A DNA stretch of 64,000 nucleotides from Fragilariopsis cylindrus CCMP1102 (lineage: Eukaryota > Bacillariophyta > Bacillariophyceae > Bacillariales > Bacillariaceae), in the NCBI GenBank assembly GCA_900095095.1, contig FMBT01000461.1, positions 25,890 through 89,889 of the forward strand. Reading direction: 5' to 3'. Positions 1 through 64,000 of the stretch are shown in pieces. Position 1 is the first letter of the stretch. The number at the start of each line of letters is the position of its first letter. A program made the translations under genes and the position numbers. Under the pieces are notes generated by a model. The model was not told the DNA's origin. It was given only the letters and a program-made list of their open reading frames with translations, and made no database searches.

Positions 1-1232
1 ACTTTTAAATTAGTTTTACCACATAAGATATTCATTCCAGTGGTTATCACGTAGGAGACATTTGGTTCACATTCATATCCATCAATTTGTGTACCATTGG
101 TGGATCCAACATCGACAAAATAAAATTTTGGACCTTCATCATTCTCTCCTCCTCCAGTATTAGTAGTATGATTAGTATATTCAAATCGACCATGTGTGGT
201 ACTACATTCTAAATCTTTTGGTAAGGATATACCCTTTTGTTTAAACTTTCTACCCTGTGATCGTCCAATCCAGGAATATGTTCGTGTTCGGGGTTGTAAA
301 TCATAAAATAAACCTTCATTCGGTCCACTTATGACATCAATATGAATCGTATCCGGTGGATTATTTGCTGTTGTTCTTGCTTTTATTGTTGCAACAGCAG
401 CTGCACCAGCAGAAGCATTTTCAACGGTGGTAGCAGAGGTAGTAGCAGAGGTAGTAGCGTTGTCAGCGGAAGATGAAGCGGTGGTCGCCTTCGCTACTGC
501 TCGTGTTGGTTTATTACCGTCCGGTGGATGTTTATTGTTCTTATTGCTTTGAGCGTTTTCTACATTTTCAGTATTGTCGTTATTATTATTATTATTATTA
601 TTGTCAGCAGTCATTTCAACATCTTTAATAATTTCTGTTACTTGTTCATGTGCTTCCCATAATGTTGCTTTTCCCTCGTTAAGTTGTTTGGATAATCCAT
701 CCACAATGACATCATATTCTGCCTCACTTTCACTATTGGCACGTAATAACCACCAATGTAATACCTGTTCGACCTTCCAATCCTCAGTCGGTTCTGTTCG
801 AGATTGAAAAGAGCAGGAGAAAAAAAAGAATAGATGAACGGACAAAGGTAAGATAAGGTAATTCGAATACAGAATAGAATAGAGGAATATTCAAAAAATT
901 AAGAATGAAGTAAATAGCAACATTTATCATAGTAGTACAGGACCGGACCGGACCGTCGTGTGTATATCGGAAGGGCGATCAAGAATACACTGCCAGTATG
1001 ACATTATTTACGCATAGGCTGGTGATTGCACTGATACCTTGTATTCGCAAATGCAATGAAAACGAAAATGAAATGGGGACAAAAAAGAATGAATCCGGCA
1101 ACGAAAAATTACAACGATGCACAAGAATTCAAAGCGAACGAGTCAGTCGTCCATCGATGCCATAATACTTGTATAATTCGTTATGTTTTACGTACCATCA
1201 TCTACAGTGTAGGGAAAGTCTATTAGCACCAT
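1..1232 (-). CDS. FHA-domain protein, two exons seen, C-terminus beyond window
   Basis: FHA domains bind phosphothreonine peptides; the pathway served here is unknown. A 37-base first exon (1232-1196, ATG) encodes MVLIDFPYTVDD and ends at a GTACGT donor. The intron is 1195-794, with a pyrimidine-rich tract before CAG. The second exon (793-1) joins in phase (G plus AA makes Glu) and reads PTEDWKVEQVLHWW. After an Asn/Ala/Thr-rich linker comes the FHA core: WIGRSQG, then the STTHGRF segment, then DVGSTNGTQIDG, which match the conserved GR, S-x-x-H and N-G-T positions. The protein runs off the left edge at CGKTNLK. It is divergent from the Cys-rich gene at 1813. The gene is well supported; the short first exon is an inference from matching phase and splice sites. 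Confidence 0.8.
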
Positions 1233-1812
1233 CTTGAATTCTTACGTTTCTCTTTTTTTTTTCTCTGTATCTCTTGCTCTGATGCTTTTGGTCTGAAGGG
1301 TTCCTTTTCTTTCGTTTGTTGCTGCTGTTGATGTTTCGTTTGTTGTTGTCCTTCGTTCTCGAATTAAAATTAAAATTGCCTTTTCTTTTTCAAATCGATT
1401 TGACGGTTAAAAAGCTGTGCGCGCGCCGTCCAACGACAGTAAAAGGATTCAGCACAATTAAATTTCCCCTAGCGCCCCGACTGAAAAGGAACGTGACTTC
1501 ACAGGATTGCTATGACATCAACCATACGGTATCCAGGAGCAAGTTGGCAAGAAAAAGACCCGAATACACCACTAACAAAAAATAAATGTTCATCGATAGA
1601 TACCCATACAAGATTACAATCATCATCGCACCACCAACGACGTCCCAGATAAGATTACTTGCTGTGAACAGAACTTCTTCTGGTGTTGTTTTATCAGCAG
1701 ACAAAATTCCTTACGAAACTATTGCACTGCCGTGCGTTGTCACCGATACAGCATCTAACTTGTCATATAATTATTGGAAATAGAAAAGGAAAAACAGAAA
1801 CAGAAACACAAC
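1233..1812. promoter_or_regulatory. Divergent intergenic region
   Basis: About 580 bases between the start of the FHA gene and the start of the Cys-rich gene, so it should hold both promoters. I see T-rich runs near 1252-1262 and no convincing core element. A 64-codon minus-strand frame (1510-1704) has only a TTG start and is not called. Confidence 0.4.
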
Positions 1813-3231
1813 ATGGTATATGCTTACTCATCATCGTCATCATCATTATCATTATCATCGTCATCATTATTGGGAGGACAATCTCTCGGACGAGGAATAA
1901 TCTTTCTTCTTATTTTCACTCTTGGTACGATACTAGTAGTAAATGTAAATGCACAACAAAGTGAATTATGTAGTACCTACCTTGATTCCTGTAAGGGATG
2001 TCTTAAAAATTCCTGTGCTTGGGTACCTGTAGCAGGTTGTTTGGAATCCTGTGATGTCATTACTGATGATGTCAGTTGTTATACCTCGGATGATTTTCCT
2101 GAAAGTATTACTACGGAAGAAATTTGTTCCAACTATATGGCGATAGAAGCTTCGAATATCAAGTTATGTCATAGTCAAACGAATTGTACGACATGTCTTG
2201 ATACGACATTTGCGGATGGTAGTGTTGATGGTGGTACTACTACTACTAATACATGTAAATGGTTTCATTTTGATTGTTGTATTGAATCCTATTGTGGTCA
2301 TGAATGTGATGGAATGGGTTGTGGAGCATTAACATGTGACGCTGTCGCCGTCAATGTCGATGATAATGATAATAATGATCCAATAATCATCAATAATAAT
2401 GACTGTGACAGTAGTCTGTCGTGTAGAAATTGTCTATCTACTCGACAAATTGGTCCTACTAATTGTGGATGGGTGAATGGAATGGGTTGTGTAGAATCAT
2501 GTAGTAATGTAATTCCTGCTGGTGTTTGTTACGATGTAGAAAATTTCAATGGGAATGGTGTAATAATGACAGGAGATGATATTTGTACTGTGGCTGAAAA
2601 AAATAATATTTTTGCTGAGATGAATGTATGTAGTAGTCAAAATGATTGTACTACATGTATTGAAACCAGTTTTCTTGGTTCTTCTTCTTCTCTGGATCCA
2701 AATAGTAATACTGCTGCAGCAACGAAATCATGTAGATGGTTTTCGGATATGAATTTTTGTGGTAGTGAATGGACTAAGATTGGTTGTGGTGAAACTACAT
2801 GTACTACTGCTGATAGTTCTAATATTGGTGGTGATAGTGAGAGTGATGGTATTAGCGAGGCAACTGATAATGAATCTGACTTGATAATGGAAGCAACTAG
2901 CAGACCTGCAACAACTCCATCGTCCACGAAAACTCCGACTGATAGTACTGGTACTCCTACTAGTGCTCCCACTACATCGTACGTCCCATCTCCTGTATTC
3001 CAAACGTTTAACCCAACGACATGGTTGCCAACTAATACATATCGTCCATCGTCATCGGCATCGTACACTCCATTGTCGACAGTACTGAAATTTCGACCTC
3101 CATCGTCGTCGTCATCGCCAGTCGACGCAGGCAAATCTTCCGCTGCTACAAAGGATAAGTCTAATTACTGTTTGGTTTTTTGGACGGCAACAGCAACTGT
3201 GATGGTAGTAGCATCATCATGCTTGCTCTAA
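1813..3231 (+). CDS. Secreted Cys-rich cell-surface protein with two PSI-like repeats
   Basis: Predicted 472 residues from the ATG at 1813; the longer upstream frame has only a TTG. A Ser-rich N-terminus precedes a hydrophobic stretch (IIFLLIFTLGTILVV) ending at NVNA, a good signal-peptide cleavage site. Two related cysteine-rich blocks follow, each with a C-x2-C-x4-C-x-W pattern (CKGCLKNSCAW and CRNCLSTRQIGPTNCGW), then GCVESC/GCLESC and a second C-x2-C motif (NCTTCLD, DCTTCIE) with CKWF or CRWF. This resembles PSI/plexin-type modules. The C-terminal third is a Ser/Thr/Pro-rich stalk. A last hydrophobic stretch (CLVFWTATATVMVVASSCLL) could be a membrane or GPI anchor. The frame is intact. 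It is probably displayed on the cell surface or frustule; the ligand is unknown. Confidence 0.75.
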   Translation: MVYAYSSSSSSLSLSSSSLLGGQSLGRGIIFLLIFTLGTILVVNVNAQQSELCSTYLDSCKGCLKNSCAWVPVAGCLESCDVITDDVSCYTSDDFPESITTEEICSNYMAIEASNIKLCHSQTNCTTCLDTTFADGSVDGGTTTTNTCKWFHFDCCIESYCGHECDGMGCGALTCDAVAVNVDDNDNNDPIIINNNDCDSSLSCRNCLSTRQIGPTNCGWVNGMGCVESCSNVIPAGVCYDVENFNGNGVIMTGDDICTVAEKNNIFAEMNVCSSQNDCTTCIETSFLGSSSSLDPNSNTAAATKSCRWFSDMNFCGSEWTKIGCGETTCTTADSSNIGGDSESDGISEATDNESDLIMEATSRPATTPSSTKTPTDSTGTPTSAPTTSYVPSPVFQTFNPTTWLPTNTYRPSSSASYTPLSTVLKFRPPSSSSSPVDAGKSSAATKDKSNYCLVFWTATATVMVVASSCLL

Positions 3232-4378
3232 GGAAAGAAAGAGTACATAACATCATATCTAAATATACGTAGCCTACACGTATAAATAAGTACTACTCGT
3301 AAAGTGAATAATATACAGTACCCCCCACTGCTTTACTGTACTGGCTGATGACAAAAGAGGAGGAGAAGGGAAATAAAGAGGAACTGCAACAGCAACAGCA
3401 ACTAACATTCGTACGAAGAGTTCGATTCATGATTGACCATGACAAGAAGAAGAAAAGGGGACAAAGTATAAAAGAAAAAATCCTTTTACGATCTTCAGAA
3501 GACAATCAAACAGCACCACATTGTTGCTAATTTCCCCGGGGAGGAAGGGGGTACATGGGAACATAACATATCAGCACGGACAATCGTGAGGAAACGTTGC
3601 TCTGCTTGTTAATTTATTGTTCACAAGTCAATGATTATCGATCATCCACATCATCATTTGGTGAGTGAAGTAATTACGAGAATGACAAGAATGCCGTGCT
3701 CCACGAAAGGCGCAACAACACTTTAGAAGGCACGAAGAATACAATTGAAACGACGCAGATGTTGAATTATTTATATTGTATTGTATTATATTATATTGTA
3801 CTGTTCTGCATCTGGTGTCAACAACAAATAAATGTAATGGTGAATTTTCCCTAGCAGAAATGCCATCGTTATCATTGCCGTCCGTCCGCGTTGAGTAATA
3901 AACATAATAACGATTAGAGAATAAAAACAATCATAATAACAAAAACAAAAACACCATGAACGACTATATAGAATACAGCAGTGTTTGTACGATTTAGGGA
4001 AGCTACAATCGAATTAGCATTTATTGTCAAACCAGCAATACGCTATTGTTGTGTAGAAAAGTGCGTGTGCGTGTGTGTGTGTTTGTACTTATACAAGTTC
4101 ATGGCAATGACAATAAATCTCGTCATGTCATCACTATTCTTCGATCATGTTCGGTGCAGATTCGTTTGAGGTTGTCTTGATATGTTTTCTTCAATTAGCT
4201 TGTTTCTTGTTCTGATTTGTTTCGCAACCCCCCCCCCCCACCCCCCCCCCCGTTTTTTTTCAAAGTACGAATTCCACCATCAATGGAAGACGAAGGATTC
4301 TTTTTCATGTATGACTTGACTCGTTATAGTTCCTCTTCCGTTTTCGCTCTGTTACTGTTGAATTCAGTTTATTTGTCG
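3232..4378. other. Intergenic, convergent 3' ends
   Basis: Between two convergent genes. It holds A-rich and TATA-like stretches, a GT tract near 4063-4085, and a striking C12-A-C11 run at 4228-4251 followed by T8. No frame here looks like a protein. Confidence 0.4.
4228..4251. repeat. Poly-C tract, G-quadruplex-capable on minus strand
   Basis: Twelve C, one A, eleven C, then G and eight T. On the minus strand this is a long G run that can form a G-quadruplex. Its length may be misread in the assembly. Confidence 0.8.
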
Positions 4379-5719
4379 CTAATATACTCCATAGTTTTTA
4401 TCATCATTGTTATTGCTATTATTCTTACTTGCTGCAGCTGTTGATGTCGCCGATGTTTGTGATTGTGATTGTGATAGTAGCTTCACCAACACATCTGGTT
4501 CTCTCCGCAATAAGAAATAAAAACAGTCTAAATGACTATTTTCGTCAATGGCTGCCGACAGTAACGCCTCTATAACATTTAAAGGTGTATCTGAAAAACG
4601 GGCAAGAGTTTCTTCTACGATCTTTATCACTTCGTCGCATCTAAATGTTGTACAGGCATATTGGAAGGGTGTGCTGCCATAATTATTTTTGCGAAATAGG
4701 ATATTAATACCTTTCTTTTTAGGAAAGTAACGAATTCCATATTCGAATACGAGTTGGAATTCTCGAATGGAAGAATAAAATTTTGTACTTCTAGCAACGT
4801 GAACAATAGGTAAATTTCCAAACCTATTGGGTTCAATCAAAACGGACGGATCCCATTCAACCAAGAACCTAAATTGTTTCTCTGCAAAATACCATGTTTG
4901 GCTACATAATTGTATGACTAAATCATACATTTGAATGTCTTCTTTTTTTAAAAGACCCATCCTTCTCAATTGTATCAAAACGTGTAGATATTTATCATCG
5001 ACGTGTACATTATATTCCCTACCAAGTTGGGTTGGATAATCACAATGCATGAGATTTTCCAAAGCATTGTTACCTTTATCACTATAAATATCTTGACATA
5101 ACAACCCTCCACGATCTTGTTCCTCAAATAAACCGAGCTCTATTGCCAGCCTAGCTAAGAGAGTGATAAACGATACAGCCTTCATGTTGCCATACCAGCG
5201 TTGGTCTTCGCGGTGTAAGTGTAATAAACGTTGAATAGGATATTCATTGAATAGTCCTCCTTTTCTTGAGAGGATATTCGGGAAAAACCGTATAGCCGTT
5301 TCAACTTCCATTTCTGTATCCCTATCGCTATCTAAACCACGATAAGGATCAACATCGAAGCCCACAAGACCATAATCGTCATCATCACTATAGTTACAAA
5401 TAAGGGCATGTACATCCATTTCAAGCTTATCCAAAAATTCCTTGATTAGCTCATCAATTTTCTTTCTGTTACGTAAAGGAAATTCTATTTTCTTTCCAAG
5501 GACTGTAAATATTTTAAGATGATTAACGGCAGCTTGCTGTTCTTGTTGTTCAAATTGCGCCTGTTGCCGCTCATCTTCGTTATCAATATTGGCATTCATT
5601 GCTCTTATCTTCGCTGTCGTCTGCTTCCTTCTTTTTGTGTTTGTGTTCCAATTGAGCGGACGTGTCGATCTTTTGCTCTGTCGTGGCAGAGTAGAGGTCA
5701 AGAGGTGTATGTTGAACAT
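4379..5719 (-). CDS. Ankyrin-like protein of a diatom multigene type
   Basis: An intact frame of 446 residues from the ATG at 5719; a second in-frame ATG at 5599 gives 406 residues and may be the real start, since the upstream part is basic and low-complexity. After a Gln-rich region comes a folded body with motifs such as TVLGKKIEFPL, ELIKEFLDKLEMDVHAL, RRMGLLKKEDIQMYDLV, EWDPSVLIEPNRFGNLP and RKNNYGSTPFQYAC. The N-x-G-x-x-P and N-x-x-G-x-T-P-F segments resemble degenerate ankyrin repeats (the NxxGxTPLH consensus). The end is LDCFYFLLRREPDVLVKLLS and a Ser/Asn tail. From memory, large families like this occur in pennate diatoms; the function is not known. It is flanked by the repeat element at 5852. 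Confidence 0.75.
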   Translation of the reverse strand: MFNIHLLTSTLPRQSKRSTRPLNWNTNTKRRKQTTAKIRAMNANIDNEDERQQAQFEQQEQQAAVNHLKIFTVLGKKIEFPLRNRKKIDELIKEFLDKLEMDVHALICNYSDDDDYGLVGFDVDPYRGLDSDRDTEMEVETAIRFFPNILSRKGGLFNEYPIQRLLHLHREDQRWYGNMKAVSFITLLARLAIELGLFEEQDRGGLLCQDIYSDKGNNALENLMHCDYPTQLGREYNVHVDDKYLHVLIQLRRMGLLKKEDIQMYDLVIQLCSQTWYFAEKQFRFLVEWDPSVLIEPNRFGNLPIVHVARSTKFYSSIREFQLVFEYGIRYFPKKKGINILFRKNNYGSTPFQYACTTFRCDEVIKIVEETLARFSDTPLNVIEALLSAAIDENSHLDCFYFLLRREPDVLVKLLSQSQSQTSATSTAAASKNNSNNNDDKNYGVY

Positions 5720-6109
5720 CGTTATTTCGTTTATGTCGTTTGTTAAAAACAAAAACACAACATACCACTAACTTAGTACCACATCATTTATTTAATTTGA
5801 ATTTTGATCTAGCGAAACGTTTAAATAAAGCTCCGCGTGGATTTAGTATAAATATAAAAACTAAATCATGCCCAGATTTTACTAGTATTTGTTAGTGCAG
5901 TACATAATAACAACTTTAGCATCAAATGTATACACCTGAAAAGTCATTTTGTTGGAAAATTAGACCATTAAGTTTACAATTGATCTATTGGATGGAGGAA
6001 TGTTATATTCCTTAGTCTTTTAAGCATACTGATATCTCATAATCTAGGCTCACACACAGCACACATTTTAGAGATTTTAGAATGTATGTGTACACTGCCA
6101 TACACCTAA

Positions 6110-6350
6110 CAAAATATCTCATTTGAAAGTGTTGCAGAGGACAGCACCAGCTAGGTTGGGTACAATAGCATTCTAATAGTGTACTAGAACATTGTGTTTG
6201 CCTCCTACAACTTTTCTGTCCTTGTGGTTGCGGAATGATATTCATTTTGCTGTTATGGAAGGCAAAAACAAACAACATGATTTTTGATCAGAAATGAACA
6301 ACAAAATATCTCATTTGAAAGGGTTGCAGAGGACAACACCAGATGGAAAG
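6110..6350 (+). repeat. ~188-base subrepeat, forward, copy A left
   Basis: One full and one partial copy of the unit marked by the box TTTGAAAGGGTTGCAGAGGA followed by AACACCAGC and, later, GAACATTGTGTTTGCCTCC. It is inverted relative to the array at 7690-8338. Confidence 0.75.
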
Positions 6351-7689
6351 GGTGCACTAGCTTCCATCATACCCATACCTACAAGGTCCTCATAATGTTT
6401 AGGTTTCTATGGATGTTATCAAGGTATAGGGTGGCTTTAACCACAAAATGGGCCATTTAGGCCCCAAAACAGGATTTTCCACTTTTGTGCAGACCTAAGC
6501 TAGATAATCAACACAAAGCACTAAGAGTAAGTTCCCTTTGGTATATATAGTGCGCCCCATCCATATATTCTATCTTCTTGCAATATCAAATGTTTCCACT
6601 GACAAAGTTTCCTTTGCATGTACCAACAGCGTAATGTCAATCTTTTTTAATCTTGTGTATGTGTGGTGTATACAGCCACTATTTTTTAATGCAGAATGGT
6701 TGGTAAGTTCATGTTGTTCCATCCAAATGTGTGTCAGTTTATTAGTAAGCACTTCATGTACTGCATTGAATTCAGTCCTCCATTGTAAATATTGACTAGG
6801 AATTTGAGGTGTCTTCCATGAGACATGGCTGGTGTTATACTATATACACAAAAGGCAATATAAACTTGGTAAGCTATGGGCAGGACCATACTGATGTGGG
6901 TGCTAAAGGAGTAAAACCTTTTTTGGAATTTTGGGGGCTCAGCACACCCTGACACCTTCCTAACCTCCCTAGAGCCCAAAGCAATAGTTGGACCTTGTAT
7001 CCATAGGTATAATGTTGAGCTCCATATAATCTTTCAAGGCTATTAGGTCTTTTATTAATGGGTGCATCACTTCCTTGATTACATGTGCACTTGGCACTTA
7101 AAGAAATTGTGTGTTCTAATAGCAGTGGATTTCCCCCAAATATAGGTATGGTTACCTAAAGCAATTATACAATCCAAAACCTTTATGAGTTAGGTTGATG
7201 CCTAGCCATTTTATTATTTGGGACTCAGCATACCTGGTATGCGCGCTGTAGCATCTCAAATATCTTTGCAATGTGTGCATTTTTGGCTATTTTATGTCTA
7301 TTCTATTGTTCCCCACCCCACCACACCACCAATATGGCAAATGTTCTATCTGGGTGTTCAAACCATGCATGGTCCAATTCCTTTTTTAGATGTTGTGACA
7401 GCCTATTTCTGAATGATATTTTTGGGCATGGAAATATGACGTGTTGGACAAAATGCAATGTTTGTATTCCGGAGGCAAGAATAAGGCAAGTATGAGGGAT
7501 CATGACCCTTGGTACATCCCCTATGGGTATAGGATGCACTATGCTAGTTCTAGAACCTGAGGAGAAGTTATTCATCTTCCTATTCAAAGTTGTTTAATAT
7601 TCCAATAATCAAACTCCACTGGAGAATTTGTGAGATAAAAATGATACCAATCAGAATTATCTCAGTCAAGTGATGATGAACCACCAGGG

Positions 7690-8338
7690 ATGGTAGGAGG
7701 CAAACACAATGTTCTAGTACACGCTGTGGATGTTTGTGCTACCGGCCCAGCTGGTTTTGTCCTCTGTAACCCTTTCAAATGAGAATTTTTGTGGTTCATT
7801 TATTTTGTGAGTTGAACAACAACAAAACAAATGTTATTCCTCAACCACAGGAACAAAAAAATGGTAGGAGGCAAACACAATGTTCTAGTACACTTTGTGA
7901 ATGTTTGTGCACCTGACCCAGCTGGTGTTGTCCTCTTCAAACTTTTTAGATGAGATATTTTATGGTTCAGTTTGGTTGAATTTCTTTTTTCTTGTGCGTA
8001 GAACAACAGTAAAACAAATTTTATTCCGTAACTATAGGAATAGAAAATTTGTAGGAGACCAACACAATGTTCCAGTACACTATGTGGATGTTTGTGCACC
8101 TGACTCATCTGGTGGTGTCCTCTGCAACCCTTTCAAATGAGATATTTTGTGGTTCATTTCTGATCAAAAATCTTGTTATTTTTGTGTGCCTGCCATAAAA
8201 GCAAAATGAATTTTATTCCTCAACCACAGGAAAAGAAAAGTTGTGGGATGCCAACACAATGTTCTAGTATACTATGTGGATGTTAGTGCACCCATCCTAT
8301 TTGGTGTTGTCCTCTGCAACCCTTTCAAATAGTACTAG
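7690..8338 (-). repeat. ~188-base subrepeat array, reverse, copy A right
   Basis: Roughly three and a half tandem units read on the minus strand, each carrying the TTTGAAAGGGTTGCAGAGGA box and the GAACATTGTGTTTGCC box. The last unit ends in the element terminus near 8338. Confidence 0.75.
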
Positions 8339-8600
8339 TGATTTTGTATATGGCTGGTTCGAACTAATCCAGATAAACTGCACATCAAAAGCCGGTGGTG
8401 AAGTGGAAATAATGTACAGCTGGCTGATGCTTCATCATATCTAGAATAAGTCCATAGTCTTTAAAAGGTTAATATGTAAAAAAACTACTATTATTATTGA
8501 TGTGATATTGTTTTTTGCTCGTTATCCTTCTTTTGTATAATGTATGTATTTCTGTCGTGAATTGCCTGCTTCATTCAGAGAATATTTGTTCTATATTTTT

Positions 8601-9527
8601 CTATGATACGTGTAGACCCAATGCTCTTGATAAAGTGCGTGGATCGTATTGATTGAACCCATCTCTCATTTCTTGTCGGGATATGACTCCATCTAAATTC
8701 AAATCTAATGCTTTCAAAAGTGATTCCGCTCTGACAGATGATGCGTGTCCAATTTCACGAATTGTGGTCCCTTCATTATTATTTGTTCCGTTTACCCTAA
8801 AGTGCATTTTCAATTCTTCGGCGTCAATCTCTTCACTTCGATCGGTATCGATTGAATCGAATATGATATCGGCAAGTTTAGTGAGTAACTCGGGTGATGT
8901 GCTGACAGCCTCGGTAATATCATTATTATTATTATTTTTGTTGTTGGCATCGGATCGGATCGATTCAATCACCTCATGATACGGAGTAGTTCCTGTATCG
9001 TTAATATCCAAACCAAATGCTTTGTACAAGTTCGCAGTATCGTACTTGGACCAGGCAAATCGCATCTCTGCCTTCGAAATAATCCCATCGGCATTCTTGT
9101 CTAATATCGTAAATAATGATCGTATCGATTCAGCGGCGAAACCGATACTTTCGAGATGACTTTTAAGTTCCTCATTGGATATTCCACCATCATTATTTGT
9201 ATCGAGCATATCAAATAAGGAATCAGCTTCCGCAAATAGTTCATCGGATTTCTCCACAGGTGACGACGACGACGTTTGACTGTTGTTGCTGTTGCTGCTG
9301 CTGTTGGTATCGATTTCATTCGCGTCAGCTGTTTTGGTAGCAGCAGTACCTACGAAAGGTCGACGTAGTCCGGCACTGCTACAGCAAGAAGAATAGAATT
9401 GTTGGTGTGCGGCATTCCGTGTAACAGCTGCGGAAGGTCCAGCAGTGAGTAGAGCATTTGCGGATGATGCAATCATTATTGATACTACCAACGCTACTGC
9501 AGTGTCGGGAAAGGAAAACTTCATCAT
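8601..9527 (-). CDS. Four-EF-hand calcium-binding protein with signal peptide
   Basis: An intact single-exon frame of 308 residues from ATG at 9527. The N-terminus (VALVVSIMIASSANA) looks like a signal peptide, followed by a Ser/Ala-rich segment that could act as a plastid transit peptide (cleavage ANA then Leu), though the usual aromatic residue is missing. Four EF-hand loops are visible: DTNNDGGISNEE (109-120), DKNADGIISKAE (143-154), DTDRSEEIDAEE (227-238, atypical at position 6) and DLNLDGVISRQE (275-286). They sit as two pairs separated by a Asn-rich linker, as in calmodulin-like proteins. The role is probably calcium sensing in the secretory pathway, plastid or outside the cell; its partner is unknown. 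Confidence 0.85.
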   Translation of the reverse strand: MMKFSFPDTAVALVVSIMIASSANALLTAGPSAAVTRNAAHQQFYSSCCSSAGLRRPFVGTAATKTADANEIDTNSSSNSNNSQTSSSSPVEKSDELFAEADSLFDMLDTNNDGGISNEELKSHLESIGFAAESIRSLFTILDKNADGIISKAEMRFAWSKYDTANLYKAFGLDINDTGTTPYHEVIESIRSDANNKNNNNNDITEAVSTSPELLTKLADIIFDSIDTDRSEEIDAEELKMHFRVNGTNNNEGTTIREIGHASSVRAESLLKALDLNLDGVISRQEMRDGFNQYDPRTLSRALGLHVS

Positions 9528-10370
9528 GATGTGGATTTATTTAGAGTAGATGTGTGATGCGACTTTTTGCTTTTGATCGAACACAGTAAGCTTAAGTCTT
9601 CGTTGTATTTGTTAGGTCACTCGTAGAAATGCTTCCCATTAAAAAGTGTGCGTATGAATGAAGATAGAGATAGAGATGATGTCATCATGCAGTGGCATTG
9701 TTGCTCTCTTCTATGTTCGTGAGAAAATGCATTCTCTCAAACAAAAAAACTTGAATCCTTATTTTCAAATTCACTGCTGTGCGTCACTGCACACGCATTC
9801 TCAAATATAAGAACGCGAGGTGTGTTAAGCTCGTAAACAACGCGTGTTCTTTTCATGCTAAAAGTATGATACGTTTCCCAAAAGATACCTTTTCATCTTT
9901 TTTGCGCGTGCAAAAACAAAATACGCAAACGAGAATTGTTGAAAATGTAGTACTGTACGTACATTAAACAAAAAGGAAGAAAACTGACACCTTCAGATTT
10001 CAGTCAGCGCTCACTTTTCAATTCAGAGAAAAATTATTGATCTTAAAAATAGCTCAAATTTATTTTTCAGGGATTGAAATTCATTAAGTCACACGCACTC
10101 CATGTTACTTTTTGTTGTTCAATAATTCCTGGCGCGGCTACTACGATAGGATCACTAATGAAATATAATTGATGAAAATTCCTGGCGCGTTGGCGTGCTC
10201 GTTTTTATAAGACTGTGTTTGTACAGTACGTACAGTAGTATGTACAGTAGCAGCAGTAGAGCATTGATTTTTTTACAGAAATGTACAAAACAAAATCTTT
10301 ATTTGGATGAAAAAAGAAGAAAAAAAACTCCTACCTCACCAACACATAAAACGAAAATGCTACTGTACAA

Positions 10371-10510
10371 CAACTTGTTTCTTTTCGACCTGTGCCTCCC
10401 TAAGCTTACAAGCTATTAAGGGTCAGCTACCAATTGCTGAATAAATGGCTGGTAGTTAGAAACAAGCCATTAGAACATCCCGCCTGTCAAAGGAGAGGGA
10501 TTTGTTTGTA
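10371..10510. repeat. 140-base direct repeat, copy 1
   Basis: Appears identical to 10535-10674 over its whole length by eye. It runs from CAACTTGTTTCTTTTCGACC to GGGATTTGTTTGTA. The two copies are separated by 24 bases. Near-perfect identity suggests a recent duplication or the remnant of two short terminal repeats. Confidence 0.85.
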
Positions 10511-10534
10511 CTAGTAGTGTAATCCTGATTGTAA

Positions 10535-10674
10535 CAACTTGTTTCTTTTCGACCTGTGCCTCCCTAAGCTTACAAGCTATTAAGGGTCAGCTACCAATTG
10601 CTGAATAAATGGCTGGTAGTTAGAAACAAGCCATTAGAACATCCCGCCTGTCAAAGGAGAGGGATTTGTTTGTA
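10535..10674. repeat. 140-base direct repeat, copy 2
   Basis: Second copy of the unit at 10371-10510. Part of its tail (TTTGTTTGTAGCATAA) recurs near 10871, so more of the surroundings may be duplicated. Confidence 0.85.
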
Positions 10675-11575
10675 GCATAAGCATCAAATAGTAATAGTAT
10701 TGTTGATCAAAAAGAAGAAGAAGAGGAAGAAGAAGGAAAACGATTTAACAACAATCAACCAAAAATAAATAATATACATATTGTAGACTAGTAGCTAGTA
10801 GATATATAGTCTAATAATAGATTCGTTTTAGTTTTAGAATAGATTTTATAAGTTTAGAATCGTCGTTGTTTGTTTGTAGCATAATCCTGATTTCAGTATT
10901 AGTACTGATACTGTGATGATTCGAACACAATGCTAGCATATATAATTGGTGTTCAATTAGTATGCCTTTTTTTTTTACGAGTGAGTGAGTCGAATGATGG
11001 CATGACAATCTATAGACCCCTACTAGTATGGAACACAAAACAGCCAACAACCAGCAAATCAGCTTTCAAAATGTAGTAGGAATTCTAAAGTGTGATTTGA
11101 CAACAATACATATTTTAACCCCAGCCAGTAACCTTTTACACTAGAGCATCATGGAAACATAACTTGAGCGCTAAACAGACCATCTTGCCTAGGATTGCTG
11201 TAGACTGTGGTACCCCTAGATTGCAAATCTGTTAGTATCTTCACTAGAAACAAATGGAGCTTGTGGCTAGATCTGCTTTTTCAATTTTGAAGGACAAATA
11301 ATTGATACCTTCATTAGAAACAAATGCTTCTTGAGACTGAATTAGATCCTGAAATCACTAGCAAATGGGACTAACAGTAGAGACAGCAAAGACACCGTTA
11401 CTAGCCCGTACATAATACTACAGTCCAGTATGAGTTGCAACCAGACGAGCCATACCCATGCACGCATCATTCACATGGTAAGGAAGATAGCATACCCATT
11501 TGAGTAGACGATAGGATAGATAGCTCATACTAACATTAGATATTAGTTTAATATCAAAGTATTCTAAGGTGGTAG

Positions 11576-14500
11576 CTAGACCGGTAAGCACCGCGTCTCA
11601 TAGATCCTATTACTAACATGTTGGACACGGTGCGAAAGGTACCGGATAGCAATATGATCCAAAATACGAGCAACTGCAGGATCTTTTTTGATGAGTAATT
11701 CCCATGCGTCTCTACTCAGACTAAAAACAACAGCACAATCGGAGTCACAAGCTACTCCACTTAAACGATCAACTCCTTCTATAAGTCCAAGCTCCCCGAT
11801 CACAACACCTCGTGGAATTTCCTCTCTTACAGCCGTTCCCTTCATCATAGCTGTGAGTTCGCCACATATAATAAGTTTCGCACTATCACTCTTATCTCCT
11901 TGATTCCATACAACCTCGTTCTTGGTGTACACTTCCCGTTTGAAATATGATAGAAATGTAGTTGCATCACGCTTCCCATTGGAAGAAGAATCAACTCGGA
12001 GGAGATTTTGTAGGTAATGAATCGCCAGCTCCTTTTCTTCTAGTTCATCAAGATCCTCATTCTTGCCCTCGTGGAGGTGAACAATGCGACTTTCTCTTTT
12101 GAGAAGGGATGAATCCTCGCGTGTGATAAGAATGTCTTCAGCAAAAACAAGCGCATCGTCAAAGCCGGCACATACTTGGTTCTTCGGAATAAGCTTTAAT
12201 ACGTCACTTATTTCTTCATCAGGCTCCTCCAAAATTGCGGTCGACAGCCCATATTTTGTTGGGAAGTATCCTGATATAAATCAAGAGGTGAGCGAGTGAG
12301 CGATTGAGTGAGATCAAAATAATAGTACGTATAAAACGACGCACTCGGTACGCAAAAGAACGACAACAATTGAAAGGACCACACGAAAACAGTTAGCACA
12401 TACCTCTGTGACTACCCATGACAAAAATGTTCGTTTCAACTTTAAAAATCTGAGTCATTGAATTTTTGAGTTTGTTAACGGTCTGTGCAGCAGTAGAGTC
12501 CATCGTTGTTACGAGGGTGAAATCCATAATAACGATGAGAGGTTTGTCATTAGCCAATGCCTCCTTAATCCTATCTGCTAAATCAACAGCGTTACCAAAA
12601 AAATAAGTTGCCCTGTAATTGGATAACCATAATTTTTGACCGACCCGTTTTAGTTGAATCAAGGACTGCTAACGCTTGAGGTGGTCGTGTCCATGCACTG
12701 CTGCCTGTCATTATATTAGATGTAAACACGTTTGTTTTGGAAAAGTAAGTCAAGTTAGTCCATCGTATCAAGTCAAACCTGTTAGTACGAAACTGAACGA
12801 CTAAAAGTAAAATGAAACGAAAAGAGACTTACGGAGCGTCGTTGCTGATGTTATTTTAAATATTGGATCCAGATTTTGTACAGACTGCAATGCAAACGTC
12901 GTCATTGCGACGATAATACCAGCTCCCAAAGCTGGTGTCATCCCCATAAATGTCATGACAAATGTAATTACAATAATCTGATTTTGTGTATTATAGAAGA
13001 GAGAGAGATACAGAGATACAGAGAGTAACGGATGTAGCATAGATTAGAAAAATGTTCGCGGTCGGATAGGATATCAGCATTCGAAGTAGAAATGAAAAGA
13101 AGATCACGTGTGCATGTACTCACTCCTCCATATTCAATAGAATCATATTCCTCATATGAATAATAAACACCTTCCATAAATAGATCAACACCGATATGTA
13201 GCAGTAACGTACCAGCCATACATCGGGGAATGTATGGCATTGTGCTTGTTCCGAATACAAAGATAAAAATGTAACCAATAATTAATGCGACTTGACCCGC
13301 TCTACTTTTTCCACCAGATTTATAATATAATACCGAAACAGAGTACGTCATAACATTTTGAATACCACCAAATAAACCAGTTAATATATTAGAATAACCA
13401 TGACTCATCAATTCATTATTCATATCAACTTCAACATCGCATGTATTAGCGAATGCTGGGATATTAATTGGAACATTAATAACAGAAAAACACGATACAC
13501 CGATGACGGTACCTAATGCATTAATAACTGCCGTCCATGAAATTGTTGTAAAATCAACGATACGTAACAGATCCATAATATGACCATCAATACAGTATCC
13601 AAAAAAGATGGAGTAGTACCACTTCCATCATCATCTTCCACCGATGACGGAAAAAAATATCCTGCCGTTGTTGCTTGTTCCATACTAACACCAAAGATAT
13701 ATAATGCAAAATAATACATTGGGATGATAGAAATAAAGAATAAAGGTGCTAATAGTGTAAACTTTGGTCTACCATTCTTATCTTTTAGTACTGTCATAAG
13801 AATCCGTAATACGACCTCAAATATAACAACTGGTGCAAATTCATTAGAATTATCATACAAAGTACGTACACCATCGGCAGTAAATGTAAAGTTCTCACCG
13901 ATCATAACACCGGTTGATGAACAACCAATAAATACACCAATACCACCAATAAAACCAACTAATACATGATTTGGAAAATAATATACAACCTTACCTAATC
14001 CAGCTTTACCTAATCCATAAAATACCAATCCTGTAACAATTGAACTTAATCCAAATAGGAAAAATAATGTTGATAATGCTTCTTTACCATACCCTTGTTC
14101 AGCAATAACAATACCAGCCATCGCGTGATAAAATGGTACATTTTCAATTAATTGTGAAGATACTGGACTCTTAAAATTTGATGCAAACATTAAAGCAATT
14201 TGTCCTGTAATACATGCAAATAAAAACATTCGTATACCAAGTACTTCCTTTCCTGGTTGTATTACGGTAAACGACGGTACAGTGGTCCGTGGTCAAATAG
14301 GGGAAAAAAAAATAGAAATAGAAATAGAAGAAACAAAGAAAAAGAATCATTAGAGATCAGCATGATAACAAGGAATTTTAATTCAATTCAATTCCTCGAA
14401 ACGAATACGAATACGAAACGATTGAGCAAGACGAATACGAATTATATTGTTCAATGAATTTTGAATCTGATAAAAAATATTTACATACCTGGTAATGGAA

Positions 14501-14951
14501 ATGAACCAGAAATACCATCTTCTGCAGCGGCATCATCGGTAGTATTATCCCCATCACCATCACCACCACCATCACCGCCACCACTCCATCCTAATGGAAA
14601 ATATGCAACACCAAATGGAATAGCTGTCATAAAATTAATCATAAGTGTTACAATAATTGCTGGAATTTCTGCAAAGAAACTTTCATCACCATCATCATCA
14701 TCATCATCTTGTATTACGTTTCTATCACTACCTCCTCCTATACTCTCAGTAATAGTACATGTGTCATTCTTATTATTGAAGTCAATCGTATTCGTCGATC
14801 CATAATAGCCGGTAGAAGAAGAATCAGTATCAGTTTTAGTCCATTCTTCACCACTAATAAGAGGTTCGATTTCAGAATCAGAATGGCGAACACTATAGGC
14901 ATTTTCAATAGTTTCAAATCCACTCGCTCTTGGTCCTAACACCGAATCCAT
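11576..14951 (-). CDS. SulP/SLC26 anion transporter with STAS and cyclic-nucleotide-binding domains
   Basis: A membrane transporter for sulfate or other anions, about 910 residues. Exons: 14951-14489, 14252-13124, 12977-12833, 12704-12404, 12270-11576; every junction has GT-AG and matching phase. Acidic N-terminus, then SulP membrane segments (PFYHAMAGIVIAEQGYG, YYFPNHVLVGFIGGIGVFIG, NALGTVIGVSCFSVINVPIN). The STAS domain (KIMVIQLQGNLFFGNAV; IVIMDFTLVTTMDSTAAQTV) lies in exon 4. A cNMP-binding fold (EVVWNQGDKSDSAKLIICGE; GVVIGELGLIEGVDRLSGV) ends the protein, hinting at control by a cyclic nucleotide, although the usual PRAAT-type arginine is not evident. Two frame breaks sit in homopolymers: A7 at 12597-12603 (one base too many) and A6 at 13601-13606 (one too few). 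The stop is TAG. Confidence 0.85.
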
Positions 14952-15674
14952 GATAACTACCTACAGCAGGTAGATGTTATAATAAATGAATGGTTGGTTT
15001 GATGCTTTTTTCTCTTTTAGATAAAATCACTCTGACAAATTTGTTACTGCTGTCATCGAATGCCAATAATACAGAGTACCGCCGATCTTTCTTCATTCTT
15101 CGCAATTTTTTTTTTAACACGGCGTAACAATTTTAAGTGCACAAGACAGCGAATGATATTTCGCTCATCTGAATTCCTTGAAGGCTTGATGCTTGATTCA
15201 CGATTAGATTCATTCATTCGTCGTACAGTACTACTGTACACACAGTTGTACCAAAGATATGTATTGTATATACCATACTATGCATTTATAGGTATGATAC
15301 ATATCTTTGAAGTGCGATATCTCCCCCAAATCAATCAAAACTGTCCCCTAAATAGTAAATATCTTTGCTTCGTTTTTCTTCACGTTGTGTTCGAAGAAGA
15401 CGCACAAAAATCTTCACATAAGTACCGGTATGTTGTGATGAGTTCTTGTTTCTTCACATGACGATCTCCTTGCTTATCTCATCTTCAACACAAAGATCAA
15501 GGCACCAAATAATAGACAACAACAAAGTTGGGAGTAAATGACTTTGTATTAATACACTAGTGGAGAGAAAACTAAAGCAACGCTTTGGGTATTCGCAGTT
15601 TCTGTTTCCAATCTTAAAATCTTACTACAATAGGAAACACCAAAAACGAAAAACAAAAAAGCAAACAAAAGAAG
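14952..15674. promoter_or_regulatory. Divergent intergenic region, SulP and FABP-like genes
   Basis: About 720 bases containing both 5' ends. It includes T-rich and TACTGTACA-like words near 15230-15240. No other gene seen. Confidence 0.35.
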
Positions 15675-17054
15675 ATGGAGATTATTATTTCATCATTGAT
15701 ATTCGTTGTTGTCGGTACCTTCGCCATTGGGTATGGATTTGGGGGTTCTACTTCTTCTTCTTCTTTGTCGAGTTATTTAACAACAATAGCAACCTCATTA
15801 CTGAATCGTTTTGATGAAACACTTATGTCATCGTCATTACCTTGGTGGAATTTATATACCACAATCGTATCAAGTTATATAACAATACGACTTTTAATTT
15901 ATTTATAAATCCAATTTTAGAATTAATTGCATCTAAGATATATAGTAATAATAAAAGTAATAAGTCTGCTGAATCGAAGTCATCATCATTAATGTCGTCG
16001 TCAAAAAGGTCTCTATCGACGACAAGTAGACCGGTGACAACAAAAGATCGTTCTCTTCTAAGCGATGCTGATGACAACGAACAACAACAAGATGACGAAC
16101 AACAACAACAGAATGAAAGACGAAAACAAAAACAACCAATTGATATGACAGGAAATTATCAATTAATACTAAATGAAAATTTTGAAGCATTTTTAGGTAC
16201 ACAAGGTGTACCACGTATGTTTCAATCGATCGCATCGAAATCAAGACCAATACATCGTATTATTCATATTGATCTAATTTATCAATAAAAATTGAAGGTA
16301 TTGTTGACACATATACAGAGTATAGTATTGATGGACCATCCATTATCACAAAAATTCGTGGTAAACCATTTACTGATTCTGTTACCTATTTAACATTGGA
16401 AGAATTAGGTTTAAAACCAAACCCAGAACCTACTACTACTACTACTACCAATATTGATACTGTAACTGCTAATAATGCTAATCCGAGTAGTGATAATGAT
16501 TATGCAAGTGGGGATAGTGGTACTCTTACAGCAGACGATGGCAACGATTGCAACGATGACAACGATGACAATGATAATGATAAGAAAAGAGATAATAAAC
16601 GTGGTAGTACATTAGATAAGATAAAAAAGAGTTTGTCTAGTAAGAAACGCGAAATTAAAACAAATATAAGTAAAGGTGGGAATTTACGTGCATCAAAAGT
16701 GAAGCGATTGATTCAAAATAAATCAACAAGTAGTAGTAACAGTATAGATGAAGAGGAGGATAATGACAGTGACAATGAAACTTATTCCAATTGTTGAAGA
16801 AATTGATAGTAATAATAAAAAGAAACGAAGTAGTAGCAGTAGTAGTAGTAATGGTCCTAATACTGGTACCATTTGTGGTATAAAAAATATTAAACGTCAA
16901 GATGATGAAAAATATACATTAACAGTACATCGTAGATTTCGATCTTTGCATGAATAGAAAAATCAAAAATTGAAGTGATATTACATGTTGTATATGATGA
17001 TCTAAAAAAGATGATGTTATAGCAAAACAATTATTTGAACGTATATATATATAA
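15675..17054 (+). CDS. Membrane-anchored fatty-acid-binding-like (FABP fold) protein, frame broken
   Basis: ATG at 15675. A hydrophobic N-terminus (IIISSLIFVVVGTFAIGYG), a second hydrophobic part (SSYITIRLLIYL, then NPILELIASKIYS), a Ser/Gln-rich linker, then a segment like the start of an iLBP/FABP barrel: GNYQLILNENFEAFLGTQGV, IKIEGIVDTYTEYSIDG and IITKIRGKPFTDSVTYL, a long Asn/Asp/Lys insertion, and late strands KYTLTVHRRFRSLHE and EVILHVVYDDLKK. The reading frame changes at about 15906, 16286, 16790, 16955 and 17004-17009 (A6). Four are equivalent to one missing base and one to an extra base, yet each segment stays protein-like. Binding of fatty acids or acyl chains at the ER is a guess from fold. 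It could be a pseudogene, but sequence error fits better. Tail-to-tail with the next gene, 48 bases apart. Confidence 0.55.
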
Positions 17055-17102
17055 GTATATTTAATTAATTATTTAAATAAATTCTAAAAGTAAAGAATGC
17101 AA

Positions 17103-17766
17103 TTAATTGAGGTATAATAATATGTAACGTTGTACACCTCGTCGTTCTAGTCGTCGGTCATTTTTCAGACTTTTACTATAGGAAGTAGGGGGTTTTTGGA
17201 TGAATTCTTCAAATAATGCGGTAGTTACCATTCGCTTTTCCATAAGCAAATCCTCGCTTGTAGTAATTTGCATTGTTGCAAATTTAGGAATGAGGACGTC
17301 CAAATCTGATGCTGTTGCTGCTGCTGCTGCTGCTGCTTCTGCGGTGGCTGCTTCTTCATCGTGGCGACGACGTGCTTGAGCAGCGATAGCTTCTGCCAAT
17401 GCTTCGGCTGCTGCTGCTGCTGCTGCTTCTGCGGTGGCTGCTTCTTCATCGTGGCGACGACGTGCTTGAGCAGCGATAGCTTCTGCCAATGCTTCGGCTT
17501 CTGCTGCTGTAGCGGGAGTAGGTACTGGGACTGTAACTAGAATTGGGATCTTATTTTTTCCTCCTCTTCATTGAGCTTGAGGATGCTTCTATCATCCTTA
17601 TAGTTATCTCTTTTCAACTCGCATGCCTCACGATTGATATTTAAACAAAACCATGTTCTTTATGACAACTTCCACATATATTGACACAGTTAATGCAGAA
17701 AGTGTCACCTCTAGTAATACCAATCGCTACACGGTCATTGTTATTGTTATTGTTAGTAGAGTCCAT
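17103..17766 (-). CDS. Small zinc-ribbon-like protein with duplicated Ala/Glu-rich helix, frame broken
   Basis: ATG at 17766: an Asn-rich start, then FCINCVNICGSCHKEHGFC, a cluster of C-x2-C pairs likely to bind zinc. An acidic/basic linker (REACELKRDNYKDDRSILKL, EEEE) leads to a 30-residue unit (AEAIAAQARRRHDEEAATAE plus alanines) present twice, then a tail (LDVLIPKFATMQITTSEDLL ... ERRGVQRYILLYLN). About 221 residues. Two frame breaks: A4 at 17647-17650 and T6 at 17554-17559, each apparently one base short; restoring frame was only checked for consistency. No family recognised; the function is unknown. Confidence 0.6.
17322..17501. repeat. 90-base tandem duplication inside the zinc-ribbon gene
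   Basis: Two almost identical 90-base units encode the 30-residue Ala/Glu/Arg-rich helix twice. The in-frame length keeps the gene open. Recent origin is likely because even synonymous sites agree. Confidence 0.85.
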
Positions 17767-18376
17767 TTTTCGAGATCGAGTTGTTAAGTTGTTAAGTTGT
17801 TGTTTTGCAAGTGAGCTAATTTGATTTTATGGTCCTTATTGCATCAGAGTACTCATCGACGAAGTGTAGGACTTTCCCATATGGGACCAAAATTGTACTA
17901 CATACTAGTAAGTACTGCGTAGAAATTGGTTTCATTGCTGTTGGTTTTATTCGAGTGTAGTAAGAGAAACAGAAATATGATACGTTTCTATAGTCTGTTT
18001 CGATCGCCAAGCATTACCTCTCTCTCCCTCTCTCAATCGTAACAAAAAAATCACATCTTTCCTTTTTCGTTTAGTCGTGTTTAGTTAAAAACAATAAAAC
18101 CAACAGCTAAACTAATTGCTGCTGACGCTTAAGAGCGCGAACCCTTAAAATCTTAGCTTCTTTTTTTTCTTTGTGAGTTCAACACGCTTTTATGGTCTAA
18201 GAATTCCTCACGATAGCGCGTGCAACTAAGTGTTAGCTGAAGGATGTACAGTACGGTACAAACATATCGTGAACATAAAAATCACATAATTTTCATTTCG
18301 ATTGTTTGTTTTGTATTGCGACCTTAACAACAGCAATAGTAATAGCAACAACATCAGCAAAGACAGCTTCTTCAAG
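17767..18376. promoter_or_regulatory. Divergent intergenic region
   Basis: About 600 bases between the zinc-ribbon gene and the RING gene starts. Contains GTACAGTACGGTAC near 18247. No gene seen. Confidence 0.35.
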
Positions 18377-19855
18377 ATGTCTCCTACCATCGTCCTCTAC
18401 AAATGCAACGATCCCAATTGGGAACCTGTAGACCCAGAAGCAGATAGCAACGTAACAGTAAAGTCGTCGTCGTTTATGTACTTCGAAAATGGCCTTGATG
18501 GTGTCCTCAAAGCTCGGCAGGGTGCCGAAGCATTGATAGCTGCTAATCTTGAAATTAGCTCGCTACTTCGAGGTGTTATTCTAGCATCGACCTTCACAAC
18601 TATTGACCGGAAGGAGAAGTATTTTCTCGAAATTGAGGCGAAGAAAAAGAAGAAGAGCAAGAAGAGAGATCTTATTGTCGAAATCAATGACATCGACCAC
18701 GATCACGATCTGTTCATGCCCAAGAAGAAGAAAATCAAGGTACAAGAAGTTACTCGTCGTCGCCGCCGTCCTTCCGAAAAGAGAAAAATTCCTGATGACA
18801 ACGATCAAGGTGGTACTCTAGTTGAAGGAGCTATCGTCACGGCAACACGATTGATATTCCCATCAATTCCCGCTACTTCGCCATCTCCGTCTTCTTCTTC
18901 CTTACCTTCAAAGAAGAAACGGAGAAAGGTTTCAGGTACAGCTATTGTGAAAGTCCATTATGGTGTTGTTCGTATTCAAAAACTTGCACGTGGATTCCTG
19001 ACTCGAAGTTATCTCGCAGCAGCTGAAGTACAACAAAAGAAAACTTCCACTGTTCGTATTCAAAAACATATACGTGGATTTCTGGCTCGAGCAAGACTGC
19101 ACATCGATGTTCTCCCAGCAGCAGCAGCAGCAGCAGCTTCAACACAAGCGACAACGACGACGACATCATCCTGTCACAGCAACACCGACAGCAACGACGA
19201 CAGCAACAACGACACGTGCTGCATTTGCCTCGAAGTGACAGGTCAAGATGCAGCGAAGATCGACTGTGGGTGTGATCATCGTTTTTGTTATGAATGTATT
19301 CTCAAATGGGGGACGGAAAAATCCAACACATGTCCATATTGCCGGGAGAAATTTCACGAAATCACTACAACGTGCATGCATAACAACGAAACAAAAACGA
19401 CACAATTGAAAGATCATAACAGTCGACGTGTCGGGATTGAGTCACCTTTTATTGAACAGGGTTTGGGATGGTATACAGTCCAACTTGAAGTCGAATTAGA
19501 ATCCATGCAATTCAAAATGGAAGAATGGCATCGGAATGGACGATCTTTTTCATTACAACAATATATCGAGCATATACGAGCAAATCAAGATAGTGGAGCA
19601 TACGGTCCGTTAAACGATCAACACGCACAGATATTTGAGGTTATGATTCGAACTGCATATGAAATGCCAGATCCTTATCAATATAGGGCACGTTTTCCTC
19701 CGTCGAGGAAAAGATCTGCACAGGATACATGGTACGCAATTTTTGAGACTCAAACAGAAAACGCGCAAAAGGAAATTCTAGAAGCCCAAAGCCAAGGATC
19801 AGTTCAAGTCGAGCAGTGTCTACAGAAATACCGAAGACTATCACGATTGGCTTAA
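18377..19855 (+). CDS. RING-finger protein with two IQ calmodulin-binding motifs
   Basis: ATG at 18377 (MSPTIVLYKC); the frame extends upstream only from a TTG. Intact, 492 residues. Lys/Arg-rich clusters (KKKKKSKKR, RRRRRPSEKRK, KKKRRK) are likely nuclear-localisation signals. Two IQ motifs, VRIQKLARGFLTR and VRIQKHIRGFLAR, about 29 residues apart, fit IQxxxRGxxxR and should bind calmodulin or a related EF-hand protein. After Ala and Thr/Ser/Asn runs comes a C3HC4 RING (CCICLE, DCGCDHRFCYEC, CPYC) of the kind found in E3 ubiquitin ligases. The C-terminal part is helical (WYTVQLEVELESMQFKMEEW; EILEAQSQGSVQVEQCLQKY) and not assigned. Role inferred: a ubiquitin ligase responsive to calcium. Confidence 0.85.
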   Translation: MSPTIVLYKCNDPNWEPVDPEADSNVTVKSSSFMYFENGLDGVLKARQGAEALIAANLEISSLLRGVILASTFTTIDRKEKYFLEIEAKKKKKSKKRDLIVEINDIDHDHDLFMPKKKKIKVQEVTRRRRRPSEKRKIPDDNDQGGTLVEGAIVTATRLIFPSIPATSPSPSSSSLPSKKKRRKVSGTAIVKVHYGVVRIQKLARGFLTRSYLAAAEVQQKKTSTVRIQKHIRGFLARARLHIDVLPAAAAAAASTQATTTTTSSCHSNTDSNDDSNNDTCCICLEVTGQDAAKIDCGCDHRFCYECILKWGTEKSNTCPYCREKFHEITTTCMHNNETKTTQLKDHNSRRVGIESPFIEQGLGWYTVQLEVELESMQFKMEEWHRNGRSFSLQQYIEHIRANQDSGAYGPLNDQHAQIFEVMIRTAYEMPDPYQYRARFPPSRKRSAQDTWYAIFETQTENAQKEILEAQSQGSVQVEQCLQKYRRLSRLA

Positions 19856-22012
19856 GGGGAAGACAACGACATGGAGGGGGTAGTGCAACGAATCACATTA
19901 TTATCCAATTAGAACGGAGGAAAGGGATGATGGGATTATGGTGTTCGATGGTTAATTTATTTTGATGATGAAGTGTTTATTTTCGGTTGGGATGGATTTT
20001 CTTTTTAGTTTTTGGTTGATGTTAAATGTTCGGTTTTCTTTCGGATCGGTGCCCGTACGTTTTAAAACGATTCGCTTCTCACGTAACCGACATGGTTCAG
20101 TTATTTAGTGAGAAGGTTTCGGCATGTGTGGTAGGCAGTATTTATCGTCAGGGCGGCTGTAATGGCTTTTGCTTATGAGATTGGATACTGTTAAGATATA
20201 CGCTTCGACAATTTGGACCCATTCATTTGTGGCCTTGTCGGAGGATTTATATATCGCTACTCACATGAACTACGTAACGAACGCATTGTATGAAGAGATC
20301 TTTTCTTTGGATGGTTGTTATTATTATTGGTTTAAAAAAGTATGAGTATTATCGTTTGATTAGTGTAAGGGGGACGGCCCCGTTTGTACATGTTTTATGA
20401 GGGAAAAATAAGATAGGAACCTGTGAACGGATGTACGCATCTGGTTGACACAGCTATCGAATGCGTGTGGGGAATGATGGAGGTGGCTTAAAGCAAAAGA
20501 ACCCACCCCTTCGTAACGATCCACACCGACCCATATTCATGATTTACATGCACTAGGCCAAAATGGCTGAAACGATCTACAAAAAGATTTTTTTTTTACC
20601 AAATAATAATAATATCCCATTCGAAGAAATGTATTTTTGACAGCAGTAGACTGAAGCAACGAAGAAGATGGTATTTCCAACGAATTTATGTACAAACATC
20701 GTGATAGATGAATGGCCGGGTACAATCATTTACCTGTAATCAATGCACTCTCTTTTGGATTTCGATTGATTCTTAAAAAATAAAAATAATTGTAAATTAT
20801 TAAAAAAAATTAAACAAAAAAACTATTCTTCTACAGTACTTCTTACTAGGATCTGAATATTACATCGTTTTACAGGGACATAGTTACCTGCAATTTGTAG
20901 TAAAATAATCAATGAAACGTATCCCTACCATACCATCACAATTATACCAGTATTTTTCCATAGCACTAAAATAACATCTCGGTGCGTATTTTTCTGTCAG
21001 TATCGTCTTAGTACGAGAGATCCTTGGATTTTTGTACGGAACTAACCTAACTTAATACAACTCTCTGAAGATACTACTATTATACAGTACAAATCAGACA
21101 TATTGGTTTGCCAAATGTTACCTCTGCGATCTAATGATTTTTTAACATCTTATTAAGTATCATTATGGAATGGATTTTATTATAACTTATTAGTCTGCAT
21201 GGAGTGTCGTATTAGTATCGAATGACTAGGAATCAAACAACCGAATTACCCAGTATACCTATTGCATGGTGGCTACGCTTGTTCGACTAGCTGGCTAGCT
21301 GGTGGCAAGCATCATCAAAAATACATTGTTCGTTGCTCTATCTACTAACTATACCAGTTTCAAGAAGAATGTAAGAAAATTCACACACACCACTTACATC
21401 ACACATCACACACACTGTTTAGCGATTTTTTGCGTAACAAGTAATAACTCTGTAGGGCCTTATCACCCCTTAACTACTACTTGAAGTATCATACAACTGA
21501 TCATATTATGCCTGTTTTCTGTATGGCGAAGGAATCCTTCTCATACGGTATGATGGTATAGCGTACTAGTAAATTTTGGTATGTTCATACATACCATCTT
21601 TCAAATTAACTCGCTCGCTCGCGCAATGCTGTTCTTTGATCAATTTCAAAAAAAATAATTGGCAGGGCACCAAGATGAAAGAAGCAGCAAAACAAGAAGA
21701 AGAAAGCAACCCACGATCAGCGACACAGCTAGAACAACAGAGCAACAACAGAGCAACAGCCAAACAAGAAAAGCAACAATAAAACAATCGAAAACGCAAA
21801 CGAAAATAACTTAAGTTAACTTAACTTCGTCCACCCCTGACCGAATCAAATCAAATCAAATCAAATCGAATCAAATCGAATCAAAAATCAAATCAAATCA
21901 AATCGAATCAAATCAAATCAAATCAAATCAAATCGAATCAAGAATCGAATCGACACTACCACAAACAACATAACATAACGTAATTGTTGACTGTACACTA
22001 AATCAAAATCAA
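19856..22012. other. 2.1 kb intergenic region
   Basis: Mostly AT-rich sequence with poly-A and TACAGTA words. The last ~110 bases before the next gene are an AAATC/GAATC microsatellite. No gene recognised. Confidence 0.4.
21842..21950. repeat. AATCA/AATCG pentanucleotide microsatellite
   Basis: About twenty imperfect five-base units (AATCA with AATCG variants), ending about 60 bases before the ATG at 22013, so they probably lie in the promoter or 5' UTR of that gene. Confidence 0.9.
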
Positions 22013-23287
22013 ATGGAATCATCACCAGCAGCTAGTAGCACGGAAATTATGAAGGATGATACTGCTCATACAAGTAGTGCAATCGCAGCAGCAGAAGCAA
22101 CATCAACCGCAACAGCAACCACCGCAGCAACAACATCAAACCCCGCAGCATCATCAACATCACTATCATTATTATCAGAACAAGATCATGCAGTGTATGG
22201 TACATTGAATAAAGAATTAGCGGATGCATTAGCCGAACAAATTACAATTGCTATACGGAATGGTGTTGATTCACTTCCACTTCTGGATGATGATTGTTAT
22301 CGTAAAAGTAGTAATACTAGTAGTACTGATACTAGTAGTCGTACTGCGAAAGAACAAGAGAAGAAACAGGATGATGAGGATCACCAAGACGAGAACACGA
22401 ACGATAACGATGCAAACAAGAAGACACCCAAACAAAATTTATGTCATACCTTAAAGTATAAATTTATACGGAATGTGGATGTCTTAGAATCGTATTGTGC
22501 TCATCATCTCTTTACATTAAAAAAACATTTACCGGCACGTCGGAAACGGATTGTTTCCACTATAACTTTAACTGGTGGTGCATCATTATCATCGTCCGAA
22601 CACGAACAAGAACAAGAACAACAAAAAAGTAAGGAACAAGAAGAAGAACAACAAGAAGAAGAAACAGATCATTCTCCAACAACAATTATTCGTTCGAAAA
22701 ATGAATTACCATCGTCCAAGGAAATAGCAAATCTTATGAATGAAGTATCCACACTACAACTACAATTAGAATTAATACGAAAAGAACGAAATGAATTATT
22801 AGTTTTACAAGAATCAACAACACGTGCGGAAGTATATGTCAATGACATAACGAATGCAACAACAAGTGCTAGTGCTAGTGCAAGTGCTACAACCTCAATT
22901 CAAAAAACAGAAAAGGTTGTAACAGATGGGAATACTATTGGTAGATTAGCAGAGGAAGCAAAAAATATGATTCAAAAATTAGATACTACAACAACAACAA
23001 ATACTACAATGAAGAAACGTGGTAACAATGGACATGGAAAAGATGGCGATGATAATGATGGCGAAGATGATGATGATCATTTTGATTTTGAACAACAAGA
23101 CCACAATAATGGAAGTAGTAATAAACGATTAAAAAAACCATTATCAATGAAGGAAACATACGAACAGGATAAGAAACAATTGGGTCTATCATTAAATGCT
23201 AATGCTAATGCTAATGCTAATGATGGTTTAAATACAATTAAAGATATGTTATTATTGTCGAAAGAAGAAGAATCAAAATCAAAATAG
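22013..23287 (+). CDS. Coiled-coil nuclear protein, possibly Mis12-like kinetochore subunit
   Basis: An intact single-exon frame of 424 residues starting at the first ATG after the microsatellite. Low-complexity Ala/Thr start, then VYGTLNKELADALAEQITIA, a conserved-looking block YKFIRNVDVLESYCAHHLFT, acidic Gln/Glu-rich linkers, a predicted coiled coil (SSKEIANLMNEVSTLQLQLE, then RKERNELLVL), and an acidic tail with basic patches. The order of a helical N-terminus, an R-N-x-x-x-L-E-x-Y-x-x-x-x-x-F block and a coiled coil recalls Mis12/Mtw1 proteins of the kinetochore. That is a weak resemblance judged by eye; an unrelated coiled-coil protein is equally possible. Confidence 0.65.
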   Translation: MESSPAASSTEIMKDDTAHTSSAIAAAEATSTATATTAATTSNPAASSTSLSLLSEQDHAVYGTLNKELADALAEQITIAIRNGVDSLPLLDDDCYRKSSNTSSTDTSSRTAKEQEKKQDDEDHQDENTNDNDANKKTPKQNLCHTLKYKFIRNVDVLESYCAHHLFTLKKHLPARRKRIVSTITLTGGASLSSSEHEQEQEQQKSKEQEEEQQEEETDHSPTTIIRSKNELPSSKEIANLMNEVSTLQLQLELIRKERNELLVLQESTTRAEVYVNDITNATTSASASASATTSIQKTEKVVTDGNTIGRLAEEAKNMIQKLDTTTTTNTTMKKRGNNGHGKDGDDNDGEDDDDHFDFEQQDHNNGSSNKRLKKPLSMKETYEQDKKQLGLSLNANANANANDGLNTIKDMLLLSKEEESKSK

Positions 23288-24665
23288 TAACAACAACTAC
23301 CAAAAATATAATATAAAATTATTTACTACTGTACTGTAATCACCCACTCAACTCAGTTATGTGAAAATAAAAGTCACTACGGTAGGAGGAGAACAAAAGA
23401 AAGAAAAAGAAAAAAAATGAAAGGGGGAACGAAAAGAAAATATACCACACAGCAGCACAGGCAGGTAGGCAGAAAGACTTACTTCCTAATGTTAATAATA
23501 CAATGTTAAATTGTTTTTAAGAAAAAAAATTACATTATATTTACAGTATACACTACTACTACTTATTATACAATAGGATATAAGTATTGCCTACAACAAC
23601 ATGTATGTGCCATACTATTTTAGGGGTATGTTCATATTCATCCAATATAAATCGAAAATCCTATTGTTTCCCTATCCCTCCACGACCTTTTCCTACCAAA
23701 AAGAGAGGTGTGCGTTTGGATATGGAAAGGTGCAGCGTTAAGTATGACTGGGTGGGTGGTGAATGAGCGATGCCAATCTCTGATGGGATTGATCCATGTC
23801 ATCTTGGAAGGATAATTGTATATGGGAACACACAATGTACAGTAAATTATTATCTCAGTAGGTTTTTTTTTTTTTAATTGAAGAATTCTATTAAATAAAG
23901 TACTAGATGAAGTTGAATTAATTTACTGAAAGAGATTAAGTATGACTGGCTGATCCATTAATCAAGGCAAAAGGGCCTATTGGAACATCATCGCATGAAA
24001 TCATCTTCATCATCAACATCGACATCGACATCAACATCAACAGCGACTAGCGACGAGCGATGTATTTTACTGACAAGCAGAGTTGTCACTATTTAATACG
24101 AGTGATACTAAAGTTCCATATGCGGTACGGAGATCTTTCTTTGCCATTACCAAATGACATTTTTTAAATGTATACTCCGCCTTTTACATACGCGTGATGA
24201 GCACGATCTCGAAAAACGCATCCCTACAAAAGATCTTCGCGCTCACTTTTGTATGTACTTAAGGCACTGAAGTACTTGAAGGAACATTGCACAGTACACT
24301 TGTGTACAGTATTGTGTTTTCGCACGAGTCCTAATTGGATCTTTCTTTTTGTGCGTTGGGTGTGATGTTAATGTTACTATCAATTGATTGTTGTTGAGTT
24401 TGTTGGGTGTTTGTTGAGTTTGTTGGGTGTTTCAGTTCGTTGTTGATCACGACTGTACTACAGTGTGTGCATTTTCTCACATTTCCAACGATTCATCATA
24501 ATAATCAAGCAGAGGAAGATTCGATTCCATATACATCATCATAAAACTTTTACAGTGTACAATAATAAACAGACCACTTTCTTACTACATTTTAATGTTA
24601 AGAGTTGTATTACTACATCTACAGCAGTAGAACAATACAGCAATACCACTTACAAGATAACAATC
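23288..24665. other. Intergenic region upstream of ferric reductase
   Basis: About 1.4 kb. It includes a GTTTGTTGGGTGTTT direct duplication near 24395-24435 and CACAGTACACTTGTGTACAG near 24292, an imperfect inverted repeat. It should contain the ferric reductase promoter; no known iron-responsive element was recognised. Confidence 0.35.
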
Positions 24666-25372
24666 ATGTTCGACGAAGAACAAGCAGTCGTTGAACTTTC
24701 CGCAAAAGGAAACGGAGATAACTGCGAACAAAGTGAGATCAACGGTGATGATGGGTTTCGTATCAGCAATAGCAATATTAACAGCAACATTAAGAGCAAC
24801 AGCAAGAGCAACAACAGCAACGATATCAAACGATATACCGAAATACCAAAAGGATCATTCGATACCAATCGTATTGGGAATGCTATTGCTATCTGGACAT
24901 TAATTCTGGTTTGGTTTTGGATATCAATGTATTGGATTCTAGTATATGTTCCTTTCCCACCTATGGGTGCCGGTTCTGAAGACAATGTATTCGCTTATTC
25001 AGATTATGTTGTTAAACCCATCGCAGAAAAAGTACGTCCATTCATTCAATAATTTCGATACAAACATGATTTATTTGATGATAGCACGACAAAAACTTCT
25101 TACGCCTTTGTTCCTCATCGTCTCCCTTTGTCTCTCCTACTTATTATCATCTTCTTTTTTTTTTACGAAGCTTTGTCCATTAACGTCCCCTGATAAACAT
25201 GGCACAGAATGTGTGTGGTATTATCCAGCTTTTGCAGCCTTTACGGTCGTTGCATTACTAGTACGCAAAACAACATTCCGACCAAGAAAGCTAACGGGAC
25301 TACGACTTGCAGGAGACTTTGATTTTCTTTCCTTCGGTAAATGTTCTCTTGTTCTTGTTCTTCTTGTTCTTC

Positions 25373-25410
<38 letters not shown>

Positions 25411-28400
25411 TTGCAATACATAATATATTATAAAATATCTTATTTACTTCAATCTCATCTATACAAATATCTTTATTTTTTCTAATAATTTATGCTACAC
25501 AACGTCCTACTTTTGACCGCATTATATCGTCATTCTAGCATACATTGCAATCGGTATACCTCTTCTCATTTACTTTTGCTTCTACATGTACAAGAAATGG
25601 CCGCTCCGTGAAGACATGACCGATACAGAATTTTTAGCGGATATATTTGGTACATTCGCGAACAGAATTGGCTTTGTAAGCGTTTGGTGTTTAACATTCT
25701 TTATGATTCCTGCAACACGACATGGTCCAGTTCTTGCTGTTCTAGGATGGCATCCATACCATGCGATGACTGTTCATATGTGGTGTGGTTGGGCTGCGAT
25801 CGCAACAGCATACCTTCATACATTCTTTTACATACTCAAGTATTCAGTTGGTGATTATCACAAAGAAGCACCAGGACAGCGTGGATGGAACTACTTCTTT
25901 CCACCCCCTATGTGCTTTGTACCTTCTCACTACAGTGAAGGAACAAATGAAGATGGTACACCAATGCCACCGGAAGGTTATAAGCATTGTAAAAAAATGC
26001 TTGCAGGATTTTTTGGAACGATTGCATTATCATTCCTTACAGTACTTACAATCTGCAGTATGAAATTATAAGAAGAAACCAGTATACTGTATTTTATTTT
26101 GCACATATCTTGTGGTAAGAAATTAAGAATACGAAAGCGAATCGAAGAACCCTGCAAATTGGAAAAAGTTCTCATGTCTGTATTATCAACTATACATCTC
26201 TCTCTCTCTCTTCTCTCTATGTATCTTTTACTTATAACGAAAATGATAAAAAGCGCACCGATGTTCCTTCTATTCCTTATATTGCATTATGGAAGGGCTA
26301 TCACATACATTTGGCCGTCGTTGTTTTATTATTTCGCAACTCAAACACCATTTTTAATGCAACACTGGAGATATACTGTATACAATTATGGACTAAAGAT
26401 TACGGATGTTATGGATATTCCCTGTGAAAAATTGGATACTAATGACGATGAAGATGATAACGAAGCATCTACTGTTTCGACCGAAGCATCTACTGCTTCG
26501 ACAATGACACGGATCAAAGCAATCTTTTCACCGAAATCAATTGATTGGCTCGACGAGAAGATTAACAGAAGAGGATCATTAGCTAAGCCTGTGGAACATT
26601 GTATTAGCTTTGCTTTTGAAATTTCAGAAGAAGGAGCCGATCAGTTTTACCCCGGGCAATATGGAAACATTTGGTGCCCAGATGCGAGTATGAAGTCACA
26701 TCCGTTTTCGATTACACACGTTCCGGGCAAACGTAGTCAATTGCGGATTATTTTTCGTGTGTTCGGAAAGTGGACCGATCTATTGGCACGAAGTTTGATC
26801 CAACTTCCATGTCCTGGACATCAACAAGAACTCCTCCCGATTCCCAAAATTATGATGGATGGATTCCATGGTCCTTCTCATCTTGTTGGAAACGCCACTC
26901 AATCATGATAAGGTACAGTAAAATCTCAATTATATCCTCTCGACCCCCTAGTGATGCCATATCGCATCAAGTTGTATAATCTTTCTCACACAATTTCGTT
27001 TATGCACTTCAACTTTTAACATAACTGCTTTCCTTCTTCTTAATATCAAAGGTCATTCTTGTAGTAGCCGGAATTGGTATAACGGCATTCTTATCCATGT
27101 TGACTGAAATGATCGAATTGCTTTGCTTCAACGAAGATGGCATGTTTATCAAGATGGACGAGATTGAAGGTATCCCTCAAACTAAGAGAATTGAGCTTCA
27201 TTGGACAGTTAGAGACCCTAACCTCGTTAAGTATATTACCGATGAATATTTCCTACCTCTCATGCAAAAGGCATCAAGAAAAGAAAGAAATGGCGAACTC
27301 AATCATGACGGAAAACAAGATCTATTTCAAGGAGCAAGCTGTCATATTCACATCCATGTAAGTTTGTTCTCTCTATTTGATGCGGGGTATGTTACCTTAC
27401 AAACTTTTTGACTATATATATATGGTTCAGTCGTCTCAATTTTTTGTCGAATTCACGTTATCGTGCACTTTTCTCCTGTATTATTATGTGATAAACACAA
27501 CAGAGAACCGGAGATGCTGGAGCAAAATGCGAAGCTGTCGATTGCAATTCGCTTTGGAACGATTTCTGTGACAAGCCAGAGCGTGGTAACAAACAAGTCG
27601 ACTTTAGCCTAATTGGAACGTTTGGATCGCCTTGGCATCCGTACCGTTTCTCATTTGGTCGATGGTCAACGTTTTACGAGCATATACCTTCCATTTCTAT
27701 GTTTGTTGCCATCTTTTGGTGCTCGTACGCATTTTCCGGGCAGGTTCGTTATTGGTTAGGTAATAACTTTTATAGTCTTCCAGATGCAGTAAATAATGCT
27801 GCTCAAGCCTGGGAATTCTTTCCGATTCTGTTGTTTTCTTTTGTCTTTGCTTTTATTGGACACGTATTGATGGATTGGAAACAAAATCTTGCTGCCAAAA
27901 ACAAAAGACAGTCCCCTGACGAAGTAAGTTCATAGTTAAGATCGTAGGCTTGTTGATCTCTGCAGCATTTATTTATCTAAAATATCTGATAGTATTTGTC
28001 TCACACAGTACTCTGCGTATGTATTGTCGCATCCCATCACGATCGTCTTTTTACCTAAAAGACGACATCGTCGCCGCCGTCATCGTTTATTCAAATTTCT
28101 ACGGTTGATGATGAGATGTTGTCTTCTGACGTCGTCCAAACTAAGATCTTGTCCATTAATTCTACGGCCGGCAGACCAACATTTGAAAAGATGTTATTGT
28201 ACAACGGTCATGATCACGATAACGTGGACGAGGACGATAATGATAATGATAACGATAACGATAAAAGCATACATAACAGTACTGGAATATTCATGTGTGG
28301 CCCAAGTGGGATGATTGATTCCTGTAAAAAAGCTACTCCTGGAGGATTGGCGAGTTGCAATACTAAAAGAGGTGAAAGGATTCAAAATTTCTTTAACGGA

Positions 28401-28439
28401 AACAAATTCGTATTTTACGAAGAAAAATTTTCTTGGTGA
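24666..28439 (+). CDS. Ferric-chelate reductase / NADPH-oxidase family, seven exons
   Basis: A plasma-membrane flavocytochrome moving electrons from NAD(P)H through FAD and haems to extracellular ferric iron; about 955 residues. Exons: 24666-25031, 25171-25336, 25539-26114, 26254-26912, 27052-27357, 27504-27923, 28062-28439; each intron is GT-AG with consistent phase. The ferric-reductase membrane domain has candidate haem histidines in GWHPYHAMTVHMWCGW, YLHTFFY and FAHILC/LHYGR. HPFSITHVPG is the FAD-binding motif; ILVVAGIGITAFLSML and FMCGPSGM are the NADPH-binding motifs. The last exon has an Asp-rich insert between them. Two frame breaks: 26063-26065 (one A short) and about 26896-26905 (one base extra). 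Family members in diatoms respond to iron limitation; that is general knowledge, not visible here. The TGA stop is at 28437. Confidence 0.9.
25374..25411. repeat. GT dinucleotide microsatellite in ferric reductase intron 2
   Basis: About 17 GT units in the 25337-25538 intron, near its 5' splice site. Length polymorphism is likely. Confidence 0.9.
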
Positions 28440-29087
28440 AAGAAGAGATCAATTAAGCTGTTACTGTATGTTAAATCATACACGATACCCAATGTTAGGA
28501 AAACGATGGCTATAATACATAGGCCATTGATGTTAGTGAAAGTAAATGTTGTCCTATAAACGTGTCATGTAGAATCGGAATTATAGATGACCAGTTGAAG
28601 TCGAAGCACAAATAAGAGAAGTGTATCAGAGTTACAGATGACCAGTTAAAGTCGAAGCACGAATAAAAGAAGTGTCCGCCGAACCGCTAATGTATATGTA
28701 TAAGGCGAAGTGATGTTACGAATAACGTTGTATACGAAGTTACTGTTTACCGCAATACCAAAATACAAGAAAAGAACAGACTACGAGAAATGAACTATCT
28801 CTCTCTTTTATTGTTGATGAATTGTAGTAACCATAGACTAATTAAACAAGTGTGTTAATAACAACCTTTTGCAATTGAACAACCGTTGTATTGCAATAGC
28901 AGTATTCATAGAGATATCTACAGAAAGAATAATCACCATCCGTAAGGTAGGTCCGTATTCAAGAAGGGTACTAGATTTTTTAACATATAATAAGGTTCAT
29001 ATTATCATTATCGTGTTGTTCTATAAATGAGGACATACGCGAACAGCTCTCATCATATTCGTTTTATTATCTCTTCCATATTTACGT
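28440..29087. other. Intergenic, convergent 3' ends
   Basis: About 650 bases between the ferric reductase stop and the aquaporin stop. Holds a 52-base tandem duplication (28580-28683). No gene seen. Confidence 0.4.
28580..28683. repeat. 52-base tandem repeat, two copies
   Basis: AGATGACCAGTTGAAGTCGA and AGATGACCAGTTAAAGTCGA start the two units at 28584 and 28636. Lies in the 3' flank of the ferric reductase. Confidence 0.75.
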
Positions 29088-30435
29088 TTACTCATACGCG
29101 TGAGGAACAGCATCATCTGTAACGGCCTCTTCTCCGGTATTCTTCGCATCTTCATCATAAATTCGTGGAACTTGACCCTCAACGTCTTTGTCGTCGTCAC
29201 CACCAGCAACATCATCATCTTTCTTCGCTTTTCCAGCATCATCCTCCTCCTCAGCAAAAATGAATTTGTATGTTGCTGTTGCAAGAATACTACCAACAAA
29301 TGGTGCTGTATAAAATACCCACCAACCACGTTGCCAGTAATTTAAACCACCCATACTATCAACGACCATCGGACCAAGTGACCGTGCTGGATTAATACCA
29401 CAACCAGTGTATGGAATCAAGATAAGATGTGCAACCAGTACAGCCCAGCCAATTGCAATTGGTACAGCATTCCCGCCAGTTGATTTGGTATGTACAGCAG
29501 CCTGTAATACAGTAAATACTAATAGGTATGTGCCCATAAGTTCAATTAAAAATGCACACCCAGATGAGACACGAATATCAACTGTATTAACACCTAATCC
29601 GAATGCTGGACCATATCCTTCACCATTTGGTAATTCAGAAGCACCACATACACCACTTATTTGTGCTTCTAAACCAGCTGCAGTTATTGTATCACAATTT
29701 GCTGTCAATGATGCGTTACAACCCCATAAAATTAATGCACCGAAGATCGCACCTAAACATTGTGCAACCATATAAAGTAATCCAGCTGTAATGCTTTGTA
29801 ATCTTAAAAGCATAAAAGACAAGGTCACTTCGCGATTGAAATATTCGATAAGTATGATTGGTATGTTAGAAGTTGTCAAGTGAAATTTTAGAAAGGGCGA
29901 ATGGTATCTTCAGACGCCGGGAGTACTTACCAGCAGGATTGATATGTCCACCAGAAATATGTCCAATTGAATACGCTAGTACCGAAATTGTAATACCAAA
30001 TGCAAGAGCGATACCGACAAGCGCTCTGTGTATTGCAATTTAGTTAATAAAAAGGGGTTGGTCTGAGTTGTTTAGTTTACTGGAATGTTTGTGACGACAA
30101 TTTCAAAACATCAACACGAACAGAACTAAATAAATAAATTACAAATCACATTGCTGTCGTGTCGCAATTTCTATCATCTACCTCACTCTCTCATTCCACA
30201 CACAAACACACACACAACAACAAAACGAAAACAAAACATCAATGTACGGTACACTTCTTCTTCTTCTACAGTATATTACAGTACATTACAGTACGGTATC
30301 TTACCCAGGATCAAGGAGTAACGCGGTTGGTGTCCAACGATTTGATGATACAGCTGCACCACATCCAGCCCATACAAATAAGGCAGTTGCAACAAATTCA
30401 GCAGCAAGCTGACGATAATTCCAATCTGTTGCCAT
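29088..30435 (-). CDS. Aquaporin (MIP family), three exons
   Basis: A water or small-solute channel of 321 residues. Exons 30435-30305, 30025-29931 and 29827-29088 join in phase at GT-AG sites. First helix [18 protein letters not shown]; first NPA box [11 protein letters not shown], split by the second intron exactly at Ala/Val; second NPA box [14 protein letters not shown], with the arginine of the selectivity filter. Typical MIP helices lie between. The C-terminal tail is long, acidic and Lys-rich ([17 protein letters not shown]), longer than in most plant aquaporins. The frame is intact. Subfamily and substrate cannot be set from sequence alone; it may sit in the plasma membrane or an inner membrane. 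Confidence 0.93.
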
Positions 30436-31506
30436 TTTATTTTTATTTCTTTTCAATGACTTTTTAATATCTTTTATGATGATTATTATGTGCAACTGAG
30501 TTATGTGACTTTTTGTTTTTCCGTACTCTAGTAACAGTAACTTAGCTGTTTGTTTGTGCTTGTTACTTGTAAAGATAGGAAGAAAATGTGCGAATTCTTT
30601 GTTATGGTAAAATTGTATGTGTTGCCTGTAATTTGAAAGTATGTTATGCGCAGTCATACATAACGATCAGCAGTCATTAGAAGAAAAAAAAATCAATAGT
30701 AAAAAATGACACATCTTTAGATTCCTTCATTTTTCCCAATACCGTTAATGTAAAAACGGCGAAAAAGTGTGGACGTGATGTCAATAGATCGCTTCAGTAG
30801 GTTCAGAACGTTCTTCTTTTTAACGAGCCTACGTACAGTACATAAGAAATTGATATTTAAAATTCAAGCGCGGACAAAGCACAGAAAATAAAAAGAATAT
30901 ATATTATAAATATTTTTCAAAAAAGGAATCTTCTTCGTGAAGGGCAAACCTAGTCAATTCAAAATGGGAAATTTATATAAAGGTATCTCAACTGAACGGA
31001 CTATGGTTTTGTAGGTACCTTTAGGTTTCAATTATGATATTATACTACTGTATCATAGGAGAAAGAATAGTACTGTAAGTACCTTTAGGACTATTATAAT
31101 AATAAGAAATAATAGTAAAAAGAAGAGGACCTTGTACCAACTTTTTCTAGTAGTACACAGTCAGGTTGGTGTGCCATTGATTGAAGTCTGAATTAGATCT
31201 AATACTCTATTATTTTATATCAATAGGAGTAATATATAATCATATTGAAAGTAGTCTACACGTGCGCAGATTGCTTCATTCTGACCTCTTGTTTCAAACT
31301 TGGATTTACTACAGGCAACACACATTAACTTTTCTATTTGGGGGTTTTCCTAAGAACTAGTGTTTTTAATTAACTATATATATTTTCTGTCCCTAAAAGT
31401 GTAAATGGTTATGATTAATAATTGCCCCAAAATTGGCATAGAGGGACACAAAAATGTATTTGGGGACAAAATATTTCATACAAAAATATTGTTTTCATGT
31501 ACTACG
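30436..31506. other. 1.07 kb intergenic region before element copy B
   Basis: AT-rich, with repeated GTAAGTACCTTTAGG-like words (near 31013 and 31076). No gene seen. Confidence 0.35.
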
Positions 31507-31509
31507 CTA

Positions 31510-32320
31510 GTACTATTTGAAAGGGTTGTAGAGGACAACACCAAGTAGGCCGGGTGCACTAACATCCACATAGTATACTAGGACATTGTGTTGGCATCCT
31601 ACCACTTTTCTTTCCCTGTGGTTGAGGAATAAAATAATACATTACACTTTTATGGAAGACACAAAAATAACAAGATTTTGGATCAGAAATGAACACAAAA
31701 TATCTCATTTGAAAGGGTTGCAGAGGACAACACCAGCTGGATCAGGTGCACAAATATTAACATAGTGTACTAGAACATTGTGTTTGCCTCCTACCACTTT
31801 TCTATTCCTGTTCTTGAGGAATAAAATTCGTTTTGTAGTTGTTCCATGCGCAAAAAACAAGATTTTCAACCAAAATGAACCACAAAATATCTCATTTAAA
31901 AGGTTTGAAGAGGACAACACCAGCTGGGTCAGGTGCACAAACATTCACATAGTGTACTGGAACATTGTGTTTGTCTCCTACCACTTTTTTGTTCCTGTGG
32001 TTGAGGAATAAAATTCATTTTGCTGTTGTTGCACGCACAAAAATAACAAGATTTGACCAGGAATGAACAACAAAGTATCTCATTTGAAAGGGTTGTAGAG
32101 GACAACACCAAGAAGCTTTTCTGTTCCTGTGGTTGAGGAATAAAATTCGTTTTGCTGTAATGGCAGGGGCACACAAACAACATGATTTTGGACCAGAAAT
32201 AATGCACAACAAAAATTCTCATTAGAAACAGCTACAGAGAGGACAACACCAGATGGATCGGGTGCACAAATATCCACATAGAGTGTACTAGAATATTGTT
32301 TTTGCCTCCTACCATCCCTG
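31510..32320 (+). repeat. ~188-base subrepeat array, copy B left
   Basis: Unit boxes (AAGGGTTG or close) occur at about 31522, 31713, 31898 and 32087, giving a spacing near 188 bases, then a shorter last unit near 32226. Confidence 0.8.
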
Positions 32321-33779
32321 GTGGTTCATCATCACTTGGCTAAAGTAATTCTGATTGGTATCATTTTTATTTCCCAAATTTTCAAGTGGAGTTTGGTTAT
32401 ATTGAAATATTAAACAACTTTGAATAATAAGATGATGAAGAACTTTTCCATAGATTCTAGAACTAGAATGGTGCACCAAAATACCACCCAGTCATCCATC
32501 CTATACCCATAGGGGATGAACCAAGGGTCATGATCCCTCATACTTACCCTCCTTATTCTTGCCTCCAGAACACAAACATCTTGCATTTTGGCCAACATGT
32601 CATATTTCCATGCCCAAATGAAGTATCATTCATAAATAGGCTGCCACAACATCAAAACAAGGAATTGGACCATGGTTTGAACACCCGGATACCTTCCATA
32701 TATGCATATGGTCAAAATAAACCAACAATACTTGGAGGGAACAATAGAATAGACATAAAATAGCCCAAAATGCACACATTGCAAAAATATTTGAGATGCT
32801 ACAGCCCCCATACCAGGTATGCTGAGTCCCAAATAAAATAGCTAGGCATCAACCTAACTCATAAAGGTTTTGGATTATATCATTGCTTTAGGTAACCATA
32901 CATACATTTGGAGTGTCACGGGTCAAAACCCACCGCTATTATATTAGAACACAAAAAATGTCTAAGTGCCAAGTGTGGGTGTAATCAAGGCCTTGATGCA
33001 CCATCAATACAGACCTAATAACCTTGAAGGATTATATGGAGCTCATCATTGTACCTATGGATACAATGTACAACTATTGCTAGGGCTGTAGGGAGGTTAG
33101 GAAGGTGTCAGGGTGTGCTAAGCCCCCAAAAGGGTCATTTATCCCCCAAAACAGGTTTTCCAGCCCACATCAGCAAGGTCCTACCCATAGCTCGCCAAGT
33201 TTATATTGCCTTTGGTGTATACAGTCAACTCCATGTGCTTACTTTGGGATAATTCATCGTTTTGAGTGCGTACCATGTGAATCAGAGACCCTATTAATGG
33301 GGGCTTTAGGTGGGTTAGTTTATTTTACAAGTAAAAAAATTGGTGTTGGAGCATTTACCAACCAACAGTGACTATTTTAATTACTAATTACAGTCCTCAA
33401 TTGCTTCTTAAAAGATGAGATATTTTTGAAAACAGGGTTAAGCTACAACTACATCCAAAATAATGGTGGGTTGGGATGATGATGCTTCCCATTCACAAGT
33501 AATATGTTCTAGTGCGGACAGTGCATCAATAATTCTGTGTTCTAATTTACCTGGTGGTATGTGTAAATAAAGATAACAAAGAGCTGTGTTTTGGGCTATA
33601 ATCATACAGTATAGTGTGGGATGGTGTGTTCATTTCTTATTTTAGTATATATAGAAATGACAGTAACAAATACACGCTGTATAGATTTACCTTAACAAAA
33701 GTGGAATGGAAATGGTTGGTTGGTGTTTCAATGCAGCAGACACCAACATGCAGATATGGGTATGTTTTGAAATTTATTT

Positions 33780-34640
33780 CGCTGTTGTGCAAGATTCTGG
33801 TCAAGAATGAACAGCAAAATAATATCTCATATGAAGGAGTTGCAGAGGATAGGACAACACCAGCTGGGTCAGGTGCAGTAGGATTCACATAGTGTACTAG
33901 AACATTGTGTTTGCCTCCTACAACTTTTCTGTTTCTGTTTCCATTTCTGTTCCTGTGGTTGCGGAATAAAATTGTGGAAGGCACAAAAATAACAAGGATC
34001 AGAAATGAACTCAAAATATCTCATTTGAAAGGGTTGCAGAGGACAACACCAGCTGGGTCAGGTGCACTAACATCCACATACTGTACTAGAAGATTGTGTT
34101 TGCCTCCTACAACTGTTCTGTTCCTGTGTGTGGAATGAAATTCATTTCTCTGTTTTGGAAGGCACAAAAATAACAAGATTTTCAATCAAAATGAACACAA
34201 AATATCTCAGTTGAAAGGGTTGCAGAGGACAACACCAGCTGGGTCAGGTGCAGTAGCATTCATATACTGTACTAGAACATTGTGTTTGCCTCCTACAAAT
34301 GTTCTGTCCATGAATGCGGAATGCAATTCATTTCTCTGTTGTGGAAGGCACAAAAATAACAAGATTTTTGATCAGAAATGAACACAAAATATCTCATTTG
34401 AAATGGTTGCAGAGGACAACACCAGCTGGGTCAGGTGCAGTAGCATTCACATAGTGTACTAGAACATTGTTTTTGCCTGCTACAACTTTCCTGTTCCTGT
34501 GGTTGCGGAATAAAATTCATTTCTCTGTTGTTGAAGGCACAAAAATAACAAGATTTTTGATCAGAAATGAACACAAAATATCTCATTTGAAAGGGTTGCA
34601 GAGGACAACACCAGATTGGTTGGGATTACTAGCACCCATT
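33780..34640 (+). repeat. ~188-base subrepeat array, copy B right
   Basis: About five forward units with TTTGAAAGGGTTGCAGAGGA, then CAGCTGGGTCAGGTGCA and GAACATTGTGTTTGCC boxes. They are closer to each other than to the left array in wording, which suggests local homogenisation. Confidence 0.8.
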
Positions 34641-34976
34641 ATATCTATACCTACAAAGTCCACATAATGCTTAGGTTTCTATGGTGGTTATGAAGTTTGA
34701 GGGCTGCATTAACCAAAAAATTGGCAATTTAGGCCCCAAAACAGGGTTTTCTACTTTTGCGTGCACCTAAGCTGAATAATCAACACAAAGCTCCAAGAGT
34801 TAGTTCTTTTTGGTATTTATGGTGCACCTCATCCACATTTTGTGTGATGATTCACCTTTTTGAGCGTACTGTATGTCCACAAAAACTGCAAATGGGCCAT
34901 TTTTTGGGGTTATTTGATGTGTGCTGTGTAGTGTGTGAGCCTGCATTAGGAGATACCAGTAGGCTTAAGAGACTAA

Positions 34977-35140
34977 GGAATGTAACAGTTCTCCATCCAA
35001 TAGATCAATTGTTAACTTCAAAGTTTATTTCTCCAAAAATATGATTCTTTAGGTCTATTTACTTGATTGATGCTAAAGTTGTTATTATATAGTAGAATAA
35101 CAATTACTAGTAAAATTTGGGCATGATTTAGTTTTTATAT
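34977..35140 (+). repeat. 164-base element end module T in copy B
   Basis: Begins GGAATGTAACAGTTCTCCAT and ends GATTTAGTTTTTATAT. Nearly the same as 37631-37794 and, inverted, 5852-6012. Confidence 0.85.
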
Positions 35141-36610
35141 AGGCAAATTTGGGCATGATTTAGTCCTTATATTCGTACGTAACAAATACGTCTCTAGCTA
35201 TCAAATTCAAACCGGTTTGCACTACAGTACCTCTTTTTGTTGTTTGTATCTTATTGTTGAGTTTGCAGCACAGCAATAGGCCATTTTAATGTTGTATTTT
35301 GTGTTTGTGTGTGATAAGGTTGAGTCTACAGCATACAAGTTGCCAGGTGGTGGGTGGGACTAAGAGATGATATGTGCTTCATATGATAAACCCATAGTAG
35401 TTATTTTGTACCTAACAAAATGCATGATTAGGTGTATATATTGGTATTCTAAAGTTACTAGTATAGTACTGTAAATACTATGGAACATTATTACCCCTGC
35501 TATGGAATACAGTACAAGTAGGCCTTTTTTCTTTGATGTTAGTCGTACGGTACTACTAGCGGCCAGACGAACAATGCAGAGGAGCTCTTCACATCCATCA
35601 TTTCGTTCATCGTTAACTTCACAACACCCAACATTTAAACGGAAGCAAAGCATGGATTCGATTCATGACTGACTCACTCACAATTACCACTTCATTGGAT
35701 TAGGACGGATGACGCATATTTTCGATATAAATACACGAACTAAAGCAACGTCGATCGTGCGAGCCACTCCGTCTCAAACATTAGTGTACGCACCACACTG
35801 TAACACAAACATGACGTATCGTACCAAACTTATCGATTGAATACCGTAATTAAACATCAACGATCGCGTTTACAATTTACTGTATCGTACCAAAATTATC
35901 GATTGAATACCACAAAAACAACGGCGAAGCTTGTGGGCCTGATTATGAGGTGGCCGAACAATGTGCCCTTTCATCACCCAAGAGCTCTAATAAATGAAGC
36001 ATAAACGTATATCAACATCAATAGCTCTAAAGTTAATTAACAATCTTATAAGTACTTCAAGCAAGAATAGAGCAATGACGCGATGAAAACATGTCAAATT
36101 ATCACACTTGTTCAGTAAGAAAAATGCACAGAGCAAGATTATTTGGCGATGAAACCGTGTCAAACTATCACACTATCACACTTCTTCGCTAAAGTAAATG
36201 CACAGGCAGCAATTGCCCAAGAATTACGTCACATACAGTACCGTACAAAGTCCAAGAGTTAAAAAAAAAAGATTTAGCACGATCGGCCGAACAATGTGCA
36301 ATCCCTAGAATTACGTCACACTACAGTACCGTACAAAGTCCAAGAGTTGAAAAAAGATTTAGCACGATCGATCGATCGATACTGACGATTTTGATGACGA
36401 GGACGACGGATGAAACGTATAATATCGTTGTTATTCTACGTGCTATTAAAAACTCACTGCGAAGTTTGTGTCGAATCTTTTACAAAAACGAACCACATTA
36501 CGTAAAACGATCGACATTACAATTTATCTCATAAAACAAAATCAGAACACAATCAATAACAAACAATCACAAACAACATCAAATATATAATACTTTTAAC
36601 AATTATCAAA
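35141..36610. promoter_or_regulatory. Intergenic region and fasciclin promoter
   Basis: About 1.4 kb upstream of the fasciclin gene, rich in short direct duplications (35813-35920 and 36221-36370). TGACGT or its complement occurs at 35812, 36226 and 36313, and TGACGC at 35710 and 36076. These match the CO2/cAMP-responsive element wording described for the diatom carbonic-anhydrase promoter; function here is only suggested. Confidence 0.4.
36221..36370. repeat. ~63-base direct repeat in fasciclin promoter
   Basis: GAATTACGTCACA ... TACAGTACCGTACAAAGTCC ... GATTTAGCACGATCG occurs at 36221-36284 and again at 36308-36370, followed by CGATCGATCGAT. Confidence 0.85.
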
Positions 36611-37486
36611 ATGCAACTTTCATTCGCCTTTGCCGCTATCGCTACTATCTGCTTCACTGCTGTCAATACAAATGCAGAAAGTCATACATCAAGTCCTGTT
36701 GATATTCCATCAACAGCAATTGCTGCCGGTTCTTTCGAAACATTAGTTGCAGGATTAACAGCAGCTGATTTAGTGAGTCCTCTTGCTGAACCAAACGGTC
36801 CATTCACTGTACTTGCCCCAACTGATGATGCATTTGCTGCTCTTCCTGATGGTTTATTAGAATGTTTATTACTACCAGATAACAAAGGAGCGTTATCTGC
36901 AATCTTGACATATCACGTCATTGAAGGAGAAGTACCATCAACTGATTTAAGTACTATGATGGCAACAACTTTACAAGGTGAAACTGCTTCTATTGATATA
37001 ACTGATGGTGTTGTTATTAATGATTCAGCTACAGTTACTACTGCTGATGTCATGACAAGCAATGGTATTATTCACGTTATTGACGCTGTCTTAGTACCAC
37101 CATCTATTGATGTTGATGCATTCCTTAAGACATGTAGTATGGATATGGATAGTGGTATGGATAATGGCATGGATAAGGATAAGGATAAAGATATGGATAA
37201 GGATAAGGACATGGATAAGGACATGGATAATGGCATGGATAATGGCATGGATAATGGCATGGATAATGGCATGGATAATGGCATGGATAATGGCATGGAT
37301 AATGGCATGGATAATGGCATGGATAATGGCATGGATAATGGCATGGATAATGGCATGGATAATGGCATGGATAATGGCATGGATAATGGCATGGATATGG
37401 ATATGAATGAAGAATCATCATCACCATCACTATACGGTTCCATCGTCGGACTTACCATCATTGCTGTTGTTTCTGCTTTATTGTAA
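36611..37486 (+). CDS. Secreted fasciclin (FAS1) protein with 14 MDNG repeats
   Basis: An intact 291-residue frame from ATG at 36611. Signal peptide LSFAFAAIATICFTAVNTNA, then one FAS1 domain with both classic motifs: H1-like GPFTVLAPTDDAFAALP and H2-like NGIIHVIDAVLVPP, plus the YH pair in LTYHVIEGEVPS. FAS1 domains mediate adhesion to matrix or membranes. A tail of Met/Asp/Lys repeats is followed by 14 identical MDNG units, an acidic stretch, and a hydrophobic end (YGSIVGLTIIAVVSALL) that suggests a GPI or membrane anchor. It may contribute to diatom adhesion or the cell coat. Divergence of the repeat from the rest points to rapid change. Confidence 0.9.
   Translation: MQLSFAFAAIATICFTAVNTNAESHTSSPVDIPSTAIAAGSFETLVAGLTAADLVSPLAEPNGPFTVLAPTDDAFAALPDGLLECLLLPDNKGALSAILTYHVIEGEVPSTDLSTMMATTLQGETASIDITDGVVINDSATVTTADVMTSNGIIHVIDAVLVPPSIDVDAFLKTCSMDMDSGMDNGMDKDKDKDMDKDKDMDKDMDNGMDNGMDNGMDNGMDNGMDNGMDNGMDNGMDNGMDNGMDNGMDNGMDNGMDNGMDMDMNEESSSPSLYGSIVGLTIIAVVSALL
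37223..37390 (+). repeat. 12-base minisatellite, 14 perfect copies, in coding sequence
   Basis: ATGGATAATGGC repeated 14 times without a substitution, encoding MDNG. Preceded by related imperfect ATGGATAAGGAC units. Perfect identity including silent sites points to recent expansion; copy number probably varies. Confidence 0.95.
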
Positions 37487-38839
37487 AGCAATCAATCAAG
37501 CACATAGATGAACGATTAACATATTGATTATGGGATATGTTTCCTACTGTCGATGTTTTCGGTCGTTCAGCTCGCTTACGTATTTATGTCTCGTGCGGCA
37601 TTCTAATCAAATCATTATATTTTAAAAAAAGGAATGTAACAGTTCTCCATCCAATAGATCAATTGTTAACTTCAAAGTTTATTTTTCCAAAAAAATGATT
37701 CTTTAGGTCTATATACTTGATTGATGCTAAAGTTGTTATTATATAGCAGAATAAAAATTACTAGTAAAATTTGGGAATGATTTAGTTTTTATATTTTCAA
37801 ATTTTGGATTTTAAATACATCAAACCGTTGTGCACTACCTGCGTGTAGACTGTAGGAGTGCTGAAGTCTGTTCTTCGTACGAGCGCTGAAAAAATTGCGA
37901 AAGCAACTACAGTAAGCTCATTCATTCATGCATGTTTCATCAAGACAGGAAATAAATAGCAACAAACCAAGTCTCTGAAGACATCGTTGGATCTGCCTGT
38001 GTGATCCACAACCAACAAATCAACGTACGGTACAATAGAAGGCCATGTGAAACGTCTGATCGGATCAAGATGTCATCGATACTATACACATTGAATATCA
38101 TTTGGGTTGAATTTGGAAATTATTTTTGGTCCGTTCATGACATTTGTGATAACCAAGGTGTGTGTATCTGATTGAATATATAGAAGCTGATAATGTATTT
38201 AGATTTTGTGATTTGATCCAATAGAGAAGGCTAACAATAAAAGATATGATACGATTCAATACATATCATCAATAATTTTGGTCAAACCCCGTCTATATAG
38301 ACGGTGTTTCTAATAGTCTACGTATGGTATGTTAAAATTGACCTTACTAATTAAAATTGAAAACAAAAACTATTTTTCCAGGATTGTTCCATTTTGTCTT
38401 CAGATAGATTTACACCTCTCAACTCTGTCATAATGATCCCTATTACTGACGCTATAGTATCTCATATGTTTAAAGCGATTAGAACGTCCAAATTATTAGA
38501 AACCCGTCTATATGCGCGGGTCGTCAAATTTCGATGAAGGGTGATAAATAGATTTTGATTGATATCCTCTCGCATCGGCTCAGCGAAATATATATATATA
38601 TATATATATTATATATACATCTATACATATATCCTGCAATGCCGTATACGGTAGTGCCTCCTTGAAAGTCCCAAAAATGTTCAGTATTTTATTTTTCAAG
38701 TCAACCTGTATACACACATTTTACATCCGTACAGTAGCTAGCGTGATGATGTATGTAGGGGCAGGTATGCCAAATCCGGTATCTAATCGTTCGATGATTT
38801 CTACCGACATTGCCATCACATGGTAGAAGATTTATCGGT

Positions 38840-38875
<36 letters not shown>

Positions 38876-39003
38876 CGTGTACATAAATAAAAGTAATAGG
38901 AAAACTAAATATATATATTATAGGTTTTCGTTCCTCTATACTTTTACCTTTTTAAATTCACAACGAATAACGTTCAATAATCATAACTGTATGTAACAGC
39001 TTT
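37487..39003. other. 1.5 kb intergenic region with solo element end
   Basis: Holds the T module at 37631-37794, a perfect 16-base palindrome at 38289-38304, a TA run near 38588-38610 and a CA microsatellite near 38838-38872. No gene seen. Confidence 0.4.
37631..37794 (+). repeat. Solo copy of element end module T
   Basis: Same 164-base module as 34977-35140, lying about 145 bases past the fasciclin stop with no repeats or core next to it. It may be a truncated insertion and may sit in the fasciclin 3' UTR. Confidence 0.85.
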
Positions 39004-41011
39004 TCACTCGATTATCTGTAAGTCGAGAAATTCGGCGATTTTCTTTCTTTGTGAAAGCACACTCCAGCATGTAAAGTCGGCAGCGTAGCTTACATGATCG
39101 GCAGGTAAAATTCCAAAAGCTGCAGCTTTCCCTGTTAAAGGAGAAAGACTTTGACCCTGTACGTTGCATTTCCAATTGTTTGGTAGATCTTGGTTATAGG
39201 GTTTATCATAATGAAAATAGCCATCGAACATCATAATCGTTGCTTTTTGATTTAGATATGCGGGCAAGCCATGGAAATCATTGGAAGCGACCTTAAGTTC
39301 GTACTTGTTCTTATAATTGTTACTTGGAAACACATATACACGAGCATCACCCGATTCAGTAATATCATCAATTTGCTTGTAAAGGTCCTCGAGGGCTAGA
39401 ACAGCAATTTTTTGGTAGTTTCCTAATGGGTTTTCTTGAACCATCTTTCTTTTTAATATTGAGTCCAAACCGATTCCTGATCTCTTCCGACACGTCCATC
39501 AAATCATTACCAGCCTCAAATGTTGTACTAAATGCCCCGGGACAGGACTGCGGAATGTTATCTGTGATTTCAACTATACCTTCAGGAGAAGAGTTAATAG
39601 CTAGACCAAAATAGATCAGAATTTGCTGAGCTACGAATTTTGGTCCTCCCTCGACATTGTATCTCATAATCTTGGAATATCCACGTGCAAGAAGCGTTGC
39701 AATTGTTGGTGGACTGAAATAACCAGAGTCGTCAAATAACATTTTAATTGGAGGCTTTGACCGATCTCCATCAGGCCAGCCATAAAATGACATCATTGCA
39801 GAATTGTTTAAGTTATTGGTAATACAAGGTGCAAACGGCTTAAGGAGCGACAACTTTTCGACCATTGCAGTAACAATGGGATTAATCCTACCTCCGGGAA
39901 GAAAATCGGTACCTGCCTTTACAGATTGAAGAATAGAGAATTGTCCCTTGTTAAATTCAAAAATAGGAACATTAAATGGTTTGAAAAGCAATTCTTTCCA
40001 ACCTCCACATTTATTTTGAGCAGGAACAGAACCGGCACGGTACATGGATTCTACTGAGTCCGGTGTGGCCGTGAAAAGAAATTGAGTGACACCTTCATAT
40101 TTCTCGTAACGGAGCTTTTTTAATACATCAGAGTTAGGTTTCGAACCATACAAAATATAACCATCCTCGAACGTTTCAAAAAGTGTCCCACTGTACTCCT
40201 TGTTGAGATCTAGCATCAAATTTTTATAATTACTGCCACGATTTAATATTGGATTGTTATAGTTAGAGCTACCACCTTTTGCTGGTCCAAGCATTGCGAA
40301 GTTGATATATGGGAAAGGTGGTAACGGACCACCGTCCTTTCCGTCTAGCGTCCGAACAGTCACAAAATCGTTTTCTTTAAGAGATCCGCCGCTATTCTCT
40401 ACCGCATGTTTGACAGCTTCGTCATTGCTCGCAGTTCTTTTGGAGGGATCGACGCCCATCAGTGATAAGATGCCGTTCACTACAGACCCGATAATAATAT
40501 TGGTGTCACCATCAACAAAGGTACTACGAGGGAGACATATGGCTGATAATAAACAAGGAATTTTACATGCTAGGGATGGTGCTGCATAATACTCTATGAT
40601 ATCACATAAGCCATCGTTAGTTTGAGCATAACTCATTGCTGTTTCGGGTACATCGTGAAGAGAGAGCCCACCAACCTCACCTGGTGTGTTGTATCGCGGC
40701 ACCGGATATTTGTCAGCAGCTTTCGGGTTATGATCCACAACAACACGGTCCATACGCAGAAGTTGATGACAGGGAGTCGTGGAGTATGCTAGTGCTGTGA
40801 TTCCCATAGTAGAACCAGATATGGTCGACAAGATGTCAGCCGTTGAGAGCATCGGTCTAGGACCATCTTTCGTCTTCACTTGGATCGCGTTGAGACCTCG
40901 AAAAAACCCTTCTTCCAGACACACGGGAAACATACCACCGCCTTCAATTCCAATGGCCCAGCCACTTTTTGGGCCATTGCTCGGAGGGAGTGATTTTTTT
41001 TTGGTCGTCAT
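39004..41011 (-). CDS. cPLA2/lysophospholipase-like acyl hydrolase, one frame break
   Basis: ATG at 41011, about 668 residues, cytosolic (no signal peptide). N-terminal GWAIGIEGGGMFPVCLEEGF carries the oxyanion GGG; ISTISGSTMGITALAYST resembles the nucleophile elbow of cytosolic PLA2 and fungal phospholipase B (GLSGS), but with Thr-Ile in place of Gly-Leu; FDDSGYFSPPTIATLLARG resembles the catalytic-Asp region. It should cleave acyl chains from phospho- or lysophospholipids if these residues work. The frame breaks at T5, 39450-39454, apparently one base too many, after which the tail VQENPLGNYQKIAVLALEDL continues to 39004. Divergent promoter space of 1.2 kb lies beyond 41011. Confidence 0.75.
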
Positions 41012-42250
41012 GTTGTGAATTATGCTAATAGTATTTTATGTTATATGTGATGATACTATTTTAATGAAACACATAAGAAATCCTTATTCGATTGATTGAT
41101 GTGTGTGTATCGTAGGCAATAAAGTGCATTTTTTTGATTCGTTTGATGTAACGATCCAACCGACAAAACAAGATAAATGGTAGTCCAACATTAGCGATTA
41201 GACTTAATCTATTTTTCAATACAAAAATTGTCGACTGATTGTATGTGTGTATCGTACTATAGGCAAGAAATGAAATCTGACTCTAACCAACCGACAAGAT
41301 ATTTTCCTTTGTTTATCAATGGAAAGTGAAACACATAATAAAAAACAAGAACATTTAGTAACGTTTCAATTTACCAGACGTTTTATTCGACAAAGGAAGT
41401 TTATTTGAAAAGCAAGCGAAAAGTGAAACACATAAAAAAACATTAAGAATTATTAGTAACGTTTCATTCTACCATATTATATATATTATATGATATGTTT
41501 TATTCGACAAAGGAAAGTTCTTTGAAAAGCAAGCGGAATAGATTTATAATATGCTTTCGCTCAGCTGTCAGCTATCGCGCACCCAAAACTCATTCGAAAA
41601 TTACTACACGAATAAAACAGATTTGTGAGCATTGGATGGACTGTTTTCTTTTGGCAGCTATTTGGCTTTCATTCGCTGGGTTTTATCATTTTTCATACCT
41701 TCTGTTTCAAATATTGTAAATCTTCTCTTTGGATCTGAAATTTTCACATCTTCTAATTAGATCTTCTCTTTCAAAAAAGAAGAACTAAGAAGAAGAACTT
41801 TAAATGCTGCTAATACCTGGGAAGAATGGCATCTAAAACGGTGCTCCTTACTCATGGGGTAGTATAAAAATTTAAAAGAATATAGAAGGGTCAATTTTCA
41901 AGCAAATCAAAAATTGAAAAGTGGTAACTGAAAAAGGATTACATGCGCAACGTCCCAGTACCCGTACCGGTGCAAAGAGGCTATCTATTCACTCGACTGA
42001 GAAATATTGATTCCCAACTCAAAAAGTTAACCAACTCGGAAATTTTGAAAAATGTACTTACAGGACGCTTTTTAAACGGAAATTAATATCAGAGCAAACC
42101 ACTCGAACCACTTTTTGCTCCATAACGATACCTTGCTATTCCTAGGAGCGATAAGCCTGGGAAGGTATAGTTAAAAATTCGTTTCAAAATAAATTATGGT
42201 CATGTCCTGTTTTGAGTTTTAAAAGTTAGTTAGTTTTTCTAAACTTTTCT
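41012..42250. other. 1.2 kb intergenic region with imperfect tandem repeats
   Basis: Segments containing GAAACACATAA, TTAGTAACGTTTCA and GTTTTATTCGACAAAGGAA recur at about 41325-41430 and 41420-41545. No intact gene. Confidence 0.4.
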
Positions 42251-42252
42251 CG

Positions 42253-43336
42253 TCCATAAAAATCGCTTCATCGCCGCCCAAAGTTGAAGGCTTTTCCCGT
42301 ACAAACCGGGTATCCAAATCTACCTAATTTCACGTATGACCGGGGATAAACGCTGTTCAGCAAATTATCGATATCAGCTCCTCGACCGTCACTCTGATCA
42401 CCGGAGATATCCATCATACGAACATCGTCGTTTAGTTCGGTCGCCCAACCGTCAAATCTAATTTGAACCGTAGCAATAGGAACACAATCTATGTTGTAGA
42501 TATTGTTAAACATGCACCTTCTTGATTCCAGGAACATCAAGAGCGCAAATTACCGTATCGAATTCATGATAAACTTCGCCAGGACCGATCTTGATACCAC
42601 GGACACGGGTGGGCAAATCAGTTTTGCGATCTATATCGTGGACTAGTTCCCGACCGGGAGCCGACAGCTTTATCTTCGCATCGCAATCCTCGAGGTATTT
42701 AATGATAGGATTGTGCAGTCCCGTTTGTGGACTGCCATCCAGCATTCTCAAAACGCTAGCTTCCTTCCGGATAGCGAACAGCATACAAATGGTCAGCATA
42801 GCACGGGCACCGATGTAGTCACAATCCAAAAATCCCAAAGCGTACGCGATCGCGTCCCACATGCGATCGAAACTTCCGCGTTTCCCCCCTAATTGAGTGA
42901 ACCATTCAGTGAAGGTAATATCGTCGAATTCTCGGACCATGTCAATAGCACCATCAAAATCGACCAAGTCGCGGACGATGGGCGATGTTCTCAAACGGAC
43001 CGCGTTGTGGAATTTATCTTCCACTGACGAGGGCACCGAAGTCGAGGGAACCCAATTCTCCCCCTTCATTGGCAAACGTATGTACATGTTCCTTAACGCG
43101 CAAATTTTTATCAAAACCACCCGTTCGTTTCATAATCTCAAATAAATTGTAATAACACCCGAAGTATACGTGCAAATCCATCTCAATGTGATTGTCATAT
43201 CCTTGTCTTTCCACGAACTGACCTTGCCACCCACGAAGGGTCGCAATTCAAACATTTCGACTTGGTGTCCCATATCGGCTAAATCCATCGCTGATATCAT
43301 CCCGGCTAATCCGGCTCCGACGATTCCGATTTATTG
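42253..43336 (-). pseudogene. ZDS: Truncated zeta-carotene desaturase pseudogene
   Basis: Zeta-carotene desaturase makes lycopene precursors in the plastid carotenoid pathway. This copy keeps [20 protein letters not shown] (FAD-binding GxGxxG), [60 protein letters not shown] and NIYNIDCVPIATVQIRFDGW in the right order. It has no start codon or transit peptide, a frame change near 43190, a missing block after LGSLDF (about 43025), another block lost after CALDVPGIKK, and a junction after DNLL that removes roughly the last third. Conserved EMGLHV reads EMDLHV. Base composition is less AT-rich than its neighbours. A functional copy must lie elsewhere. Confidence 0.9.
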
Positions 43337-44226
43337 AGAGATCCCTTATTTTTCTTCCCGGGTCCATTCTGTGCACGGGGCCATTAGATCTTCGTTCAAG
43401 AATGAATCATTGCGTCCGATGTAAACGTAGGAGACGTTACCGTATCACAGAGAGGGGACGAATAGAGCTGCTGCTATACCTCTTCTAACGCCAGGTAAAC
43501 GTACAAAGGCGGAGCATGAGGACGTCGTGACACACAACGACAACAGCAACCATGCAACACCCGTACAAAGGCGGCCATGTCTCTACATATTGTTGTTCTT
43601 CCCATTTTTCTTTTCACCGCGTTTGTTCGATGGTTTTTGAAGTAGGAAAACGTTCTACGTACCATACAGTACACGCACAGAATGAAGAATCCTACACGCA
43701 AATAAAAAACACAATAATAGGTGCTATGTTACTGTAGCTTTATTTCTAAATGGAATCTTACTTTCCCCCTCTTAAATAAATAATAAAGGTATTAGATTTT
43801 TTTCTCCCTCCTTTGTCTCCCCCCAATGTTCGGATCGCATACCCCGTAAATTTTTAAGAAAAAAAATCACATCATTATTTATTTTGATCATTATTCAGTC
43901 ACAAACTCAATAACAAAACATTTAGAAGAGAAATGAAAATGAATCGAAGATTCATTCGGATTGTCACGAATGAATCTGTTCGTCAGATTTTAGATGACGA
44001 TGTTCCAGTCCAAAGGGAAGCAGGGATGTAAATACAGCAATCCATTCTGTATACTGTATATTATACTATGATAGTTTAATTACAGTATGTACAGAGAACA
44101 AGAATTATAATGATGCCGGGGATGCAGGTGTCAATACCAGTGTCAAGACCGGTGTCACTAGATAGAATACAGTGGTGTATCTTGTACTAGATAATACTAT
44201 ATAAAGGTAAAGAGGAAAAAGGATCG

Positions 44227-44270
44227 CGAATTACAGTCCTGCTAGATAATGCTAGCAGTGATGTAATTCG
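44227..44270. repeat. Hairpin-forming inverted repeat
   Basis: CGAATTACA (44227-44235) pairs perfectly with TGTAATTCG (44262-44270), and CTGCTAG (44239-44245) with CTAGCAG (44252-44258); a 3x3 internal loop and a 6-base loop separate them. Confidence 0.85.
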
Positions 44271-44462
44271 GACCGAAACCACACTTGTCCTCACAATCTA
44301 GAGCATAATGATATGGAATAGCATATACATTTTTCTTGAATTTATCTCTCAATTCTACCACCACCTTTCCGATCTGTGTTCAAACACTTCTGTCACCCTT
44401 CCACCATATTGTTAACGACACCGTACCTACCATTGACGCATCCAATAACAACCGACTTATAC

Positions 44463-44735
44463 GTGGATACTGTTCAATCTCTTATTGCTGCTTGCATTGT
44501 CAGTTCAAAGACGACATATTGCGACACCTTATTAGAATTATCGTCAGGTTTTCACATATAGATTCTGTGTGTTGTTGGTACTACTCTGTGGATACTGTTC
44601 AATCTCTTATTGCTGCTTGCATTGTCAGTTCAAAGACGACATATTGCGACACCTTATTAGAATTATCGTCAGTTTTTCACGAATAGATTCGGTGTCTTGT
44701 TGGTACTGCTCTGTGGATACTATTCATCAAAGTCG
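44463..44735. repeat. 123-127-base tandem repeat, two copies and a stub
   Basis: GTGGATACTGTTCAATCTCT starts units at 44463 and 44586; a third partial unit (GTGGATACTATTCATC) starts at 44713. Non-coding; the frames over it change between copies. Confidence 0.85.
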
Positions 44736-44939
44736 TACGTACCTTACCGAAACAATCTAATTTTGTTGGGTATGTAGAAGAATGACGAACGAACAAACAT
44801 ATATATATATATGTGTGTGTGATATAAAAACATGGTTTTAAGTAGTTATAATAGTGGGGATACTCAAACTAACACTACTAACTAGTAGAGCTCTAGTAGA
44901 GCTAGAGAGACAACTGTCGTGTAACATTATTAGTACTTC

Positions 44940-47900
44940 TTATCGTAATTGGTCATCGTCATCGTCATCGTCATCGTTTTCATCCACAACATATATATCC
45001 ATGTCATCATCACAAAAGTGTTCATGTTTATGTTTAAGTTGCTGTCGTATGTTGACCATTTCAGTTAAACCTGTTTCTAAATTTTGTACCCATCGTTTTG
45101 TATCCCATAATGGTGCCGTATGTAAATTATCTAATAACTGTTGTCGGAATGATGAAAAATTTGTATTGGAATCCGTATTTGAATCTGTGTTAGAATTTTC
45201 ACGTGCACACTGGACCATAGTATCTTCATATTCCTTCATCGTTGAAACAATTAATTTGTTCGATAATGATGACGATGATGATGATAGACCACTTTTATTA
45301 TTATTACTGATTGCACTCTTTAGTAAACTAGCACCAACACGACTAGCTAATTTATCAGTTGGGACAATAAAATTACTATCATTTTCATTATCACTATCAT
45401 TGTCCTTACTGTCATTGTCATTAACACCATTGTCATTATCATTTCTATTTCTATTTCTTAATAATGATATCATTGGTACACCTTGTGATAAACAATCACA
45501 ACCAACCGTATGTGCATTATATGCCGGTGTATCTAAAAATAAATCAGCACCAATTGATAATCGATTCAGATGTTCGATACGTGATACTTTATTACAAAAA
45601 ATTAAATAACCTTGGTGTTTCTGATCATGTTCATGTTCATTTAAGTCATCATTGTCATCATCGTTGTTGACATCGTTGTCATCGTCATCGTCATCATTAT
45701 TCATAATCTTTCGTGCATATCGTATAAGATTCATTTCCATACGACATTGTGACGACGATGATGATTGTTGCTGTTGTCCATTAATATTACTAGTACTAGT
45801 ACTAGTACTGCTACTACTTCGTAATAACCATAAGACAGCATTTGACATATCACTATTATTTCTACGACGACCTTCTTCTCTGGTACGTTTTAATGCAGAT
45901 ATCCAAGTTCTATAGGTAAATGGATCAATTTTATCTGGTCGACTATGACAACAAAAAACAAATCCATGTCCTTTGGATGGTAATCCATATAACTTATATC
46001 GACTATCACTATCACTACTTGATCTTGATTCTGATTCTGATTGTTGTTGTCTTTCATCATTACCATTTTCATTGTCATTACCATTACCACTACCATTATC
46101 ATTATTAATAATATATTTATGACTATTCGCAAAATAACAATGTGGCATATATAAAATATTTTCGGTATAATATTTTCTAATATTATACTCTCCTTCATCT
46201 TCATCTTCTTCATCATCTGATTCGTCTGATTCGTCTAATGATGATGATGAGGATGGTGGTATCACAATTTTATCAGCGATCATATAATCAATATATGGTG
46301 CACCACTACTACCTGGAAATCCCATATAGGATACATGTATCATCATAGTATTTTTCGTATTACTACTAACATCATTTTTCGTAGTATCATTAGTTGTATC
46401 AGTTTGACGACCTGAACTACTGACACTTAAACTTGAATTACTACTTAAACTTACTAATTGTTGTAATCGACAATAGGCCATAATTTCAGCAATTAAGGAT
46501 GTACCAGTATAACCACATAAATCAATTAAGATATCCAGTTGATCATTCAAGATACTATTGGACATTTTGGATACACTCCCTGTCAATACTTTCCAATTAT
46601 TTGTCTTTGTATTTGTATTTGTATCTGTCTTTGTACCATTATTTTCATCATCATCATCATGGCTATTATTGCTATTGCTATTACTGGAATTAATAATTTT
46701 TGTGACTTCGGGACTACTATCATTTTCTTGATCTAAGGAATAGAAATAGATTTCAAATTTAGTATCACTATCAGCAGTATTATGAAATTGAAAGACATTT
46801 TGCAGTAGAAATGCTAATGGATGTTTTCCAGTAAAATCTGGTGATAAATAACCAACTTTAATTATTGTTGTCTTTGTCATTTTTGTATTATTATTATCTG
46901 AAGTTGGAGTAGTAGATGGTAGTATTGATGACGAGGACGTTAATGATGATAAATAGGATGATGCTGTTAACGTTGACGATGTCGAAGATGATAAAGATGT
47001 TGATGTCGATTTTGACGATGACTGTGTCATCTTCTTTTTGTTGTTTTTACTTCTCTTCGTAGTAACTGTTACAAATGATGGTGCAGTAGTAGTTCTAGTA
47101 GTACTTCTTGAATTGAATTTTTCATTTAAGTCAGTCCATGGTAACAAATTTAGTAAATCCTGTTGCGTTGTTTGCTGCTGTTCTACTATTGTACCAGATA
47201 CTATCCCACCAATTTGTTGTTGTTGTTGAGTCCATTCCGCTTGTTGCTGCTGTTGTTTTACTTTCTGTTGTTGTACTAATTGTTTGGAACTGGATACAAT
47301 AGCACGCATCGCATATGTATAGGCAATGGCTGTAGAATCTTGTAATGTGAGACAGGGCCATGCTAATGCTTCAAATGGATGTACTGCTGGTACTATTTGT
47401 ACATTAGCGTGTTGTACTACTGCTTCTTCTTTCATATTGAATTCTGATGCTAGTAATGAGTTTTTAGTAGATTGACTTAAATTACTACTAGATTCCTTAT
47501 AATTATTCCAATCACAGATATTTGCTTTGGTACGAAATAACATTGATGATACTTTATCCAATGTTTGTTGACTATTATCACTATCTTCTATAAGTAATAC
47601 GTCTTTCATTTTCATAATCTGTTCCAGTTGATTGGCAGCATCTTGATATTTTCCTTGATCCGATAATAAGGATGCTAATCCTATACGATCTTGTATAATA
47701 GTTAATTTAATTGTATTTATTATATCTTCGTCAACATCAGGACCTTCTTCTTTTTCTATATTCTGTATTATCTTTTTTGTATTAATCGTAATTTTTTTCC
47801 GAAATAAATCTTCAAATCCGGATAAGATAGATGGATTGGTCATCACAGCACCATTTACTTCTTGTACTGCATTCATTAAATATAATTCTGCCTTCTTTAT

Positions 47901-48263
47901 TAATTCAAATTCATCATCGGCATCATTGTCAGAACTGTTCCCAAGGTTTGACAAGATCTCTTGAGCTTTTATAATCCATGATTTCTGTGATGATGATGAT
48001 GTTGATGACGATGATATCGACGATGTTGACGATGACGACATTGCTGATAGCCTGATCAATGATCGTGGTAGTTGTACTGAAACGACGCTACACCTACCAT
48101 GACCATTTTCATTATGAGCTAAGAGAGGGATGGGCCGTTGTAGTATGAATGCAGAAGTTATAGTACTACTACTACTGCTATGATTGAACCATTCTTGTAC
48201 TAATAATAATAATGACAATAGTTGTATCCTGCTCGACCATGATATTATCCTATCACAATTCAT
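44940..48263 (-). CDS. GT41 O-GlcNAc transferase-like protein with N-terminal targeting sequence
   Basis: Transfers GlcNAc or a related sugar to Ser/Thr of proteins, by family. The frame is intact, 1107 residues from ATG at 48263 (the longer frame starts only at TTG). N-terminus: hydrophobic IQLLSLLLLVQEW, then ITSAF, which resembles the ASAFAP signal of diatom plastid proteins, then a basic Arg/Ser segment. A helical, weakly TPR-like part follows (LASLLSDQGKYQDAANQLEQ), then VPAVHPFEALAWP. The split catalytic domain starts near residue 468 (VGYLSPDFTGKHPLAFLL; ILIDLCGYTG; HVSYMGFPGSSGAPYIDYMI) and continues with GFVFCCHSRPDKIDPFTYRT (~768) and LFLDTPAYNAHTVGCDCLSQ (~910). Long Asn/Asp/Ser insertions separate the blocks. 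Confidence 0.9.
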   Translation of the reverse strand: MNCDRIISWSSRIQLLSLLLLVQEWFNHSSSSSTITSAFILQRPIPLLAHNENGHGRCSVVSVQLPRSLIRLSAMSSSSTSSISSSSTSSSSQKSWIIKAQEILSNLGNSSDNDADDEFELIKKAELYLMNAVQEVNGAVMTNPSILSGFEDLFRKKITINTKKIIQNIEKEEGPDVDEDIINTIKLTIIQDRIGLASLLSDQGKYQDAANQLEQIMKMKDVLLIEDSDNSQQTLDKVSSMLFRTKANICDWNNYKESSSNLSQSTKNSLLASEFNMKEEAVVQHANVQIVPAVHPFEALAWPCLTLQDSTAIAYTYAMRAIVSSSKQLVQQQKVKQQQQQAEWTQQQQQIGGIVSGTIVEQQQTTQQDLLNLLPWTDLNEKFNSRSTTRTTTAPSFVTVTTKRSKNNKKKMTQSSSKSTSTSLSSSTSSTLTASSYLSSLTSSSSILPSTTPTSDNNNTKMTKTTIIKVGYLSPDFTGKHPLAFLLQNVFQFHNTADSDTKFEIYFYSLDQENDSSPEVTKIINSSNSNSNNSHDDDDENNGTKTDTNTNTKTNNWKVLTGSVSKMSNSILNDQLDILIDLCGYTGTSLIAEIMAYCRLQQLVSLSSNSSLSVSSSGRQTDTTNDTTKNDVSSNTKNTMMIHVSYMGFPGSSGAPYIDYMIADKIVIPPSSSSSLDESDESDDEEDEDEGEYNIRKYYTENILYMPHCYFANSHKYIINNDNGSGNGNDNENGNDERQQQSESESRSSSDSDSRYKLYGLPSKGHGFVFCCHSRPDKIDPFTYRTWISALKRTREEGRRRNNSDMSNAVLWLLRSSSSTSTSTSNINGQQQQSSSSSQCRMEMNLIRYARKIMNNDDDDDDNDVNNDDDNDDLNEHEHDQKHQGYLIFCNKVSRIEHLNRLSIGADLFLDTPAYNAHTVGCDCLSQGVPMISLLRNRNRNDNDNGVNDNDSKDNDSDNENDSNFIVPTDKLASRVGASLLKSAISNNNKSGLSSSSSSLSNKLIVSTMKEYEDTMVQCARENSNTDSNTDSNTNFSSFRQQLLDNLHTAPLWDTKRWVQNLETGLTEMVNIRQQLKHKHEHFCDDDMDIYVVDENDDDDDDDDQLR

Positions 48264-49722
48264 TGCATGGATAAAGAAGAATACTATGATGATGATGATG
48301 ATGAGGATGATGATGACAAGCAAAACGTCGTTACATGTATACAGTACTGATGGCGTGTACCGTACAGCAGTAAATAAAACAACGATGATGATATTTGGTT
48401 TTTATTTTGGTTTCCCATCATCGATCATGACGTGATGATGATGTACAGTATTTAGAATCTTTTCCGTTGCTTTTGTTGTCTTTTTTCTCCCTTCTTTTCG
48501 TTAGAAGAGTTTGATTGAGGCACGTTTGTACTACATTTATAGTACGTCCGTACGTACGTACACACGTACGTCATACTGTAGCCAGCCGCCACCTTTGCAC
48601 CTAAAGGCATGCCATGTCCTTGTTGGGAATAATGGAATGAATGAATCATCGAATCCATTCCATGGTGATCGAATACTGTACAGTAGAAGAAATGAGGTAT
48701 ATGGCAAGCAAACAACCCGGTTTTTTTAGGAGTTCTACTTTCCTCTTGGACTACATTACAGTAGCCACACTTTCTGTACAGTGGTTTTGCTTTGAACAAA
48801 ATTGTGGAAGTTTGGCTTTGCAATTTCATGTAACTACAAGGAGATTAATACTATTGATATATGTGAGTAAGTTAGAGAAGAGATGTAAGAAAATCTTTTC
48901 TTAAGATCAAGAAGGGGGTGTTATTGTTTTGATTCAAATAGTAGCGCGATAGGCTCGCAACTAGGAAAATTCTTTTGAAAATTATTAAGTATTGGAGGGA
49001 AAATTGTCCAATCATCTTGACAATGGGAATGTATTGAATCGAACCTCCATGGGTATCTATCTATTTAACAAAATCTTACCAGACGAAATATAGATATTGG
49101 TACTCTCAACAGAGATAAGAAAATTCGGATTCATTTGGTCAAATTTCGAATCGCCAGGAAGAGGTGCATAAGAGAGGAAAATTAAAGATCAAAGAATGGA
49201 TTGATAGATAAAGTACTAGTACAGAAGTCTCTATTAGTGTTATATTAGTTAATGCGATAATTTTTATTCCTGTTGTTACATTAAGAGAGGACCCATTATC
49301 AACGGGTATGTAGGACGTGTTTTTTCGGAAAATCCGATCATGTGTGTCTTTTACTAAGGGAGAGTTTTAGTACCTAAAAATACATCCAATTCAACCCAAA
49401 CTTTTTGTCCTTGTTAGGAGTACCAAGACCTATATTTCATCTTATAAGCGTACATTACATAGATCGATATCCATTGAGTCTATTTCTTATAACAGTATTT
49501 GTGATTGTACAGTACAGTATAATAGTATTAACTTCAACACTGAATATACACCTATCCAAACAATTTTGAAGATAAAAAGGAAGAATCCTTTGAATTCAAT
49601 GGGGGGTGCGCTGAGTCTTATAATACTTTGAGCCTGGAATGCAAATGATAACTAATTTCTTAATGTTATGTTTAAAATAAGATGAAGGTATGATGACCAC
49701 TCTACTATTTTTATAACCTTAT
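48264..49722. other. 1.45 kb intergenic region
   Basis: Between OGT-like gene start and ABCG gene end. Has ACGTACGTACAC-type simple sequence near 48545-48570 and GTACAGTACAG near 49508. A 125-codon ATG frame at 48452-48829 is low in protein character and not called. Confidence 0.35.
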
Positions 49723-52511
49723 TTAGACCTTCTCAAAAGAACATATGCTCCAATCATCAATAACATCTGAAATAAAGCAAGAATCAATATATTGAACCAA
49801 TAGTTAGCAAATATACCATTTATACCAATACTTTCATATACATTATTTCCTATAGTACAGTATATTATAGTAAAAGTATACGTAGATAACATAATATAAA
49901 GACAAAAATGAATTTTATGTTAGTAAACAGAAGAGAGGGGGGATGAGGGAAGAGGAAGATTTCTGTTTTTCTGCGGTGATGTTGTAATATTGTTGTGTAG
50001 GATACTGTACTGTACTGTACTACCTAAAACTTACCTGGCAGTGGACATTCATTTATTTCACCAACTGTTATTCCTGATGACGATGATGATGATGAATCAT
50101 ACTCATTTGAATTACATGGTATAAATCTATCTTCGAATTCATTAATTAATAATGAACAATATCCATATCTTGCAAATGATATGTAACTTATATATTTCAT
50201 TATTAGATGCATATTATTAAATGGTATATAGAAACCACCAAGTATAAACAAAATAATGTGATTGGGGGTGCTAATATTAATGCAATATTCATATTAGGTA
50301 TTAATATACTTAAAAAGAAACCCATATTTTTGTGCACAATTTAATGTTAACCAATAACTAACTATAAATTTAAAAAACCTACTGGAAGATGGATATAATC
50401 CTGCTGTCCAATAGGTTATCATACCATACAATAATGGCAATGCAATATTATTTGTCATATCACTAATCATTTTCGCTATAAAGAATGGTAATACATGATA
50501 CATTTTTTTAGACCGTTCTCGTTTTAGTAATGTACGTTCACGATTAAATACGGATATTGAGGATGTAACGATGGAAGCTCCTTGTGCAATTAATATAAAA
50601 ACAACAAAGAATTTCTTTCAAATATATTTGATGTTGTATCTGGTATCTGCCACCACATAAAACTTGTAAAAGTCAAATAGGTTAACATTAATAAAAATGA
50701 TACTCTTGTTATACGTTCACCACGTTGTTGCTTGGTTATACGATTAATTAATAATTTTAATTTCTTTCCAAAATGTTGCTTCATACATAGTACTATTACT
50801 ACTATTACTATTATTCTCAGCTTTGTTCTCATCTTTATTACCACTTCTACGGATTAGTGTACTACTGCTATTATTACGATGACGAATTGTTGATGTTGTT
50901 TTAGTGTTGTTGCTGTTGCCGTTGCTTGTTGTTGTTTCGAAATTATCACCATCGACTATATCCTCTTCCTCTAGAGTGTTGTTATCTTTACTACTACTCA
51001 TTAGCATCCTACGTCGTCGTTCATGTTCCGACCAATAATCTGCTAAAGATTTATAACTACCATCATCACCATTGTCATCATCATTCATTCGAACCTTATT
51101 CTGTTCATCGTCAATGATTGTATCCATAATCCAATCAGCGATTCCCGTTTCTGGTGGTAATGGATGTACAATACAACTATTACTACTACCATCAGTACCA
51201 TTGTTGTCATTATAACTTATAGGAATATTTTCTAAATAAGATCGTACTAATGATGGTTTGCCATTATATATCACAGATCCTTTACTTAACAGAAGTAGAT
51301 GATCAAACATATTAAATATATCCGTACGAGGTTGATGGATAACAATGGCAATCGAATGTCCTAATGATGTTAATTCTTTCAATGTCACAATCAATTTATA
51401 GGCGGTAGAGGAATCTAATCCAGAGGTTGGTTCATCACATATTAATAAGGATGGACGTGTGACTAATTCCACACCAACTGAAAGACGTTTCCGTTCCCCA
51501 CCGGATATAGTTTTGATTATATTATGACGAATGTGTGTTAGATTCAACTCTTTCATTGTTTCAATAACTAATTCCGTTACTTTTTGATCGGATATGGAAG
51601 ATGGTGTTTTTAATCTAGCTGCAAAATAGATTGTTTCTTCCACAGTTAAATTATCTAAAAGTAGATCATCTTGCCAAACTACACCAATCATTTGTTTTGG
51701 TATAGTACCATTATCATAAGTTGTTGCACCAGTGCTACTAACAGTTGTACATTGTATTTGACTTTCTTTCGTTATATCATTACTACTGTTAATTAGTCCA
51801 GCAACAACGGATGTTAAACTTGTTTTACCTGATCCAGATGGACCTAAAAAAGAAAAAGATGGCGAAATGGTAAAGAAAAATAAGAATCCAAATAAGAAGA
51901 AGAAACAGAAACAGAAACAAGAAGTTTGGTCATTGCATTCCTTACCCATCCATGCTGTTAATTCAAATGGATTAATTGTTGTATTAATTTTATTTAATAC
52001 AATCATACGATTTTCGAGTGGTGGATCATTTGGTGTTCCTTCTTCCTATTATTGGCATTATCATTTGATGATTTCCATAATGATTGCCATAATGATGATG
52101 ACGATGACGATGCACAGCTGTTGTTGCTGTTGACGTGATAGGTTGATATGTCACATCCTCAAGAGTAATTTTAATTTGGGGTATAGTTCTATTATTATTC
52201 TTATTCAAAAGGAAAAAGGAGGATGCTGCTTCGATACTCTACTACTGGTTTTACTCTTACTATTATTGGTATCACCACTACCACCACCACCACAACGACG
52301 GCGATAGCTGCATCGGCGTCATCAACATCATCGCCGTCGAATACTCCTAATTCTTCATCATCATCATTGTCGTCGTCGTTCATGTTCATGTTCATGTTCA
52401 TGTTCATGTTCATGTTCATGTTCATGTTCATATTCATATTCATATTCTCATTAGGTCGTCGTCATCGTTGTCGTCGTCAATGATCGCTTCATTTGACTTC
52501 TTCGGTACCAT
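49723..52511 (-). CDS. ABCG (white-type) half transporter, many frame breaks
   Basis: Exports lipids or other hydrophobic molecules, by family. Likely start is ATG at 52511 (MVPKKSNEAII); an Asp-rich N-terminus contains an (MN)n run. ITLEDVTYQP begins the ABC domain. Intron 51945-51844 precedes GPSGSGKTSL (Walker A); then VVWQDDLLLDNLTVEE, ISGGERKRLS (signature), LLICDEPTSGLDS (Walker B) and VIHQP (H-loop). The membrane domain includes LLINRITKQQRGERITRVSF, GASIVTSSISVFNRERTLL, MNIALILAPP and LGGFYIPFNNM. Intron 50034-49850 precedes the last exon (NYWFNILILALFQMLLMIGA; stop TAA 49723). Frame breaks near 52454, 52213-52217, 52048, 50765-50773, 50597-50601, 50327-50331 and 50264-50268 are mostly in homopolymers. 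Splice sites and motifs are intact, so it is probably a working gene read with errors; a pseudogene is not excluded. Confidence 0.75.
52379..52446. repeat. TTCATG hexanucleotide repeat in ABCG coding start
   Basis: About eleven six-base units (TTCATG, last ones TTCATA), encoding Met-Asn pairs on the minus strand in the N-terminus of the ABCG gene. Confidence 0.9.
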
Positions 52512-53476
52512 GATTGATTCTTTTTCTTTTTCTTCTTTTTCTATCCAAGACTAAAACACGTAGCTTAGTAGAGAGAGAGCGGGACAAGACTAGACTAAAG
52601 TGAGAATAATAGACTAGACTAGAATCGACTGGTAGGATAAAGTAATGTAAGGCGAAAGGTTCCGTTTATGCAGTAGATCAATTCAATGAACGATTGATGT
52701 ACAGTAGCGTGTGTGTGTATGTGTTTGTGTTTAGATGTATGTTTAAAAATAATTGATTTGCCTTTTTTGGTGGAAGAAATCTAAAATGAAGTTTTGTAAA
52801 ACAATGTGTCAGCTACGAAGAAGTGAGCGGAGAAGTGAGCGGAGAAGTGAACGGAGAAGTGAAAGGAGAAGCTAAAAAAAAAATTAGAGGCACGTTGATT
52901 ACCATGACACTCTAATAAGCGCGCGATCTTTTCTTGGTGTGTTTTGGATTGTTTGATTTTGATTTTGATTTTATGCTTTGTGTGAAGAATGAATTACGGA
53001 CAAGTAGTGAGCCGTGACCCAATGTCCAAGCAAGTGTTTATTTAGAAGAGACAAAGTACAGTTCGCGGGAGTAGTGAAATAAATATCAATGACATCGACT
53101 CTGTATAATACAAAAGATGGGGCAGAATTACTTTCATTTTCATATATAGATTATAGATAGACAGTAAGTAGCCCAACTAATACCTTAATTATATTATGTA
53201 TTGCTTATATTAGCCCGACTAGACACCAGCCGTTTACCCATGTGCATACACTACTTAAAATATACACGCAGATTTAAAACCTGTCAATAACATGCCCAGT
53301 AGGGAATCGATCCTCCGTATTTTATTATAATTCACCAATCTCGGAAAACCAAACAACATCGAGAACCTCCTTAAAAAAAAAACCACGCGGCGGTTGCAGT
53401 TATTGTCGCCGTTTTGTTTTTTTGGCTCTTATTTTATTTTATTCGAATCCTTTTTTTTCAATTCTAAAAGCATTCA
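52512..53476. other. Intergenic region upstream of ABCG gene
   Basis: Holds a 12-base tandem repeat at about 52818-52872 (AGAAGTGAGCGG and variants, four to five units) and AT-rich sequence. No gene seen. Confidence 0.4.
52818..52872. repeat. 12-base tandem repeat
   Basis: AGAAGTGAGCGG x2, AGAAGTGAACGG, AGAAGTGAAAGG and a final AGAAGC. Possible promoter element of the ABCG gene or plain minisatellite. Confidence 0.85.
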
Positions 53477-55928
<2,452 letters not shown>

Positions 55929-56226
55929 ATTATCGATTCAATAATATTTAATGTCGACAACTTACTTGTACCGTACGTTGATTTGTTGGTTGTGGATCAC
56001 ACAGATCCAACGATATCTTTAGAGGATCGTGCTGTTGCTGTTTCTCTCTCTACAGTATTTATTTCCTGTCTTGATTTCATGTCTTGACGAATGCACAACA
56101 TGAACGTGAGCTTGGTTGCTTTCGCAATTTTTTAGCGCTCGTACGAAGAACAGACTCTGGATTGATTTTACATTCACTACAGGATCGTTTGTACAGTCTA
56201 GGTATTTAATGCCGGGACTAAACCAG

Positions 56227-56823
56227 TCACGTGTGTATGTATGTATGATGTATGTATGTATGTATATGTAGGACATTCGGATTACTAATTGTTGCCGATG
56301 TTGTTCTTGTTGTCGGTTCGACTGACGATGGTATTGCACTACTATGTGTTTCAACGTATCCAATTATAGATAATGCAATACAACCTAATAACAAAAAAAC
56401 CAAATCTTTCCAGAGAACTTTAATTGTATTTGGATCAATATTAATATCTCCAATAATAGCAGTAGACATATCTAATCGTCGTTGTAATGCATTCTGTTGC
56501 ATTTGTTCTATTTGATATGATAAATATTCATAGGATGAGGATAATGAATGCGTAAGTAGTGGTTGTGCTGGTTGTGGTAGTGTATTATTGTTATTGTTAT
56601 TGTTACAACCGGCTGCGTTTATTGATATAGCAGTATTATTAGTGGTCGTAGTATCTGGTGTAGTCTCATTATCCTCATCACGACCATGTTTTTTATTTAC
56701 AGCACTGTCTTCATTAATACTCATGGTTTGAACTGGGGGTTGTTTTAATTCCTTTCCTGCTATTTCGTTACAGTTGCATAATATGTTTGTGTTTCTATGT
56801 TTTTGCGTCTTGTTGTTATCCAT
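56227..56823 (-). CDS. Small single-pass membrane protein, unknown
   Basis: An intact 198-residue frame from ATG at 56823. Polar Asn/Thr-rich N-terminus, a helix (SSYEYLSYQIEQMQQNALQR), and one membrane span (VLWKDLVFLLLGCIALSIIG). The C-terminal end (HIHTYIHHTYIHT) is encoded by an ACATACAT microsatellite, so the true stop could differ. No family recognised. It is divergent from nothing close: 297 bases separate it from the kinase start. Confidence 0.6.
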   Translation of the reverse strand: MDNNKTQKHRNTNILCNCNEIAGKELKQPPVQTMSINEDSAVNKKHGRDEDNETTPDTTTTNNTAISINAAGCNNNNNNNTLPQPAQPLLTHSLSSSYEYLSYQIEQMQQNALQRRLDMSTAIIGDINIDPNTIKVLWKDLVFLLLGCIALSIIGYVETHSSAIPSSVEPTTRTTSATISNPNVLHIHTYIHHTYIHT

Positions 56824-57261
56824 TTTATTCTATTGCTACAGTACCGGTATGGTTGGTGATCTTTTTTAAAAAGAACGAAGAACATTGCTTCGCCATCAGG
56901 GACCGGCAGCTTCAAGCCAGTAGCTAGTCGCCTTGTACAAGAAAGGGGGGAATCTAGGTTGCATCATAATCAAGGGAAAAAAGAAGGGAAATGAAAGGTG
57001 AGAGTGAAAGTTCAAACTACCTTTATTTTCCTCCTTCCCCCAAGGGGGAAATGCGCGTTTATATAATAGAGAGTCAAACACACGGTAACTCAATAAGACT
57101 AAAAACAACACATAACATTGAATTTCGTATGCAAAACAATGTATTTTTTTTAAACATCATCATTTTTTATTACATGTAGCTATGCATACTGTAGTAAGTA
57201 AGGTATACAATCTTTAATAATTCGTAATAAATAACCGTCTTGCATCTTTGCGTACTACATA
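56824..57261. other. Intergenic region
   Basis: About 440 bases; nothing recognised apart from poly-T and G-rich patches. Confidence 0.3.
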
Positions 57262-57805
57262 TTAATTGAATGGATTTAATGACGTTCGGAATTCGGCTTC
57301 ATTTGCTCTGTTTTGTAAATCAACTTTTTCAATACAATCCTTATCGGATAATCCAGCCTGTCGAATAAAGCGTTTCAATTCCTTTATTGACATTTGATCA
57401 ACGACGACCGAAATCGAAATCTTATCATCTTCAGAGCAGATTGAATTATCTTTATAGGCTGTTGTGGTTGTGGTTGTGGTTGTGGTTGTTGTTGTTGTTG
57501 TGTCAATTTCCTTCGTACTTGTACTGTTATTATCTTCTTCCCTCTCTCTGTTGTCTCCTTCTTGTAGACTATTATTATTGCTACTGCTACTACTACTGGT
57601 AGTGTGATTATTATGGTGTTGATTTGTATATACAGCATTCGGATTAGTTGGTTTACCTTCGGGATGAGTATTTTGAAACGCTTGACATACTTCCATATGT
57701 GCAGTACATTCCTCTTGACTATCAGCAACGATTGTTTCACCACACAAGACACATTGACAATATTTCTTTTGTCATTATTTTTGTCTGTGTCGTCGTCGTC
57801 GTCAT
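57262..57805 (-). CDS. Zinc-finger protein with C-terminal SAP/CARP-like motif, one frame break
   Basis: ATG at 57805 (MTTTTTQTK), about 180 residues. An apparent extra A in A4 near 57762-57765 separates the start from YCQCVLCGETIVADSQEECT, AHMEVC: a C-x2-C ... H-x3-C zinc finger of the small ubiquitin-binding or C2HC kind. A Ser/Asn/Thr-rich linker with a poly-Thr run follows. The end, QMSIKELKRFIRQAGLSDKD plus CIEKVDLQNRANEA, matches the short helical motif shared by the C-terminal MANF/ARMET domain and RNF34-type E3 proteins (ELK..L...GL...C.EK.DL). Function not assigned; a role in ubiquitin or ER stress handling is only a thought. If the frame break is real the gene is broken or starts elsewhere. 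Confidence 0.6.
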
Positions 57806-58430
57806 TGTAAACTACCCCCTACAAGGTTTGGTCAAGTCTAAACTACAGTACAGGAACGATGATTTTATTTCTATTATTATTTTAAACCATATTATGTGGC
57901 CAGAGTTCGAATTAAACAAAATTACGGAGTCCATCTATTCGATGATTACAGTATGTCATTGTCGTTGTTTATGTGTTGTTTTATTCAAATAATTTGAATT
58001 CCAAAAATACAGGGCTTTTCCAGCGATCATACGAATGAAGGACAAACACGTCTAGTTTTGTTCACGAGTGAACGCGATCAATTTTTTATATTTAAAAGCT
58101 TTTTTTTATTATTTTATTATGTACATTGTAAGTAAATTTCAAAAAAGTACATACTGCTTGCATTCACGTACTTTTTAAAGCATATAGTACTAGTATATAT
58201 AACTTATTATTTAGTACTGTAGCTGCCGCTTTGCTCCTCAACGTCTTAGAAAGACAGAAAAGTCAACAGTCAACCCGCCAATTATTCTCTATATTATTGT
58301 ATCTATATTACATAGGTATGTTGAACCTTCTTGCACGTCTTGCCTCTTTGCGTACGTACTAGTATGATTTCTTTGATAGGTGTTGACAATAAAATGTATT
58401 AGTATAATAGTCTTCATTTATTCATTAATT
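57806..58430. other. Intergenic region
   Basis: About 620 AT-rich bases, T8 and TATATA stretches; no gene seen. Confidence 0.3.
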
Positions 58431-60236
58431 TTATTCATTATCATCTAAAAACAATTTATATTTATTTTTATTAATCCAATCATAATAATTACCACCAAAT
58501 CTATCATACTGATGTACAGCATAGGAACGTTGACCATTCATATCTAAAAAATATCCATCACTATCAGTTAGACCATATTGTAATCCTAACCAATTTTTAC
58601 GTTCAGGATGTGATTTTGGTTTATCTTTACCATCTTCCTCTCTTGATAAATCATATGGATCATTATGTGAATTACCACTATATTCATTTTTAGCGGTATG
58701 CAGTGCTTTTTTATTTTCGGTATGGGAATGTAATATTAATGATGCTTGTGCACCAACAGTATTAATTATACCCATTCGATTGATGATCGATGTCACACCA
58801 CCACGTATCGATGTATTATTTAATTTACCAGAATAATATAAATAATTATGCATGGATTGATCATCACCATTAGTATCAAAGCAACAACATATAGGATGTG
58901 ACATCCATTCATACATTTCAATTTGCATTATATTTAAATAATCGATCATCGCATTTCTTGTACCAATTGTTGTACCGGAACATAACATAGGCTCATCATA
59001 GTGTACGTTCTTACAATCACCTACCGGCCAATCGACTAACCAATGTGTGGTCCGTACTGTATAAAATTCTTGAAATACTTGTAATCCTATTATAGATGTT
59101 TTCTCAAATGGATTTCGTTGAAATATTGTATCTCTCATATCTGTTATTAATACAGGTCCACCACATTTTTTTCAGGATCCGAATGACCACCACATTCTAT
59201 TAAATAATCTCTTAATAATGGAAAACGTGCTGTTTTATATTTATTTTTATTTAAATAGGAGAAGAAAAGAAAAGGGAAAAGAATGAGATGGAAATACATA
59301 CACGGATGGATGGAAATAAAGTGGAACGGTAAGCCAACAAAACATGCATTCTTTTAGTTCGTTGAATAATCACAAAACACTTTTTCAAGATTCTCGTGTA
59401 ATGCATTTTTAAATTTCCTTTCTATGAAGTGAATCGAATCAATCAAGTCTGCCGTACAATTATGTGTACAGAGTACAAATAAATAATCACGTGAATGAAA
59501 CTTAACTTAACTAACAAAACAATAACTTACCCCAACGATGTTTTAGATTCGAATATGGATATAAACATGTCACTAATTCACGATCATGTGAATTCTCAAT
59601 TTCCTCCAATGTTTTATTTTGTAATTCTTTTTTTATATTCTCATGATTGCATTTACTATATTGAACTTTTTTAATTATTACATTTTTTGAAAGTAGGTAT
59701 GCTTCAATATCCTTTTCCAGTATTGGTGCCACTGCTAATATAATATTCCCTATGAAACCAGTTTTACGCAATGAACCAACAAAATGCTGATAATCTAATA
59801 AACTATATCCGGTTGCCATTGCCATCACTGTTGCTGTGCTACTATCATCATAATTATCACTATCACTCACTACAACGGCAGCAGTAGCAGTAGCAAGAGG
59901 AGTCGTCACTATAGTATCAGTATTAGCATCATCAACAACAGTAGGACAAGGTTTGCCACCACCACCTTCCGAGGAAGAAGAAGAGAATCCATTCGCTTTA
60001 TCCGTTATTCGGCCGCCATCAGTGTTATGATAGCTATAATCAGTACTTTGACGAAGTGTATTCGTATACATTAATAATAATAATGTAATATTTAATAAAA
60101 GCAATCCATATTTACTACCGAATAACGATGAAAGAACGTTGTTTACTCCTTTCGTCTTATTATTATTTAAATTTGTTCGTCGATTAGCAGTATTCAACAT
60201 GCTGTTACTACCACTACTAGCAGTATTAACATTCAT
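58431..60236 (-). CDS. Golgi type II glycosyltransferase-like protein, two exons
   Basis: About 501 residues. Exon 60236-59531 encodes a short cytosolic head, one membrane anchor (YGLLLLNITLLLLMY) and a lumenal start with YSLLDYQHFVGSLRKTGFIG and NIILAVAP; donor GTAAGT. Exon 59229-58431 starts ARFPLLRDYLIEC and has ITDMRDTIFQRNPFE, a D-x-R-D-x-x-F-Q-x-x-P-F motif typical of a GT-A-like glycosyltransferase group, then ILHSHTENK and YAVHQYDRFG, which look like late catalytic segments. The T7 run at 59166-59172 is one base short for the frame (DPEK to GGPVLIT). The sugar and acceptor are unknown; cell-wall or secreted glycan assembly is likely from topology. Confidence 0.8.
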
Positions 60237-61079
60237 TTTTTTCTTGTCTTCTTCTGCGAGATCGGTACAGTATGCCTACTGCACTATTGATGATACTGCA
60301 AAAAATAAATCACATCCATCAGCGCAGATCGTCGTGAATTTTTTAAATCCAAAATGATGTTTTAGAAAGTCGGGCAAACCGCGCGAACCGAACTTCACTA
60401 CCGGGACTCAGAAAAGACGTGAAACAAGCAAACTAACAATCCCATGGTCGACAACTCAACTCGACCCGACCTCCCCTTGCTTCCTCCGCTAAGCTGTTTG
60501 TAATTCGATCACCATGACAATAATGCACTAGGGCAAAGTTATGTGGTGATAGATCGATCCTTAACAGTATACCTCCTGTCCTTCCACCCATCCATCTCTC
60601 ATGGCTATAGAAAGGCACACCAGGTTCCCCGTGTCAAAACAAGCGACCGAATTTGATGAACCATACACGACCCGTAGCGTCGTGGACTAATCGGTTCCCA
60701 ATTGCTTAGGATAACACCTATTAGTACTACGATATTCGTTCAATTTTGAATGTGATGTAGTATGAAAAACTACGGTATTAGTACAACTATACAGGCTGGT
60801 AGATTCTTTTTCTTTTAAATCAAGTAAGACGACTTTTCTTATATTTTTTTTACATATAAATTATTTATTTATCTGTTGGATGATTACAAGTACCGTACGT
60901 ACACAAGGTAATGATCGCCATCGTCGTCATCGTCCATAGTTACCATTACATCTCAATCATTTTCTACTTTTCATCCCAACCTTTTCTTCCCCATATTCCG
61001 ATTCTCTTTTTCTTACTTTAATTGTTTCTTGATTATTTTAAGATCGTTCAATTATAGATTGTTTTTCTTTTCCGTTTGT
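60237..61079. other. 840-base intergenic region
   Basis: Upstream of the glycosyltransferase and downstream of the Cys-rich gene. No gene recognised. Confidence 0.3.
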
Positions 61080-61439
61080 TTAATCTCTATTCATAATAGT
61101 TTTCATTGGCATACAGGGACCACATTTGGGATAAATTGTACAACCTAATATCGTAATAGCGGCAGGAACTTCCTCATTGGTGGGAAATGCTGCTGAGATT
61201 ACCGCACAACAAACTTGTACTTGTGCATTACAACATCCATCACCATCACAGGTTGGTCCACAACAACAACATGGAAGACAGGGTGCACCAGTCTTACAAC
61301 ACATTTCACAATTCAAACAACAACAACCAACTTTACCCGAACATAAGGCACAACTGGGATAGGTTGAACAATTACAACAACACAAGGCACAACATAATGT
61401 TAATTTTGTTTCATCGACCGCATCATCATGACCACCCAT
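61080..61439 (-). CDS. Small protein with 27 cysteines
   Basis: An intact 119-residue frame from ATG at 61439 with 27 Cys (23 percent), many in CC, CCC and CCCC blocks: LTLCCALCCCNCSTYPSC, VGCCCLNCEMCC, CLPCCCCGPTC, GCCNAQVQVCC. The C-terminal third is hydrophobic (VPAAITILGCTIYPKCGPC). There is no signal peptide, so the cysteines may bind metal or be acylated rather than form disulfides; Cys-rich small proteins such as PLAC8-type are a possible comparison. Family not recognised with confidence. It is divergent from the sulfotransferase gene at 62350 with a 910-base space between. Confidence 0.75.
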   Translation of the reverse strand: MGGHDDAVDETKLTLCCALCCCNCSTYPSCALCSGKVGCCCLNCEMCCKTGAPCLPCCCCGPTCDGDGCCNAQVQVCCAVISAAFPTNEEVPAAITILGCTIYPKCGPCMPMKTIMNRD

Positions 61440-62063
61440 TTTATTGTTTTTGTTTATGTTTCGTTTCTATTTTTAAAGAATTGATTTGAAGTGAATTGAA
61501 TACAATCGATATTGTTTTTGTGAACCTTTCTTCTTATTTCGTGTATTGGCTTGTGAAAGACGACGACGACGTTGTTTGCTTCTTGGCATTGTACTAGTGA
61601 CAGTACCGTATTGCGTTTTGTTTCGCTCATTTTTCGGAATGTCGTTGACACCTTGATTTTTGCCTTCGGGTTGACGCGCGTGTTATTAGCGTGCCGTTGA
61701 GATGAGGCGTTGGATACCACAGTACCACAGTAGAATTGTCAATCGAAAATGAGCGATGCATGCATGCACGACATAACAATGCATTTTTTTTTGACACGAA
61801 TAGAGTTTTGTAGAGCACGACTAAAAACTTCTTCCGGCAAGATTTAGTTCGGTGAGAAATGTAAAAGGGGCAACCCATCCCCCTTCCTTCCTGAAATATA
61901 GCATATGCACACTACCTAGCGTGAATGAAATAAAAATGAAGGAAAGCTGACTCGACTGACTCGACTCGACTCACTCGACTCGAACGTCACTCCTTGTCTT
62001 AAAATCACGATTTCTAATTTCAAACAAAAATCGACATAACCGTCGTCCACACCGTACAAAAAT

Positions 62064-62094
<31 letters not shown>

Positions 62095-62349
62095 AGAGAA
62101 GAGAGTAAGGGCAAGAGAGAGAAAGAGAGAGAAAGGAAGAGAGAAAGAGAGAGAAATAGCGTGGCGGTTGTGACAGTAGTGTTCGAGCAACAACAACAAC
62201 AACAACAACAACGACGACGACGACGAAATCGAAATCGAAATCGAATATAAGCAGTACTAATATTATAGTAATCGTATAAGAAATAAAGGTAGCTGCATAA
62301 TATATGCAAGCAACAGTATACAGCAAACAGAAAAACTCTATATGGTATC
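61440..62349. promoter_or_regulatory. Divergent intergenic region with purine microsatellite
   Basis: About 900 bases. GA-rich tract at 62064-62160 and CAA/CGA triplets at 62189-62226, both probably in the 5' region of the sulfotransferase gene. Confidence 0.4.
62064..62160. repeat. GA-rich purine tract
   Basis: Long GAGA run with interruptions; homopurine strand could form triplex DNA. Spurious frames on the opposite strand here read Ser/Leu. Confidence 0.9.
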
Positions 62350-63957
62350 ATGAGCAATAAATATAACAATAACGGTACTCCTACTAGTACTAGCAGTATT
62401 AGTAGTAGTAGTGCGAATAACAATGATAATAAAAGCAATACAAATAATAAAAGTAAGAACAGTAATCGTCCAGTACTATTAGTATTTTGTCTTCTTTTAA
62501 TTGGTATAGTAATGATAACAAAAGAATCAAATTTGATACCACAATATTCATATTCAAAAACTATGAGTACTATGAGTTTAGAACAAAAAATGGATCTAAC
62601 ACTTGCAGAAGATACAGATGATGATAAAACTATTACTACGGATAATAATAATGACGAAGAAGATGAAGTTCCTATTACAGTTACAGCTGAAGCAGCAGTT
62701 GTAGTTGTTCCTATTATTACCCCGGTTGTTGAAATTATTGCCAATAATAAGAATGAACAAGTACCACCATTACGACCAAATAATAAATATAATCCATCTT
62801 GGTTAGTGGTGAGTCATTCTAAAAAATTAGCAATCACCATTATACCAAAAGTGATGTGTTCTACAATACGGGATGCCTTTAATAATAAATTAGAACATTG
62901 TGGTTTGTCGACACCTATGACACCTGAACCTGAACCGGTACCTACTACTAATACTAATACTGATACTGATACGACTCATCATCCTGTAGTAGTAGTAGAT
63001 TCTGTAGTAGATTCTGATTCTGATTCTGATTCTTTTACTGAACAACAACAACAAATTGGTGGTTATAATAATAATACACTACCAATAAAGATATTACAAA
63101 AGATTCCATTAAAAGAACAAATTCAATTAAATACACTGAAACGACGGATGATACAGCGGTTTCAGGAGAAGAATGTTATCGGTAGATGTACAGAAGCACG
63201 ACGTAATCCAGAATTACGATATAATCATTCCATGTATCTAACAGAGGACCATTATACCACTGTACTCATTGTTCGAGATCCATTTGAACGTGCCTATAGT
63301 GCCTATAAAAATTCGGATAGTAATATAAATATATCTTTAAATAATGATGATGATGATGGTGGTGTATGTTCTAACACCACAAATTGTCCATTTGAAGTAT
63401 GGGTCAATAAATTAATTCATTTTCGACAAAGTAAGAATAGTGCTATAAAAAACAATGAACATTTTAAAACACAAATTGAAATTGCACAATTCCACAAAAT
63501 TCATTAACATTATAAATTACGAATGACCTCCAAGATCGATTTAACATTTTTATTTCAGGATTTAATGGGTTTCAAAAATGGCATACCAAAAGAACATATT
63601 AATTCCTCCTCATCTGCCTCAAAAAATAATAATGCAAATGGTAGTAGTAGTAGTAGAAGTAGTAAACGAAAACATTCAGGACGATTACAACAACAAAAGG
63701 ATGATAATAATGCTACTATTACTACTACTACTACTATAGATAATAATAATAGTGATAGAATATTAAAATTATTTGAATCAATATCATCAAAAACAATGAA
63801 TCAATTAGCAATATTCTATAAAGATGATTTAAAATTATGGCAAGAATTATTAGATTATGGTACACCACGTTCGTCATCACCTGGTGAAGAAATTACTCTT
63901 TATGATTATTATTTATTATCAGATCAGAAACAGATCAAACTCGAAAGAAAACTGTAA
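62350..63957 (+). CDS. Golgi carbohydrate sulfotransferase, with an in-frame TAA
   Basis: Moves sulfate from PAPS to a sugar, in the Golgi lumen. ATG at 62350, low-complexity head, one anchor (PVLLVFCLLLIGIVMI), then WLVVSHSKKLAITIIPKVMC, ST (5'-phosphosulfate loop), a Thr/Asp-rich insert, VLIVRDPFERAYSAYKN (3'-phosphate loop), CPFEVWVNKLI and NEHFKTQIEIAQFHKIH. A TAA at 63505 follows, but the same frame carries on (HYKLRMTSKIDLTFLFQDLM) to a second stop at 63955. The segments on either side look like one protein of about 535 residues. A GT-AG intron from 63434 would skip the stop, but also removes the conserved NEHF region. A read error, a null allele or readthrough are options. Confidence 0.75.
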
Positions 63958-64000
63958 TACGAACAACGCTGGTACTATTAATTAATAATAATAAATCATC

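Follow-up and report, generated by a model that had tools for sequence, protein, structure and literature searches.

Tc1/mariner-type elements follow a TA target rule. In excerpts of PMC8978399, members of the CACTA (EnSpm) superfamily are described as carrying 5'-CACTA termini, terminal inverted repeats (TIRs) and subterminal units of 10-20 bp. The foldback element Tetris is presented, in part of PMC4079207, as apparently non-autonomous and modular, with many rearranged forms, internal tandem repeats of ~220 bp that lie within the inverted termini, and target duplications of 8-10 bp. Chimeric copies of Galileo, a Drosophila transposon, have two unlike ends derived from different subfamilies and are not flanked by an identical target duplication; they carry internal tandem repeats of ~210 bp, and ectopic recombination together with conversion has been given as their explanation (PMC3573991, in excerpt). 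A diatom element like the one considered here is not described in the titles or abstract starts among the literature matches listed, and in one paper on diatom transposable elements (PMC7017206), checked by terms, CACTA occurs once, in the references.

The window, that is, the whole 64,000-nucleotide stretch of DNA analysed here, contains two related copies, A and B, which a preliminary description had interpreted as inverted copies of one non-coding element with common outer ends and an inverted inner block. The evidence discussed below points to A and B being, probably, two old composite remnants of a large non-autonomous TIR DNA transposon family and not one element with a flipped middle. 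Genome-wide counts were taken over the 68-Mb assembly (818 contigs) and include homologous contigs, so that they correspond to fewer independent insertions. An Rfam search of the window at gathering thresholds gave no match. Concerning the host, the silicon transporter family had 27 matches in this genome (best E 1e-226), its control being weak in one of 14 genomes and above the cut-off in none of the 14; this would point to a diatom.

Structure of copies A and B

On the forward strand, copy A runs from the remnant of a CACTA-type outer end (alpha) through an inverted T block, a spacer, repeat units, the linker K, a unique segment of 270 bp, the inverted core and inverted units to the motif CACTAGTAC. 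Copy B, which served as the reference for the modules, consists of Lend, 187-bp units, core, X, units, K and T, followed by a different outer stretch (Table 1); the X block is missing from copy A. The many matching blocks reported between both copies are indeed present, and so is their order: starting from the array end, each copy gives array, core, second array with linker, and T, the second array and linker being in opposite orientation.

Table 1. Modules of copies A and B, with a neighbouring partial T block, in window positions
Feature	Position	Strand	Remarks
Copy A, remnant of alpha (CACTA-type) outer end	5771..5851	-	From C515 alignment, alpha match 5796-5856 and flank class; outer limit approximate
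Copy A, T block (subterminal)	5852..6066	-	Inverted relative to T block of B
Copy A, T-array spacer	6067..6120	+	Non-array part common to six other loci, not in B
Copy A, array 2	6121..6357	+	Two matches to the 187-bp unit
Copy A, linker K	6356..6569	+	Positions 9-222; diverged relative of core 3' part
Copy A, junction segment	6570..6838	.	Among fetched loci, only here and in C515 homologue
Copy A, core	6839..7704	-	
Copy A, array 1	7691..8330	-	Four unit matches
Copy A, CACTAGTAC motif at array end	8332..8340	-	Followed outward by 16-bp deletion relative to C515
Copy B, left outer block Lend	31310..31504	+	Terminus TA-CAGGCAACACACATTAAC; outside the limits first given for B
Copy B, CGCTAGTAC at Lend-array joint	31505..31513	+	One base off CACTAGTAC
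Copy B, array 1	31515..32314	+	Six unit matches
Copy B, core	32300..33270	+	
Copy B, X block	33270..33830	+	
Copy B, array 2	33829..34614	+	Five unit matches
Copy B, linker K	34620..34916	+	C515 retains only its first ~88 positions
Copy B, T block	34916..35140	+	Absent at this place in C515
Copy B, tentative third outer-end type (beta)	35141..35225	+	Weak matches in L017, L022, L026, L030, L033
Separate partial T block	37629..37794	+	Also on C515

Contig C515 (positions 40001-80000) is collinear with the window in inverted orientation, with 91-96% identity over the larger blocks, and this parallel arrangement identifies it as the homologous contig. Copy A is present there, as is copy B up to about 34707, where the right end of B (most of K and the whole of T) is swapped for other sequence. 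Identity between window and C515 is 93.8-96.5% in the flanks and 83-95% in the elements, partly below the flanks, which indicates that the greater part of both copies dates back at least to the split of the contigs. The replacement of the right end of B, T included, implies in turn that the full structure of B is not old on both contigs.

The two ends that had been named as outer ends did not hold as such. The repeat of copy B extends outward by ~200 bp, through the Lend block common to other loci, to a TA-CAGGCAACACAC terminus at about 31310, and the T side of copy A runs on outward into a CACTA-type outer end common to other copies. Most of the terminal CACTTTGGTGCGTTACACCC stretch is gone from this alpha remnant and is kept on C515. 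On the array side, copy A stops at CTAG because of the 16-bp deletion beside CACTAGTAC relative to C515, where about 20 bp of Lend are kept at the array end. A Helitron-like reading of the CTAG end was ruled out, CTAG being part of CACTAGTAC. In each copy, the outer remnant on one side is of a different kind from that on the other, all of them being partial and the right one of B weakly defined.

In A, and likewise in B, segments are joined that other loci contain separately. The K-core joint of A was found, among the 33 loci mapped, only in copy A and its homologue, and the core-X joint of B at 33270, among the fetched loci, only in copy B and its C515 homologue; both joints are thus locus-specific and present on both homologous contigs. 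A T block connected to the array by a specific spacer, the arrangement found in A, recurs at six other loci.

A common interior inside different ends

The interior of the family has the form T'-(187-bp units)n-core (or its short relative K)-Y-T, and it is found inside CACTA-type ends (5'-CACTAGTACCACTTTGGTGCG...) as well as inside TA-flanked CAGGCAACACAC ends. Both ends of the preliminary description recur in the genome, without being outer ends: the T end has 388 sites (query TATAAAAACTAAATCATGCCC, up to 2 mismatches) and the array end CTAGTACTATTTGAAAGG has 16 exact sites, the reversed control giving 0 in each case. Alpha termini occur at 67 places (control 0), and a first look at Lend gave 120 candidates, 40 of which were scored. 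Reading at length covered 33 loci, including four C515 pieces and several homologous pairs, against 474 first-look T candidates, so that another locus with the order of A or B could be missed; the choice of loci by array or T matches biases this set toward copies that keep those blocks.

The clearest member of the family is an intact relative of 2,897 bp, L042 (C420:251189-254085). Its termini start with 5'-CACTAGTACCACTTTGG and are perfect over 36 bp, with CACTAGTAC and 27 bp identical at both ends, and a further inverted-repeat alignment spans 254 columns at 86%. The interior is T-Y-core-array-T with a 187-bp array in a single orientation, located outside the inverted repeats, and its longest stop-free stretch measures 87 codons. 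The flanks share 2 bp (AA) on both sides; the left flank matched only itself in the genome, and no empty allele was found. L036 provides a second, older example, with TIRs at 85% and no clear target duplication. A LINE-like 5' truncation was considered in view of the varying left limits of the copies and rejected, the TIR pairs giving a better fit.

The CACTA-type character of these ends extends to a sample of 40 of the 67 alpha termini (12 with no mismatch, 23 with one and 5 with two, a few of them being homologous pairs). CACTAGTAC is exact in 12 of the 40, and 29 keep at least 7 of its 9 bases at an offset of up to 1, with two control windows giving 0/40 each. In the flanks of the same 40 termini conservation starts at the C of CACTAGTAC and drops outside. 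Thirty T ends, a set that includes the reference copies, homologous and overlapping copies (L015 is the same place as L025) and one, L038, that extends beyond the end of its contig, were classified by their outer flank as alpha (11), G (2), a weak third type (7) or none (10).

The second type of ends (G) is flanked by TA. TA-CAGGCAAC ends have 134 sites in the genome (control 12), and exact facing CAGGCAAC pairs stand 2.3-3.0 kb apart on C84, C351, C354 and C451. Of the 98 sites whose sequence was printed, 92 have TA in front of CAGGCAAC, TA itself being part of the search pattern. Lend starts with the TA-CAGGCAACACAC terminus, and the partner block, R2, finishes with this sequence inverted; left and right ends of this type match in inverted orientation over the terminal 24 bp and more weakly further inward. 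Lend and R2 flank array and core at either side in L012/L021, L014, L017 and L037 (L012, L021 and L014 are devoid of the outermost Lend bases), and L084 shows the order Lend, GAATTCTC, T', units. Accordingly, two end types that are unrelated to each other enclose one and the same interior. L037 sits within a T block that is unbroken in paralogues and therefore looks like a real insertion; compared with the empty site it shows T(A), the left side being one base short. Unlike end remnants are seen in L019 (G left, alpha right) and L027 (alpha left, G right). Since L019, L027 and A are partial remnants devoid of both termini, truncation confounds the picture that they give.

At the coding level, the absence of a mobilizing protein from the copies was borne out, the longest listed ORFs (102 aa in A, 125 aa in B) having no Pfam match up to E 0.1. 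Among ten ORFs near the copies, Pfam detected no transposase, the matches being to host-type domains or else weak and of low complexity, and coding-like stretches of L017 and of the C515 counterpart of B had no mutual match at E 1e-6. PF02992, used for the CACTA transposase, had no match in the genome itself, its control giving a match in 0 of 14 genomes. DDE_3 has two matches in the genome, and on C714, the contig of one of them, L019 and an alpha terminus lie at a distance of roughly 37 kb or more; the MULE family has two, on C69 and C299, neither of which is among the contigs with the 67 alpha termini. The full-length relative with a transposase that had been envisaged did not emerge, the intact L042 being non-coding and no autonomous copy or transposase linked to alpha or G ends being found. 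What is supported of the non-autonomous element first proposed is a non-coding TIR-type DNA transposon family that would need to be moved in trans, and what is not supported is the single element with shared ends and a flipped inner block.

Origin of the two copies

The composite origin that we consider probable would proceed as follows. Intact members would be moved by cut and paste, by transposases acting in trans, and the interior that they share may then have been the site of recombination or nested insertion, giving rise to composites with unlike ends; composites such as L019, L027 and the copies in the window would later have decayed. The inverted look of A would then come from the head-on fusion of two parts, T'-array-K and core-array. 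Against such a history, target duplications are weak in the family (2 bp, AA, in L042; none in L036; T(A), one base short, in L037), and neither an autonomous copy nor a linked transposase was found. The preliminary description had proposed a single element with two fixed ends, in which the second array and linker flip by recombination between the element's own repeats. The order of blocks in A versus B and the inverted arrays inside A (246 nt at 85%) speak for such a flip, but the first 32 positions of the T-array spacer of A recur at 94% in L036, L034, L027, L084, L042 and L037, whereas a query with this spacer matches B, beyond trivial words, in the array part alone. The presence of the non-array part in six loci and its absence from B imply that A does not derive from B by simple inversion. 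In addition, the outer stretches of both copies differ, and A has its 270-bp unique junction and no X block. The T blocks of A and B are also less alike (84.2%; rank 24 of 27 neighbours) than the family median (88.8%), all of which makes the flip very improbable. Identity is 81.8% between the K blocks (median 84.7%) and 89.6% between the cores, for which the median is slightly lower (88.7%) and the other copy ranks 15 of 21 as seen from B and 4 of 21 as seen from A. By these alignments, A and B do not stand out as a pair. The inverted arrays in A and the place of the B core among the nearer relatives of the A core fit better with inversion.

The sharp T boundary next to different outer ends could have another meaning, namely that T...T would be a transposon in its own right, with AATATAAAAACTAAATC as its terminus, repeatedly inserted into other inverted-repeat elements, with alpha and G ends as landing sites. 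The change from T to alpha, to G or to other flanks falls on one and the same base, and the 388 T sites outnumber those of alpha (67) and G (134), counts obtained with different patterns and mismatch limits. Against this, alpha lies outside T symmetrically at both sides in L036 and L042, and the closest facing alpha pair is 2.9 kb apart, which leaves no short empty alpha element among those 67 places; one G pair, however, does stand only 308-310 bp apart. Repeated insertion of T...T is hence unlikely, if less so than the flip. An ordinary segmental duplication or a satellite array is hardly credible as the source of A and B: the 187-bp units are tandem and the window has a homologous contig, yet copies with exact termini are dispersed across many contigs and the repeat scan detected no host flank common to A and B, a shared flank having been named at the outset as the mark of duplication.

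Beyond the composite origin of A and B, a broader proposal can be advanced only tentatively. The non-coding interior (T'-array-core-Y) may be a passenger of unrelated kinds of transposon ends, at least two and perhaps three in number, each dependent on a different transposase, and it may have spread through the genome by exchanging ends. Apart from this possible swap of complete end types around a single interior, the family shows nothing unusual. If the interior does move with CACTA-type ends as well as with TA-type ends, this would constitute a natural case of a transposon interior changing machinery and would help to explain how non-autonomous families outlive their own transposases; otherwise, the outcome is a useful annotation, of an ordinary kind, for a transposon family in a diatom-like genome, and a caution that ends common to decayed copies can turn out to be internal blocks.

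Comparison with described systems

The family resembles Tetris, as excerpted, in being apparently non-autonomous and modular, with rearranged forms and internal tandem repeats. The foldback-like anatomy first suggested was nevertheless not recovered: foldback elements have long inverted termini that contain the tandem repeats, whereas the array of the intact L042 has one orientation and lies outside the TIRs, with 2 bp duplicated at most. Alpha-ended copies agree with the CACTA terminus rule at both ends of L042 and in the CACTAGTAC counts of the 40 termini, and the tandem units seen in them are internal and of 187 bp, where the excerpts on the CACTA superfamily describe subterminal units of 10-20 bp; of the 3-bp CACTA target duplication, L042 shows AA only and L036 nothing. 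The TA that precedes CAGGCAAC at most printed sites, being part of the pattern searched, and the two DDE_3 genes of the genome are reminiscent of Tc1/mariner. Compared with Galileo, the host here is diatom-like, and the flanks of L042 agree over 2 bp only, in contrast to a target duplication of 7 bp. Unlike ends and internal tandem repeats are common to Galileo, in the parts of its description cited, and to the family analysed here, with the difference that Galileo chimeras join subfamilies of one transposon, whereas here the ends look like those of different transposon types.

Differences from the homologous contig, and tandem repeats

On C515, the contig homologous to the window and running inverted relative to it, the right end of copy B, a probable non-coding composite transposon remnant, is missing; at the family locus L022 its place is taken by low-complexity, coding-like sequence of about 1.6 kb, in which GATTTAGTTTTTATT, a motif also found at the end of the subterminal T block, is present repeatedly. 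A further segment of 0.8 kb is reversed in C515 (88% identity) with collinear flanks, and a search between two edge regions of this inversion found no inverted repeat of more than 10 bp. The window also carries two further tandem repeats, one of them within an ORF encoding a fasciclin domain.

Combinations of transposon ends

Elsewhere in the genome, CAGGCAA ends of the second, TA-flanked type face each other 308-310 bp apart on two contigs, pairs that may represent a minimal element of this end type. At the family loci L055 and L066, the CACTA-type alpha termini immediately adjoin Lend, the left outer block of the second type, at AACTAGT, a contact that may have arisen when an end of one type inserted into one of the other type.

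Positions of the features described
Feature	Sequence	Position
Perfect tandem duplication, period 164 bp, 1.9 copies	window	10369-10674
Right end of copy B	window	34708-35254
Fasciclin-domain ORF	window	36611-37486
12-bp repeat in this ORF, ~20 copies	window	37145-37397
Inverted segment	window	41800-42577
Facing CAGGCAA ends	C354	37345-37652
Facing CAGGCAA ends	C327	23599-23908
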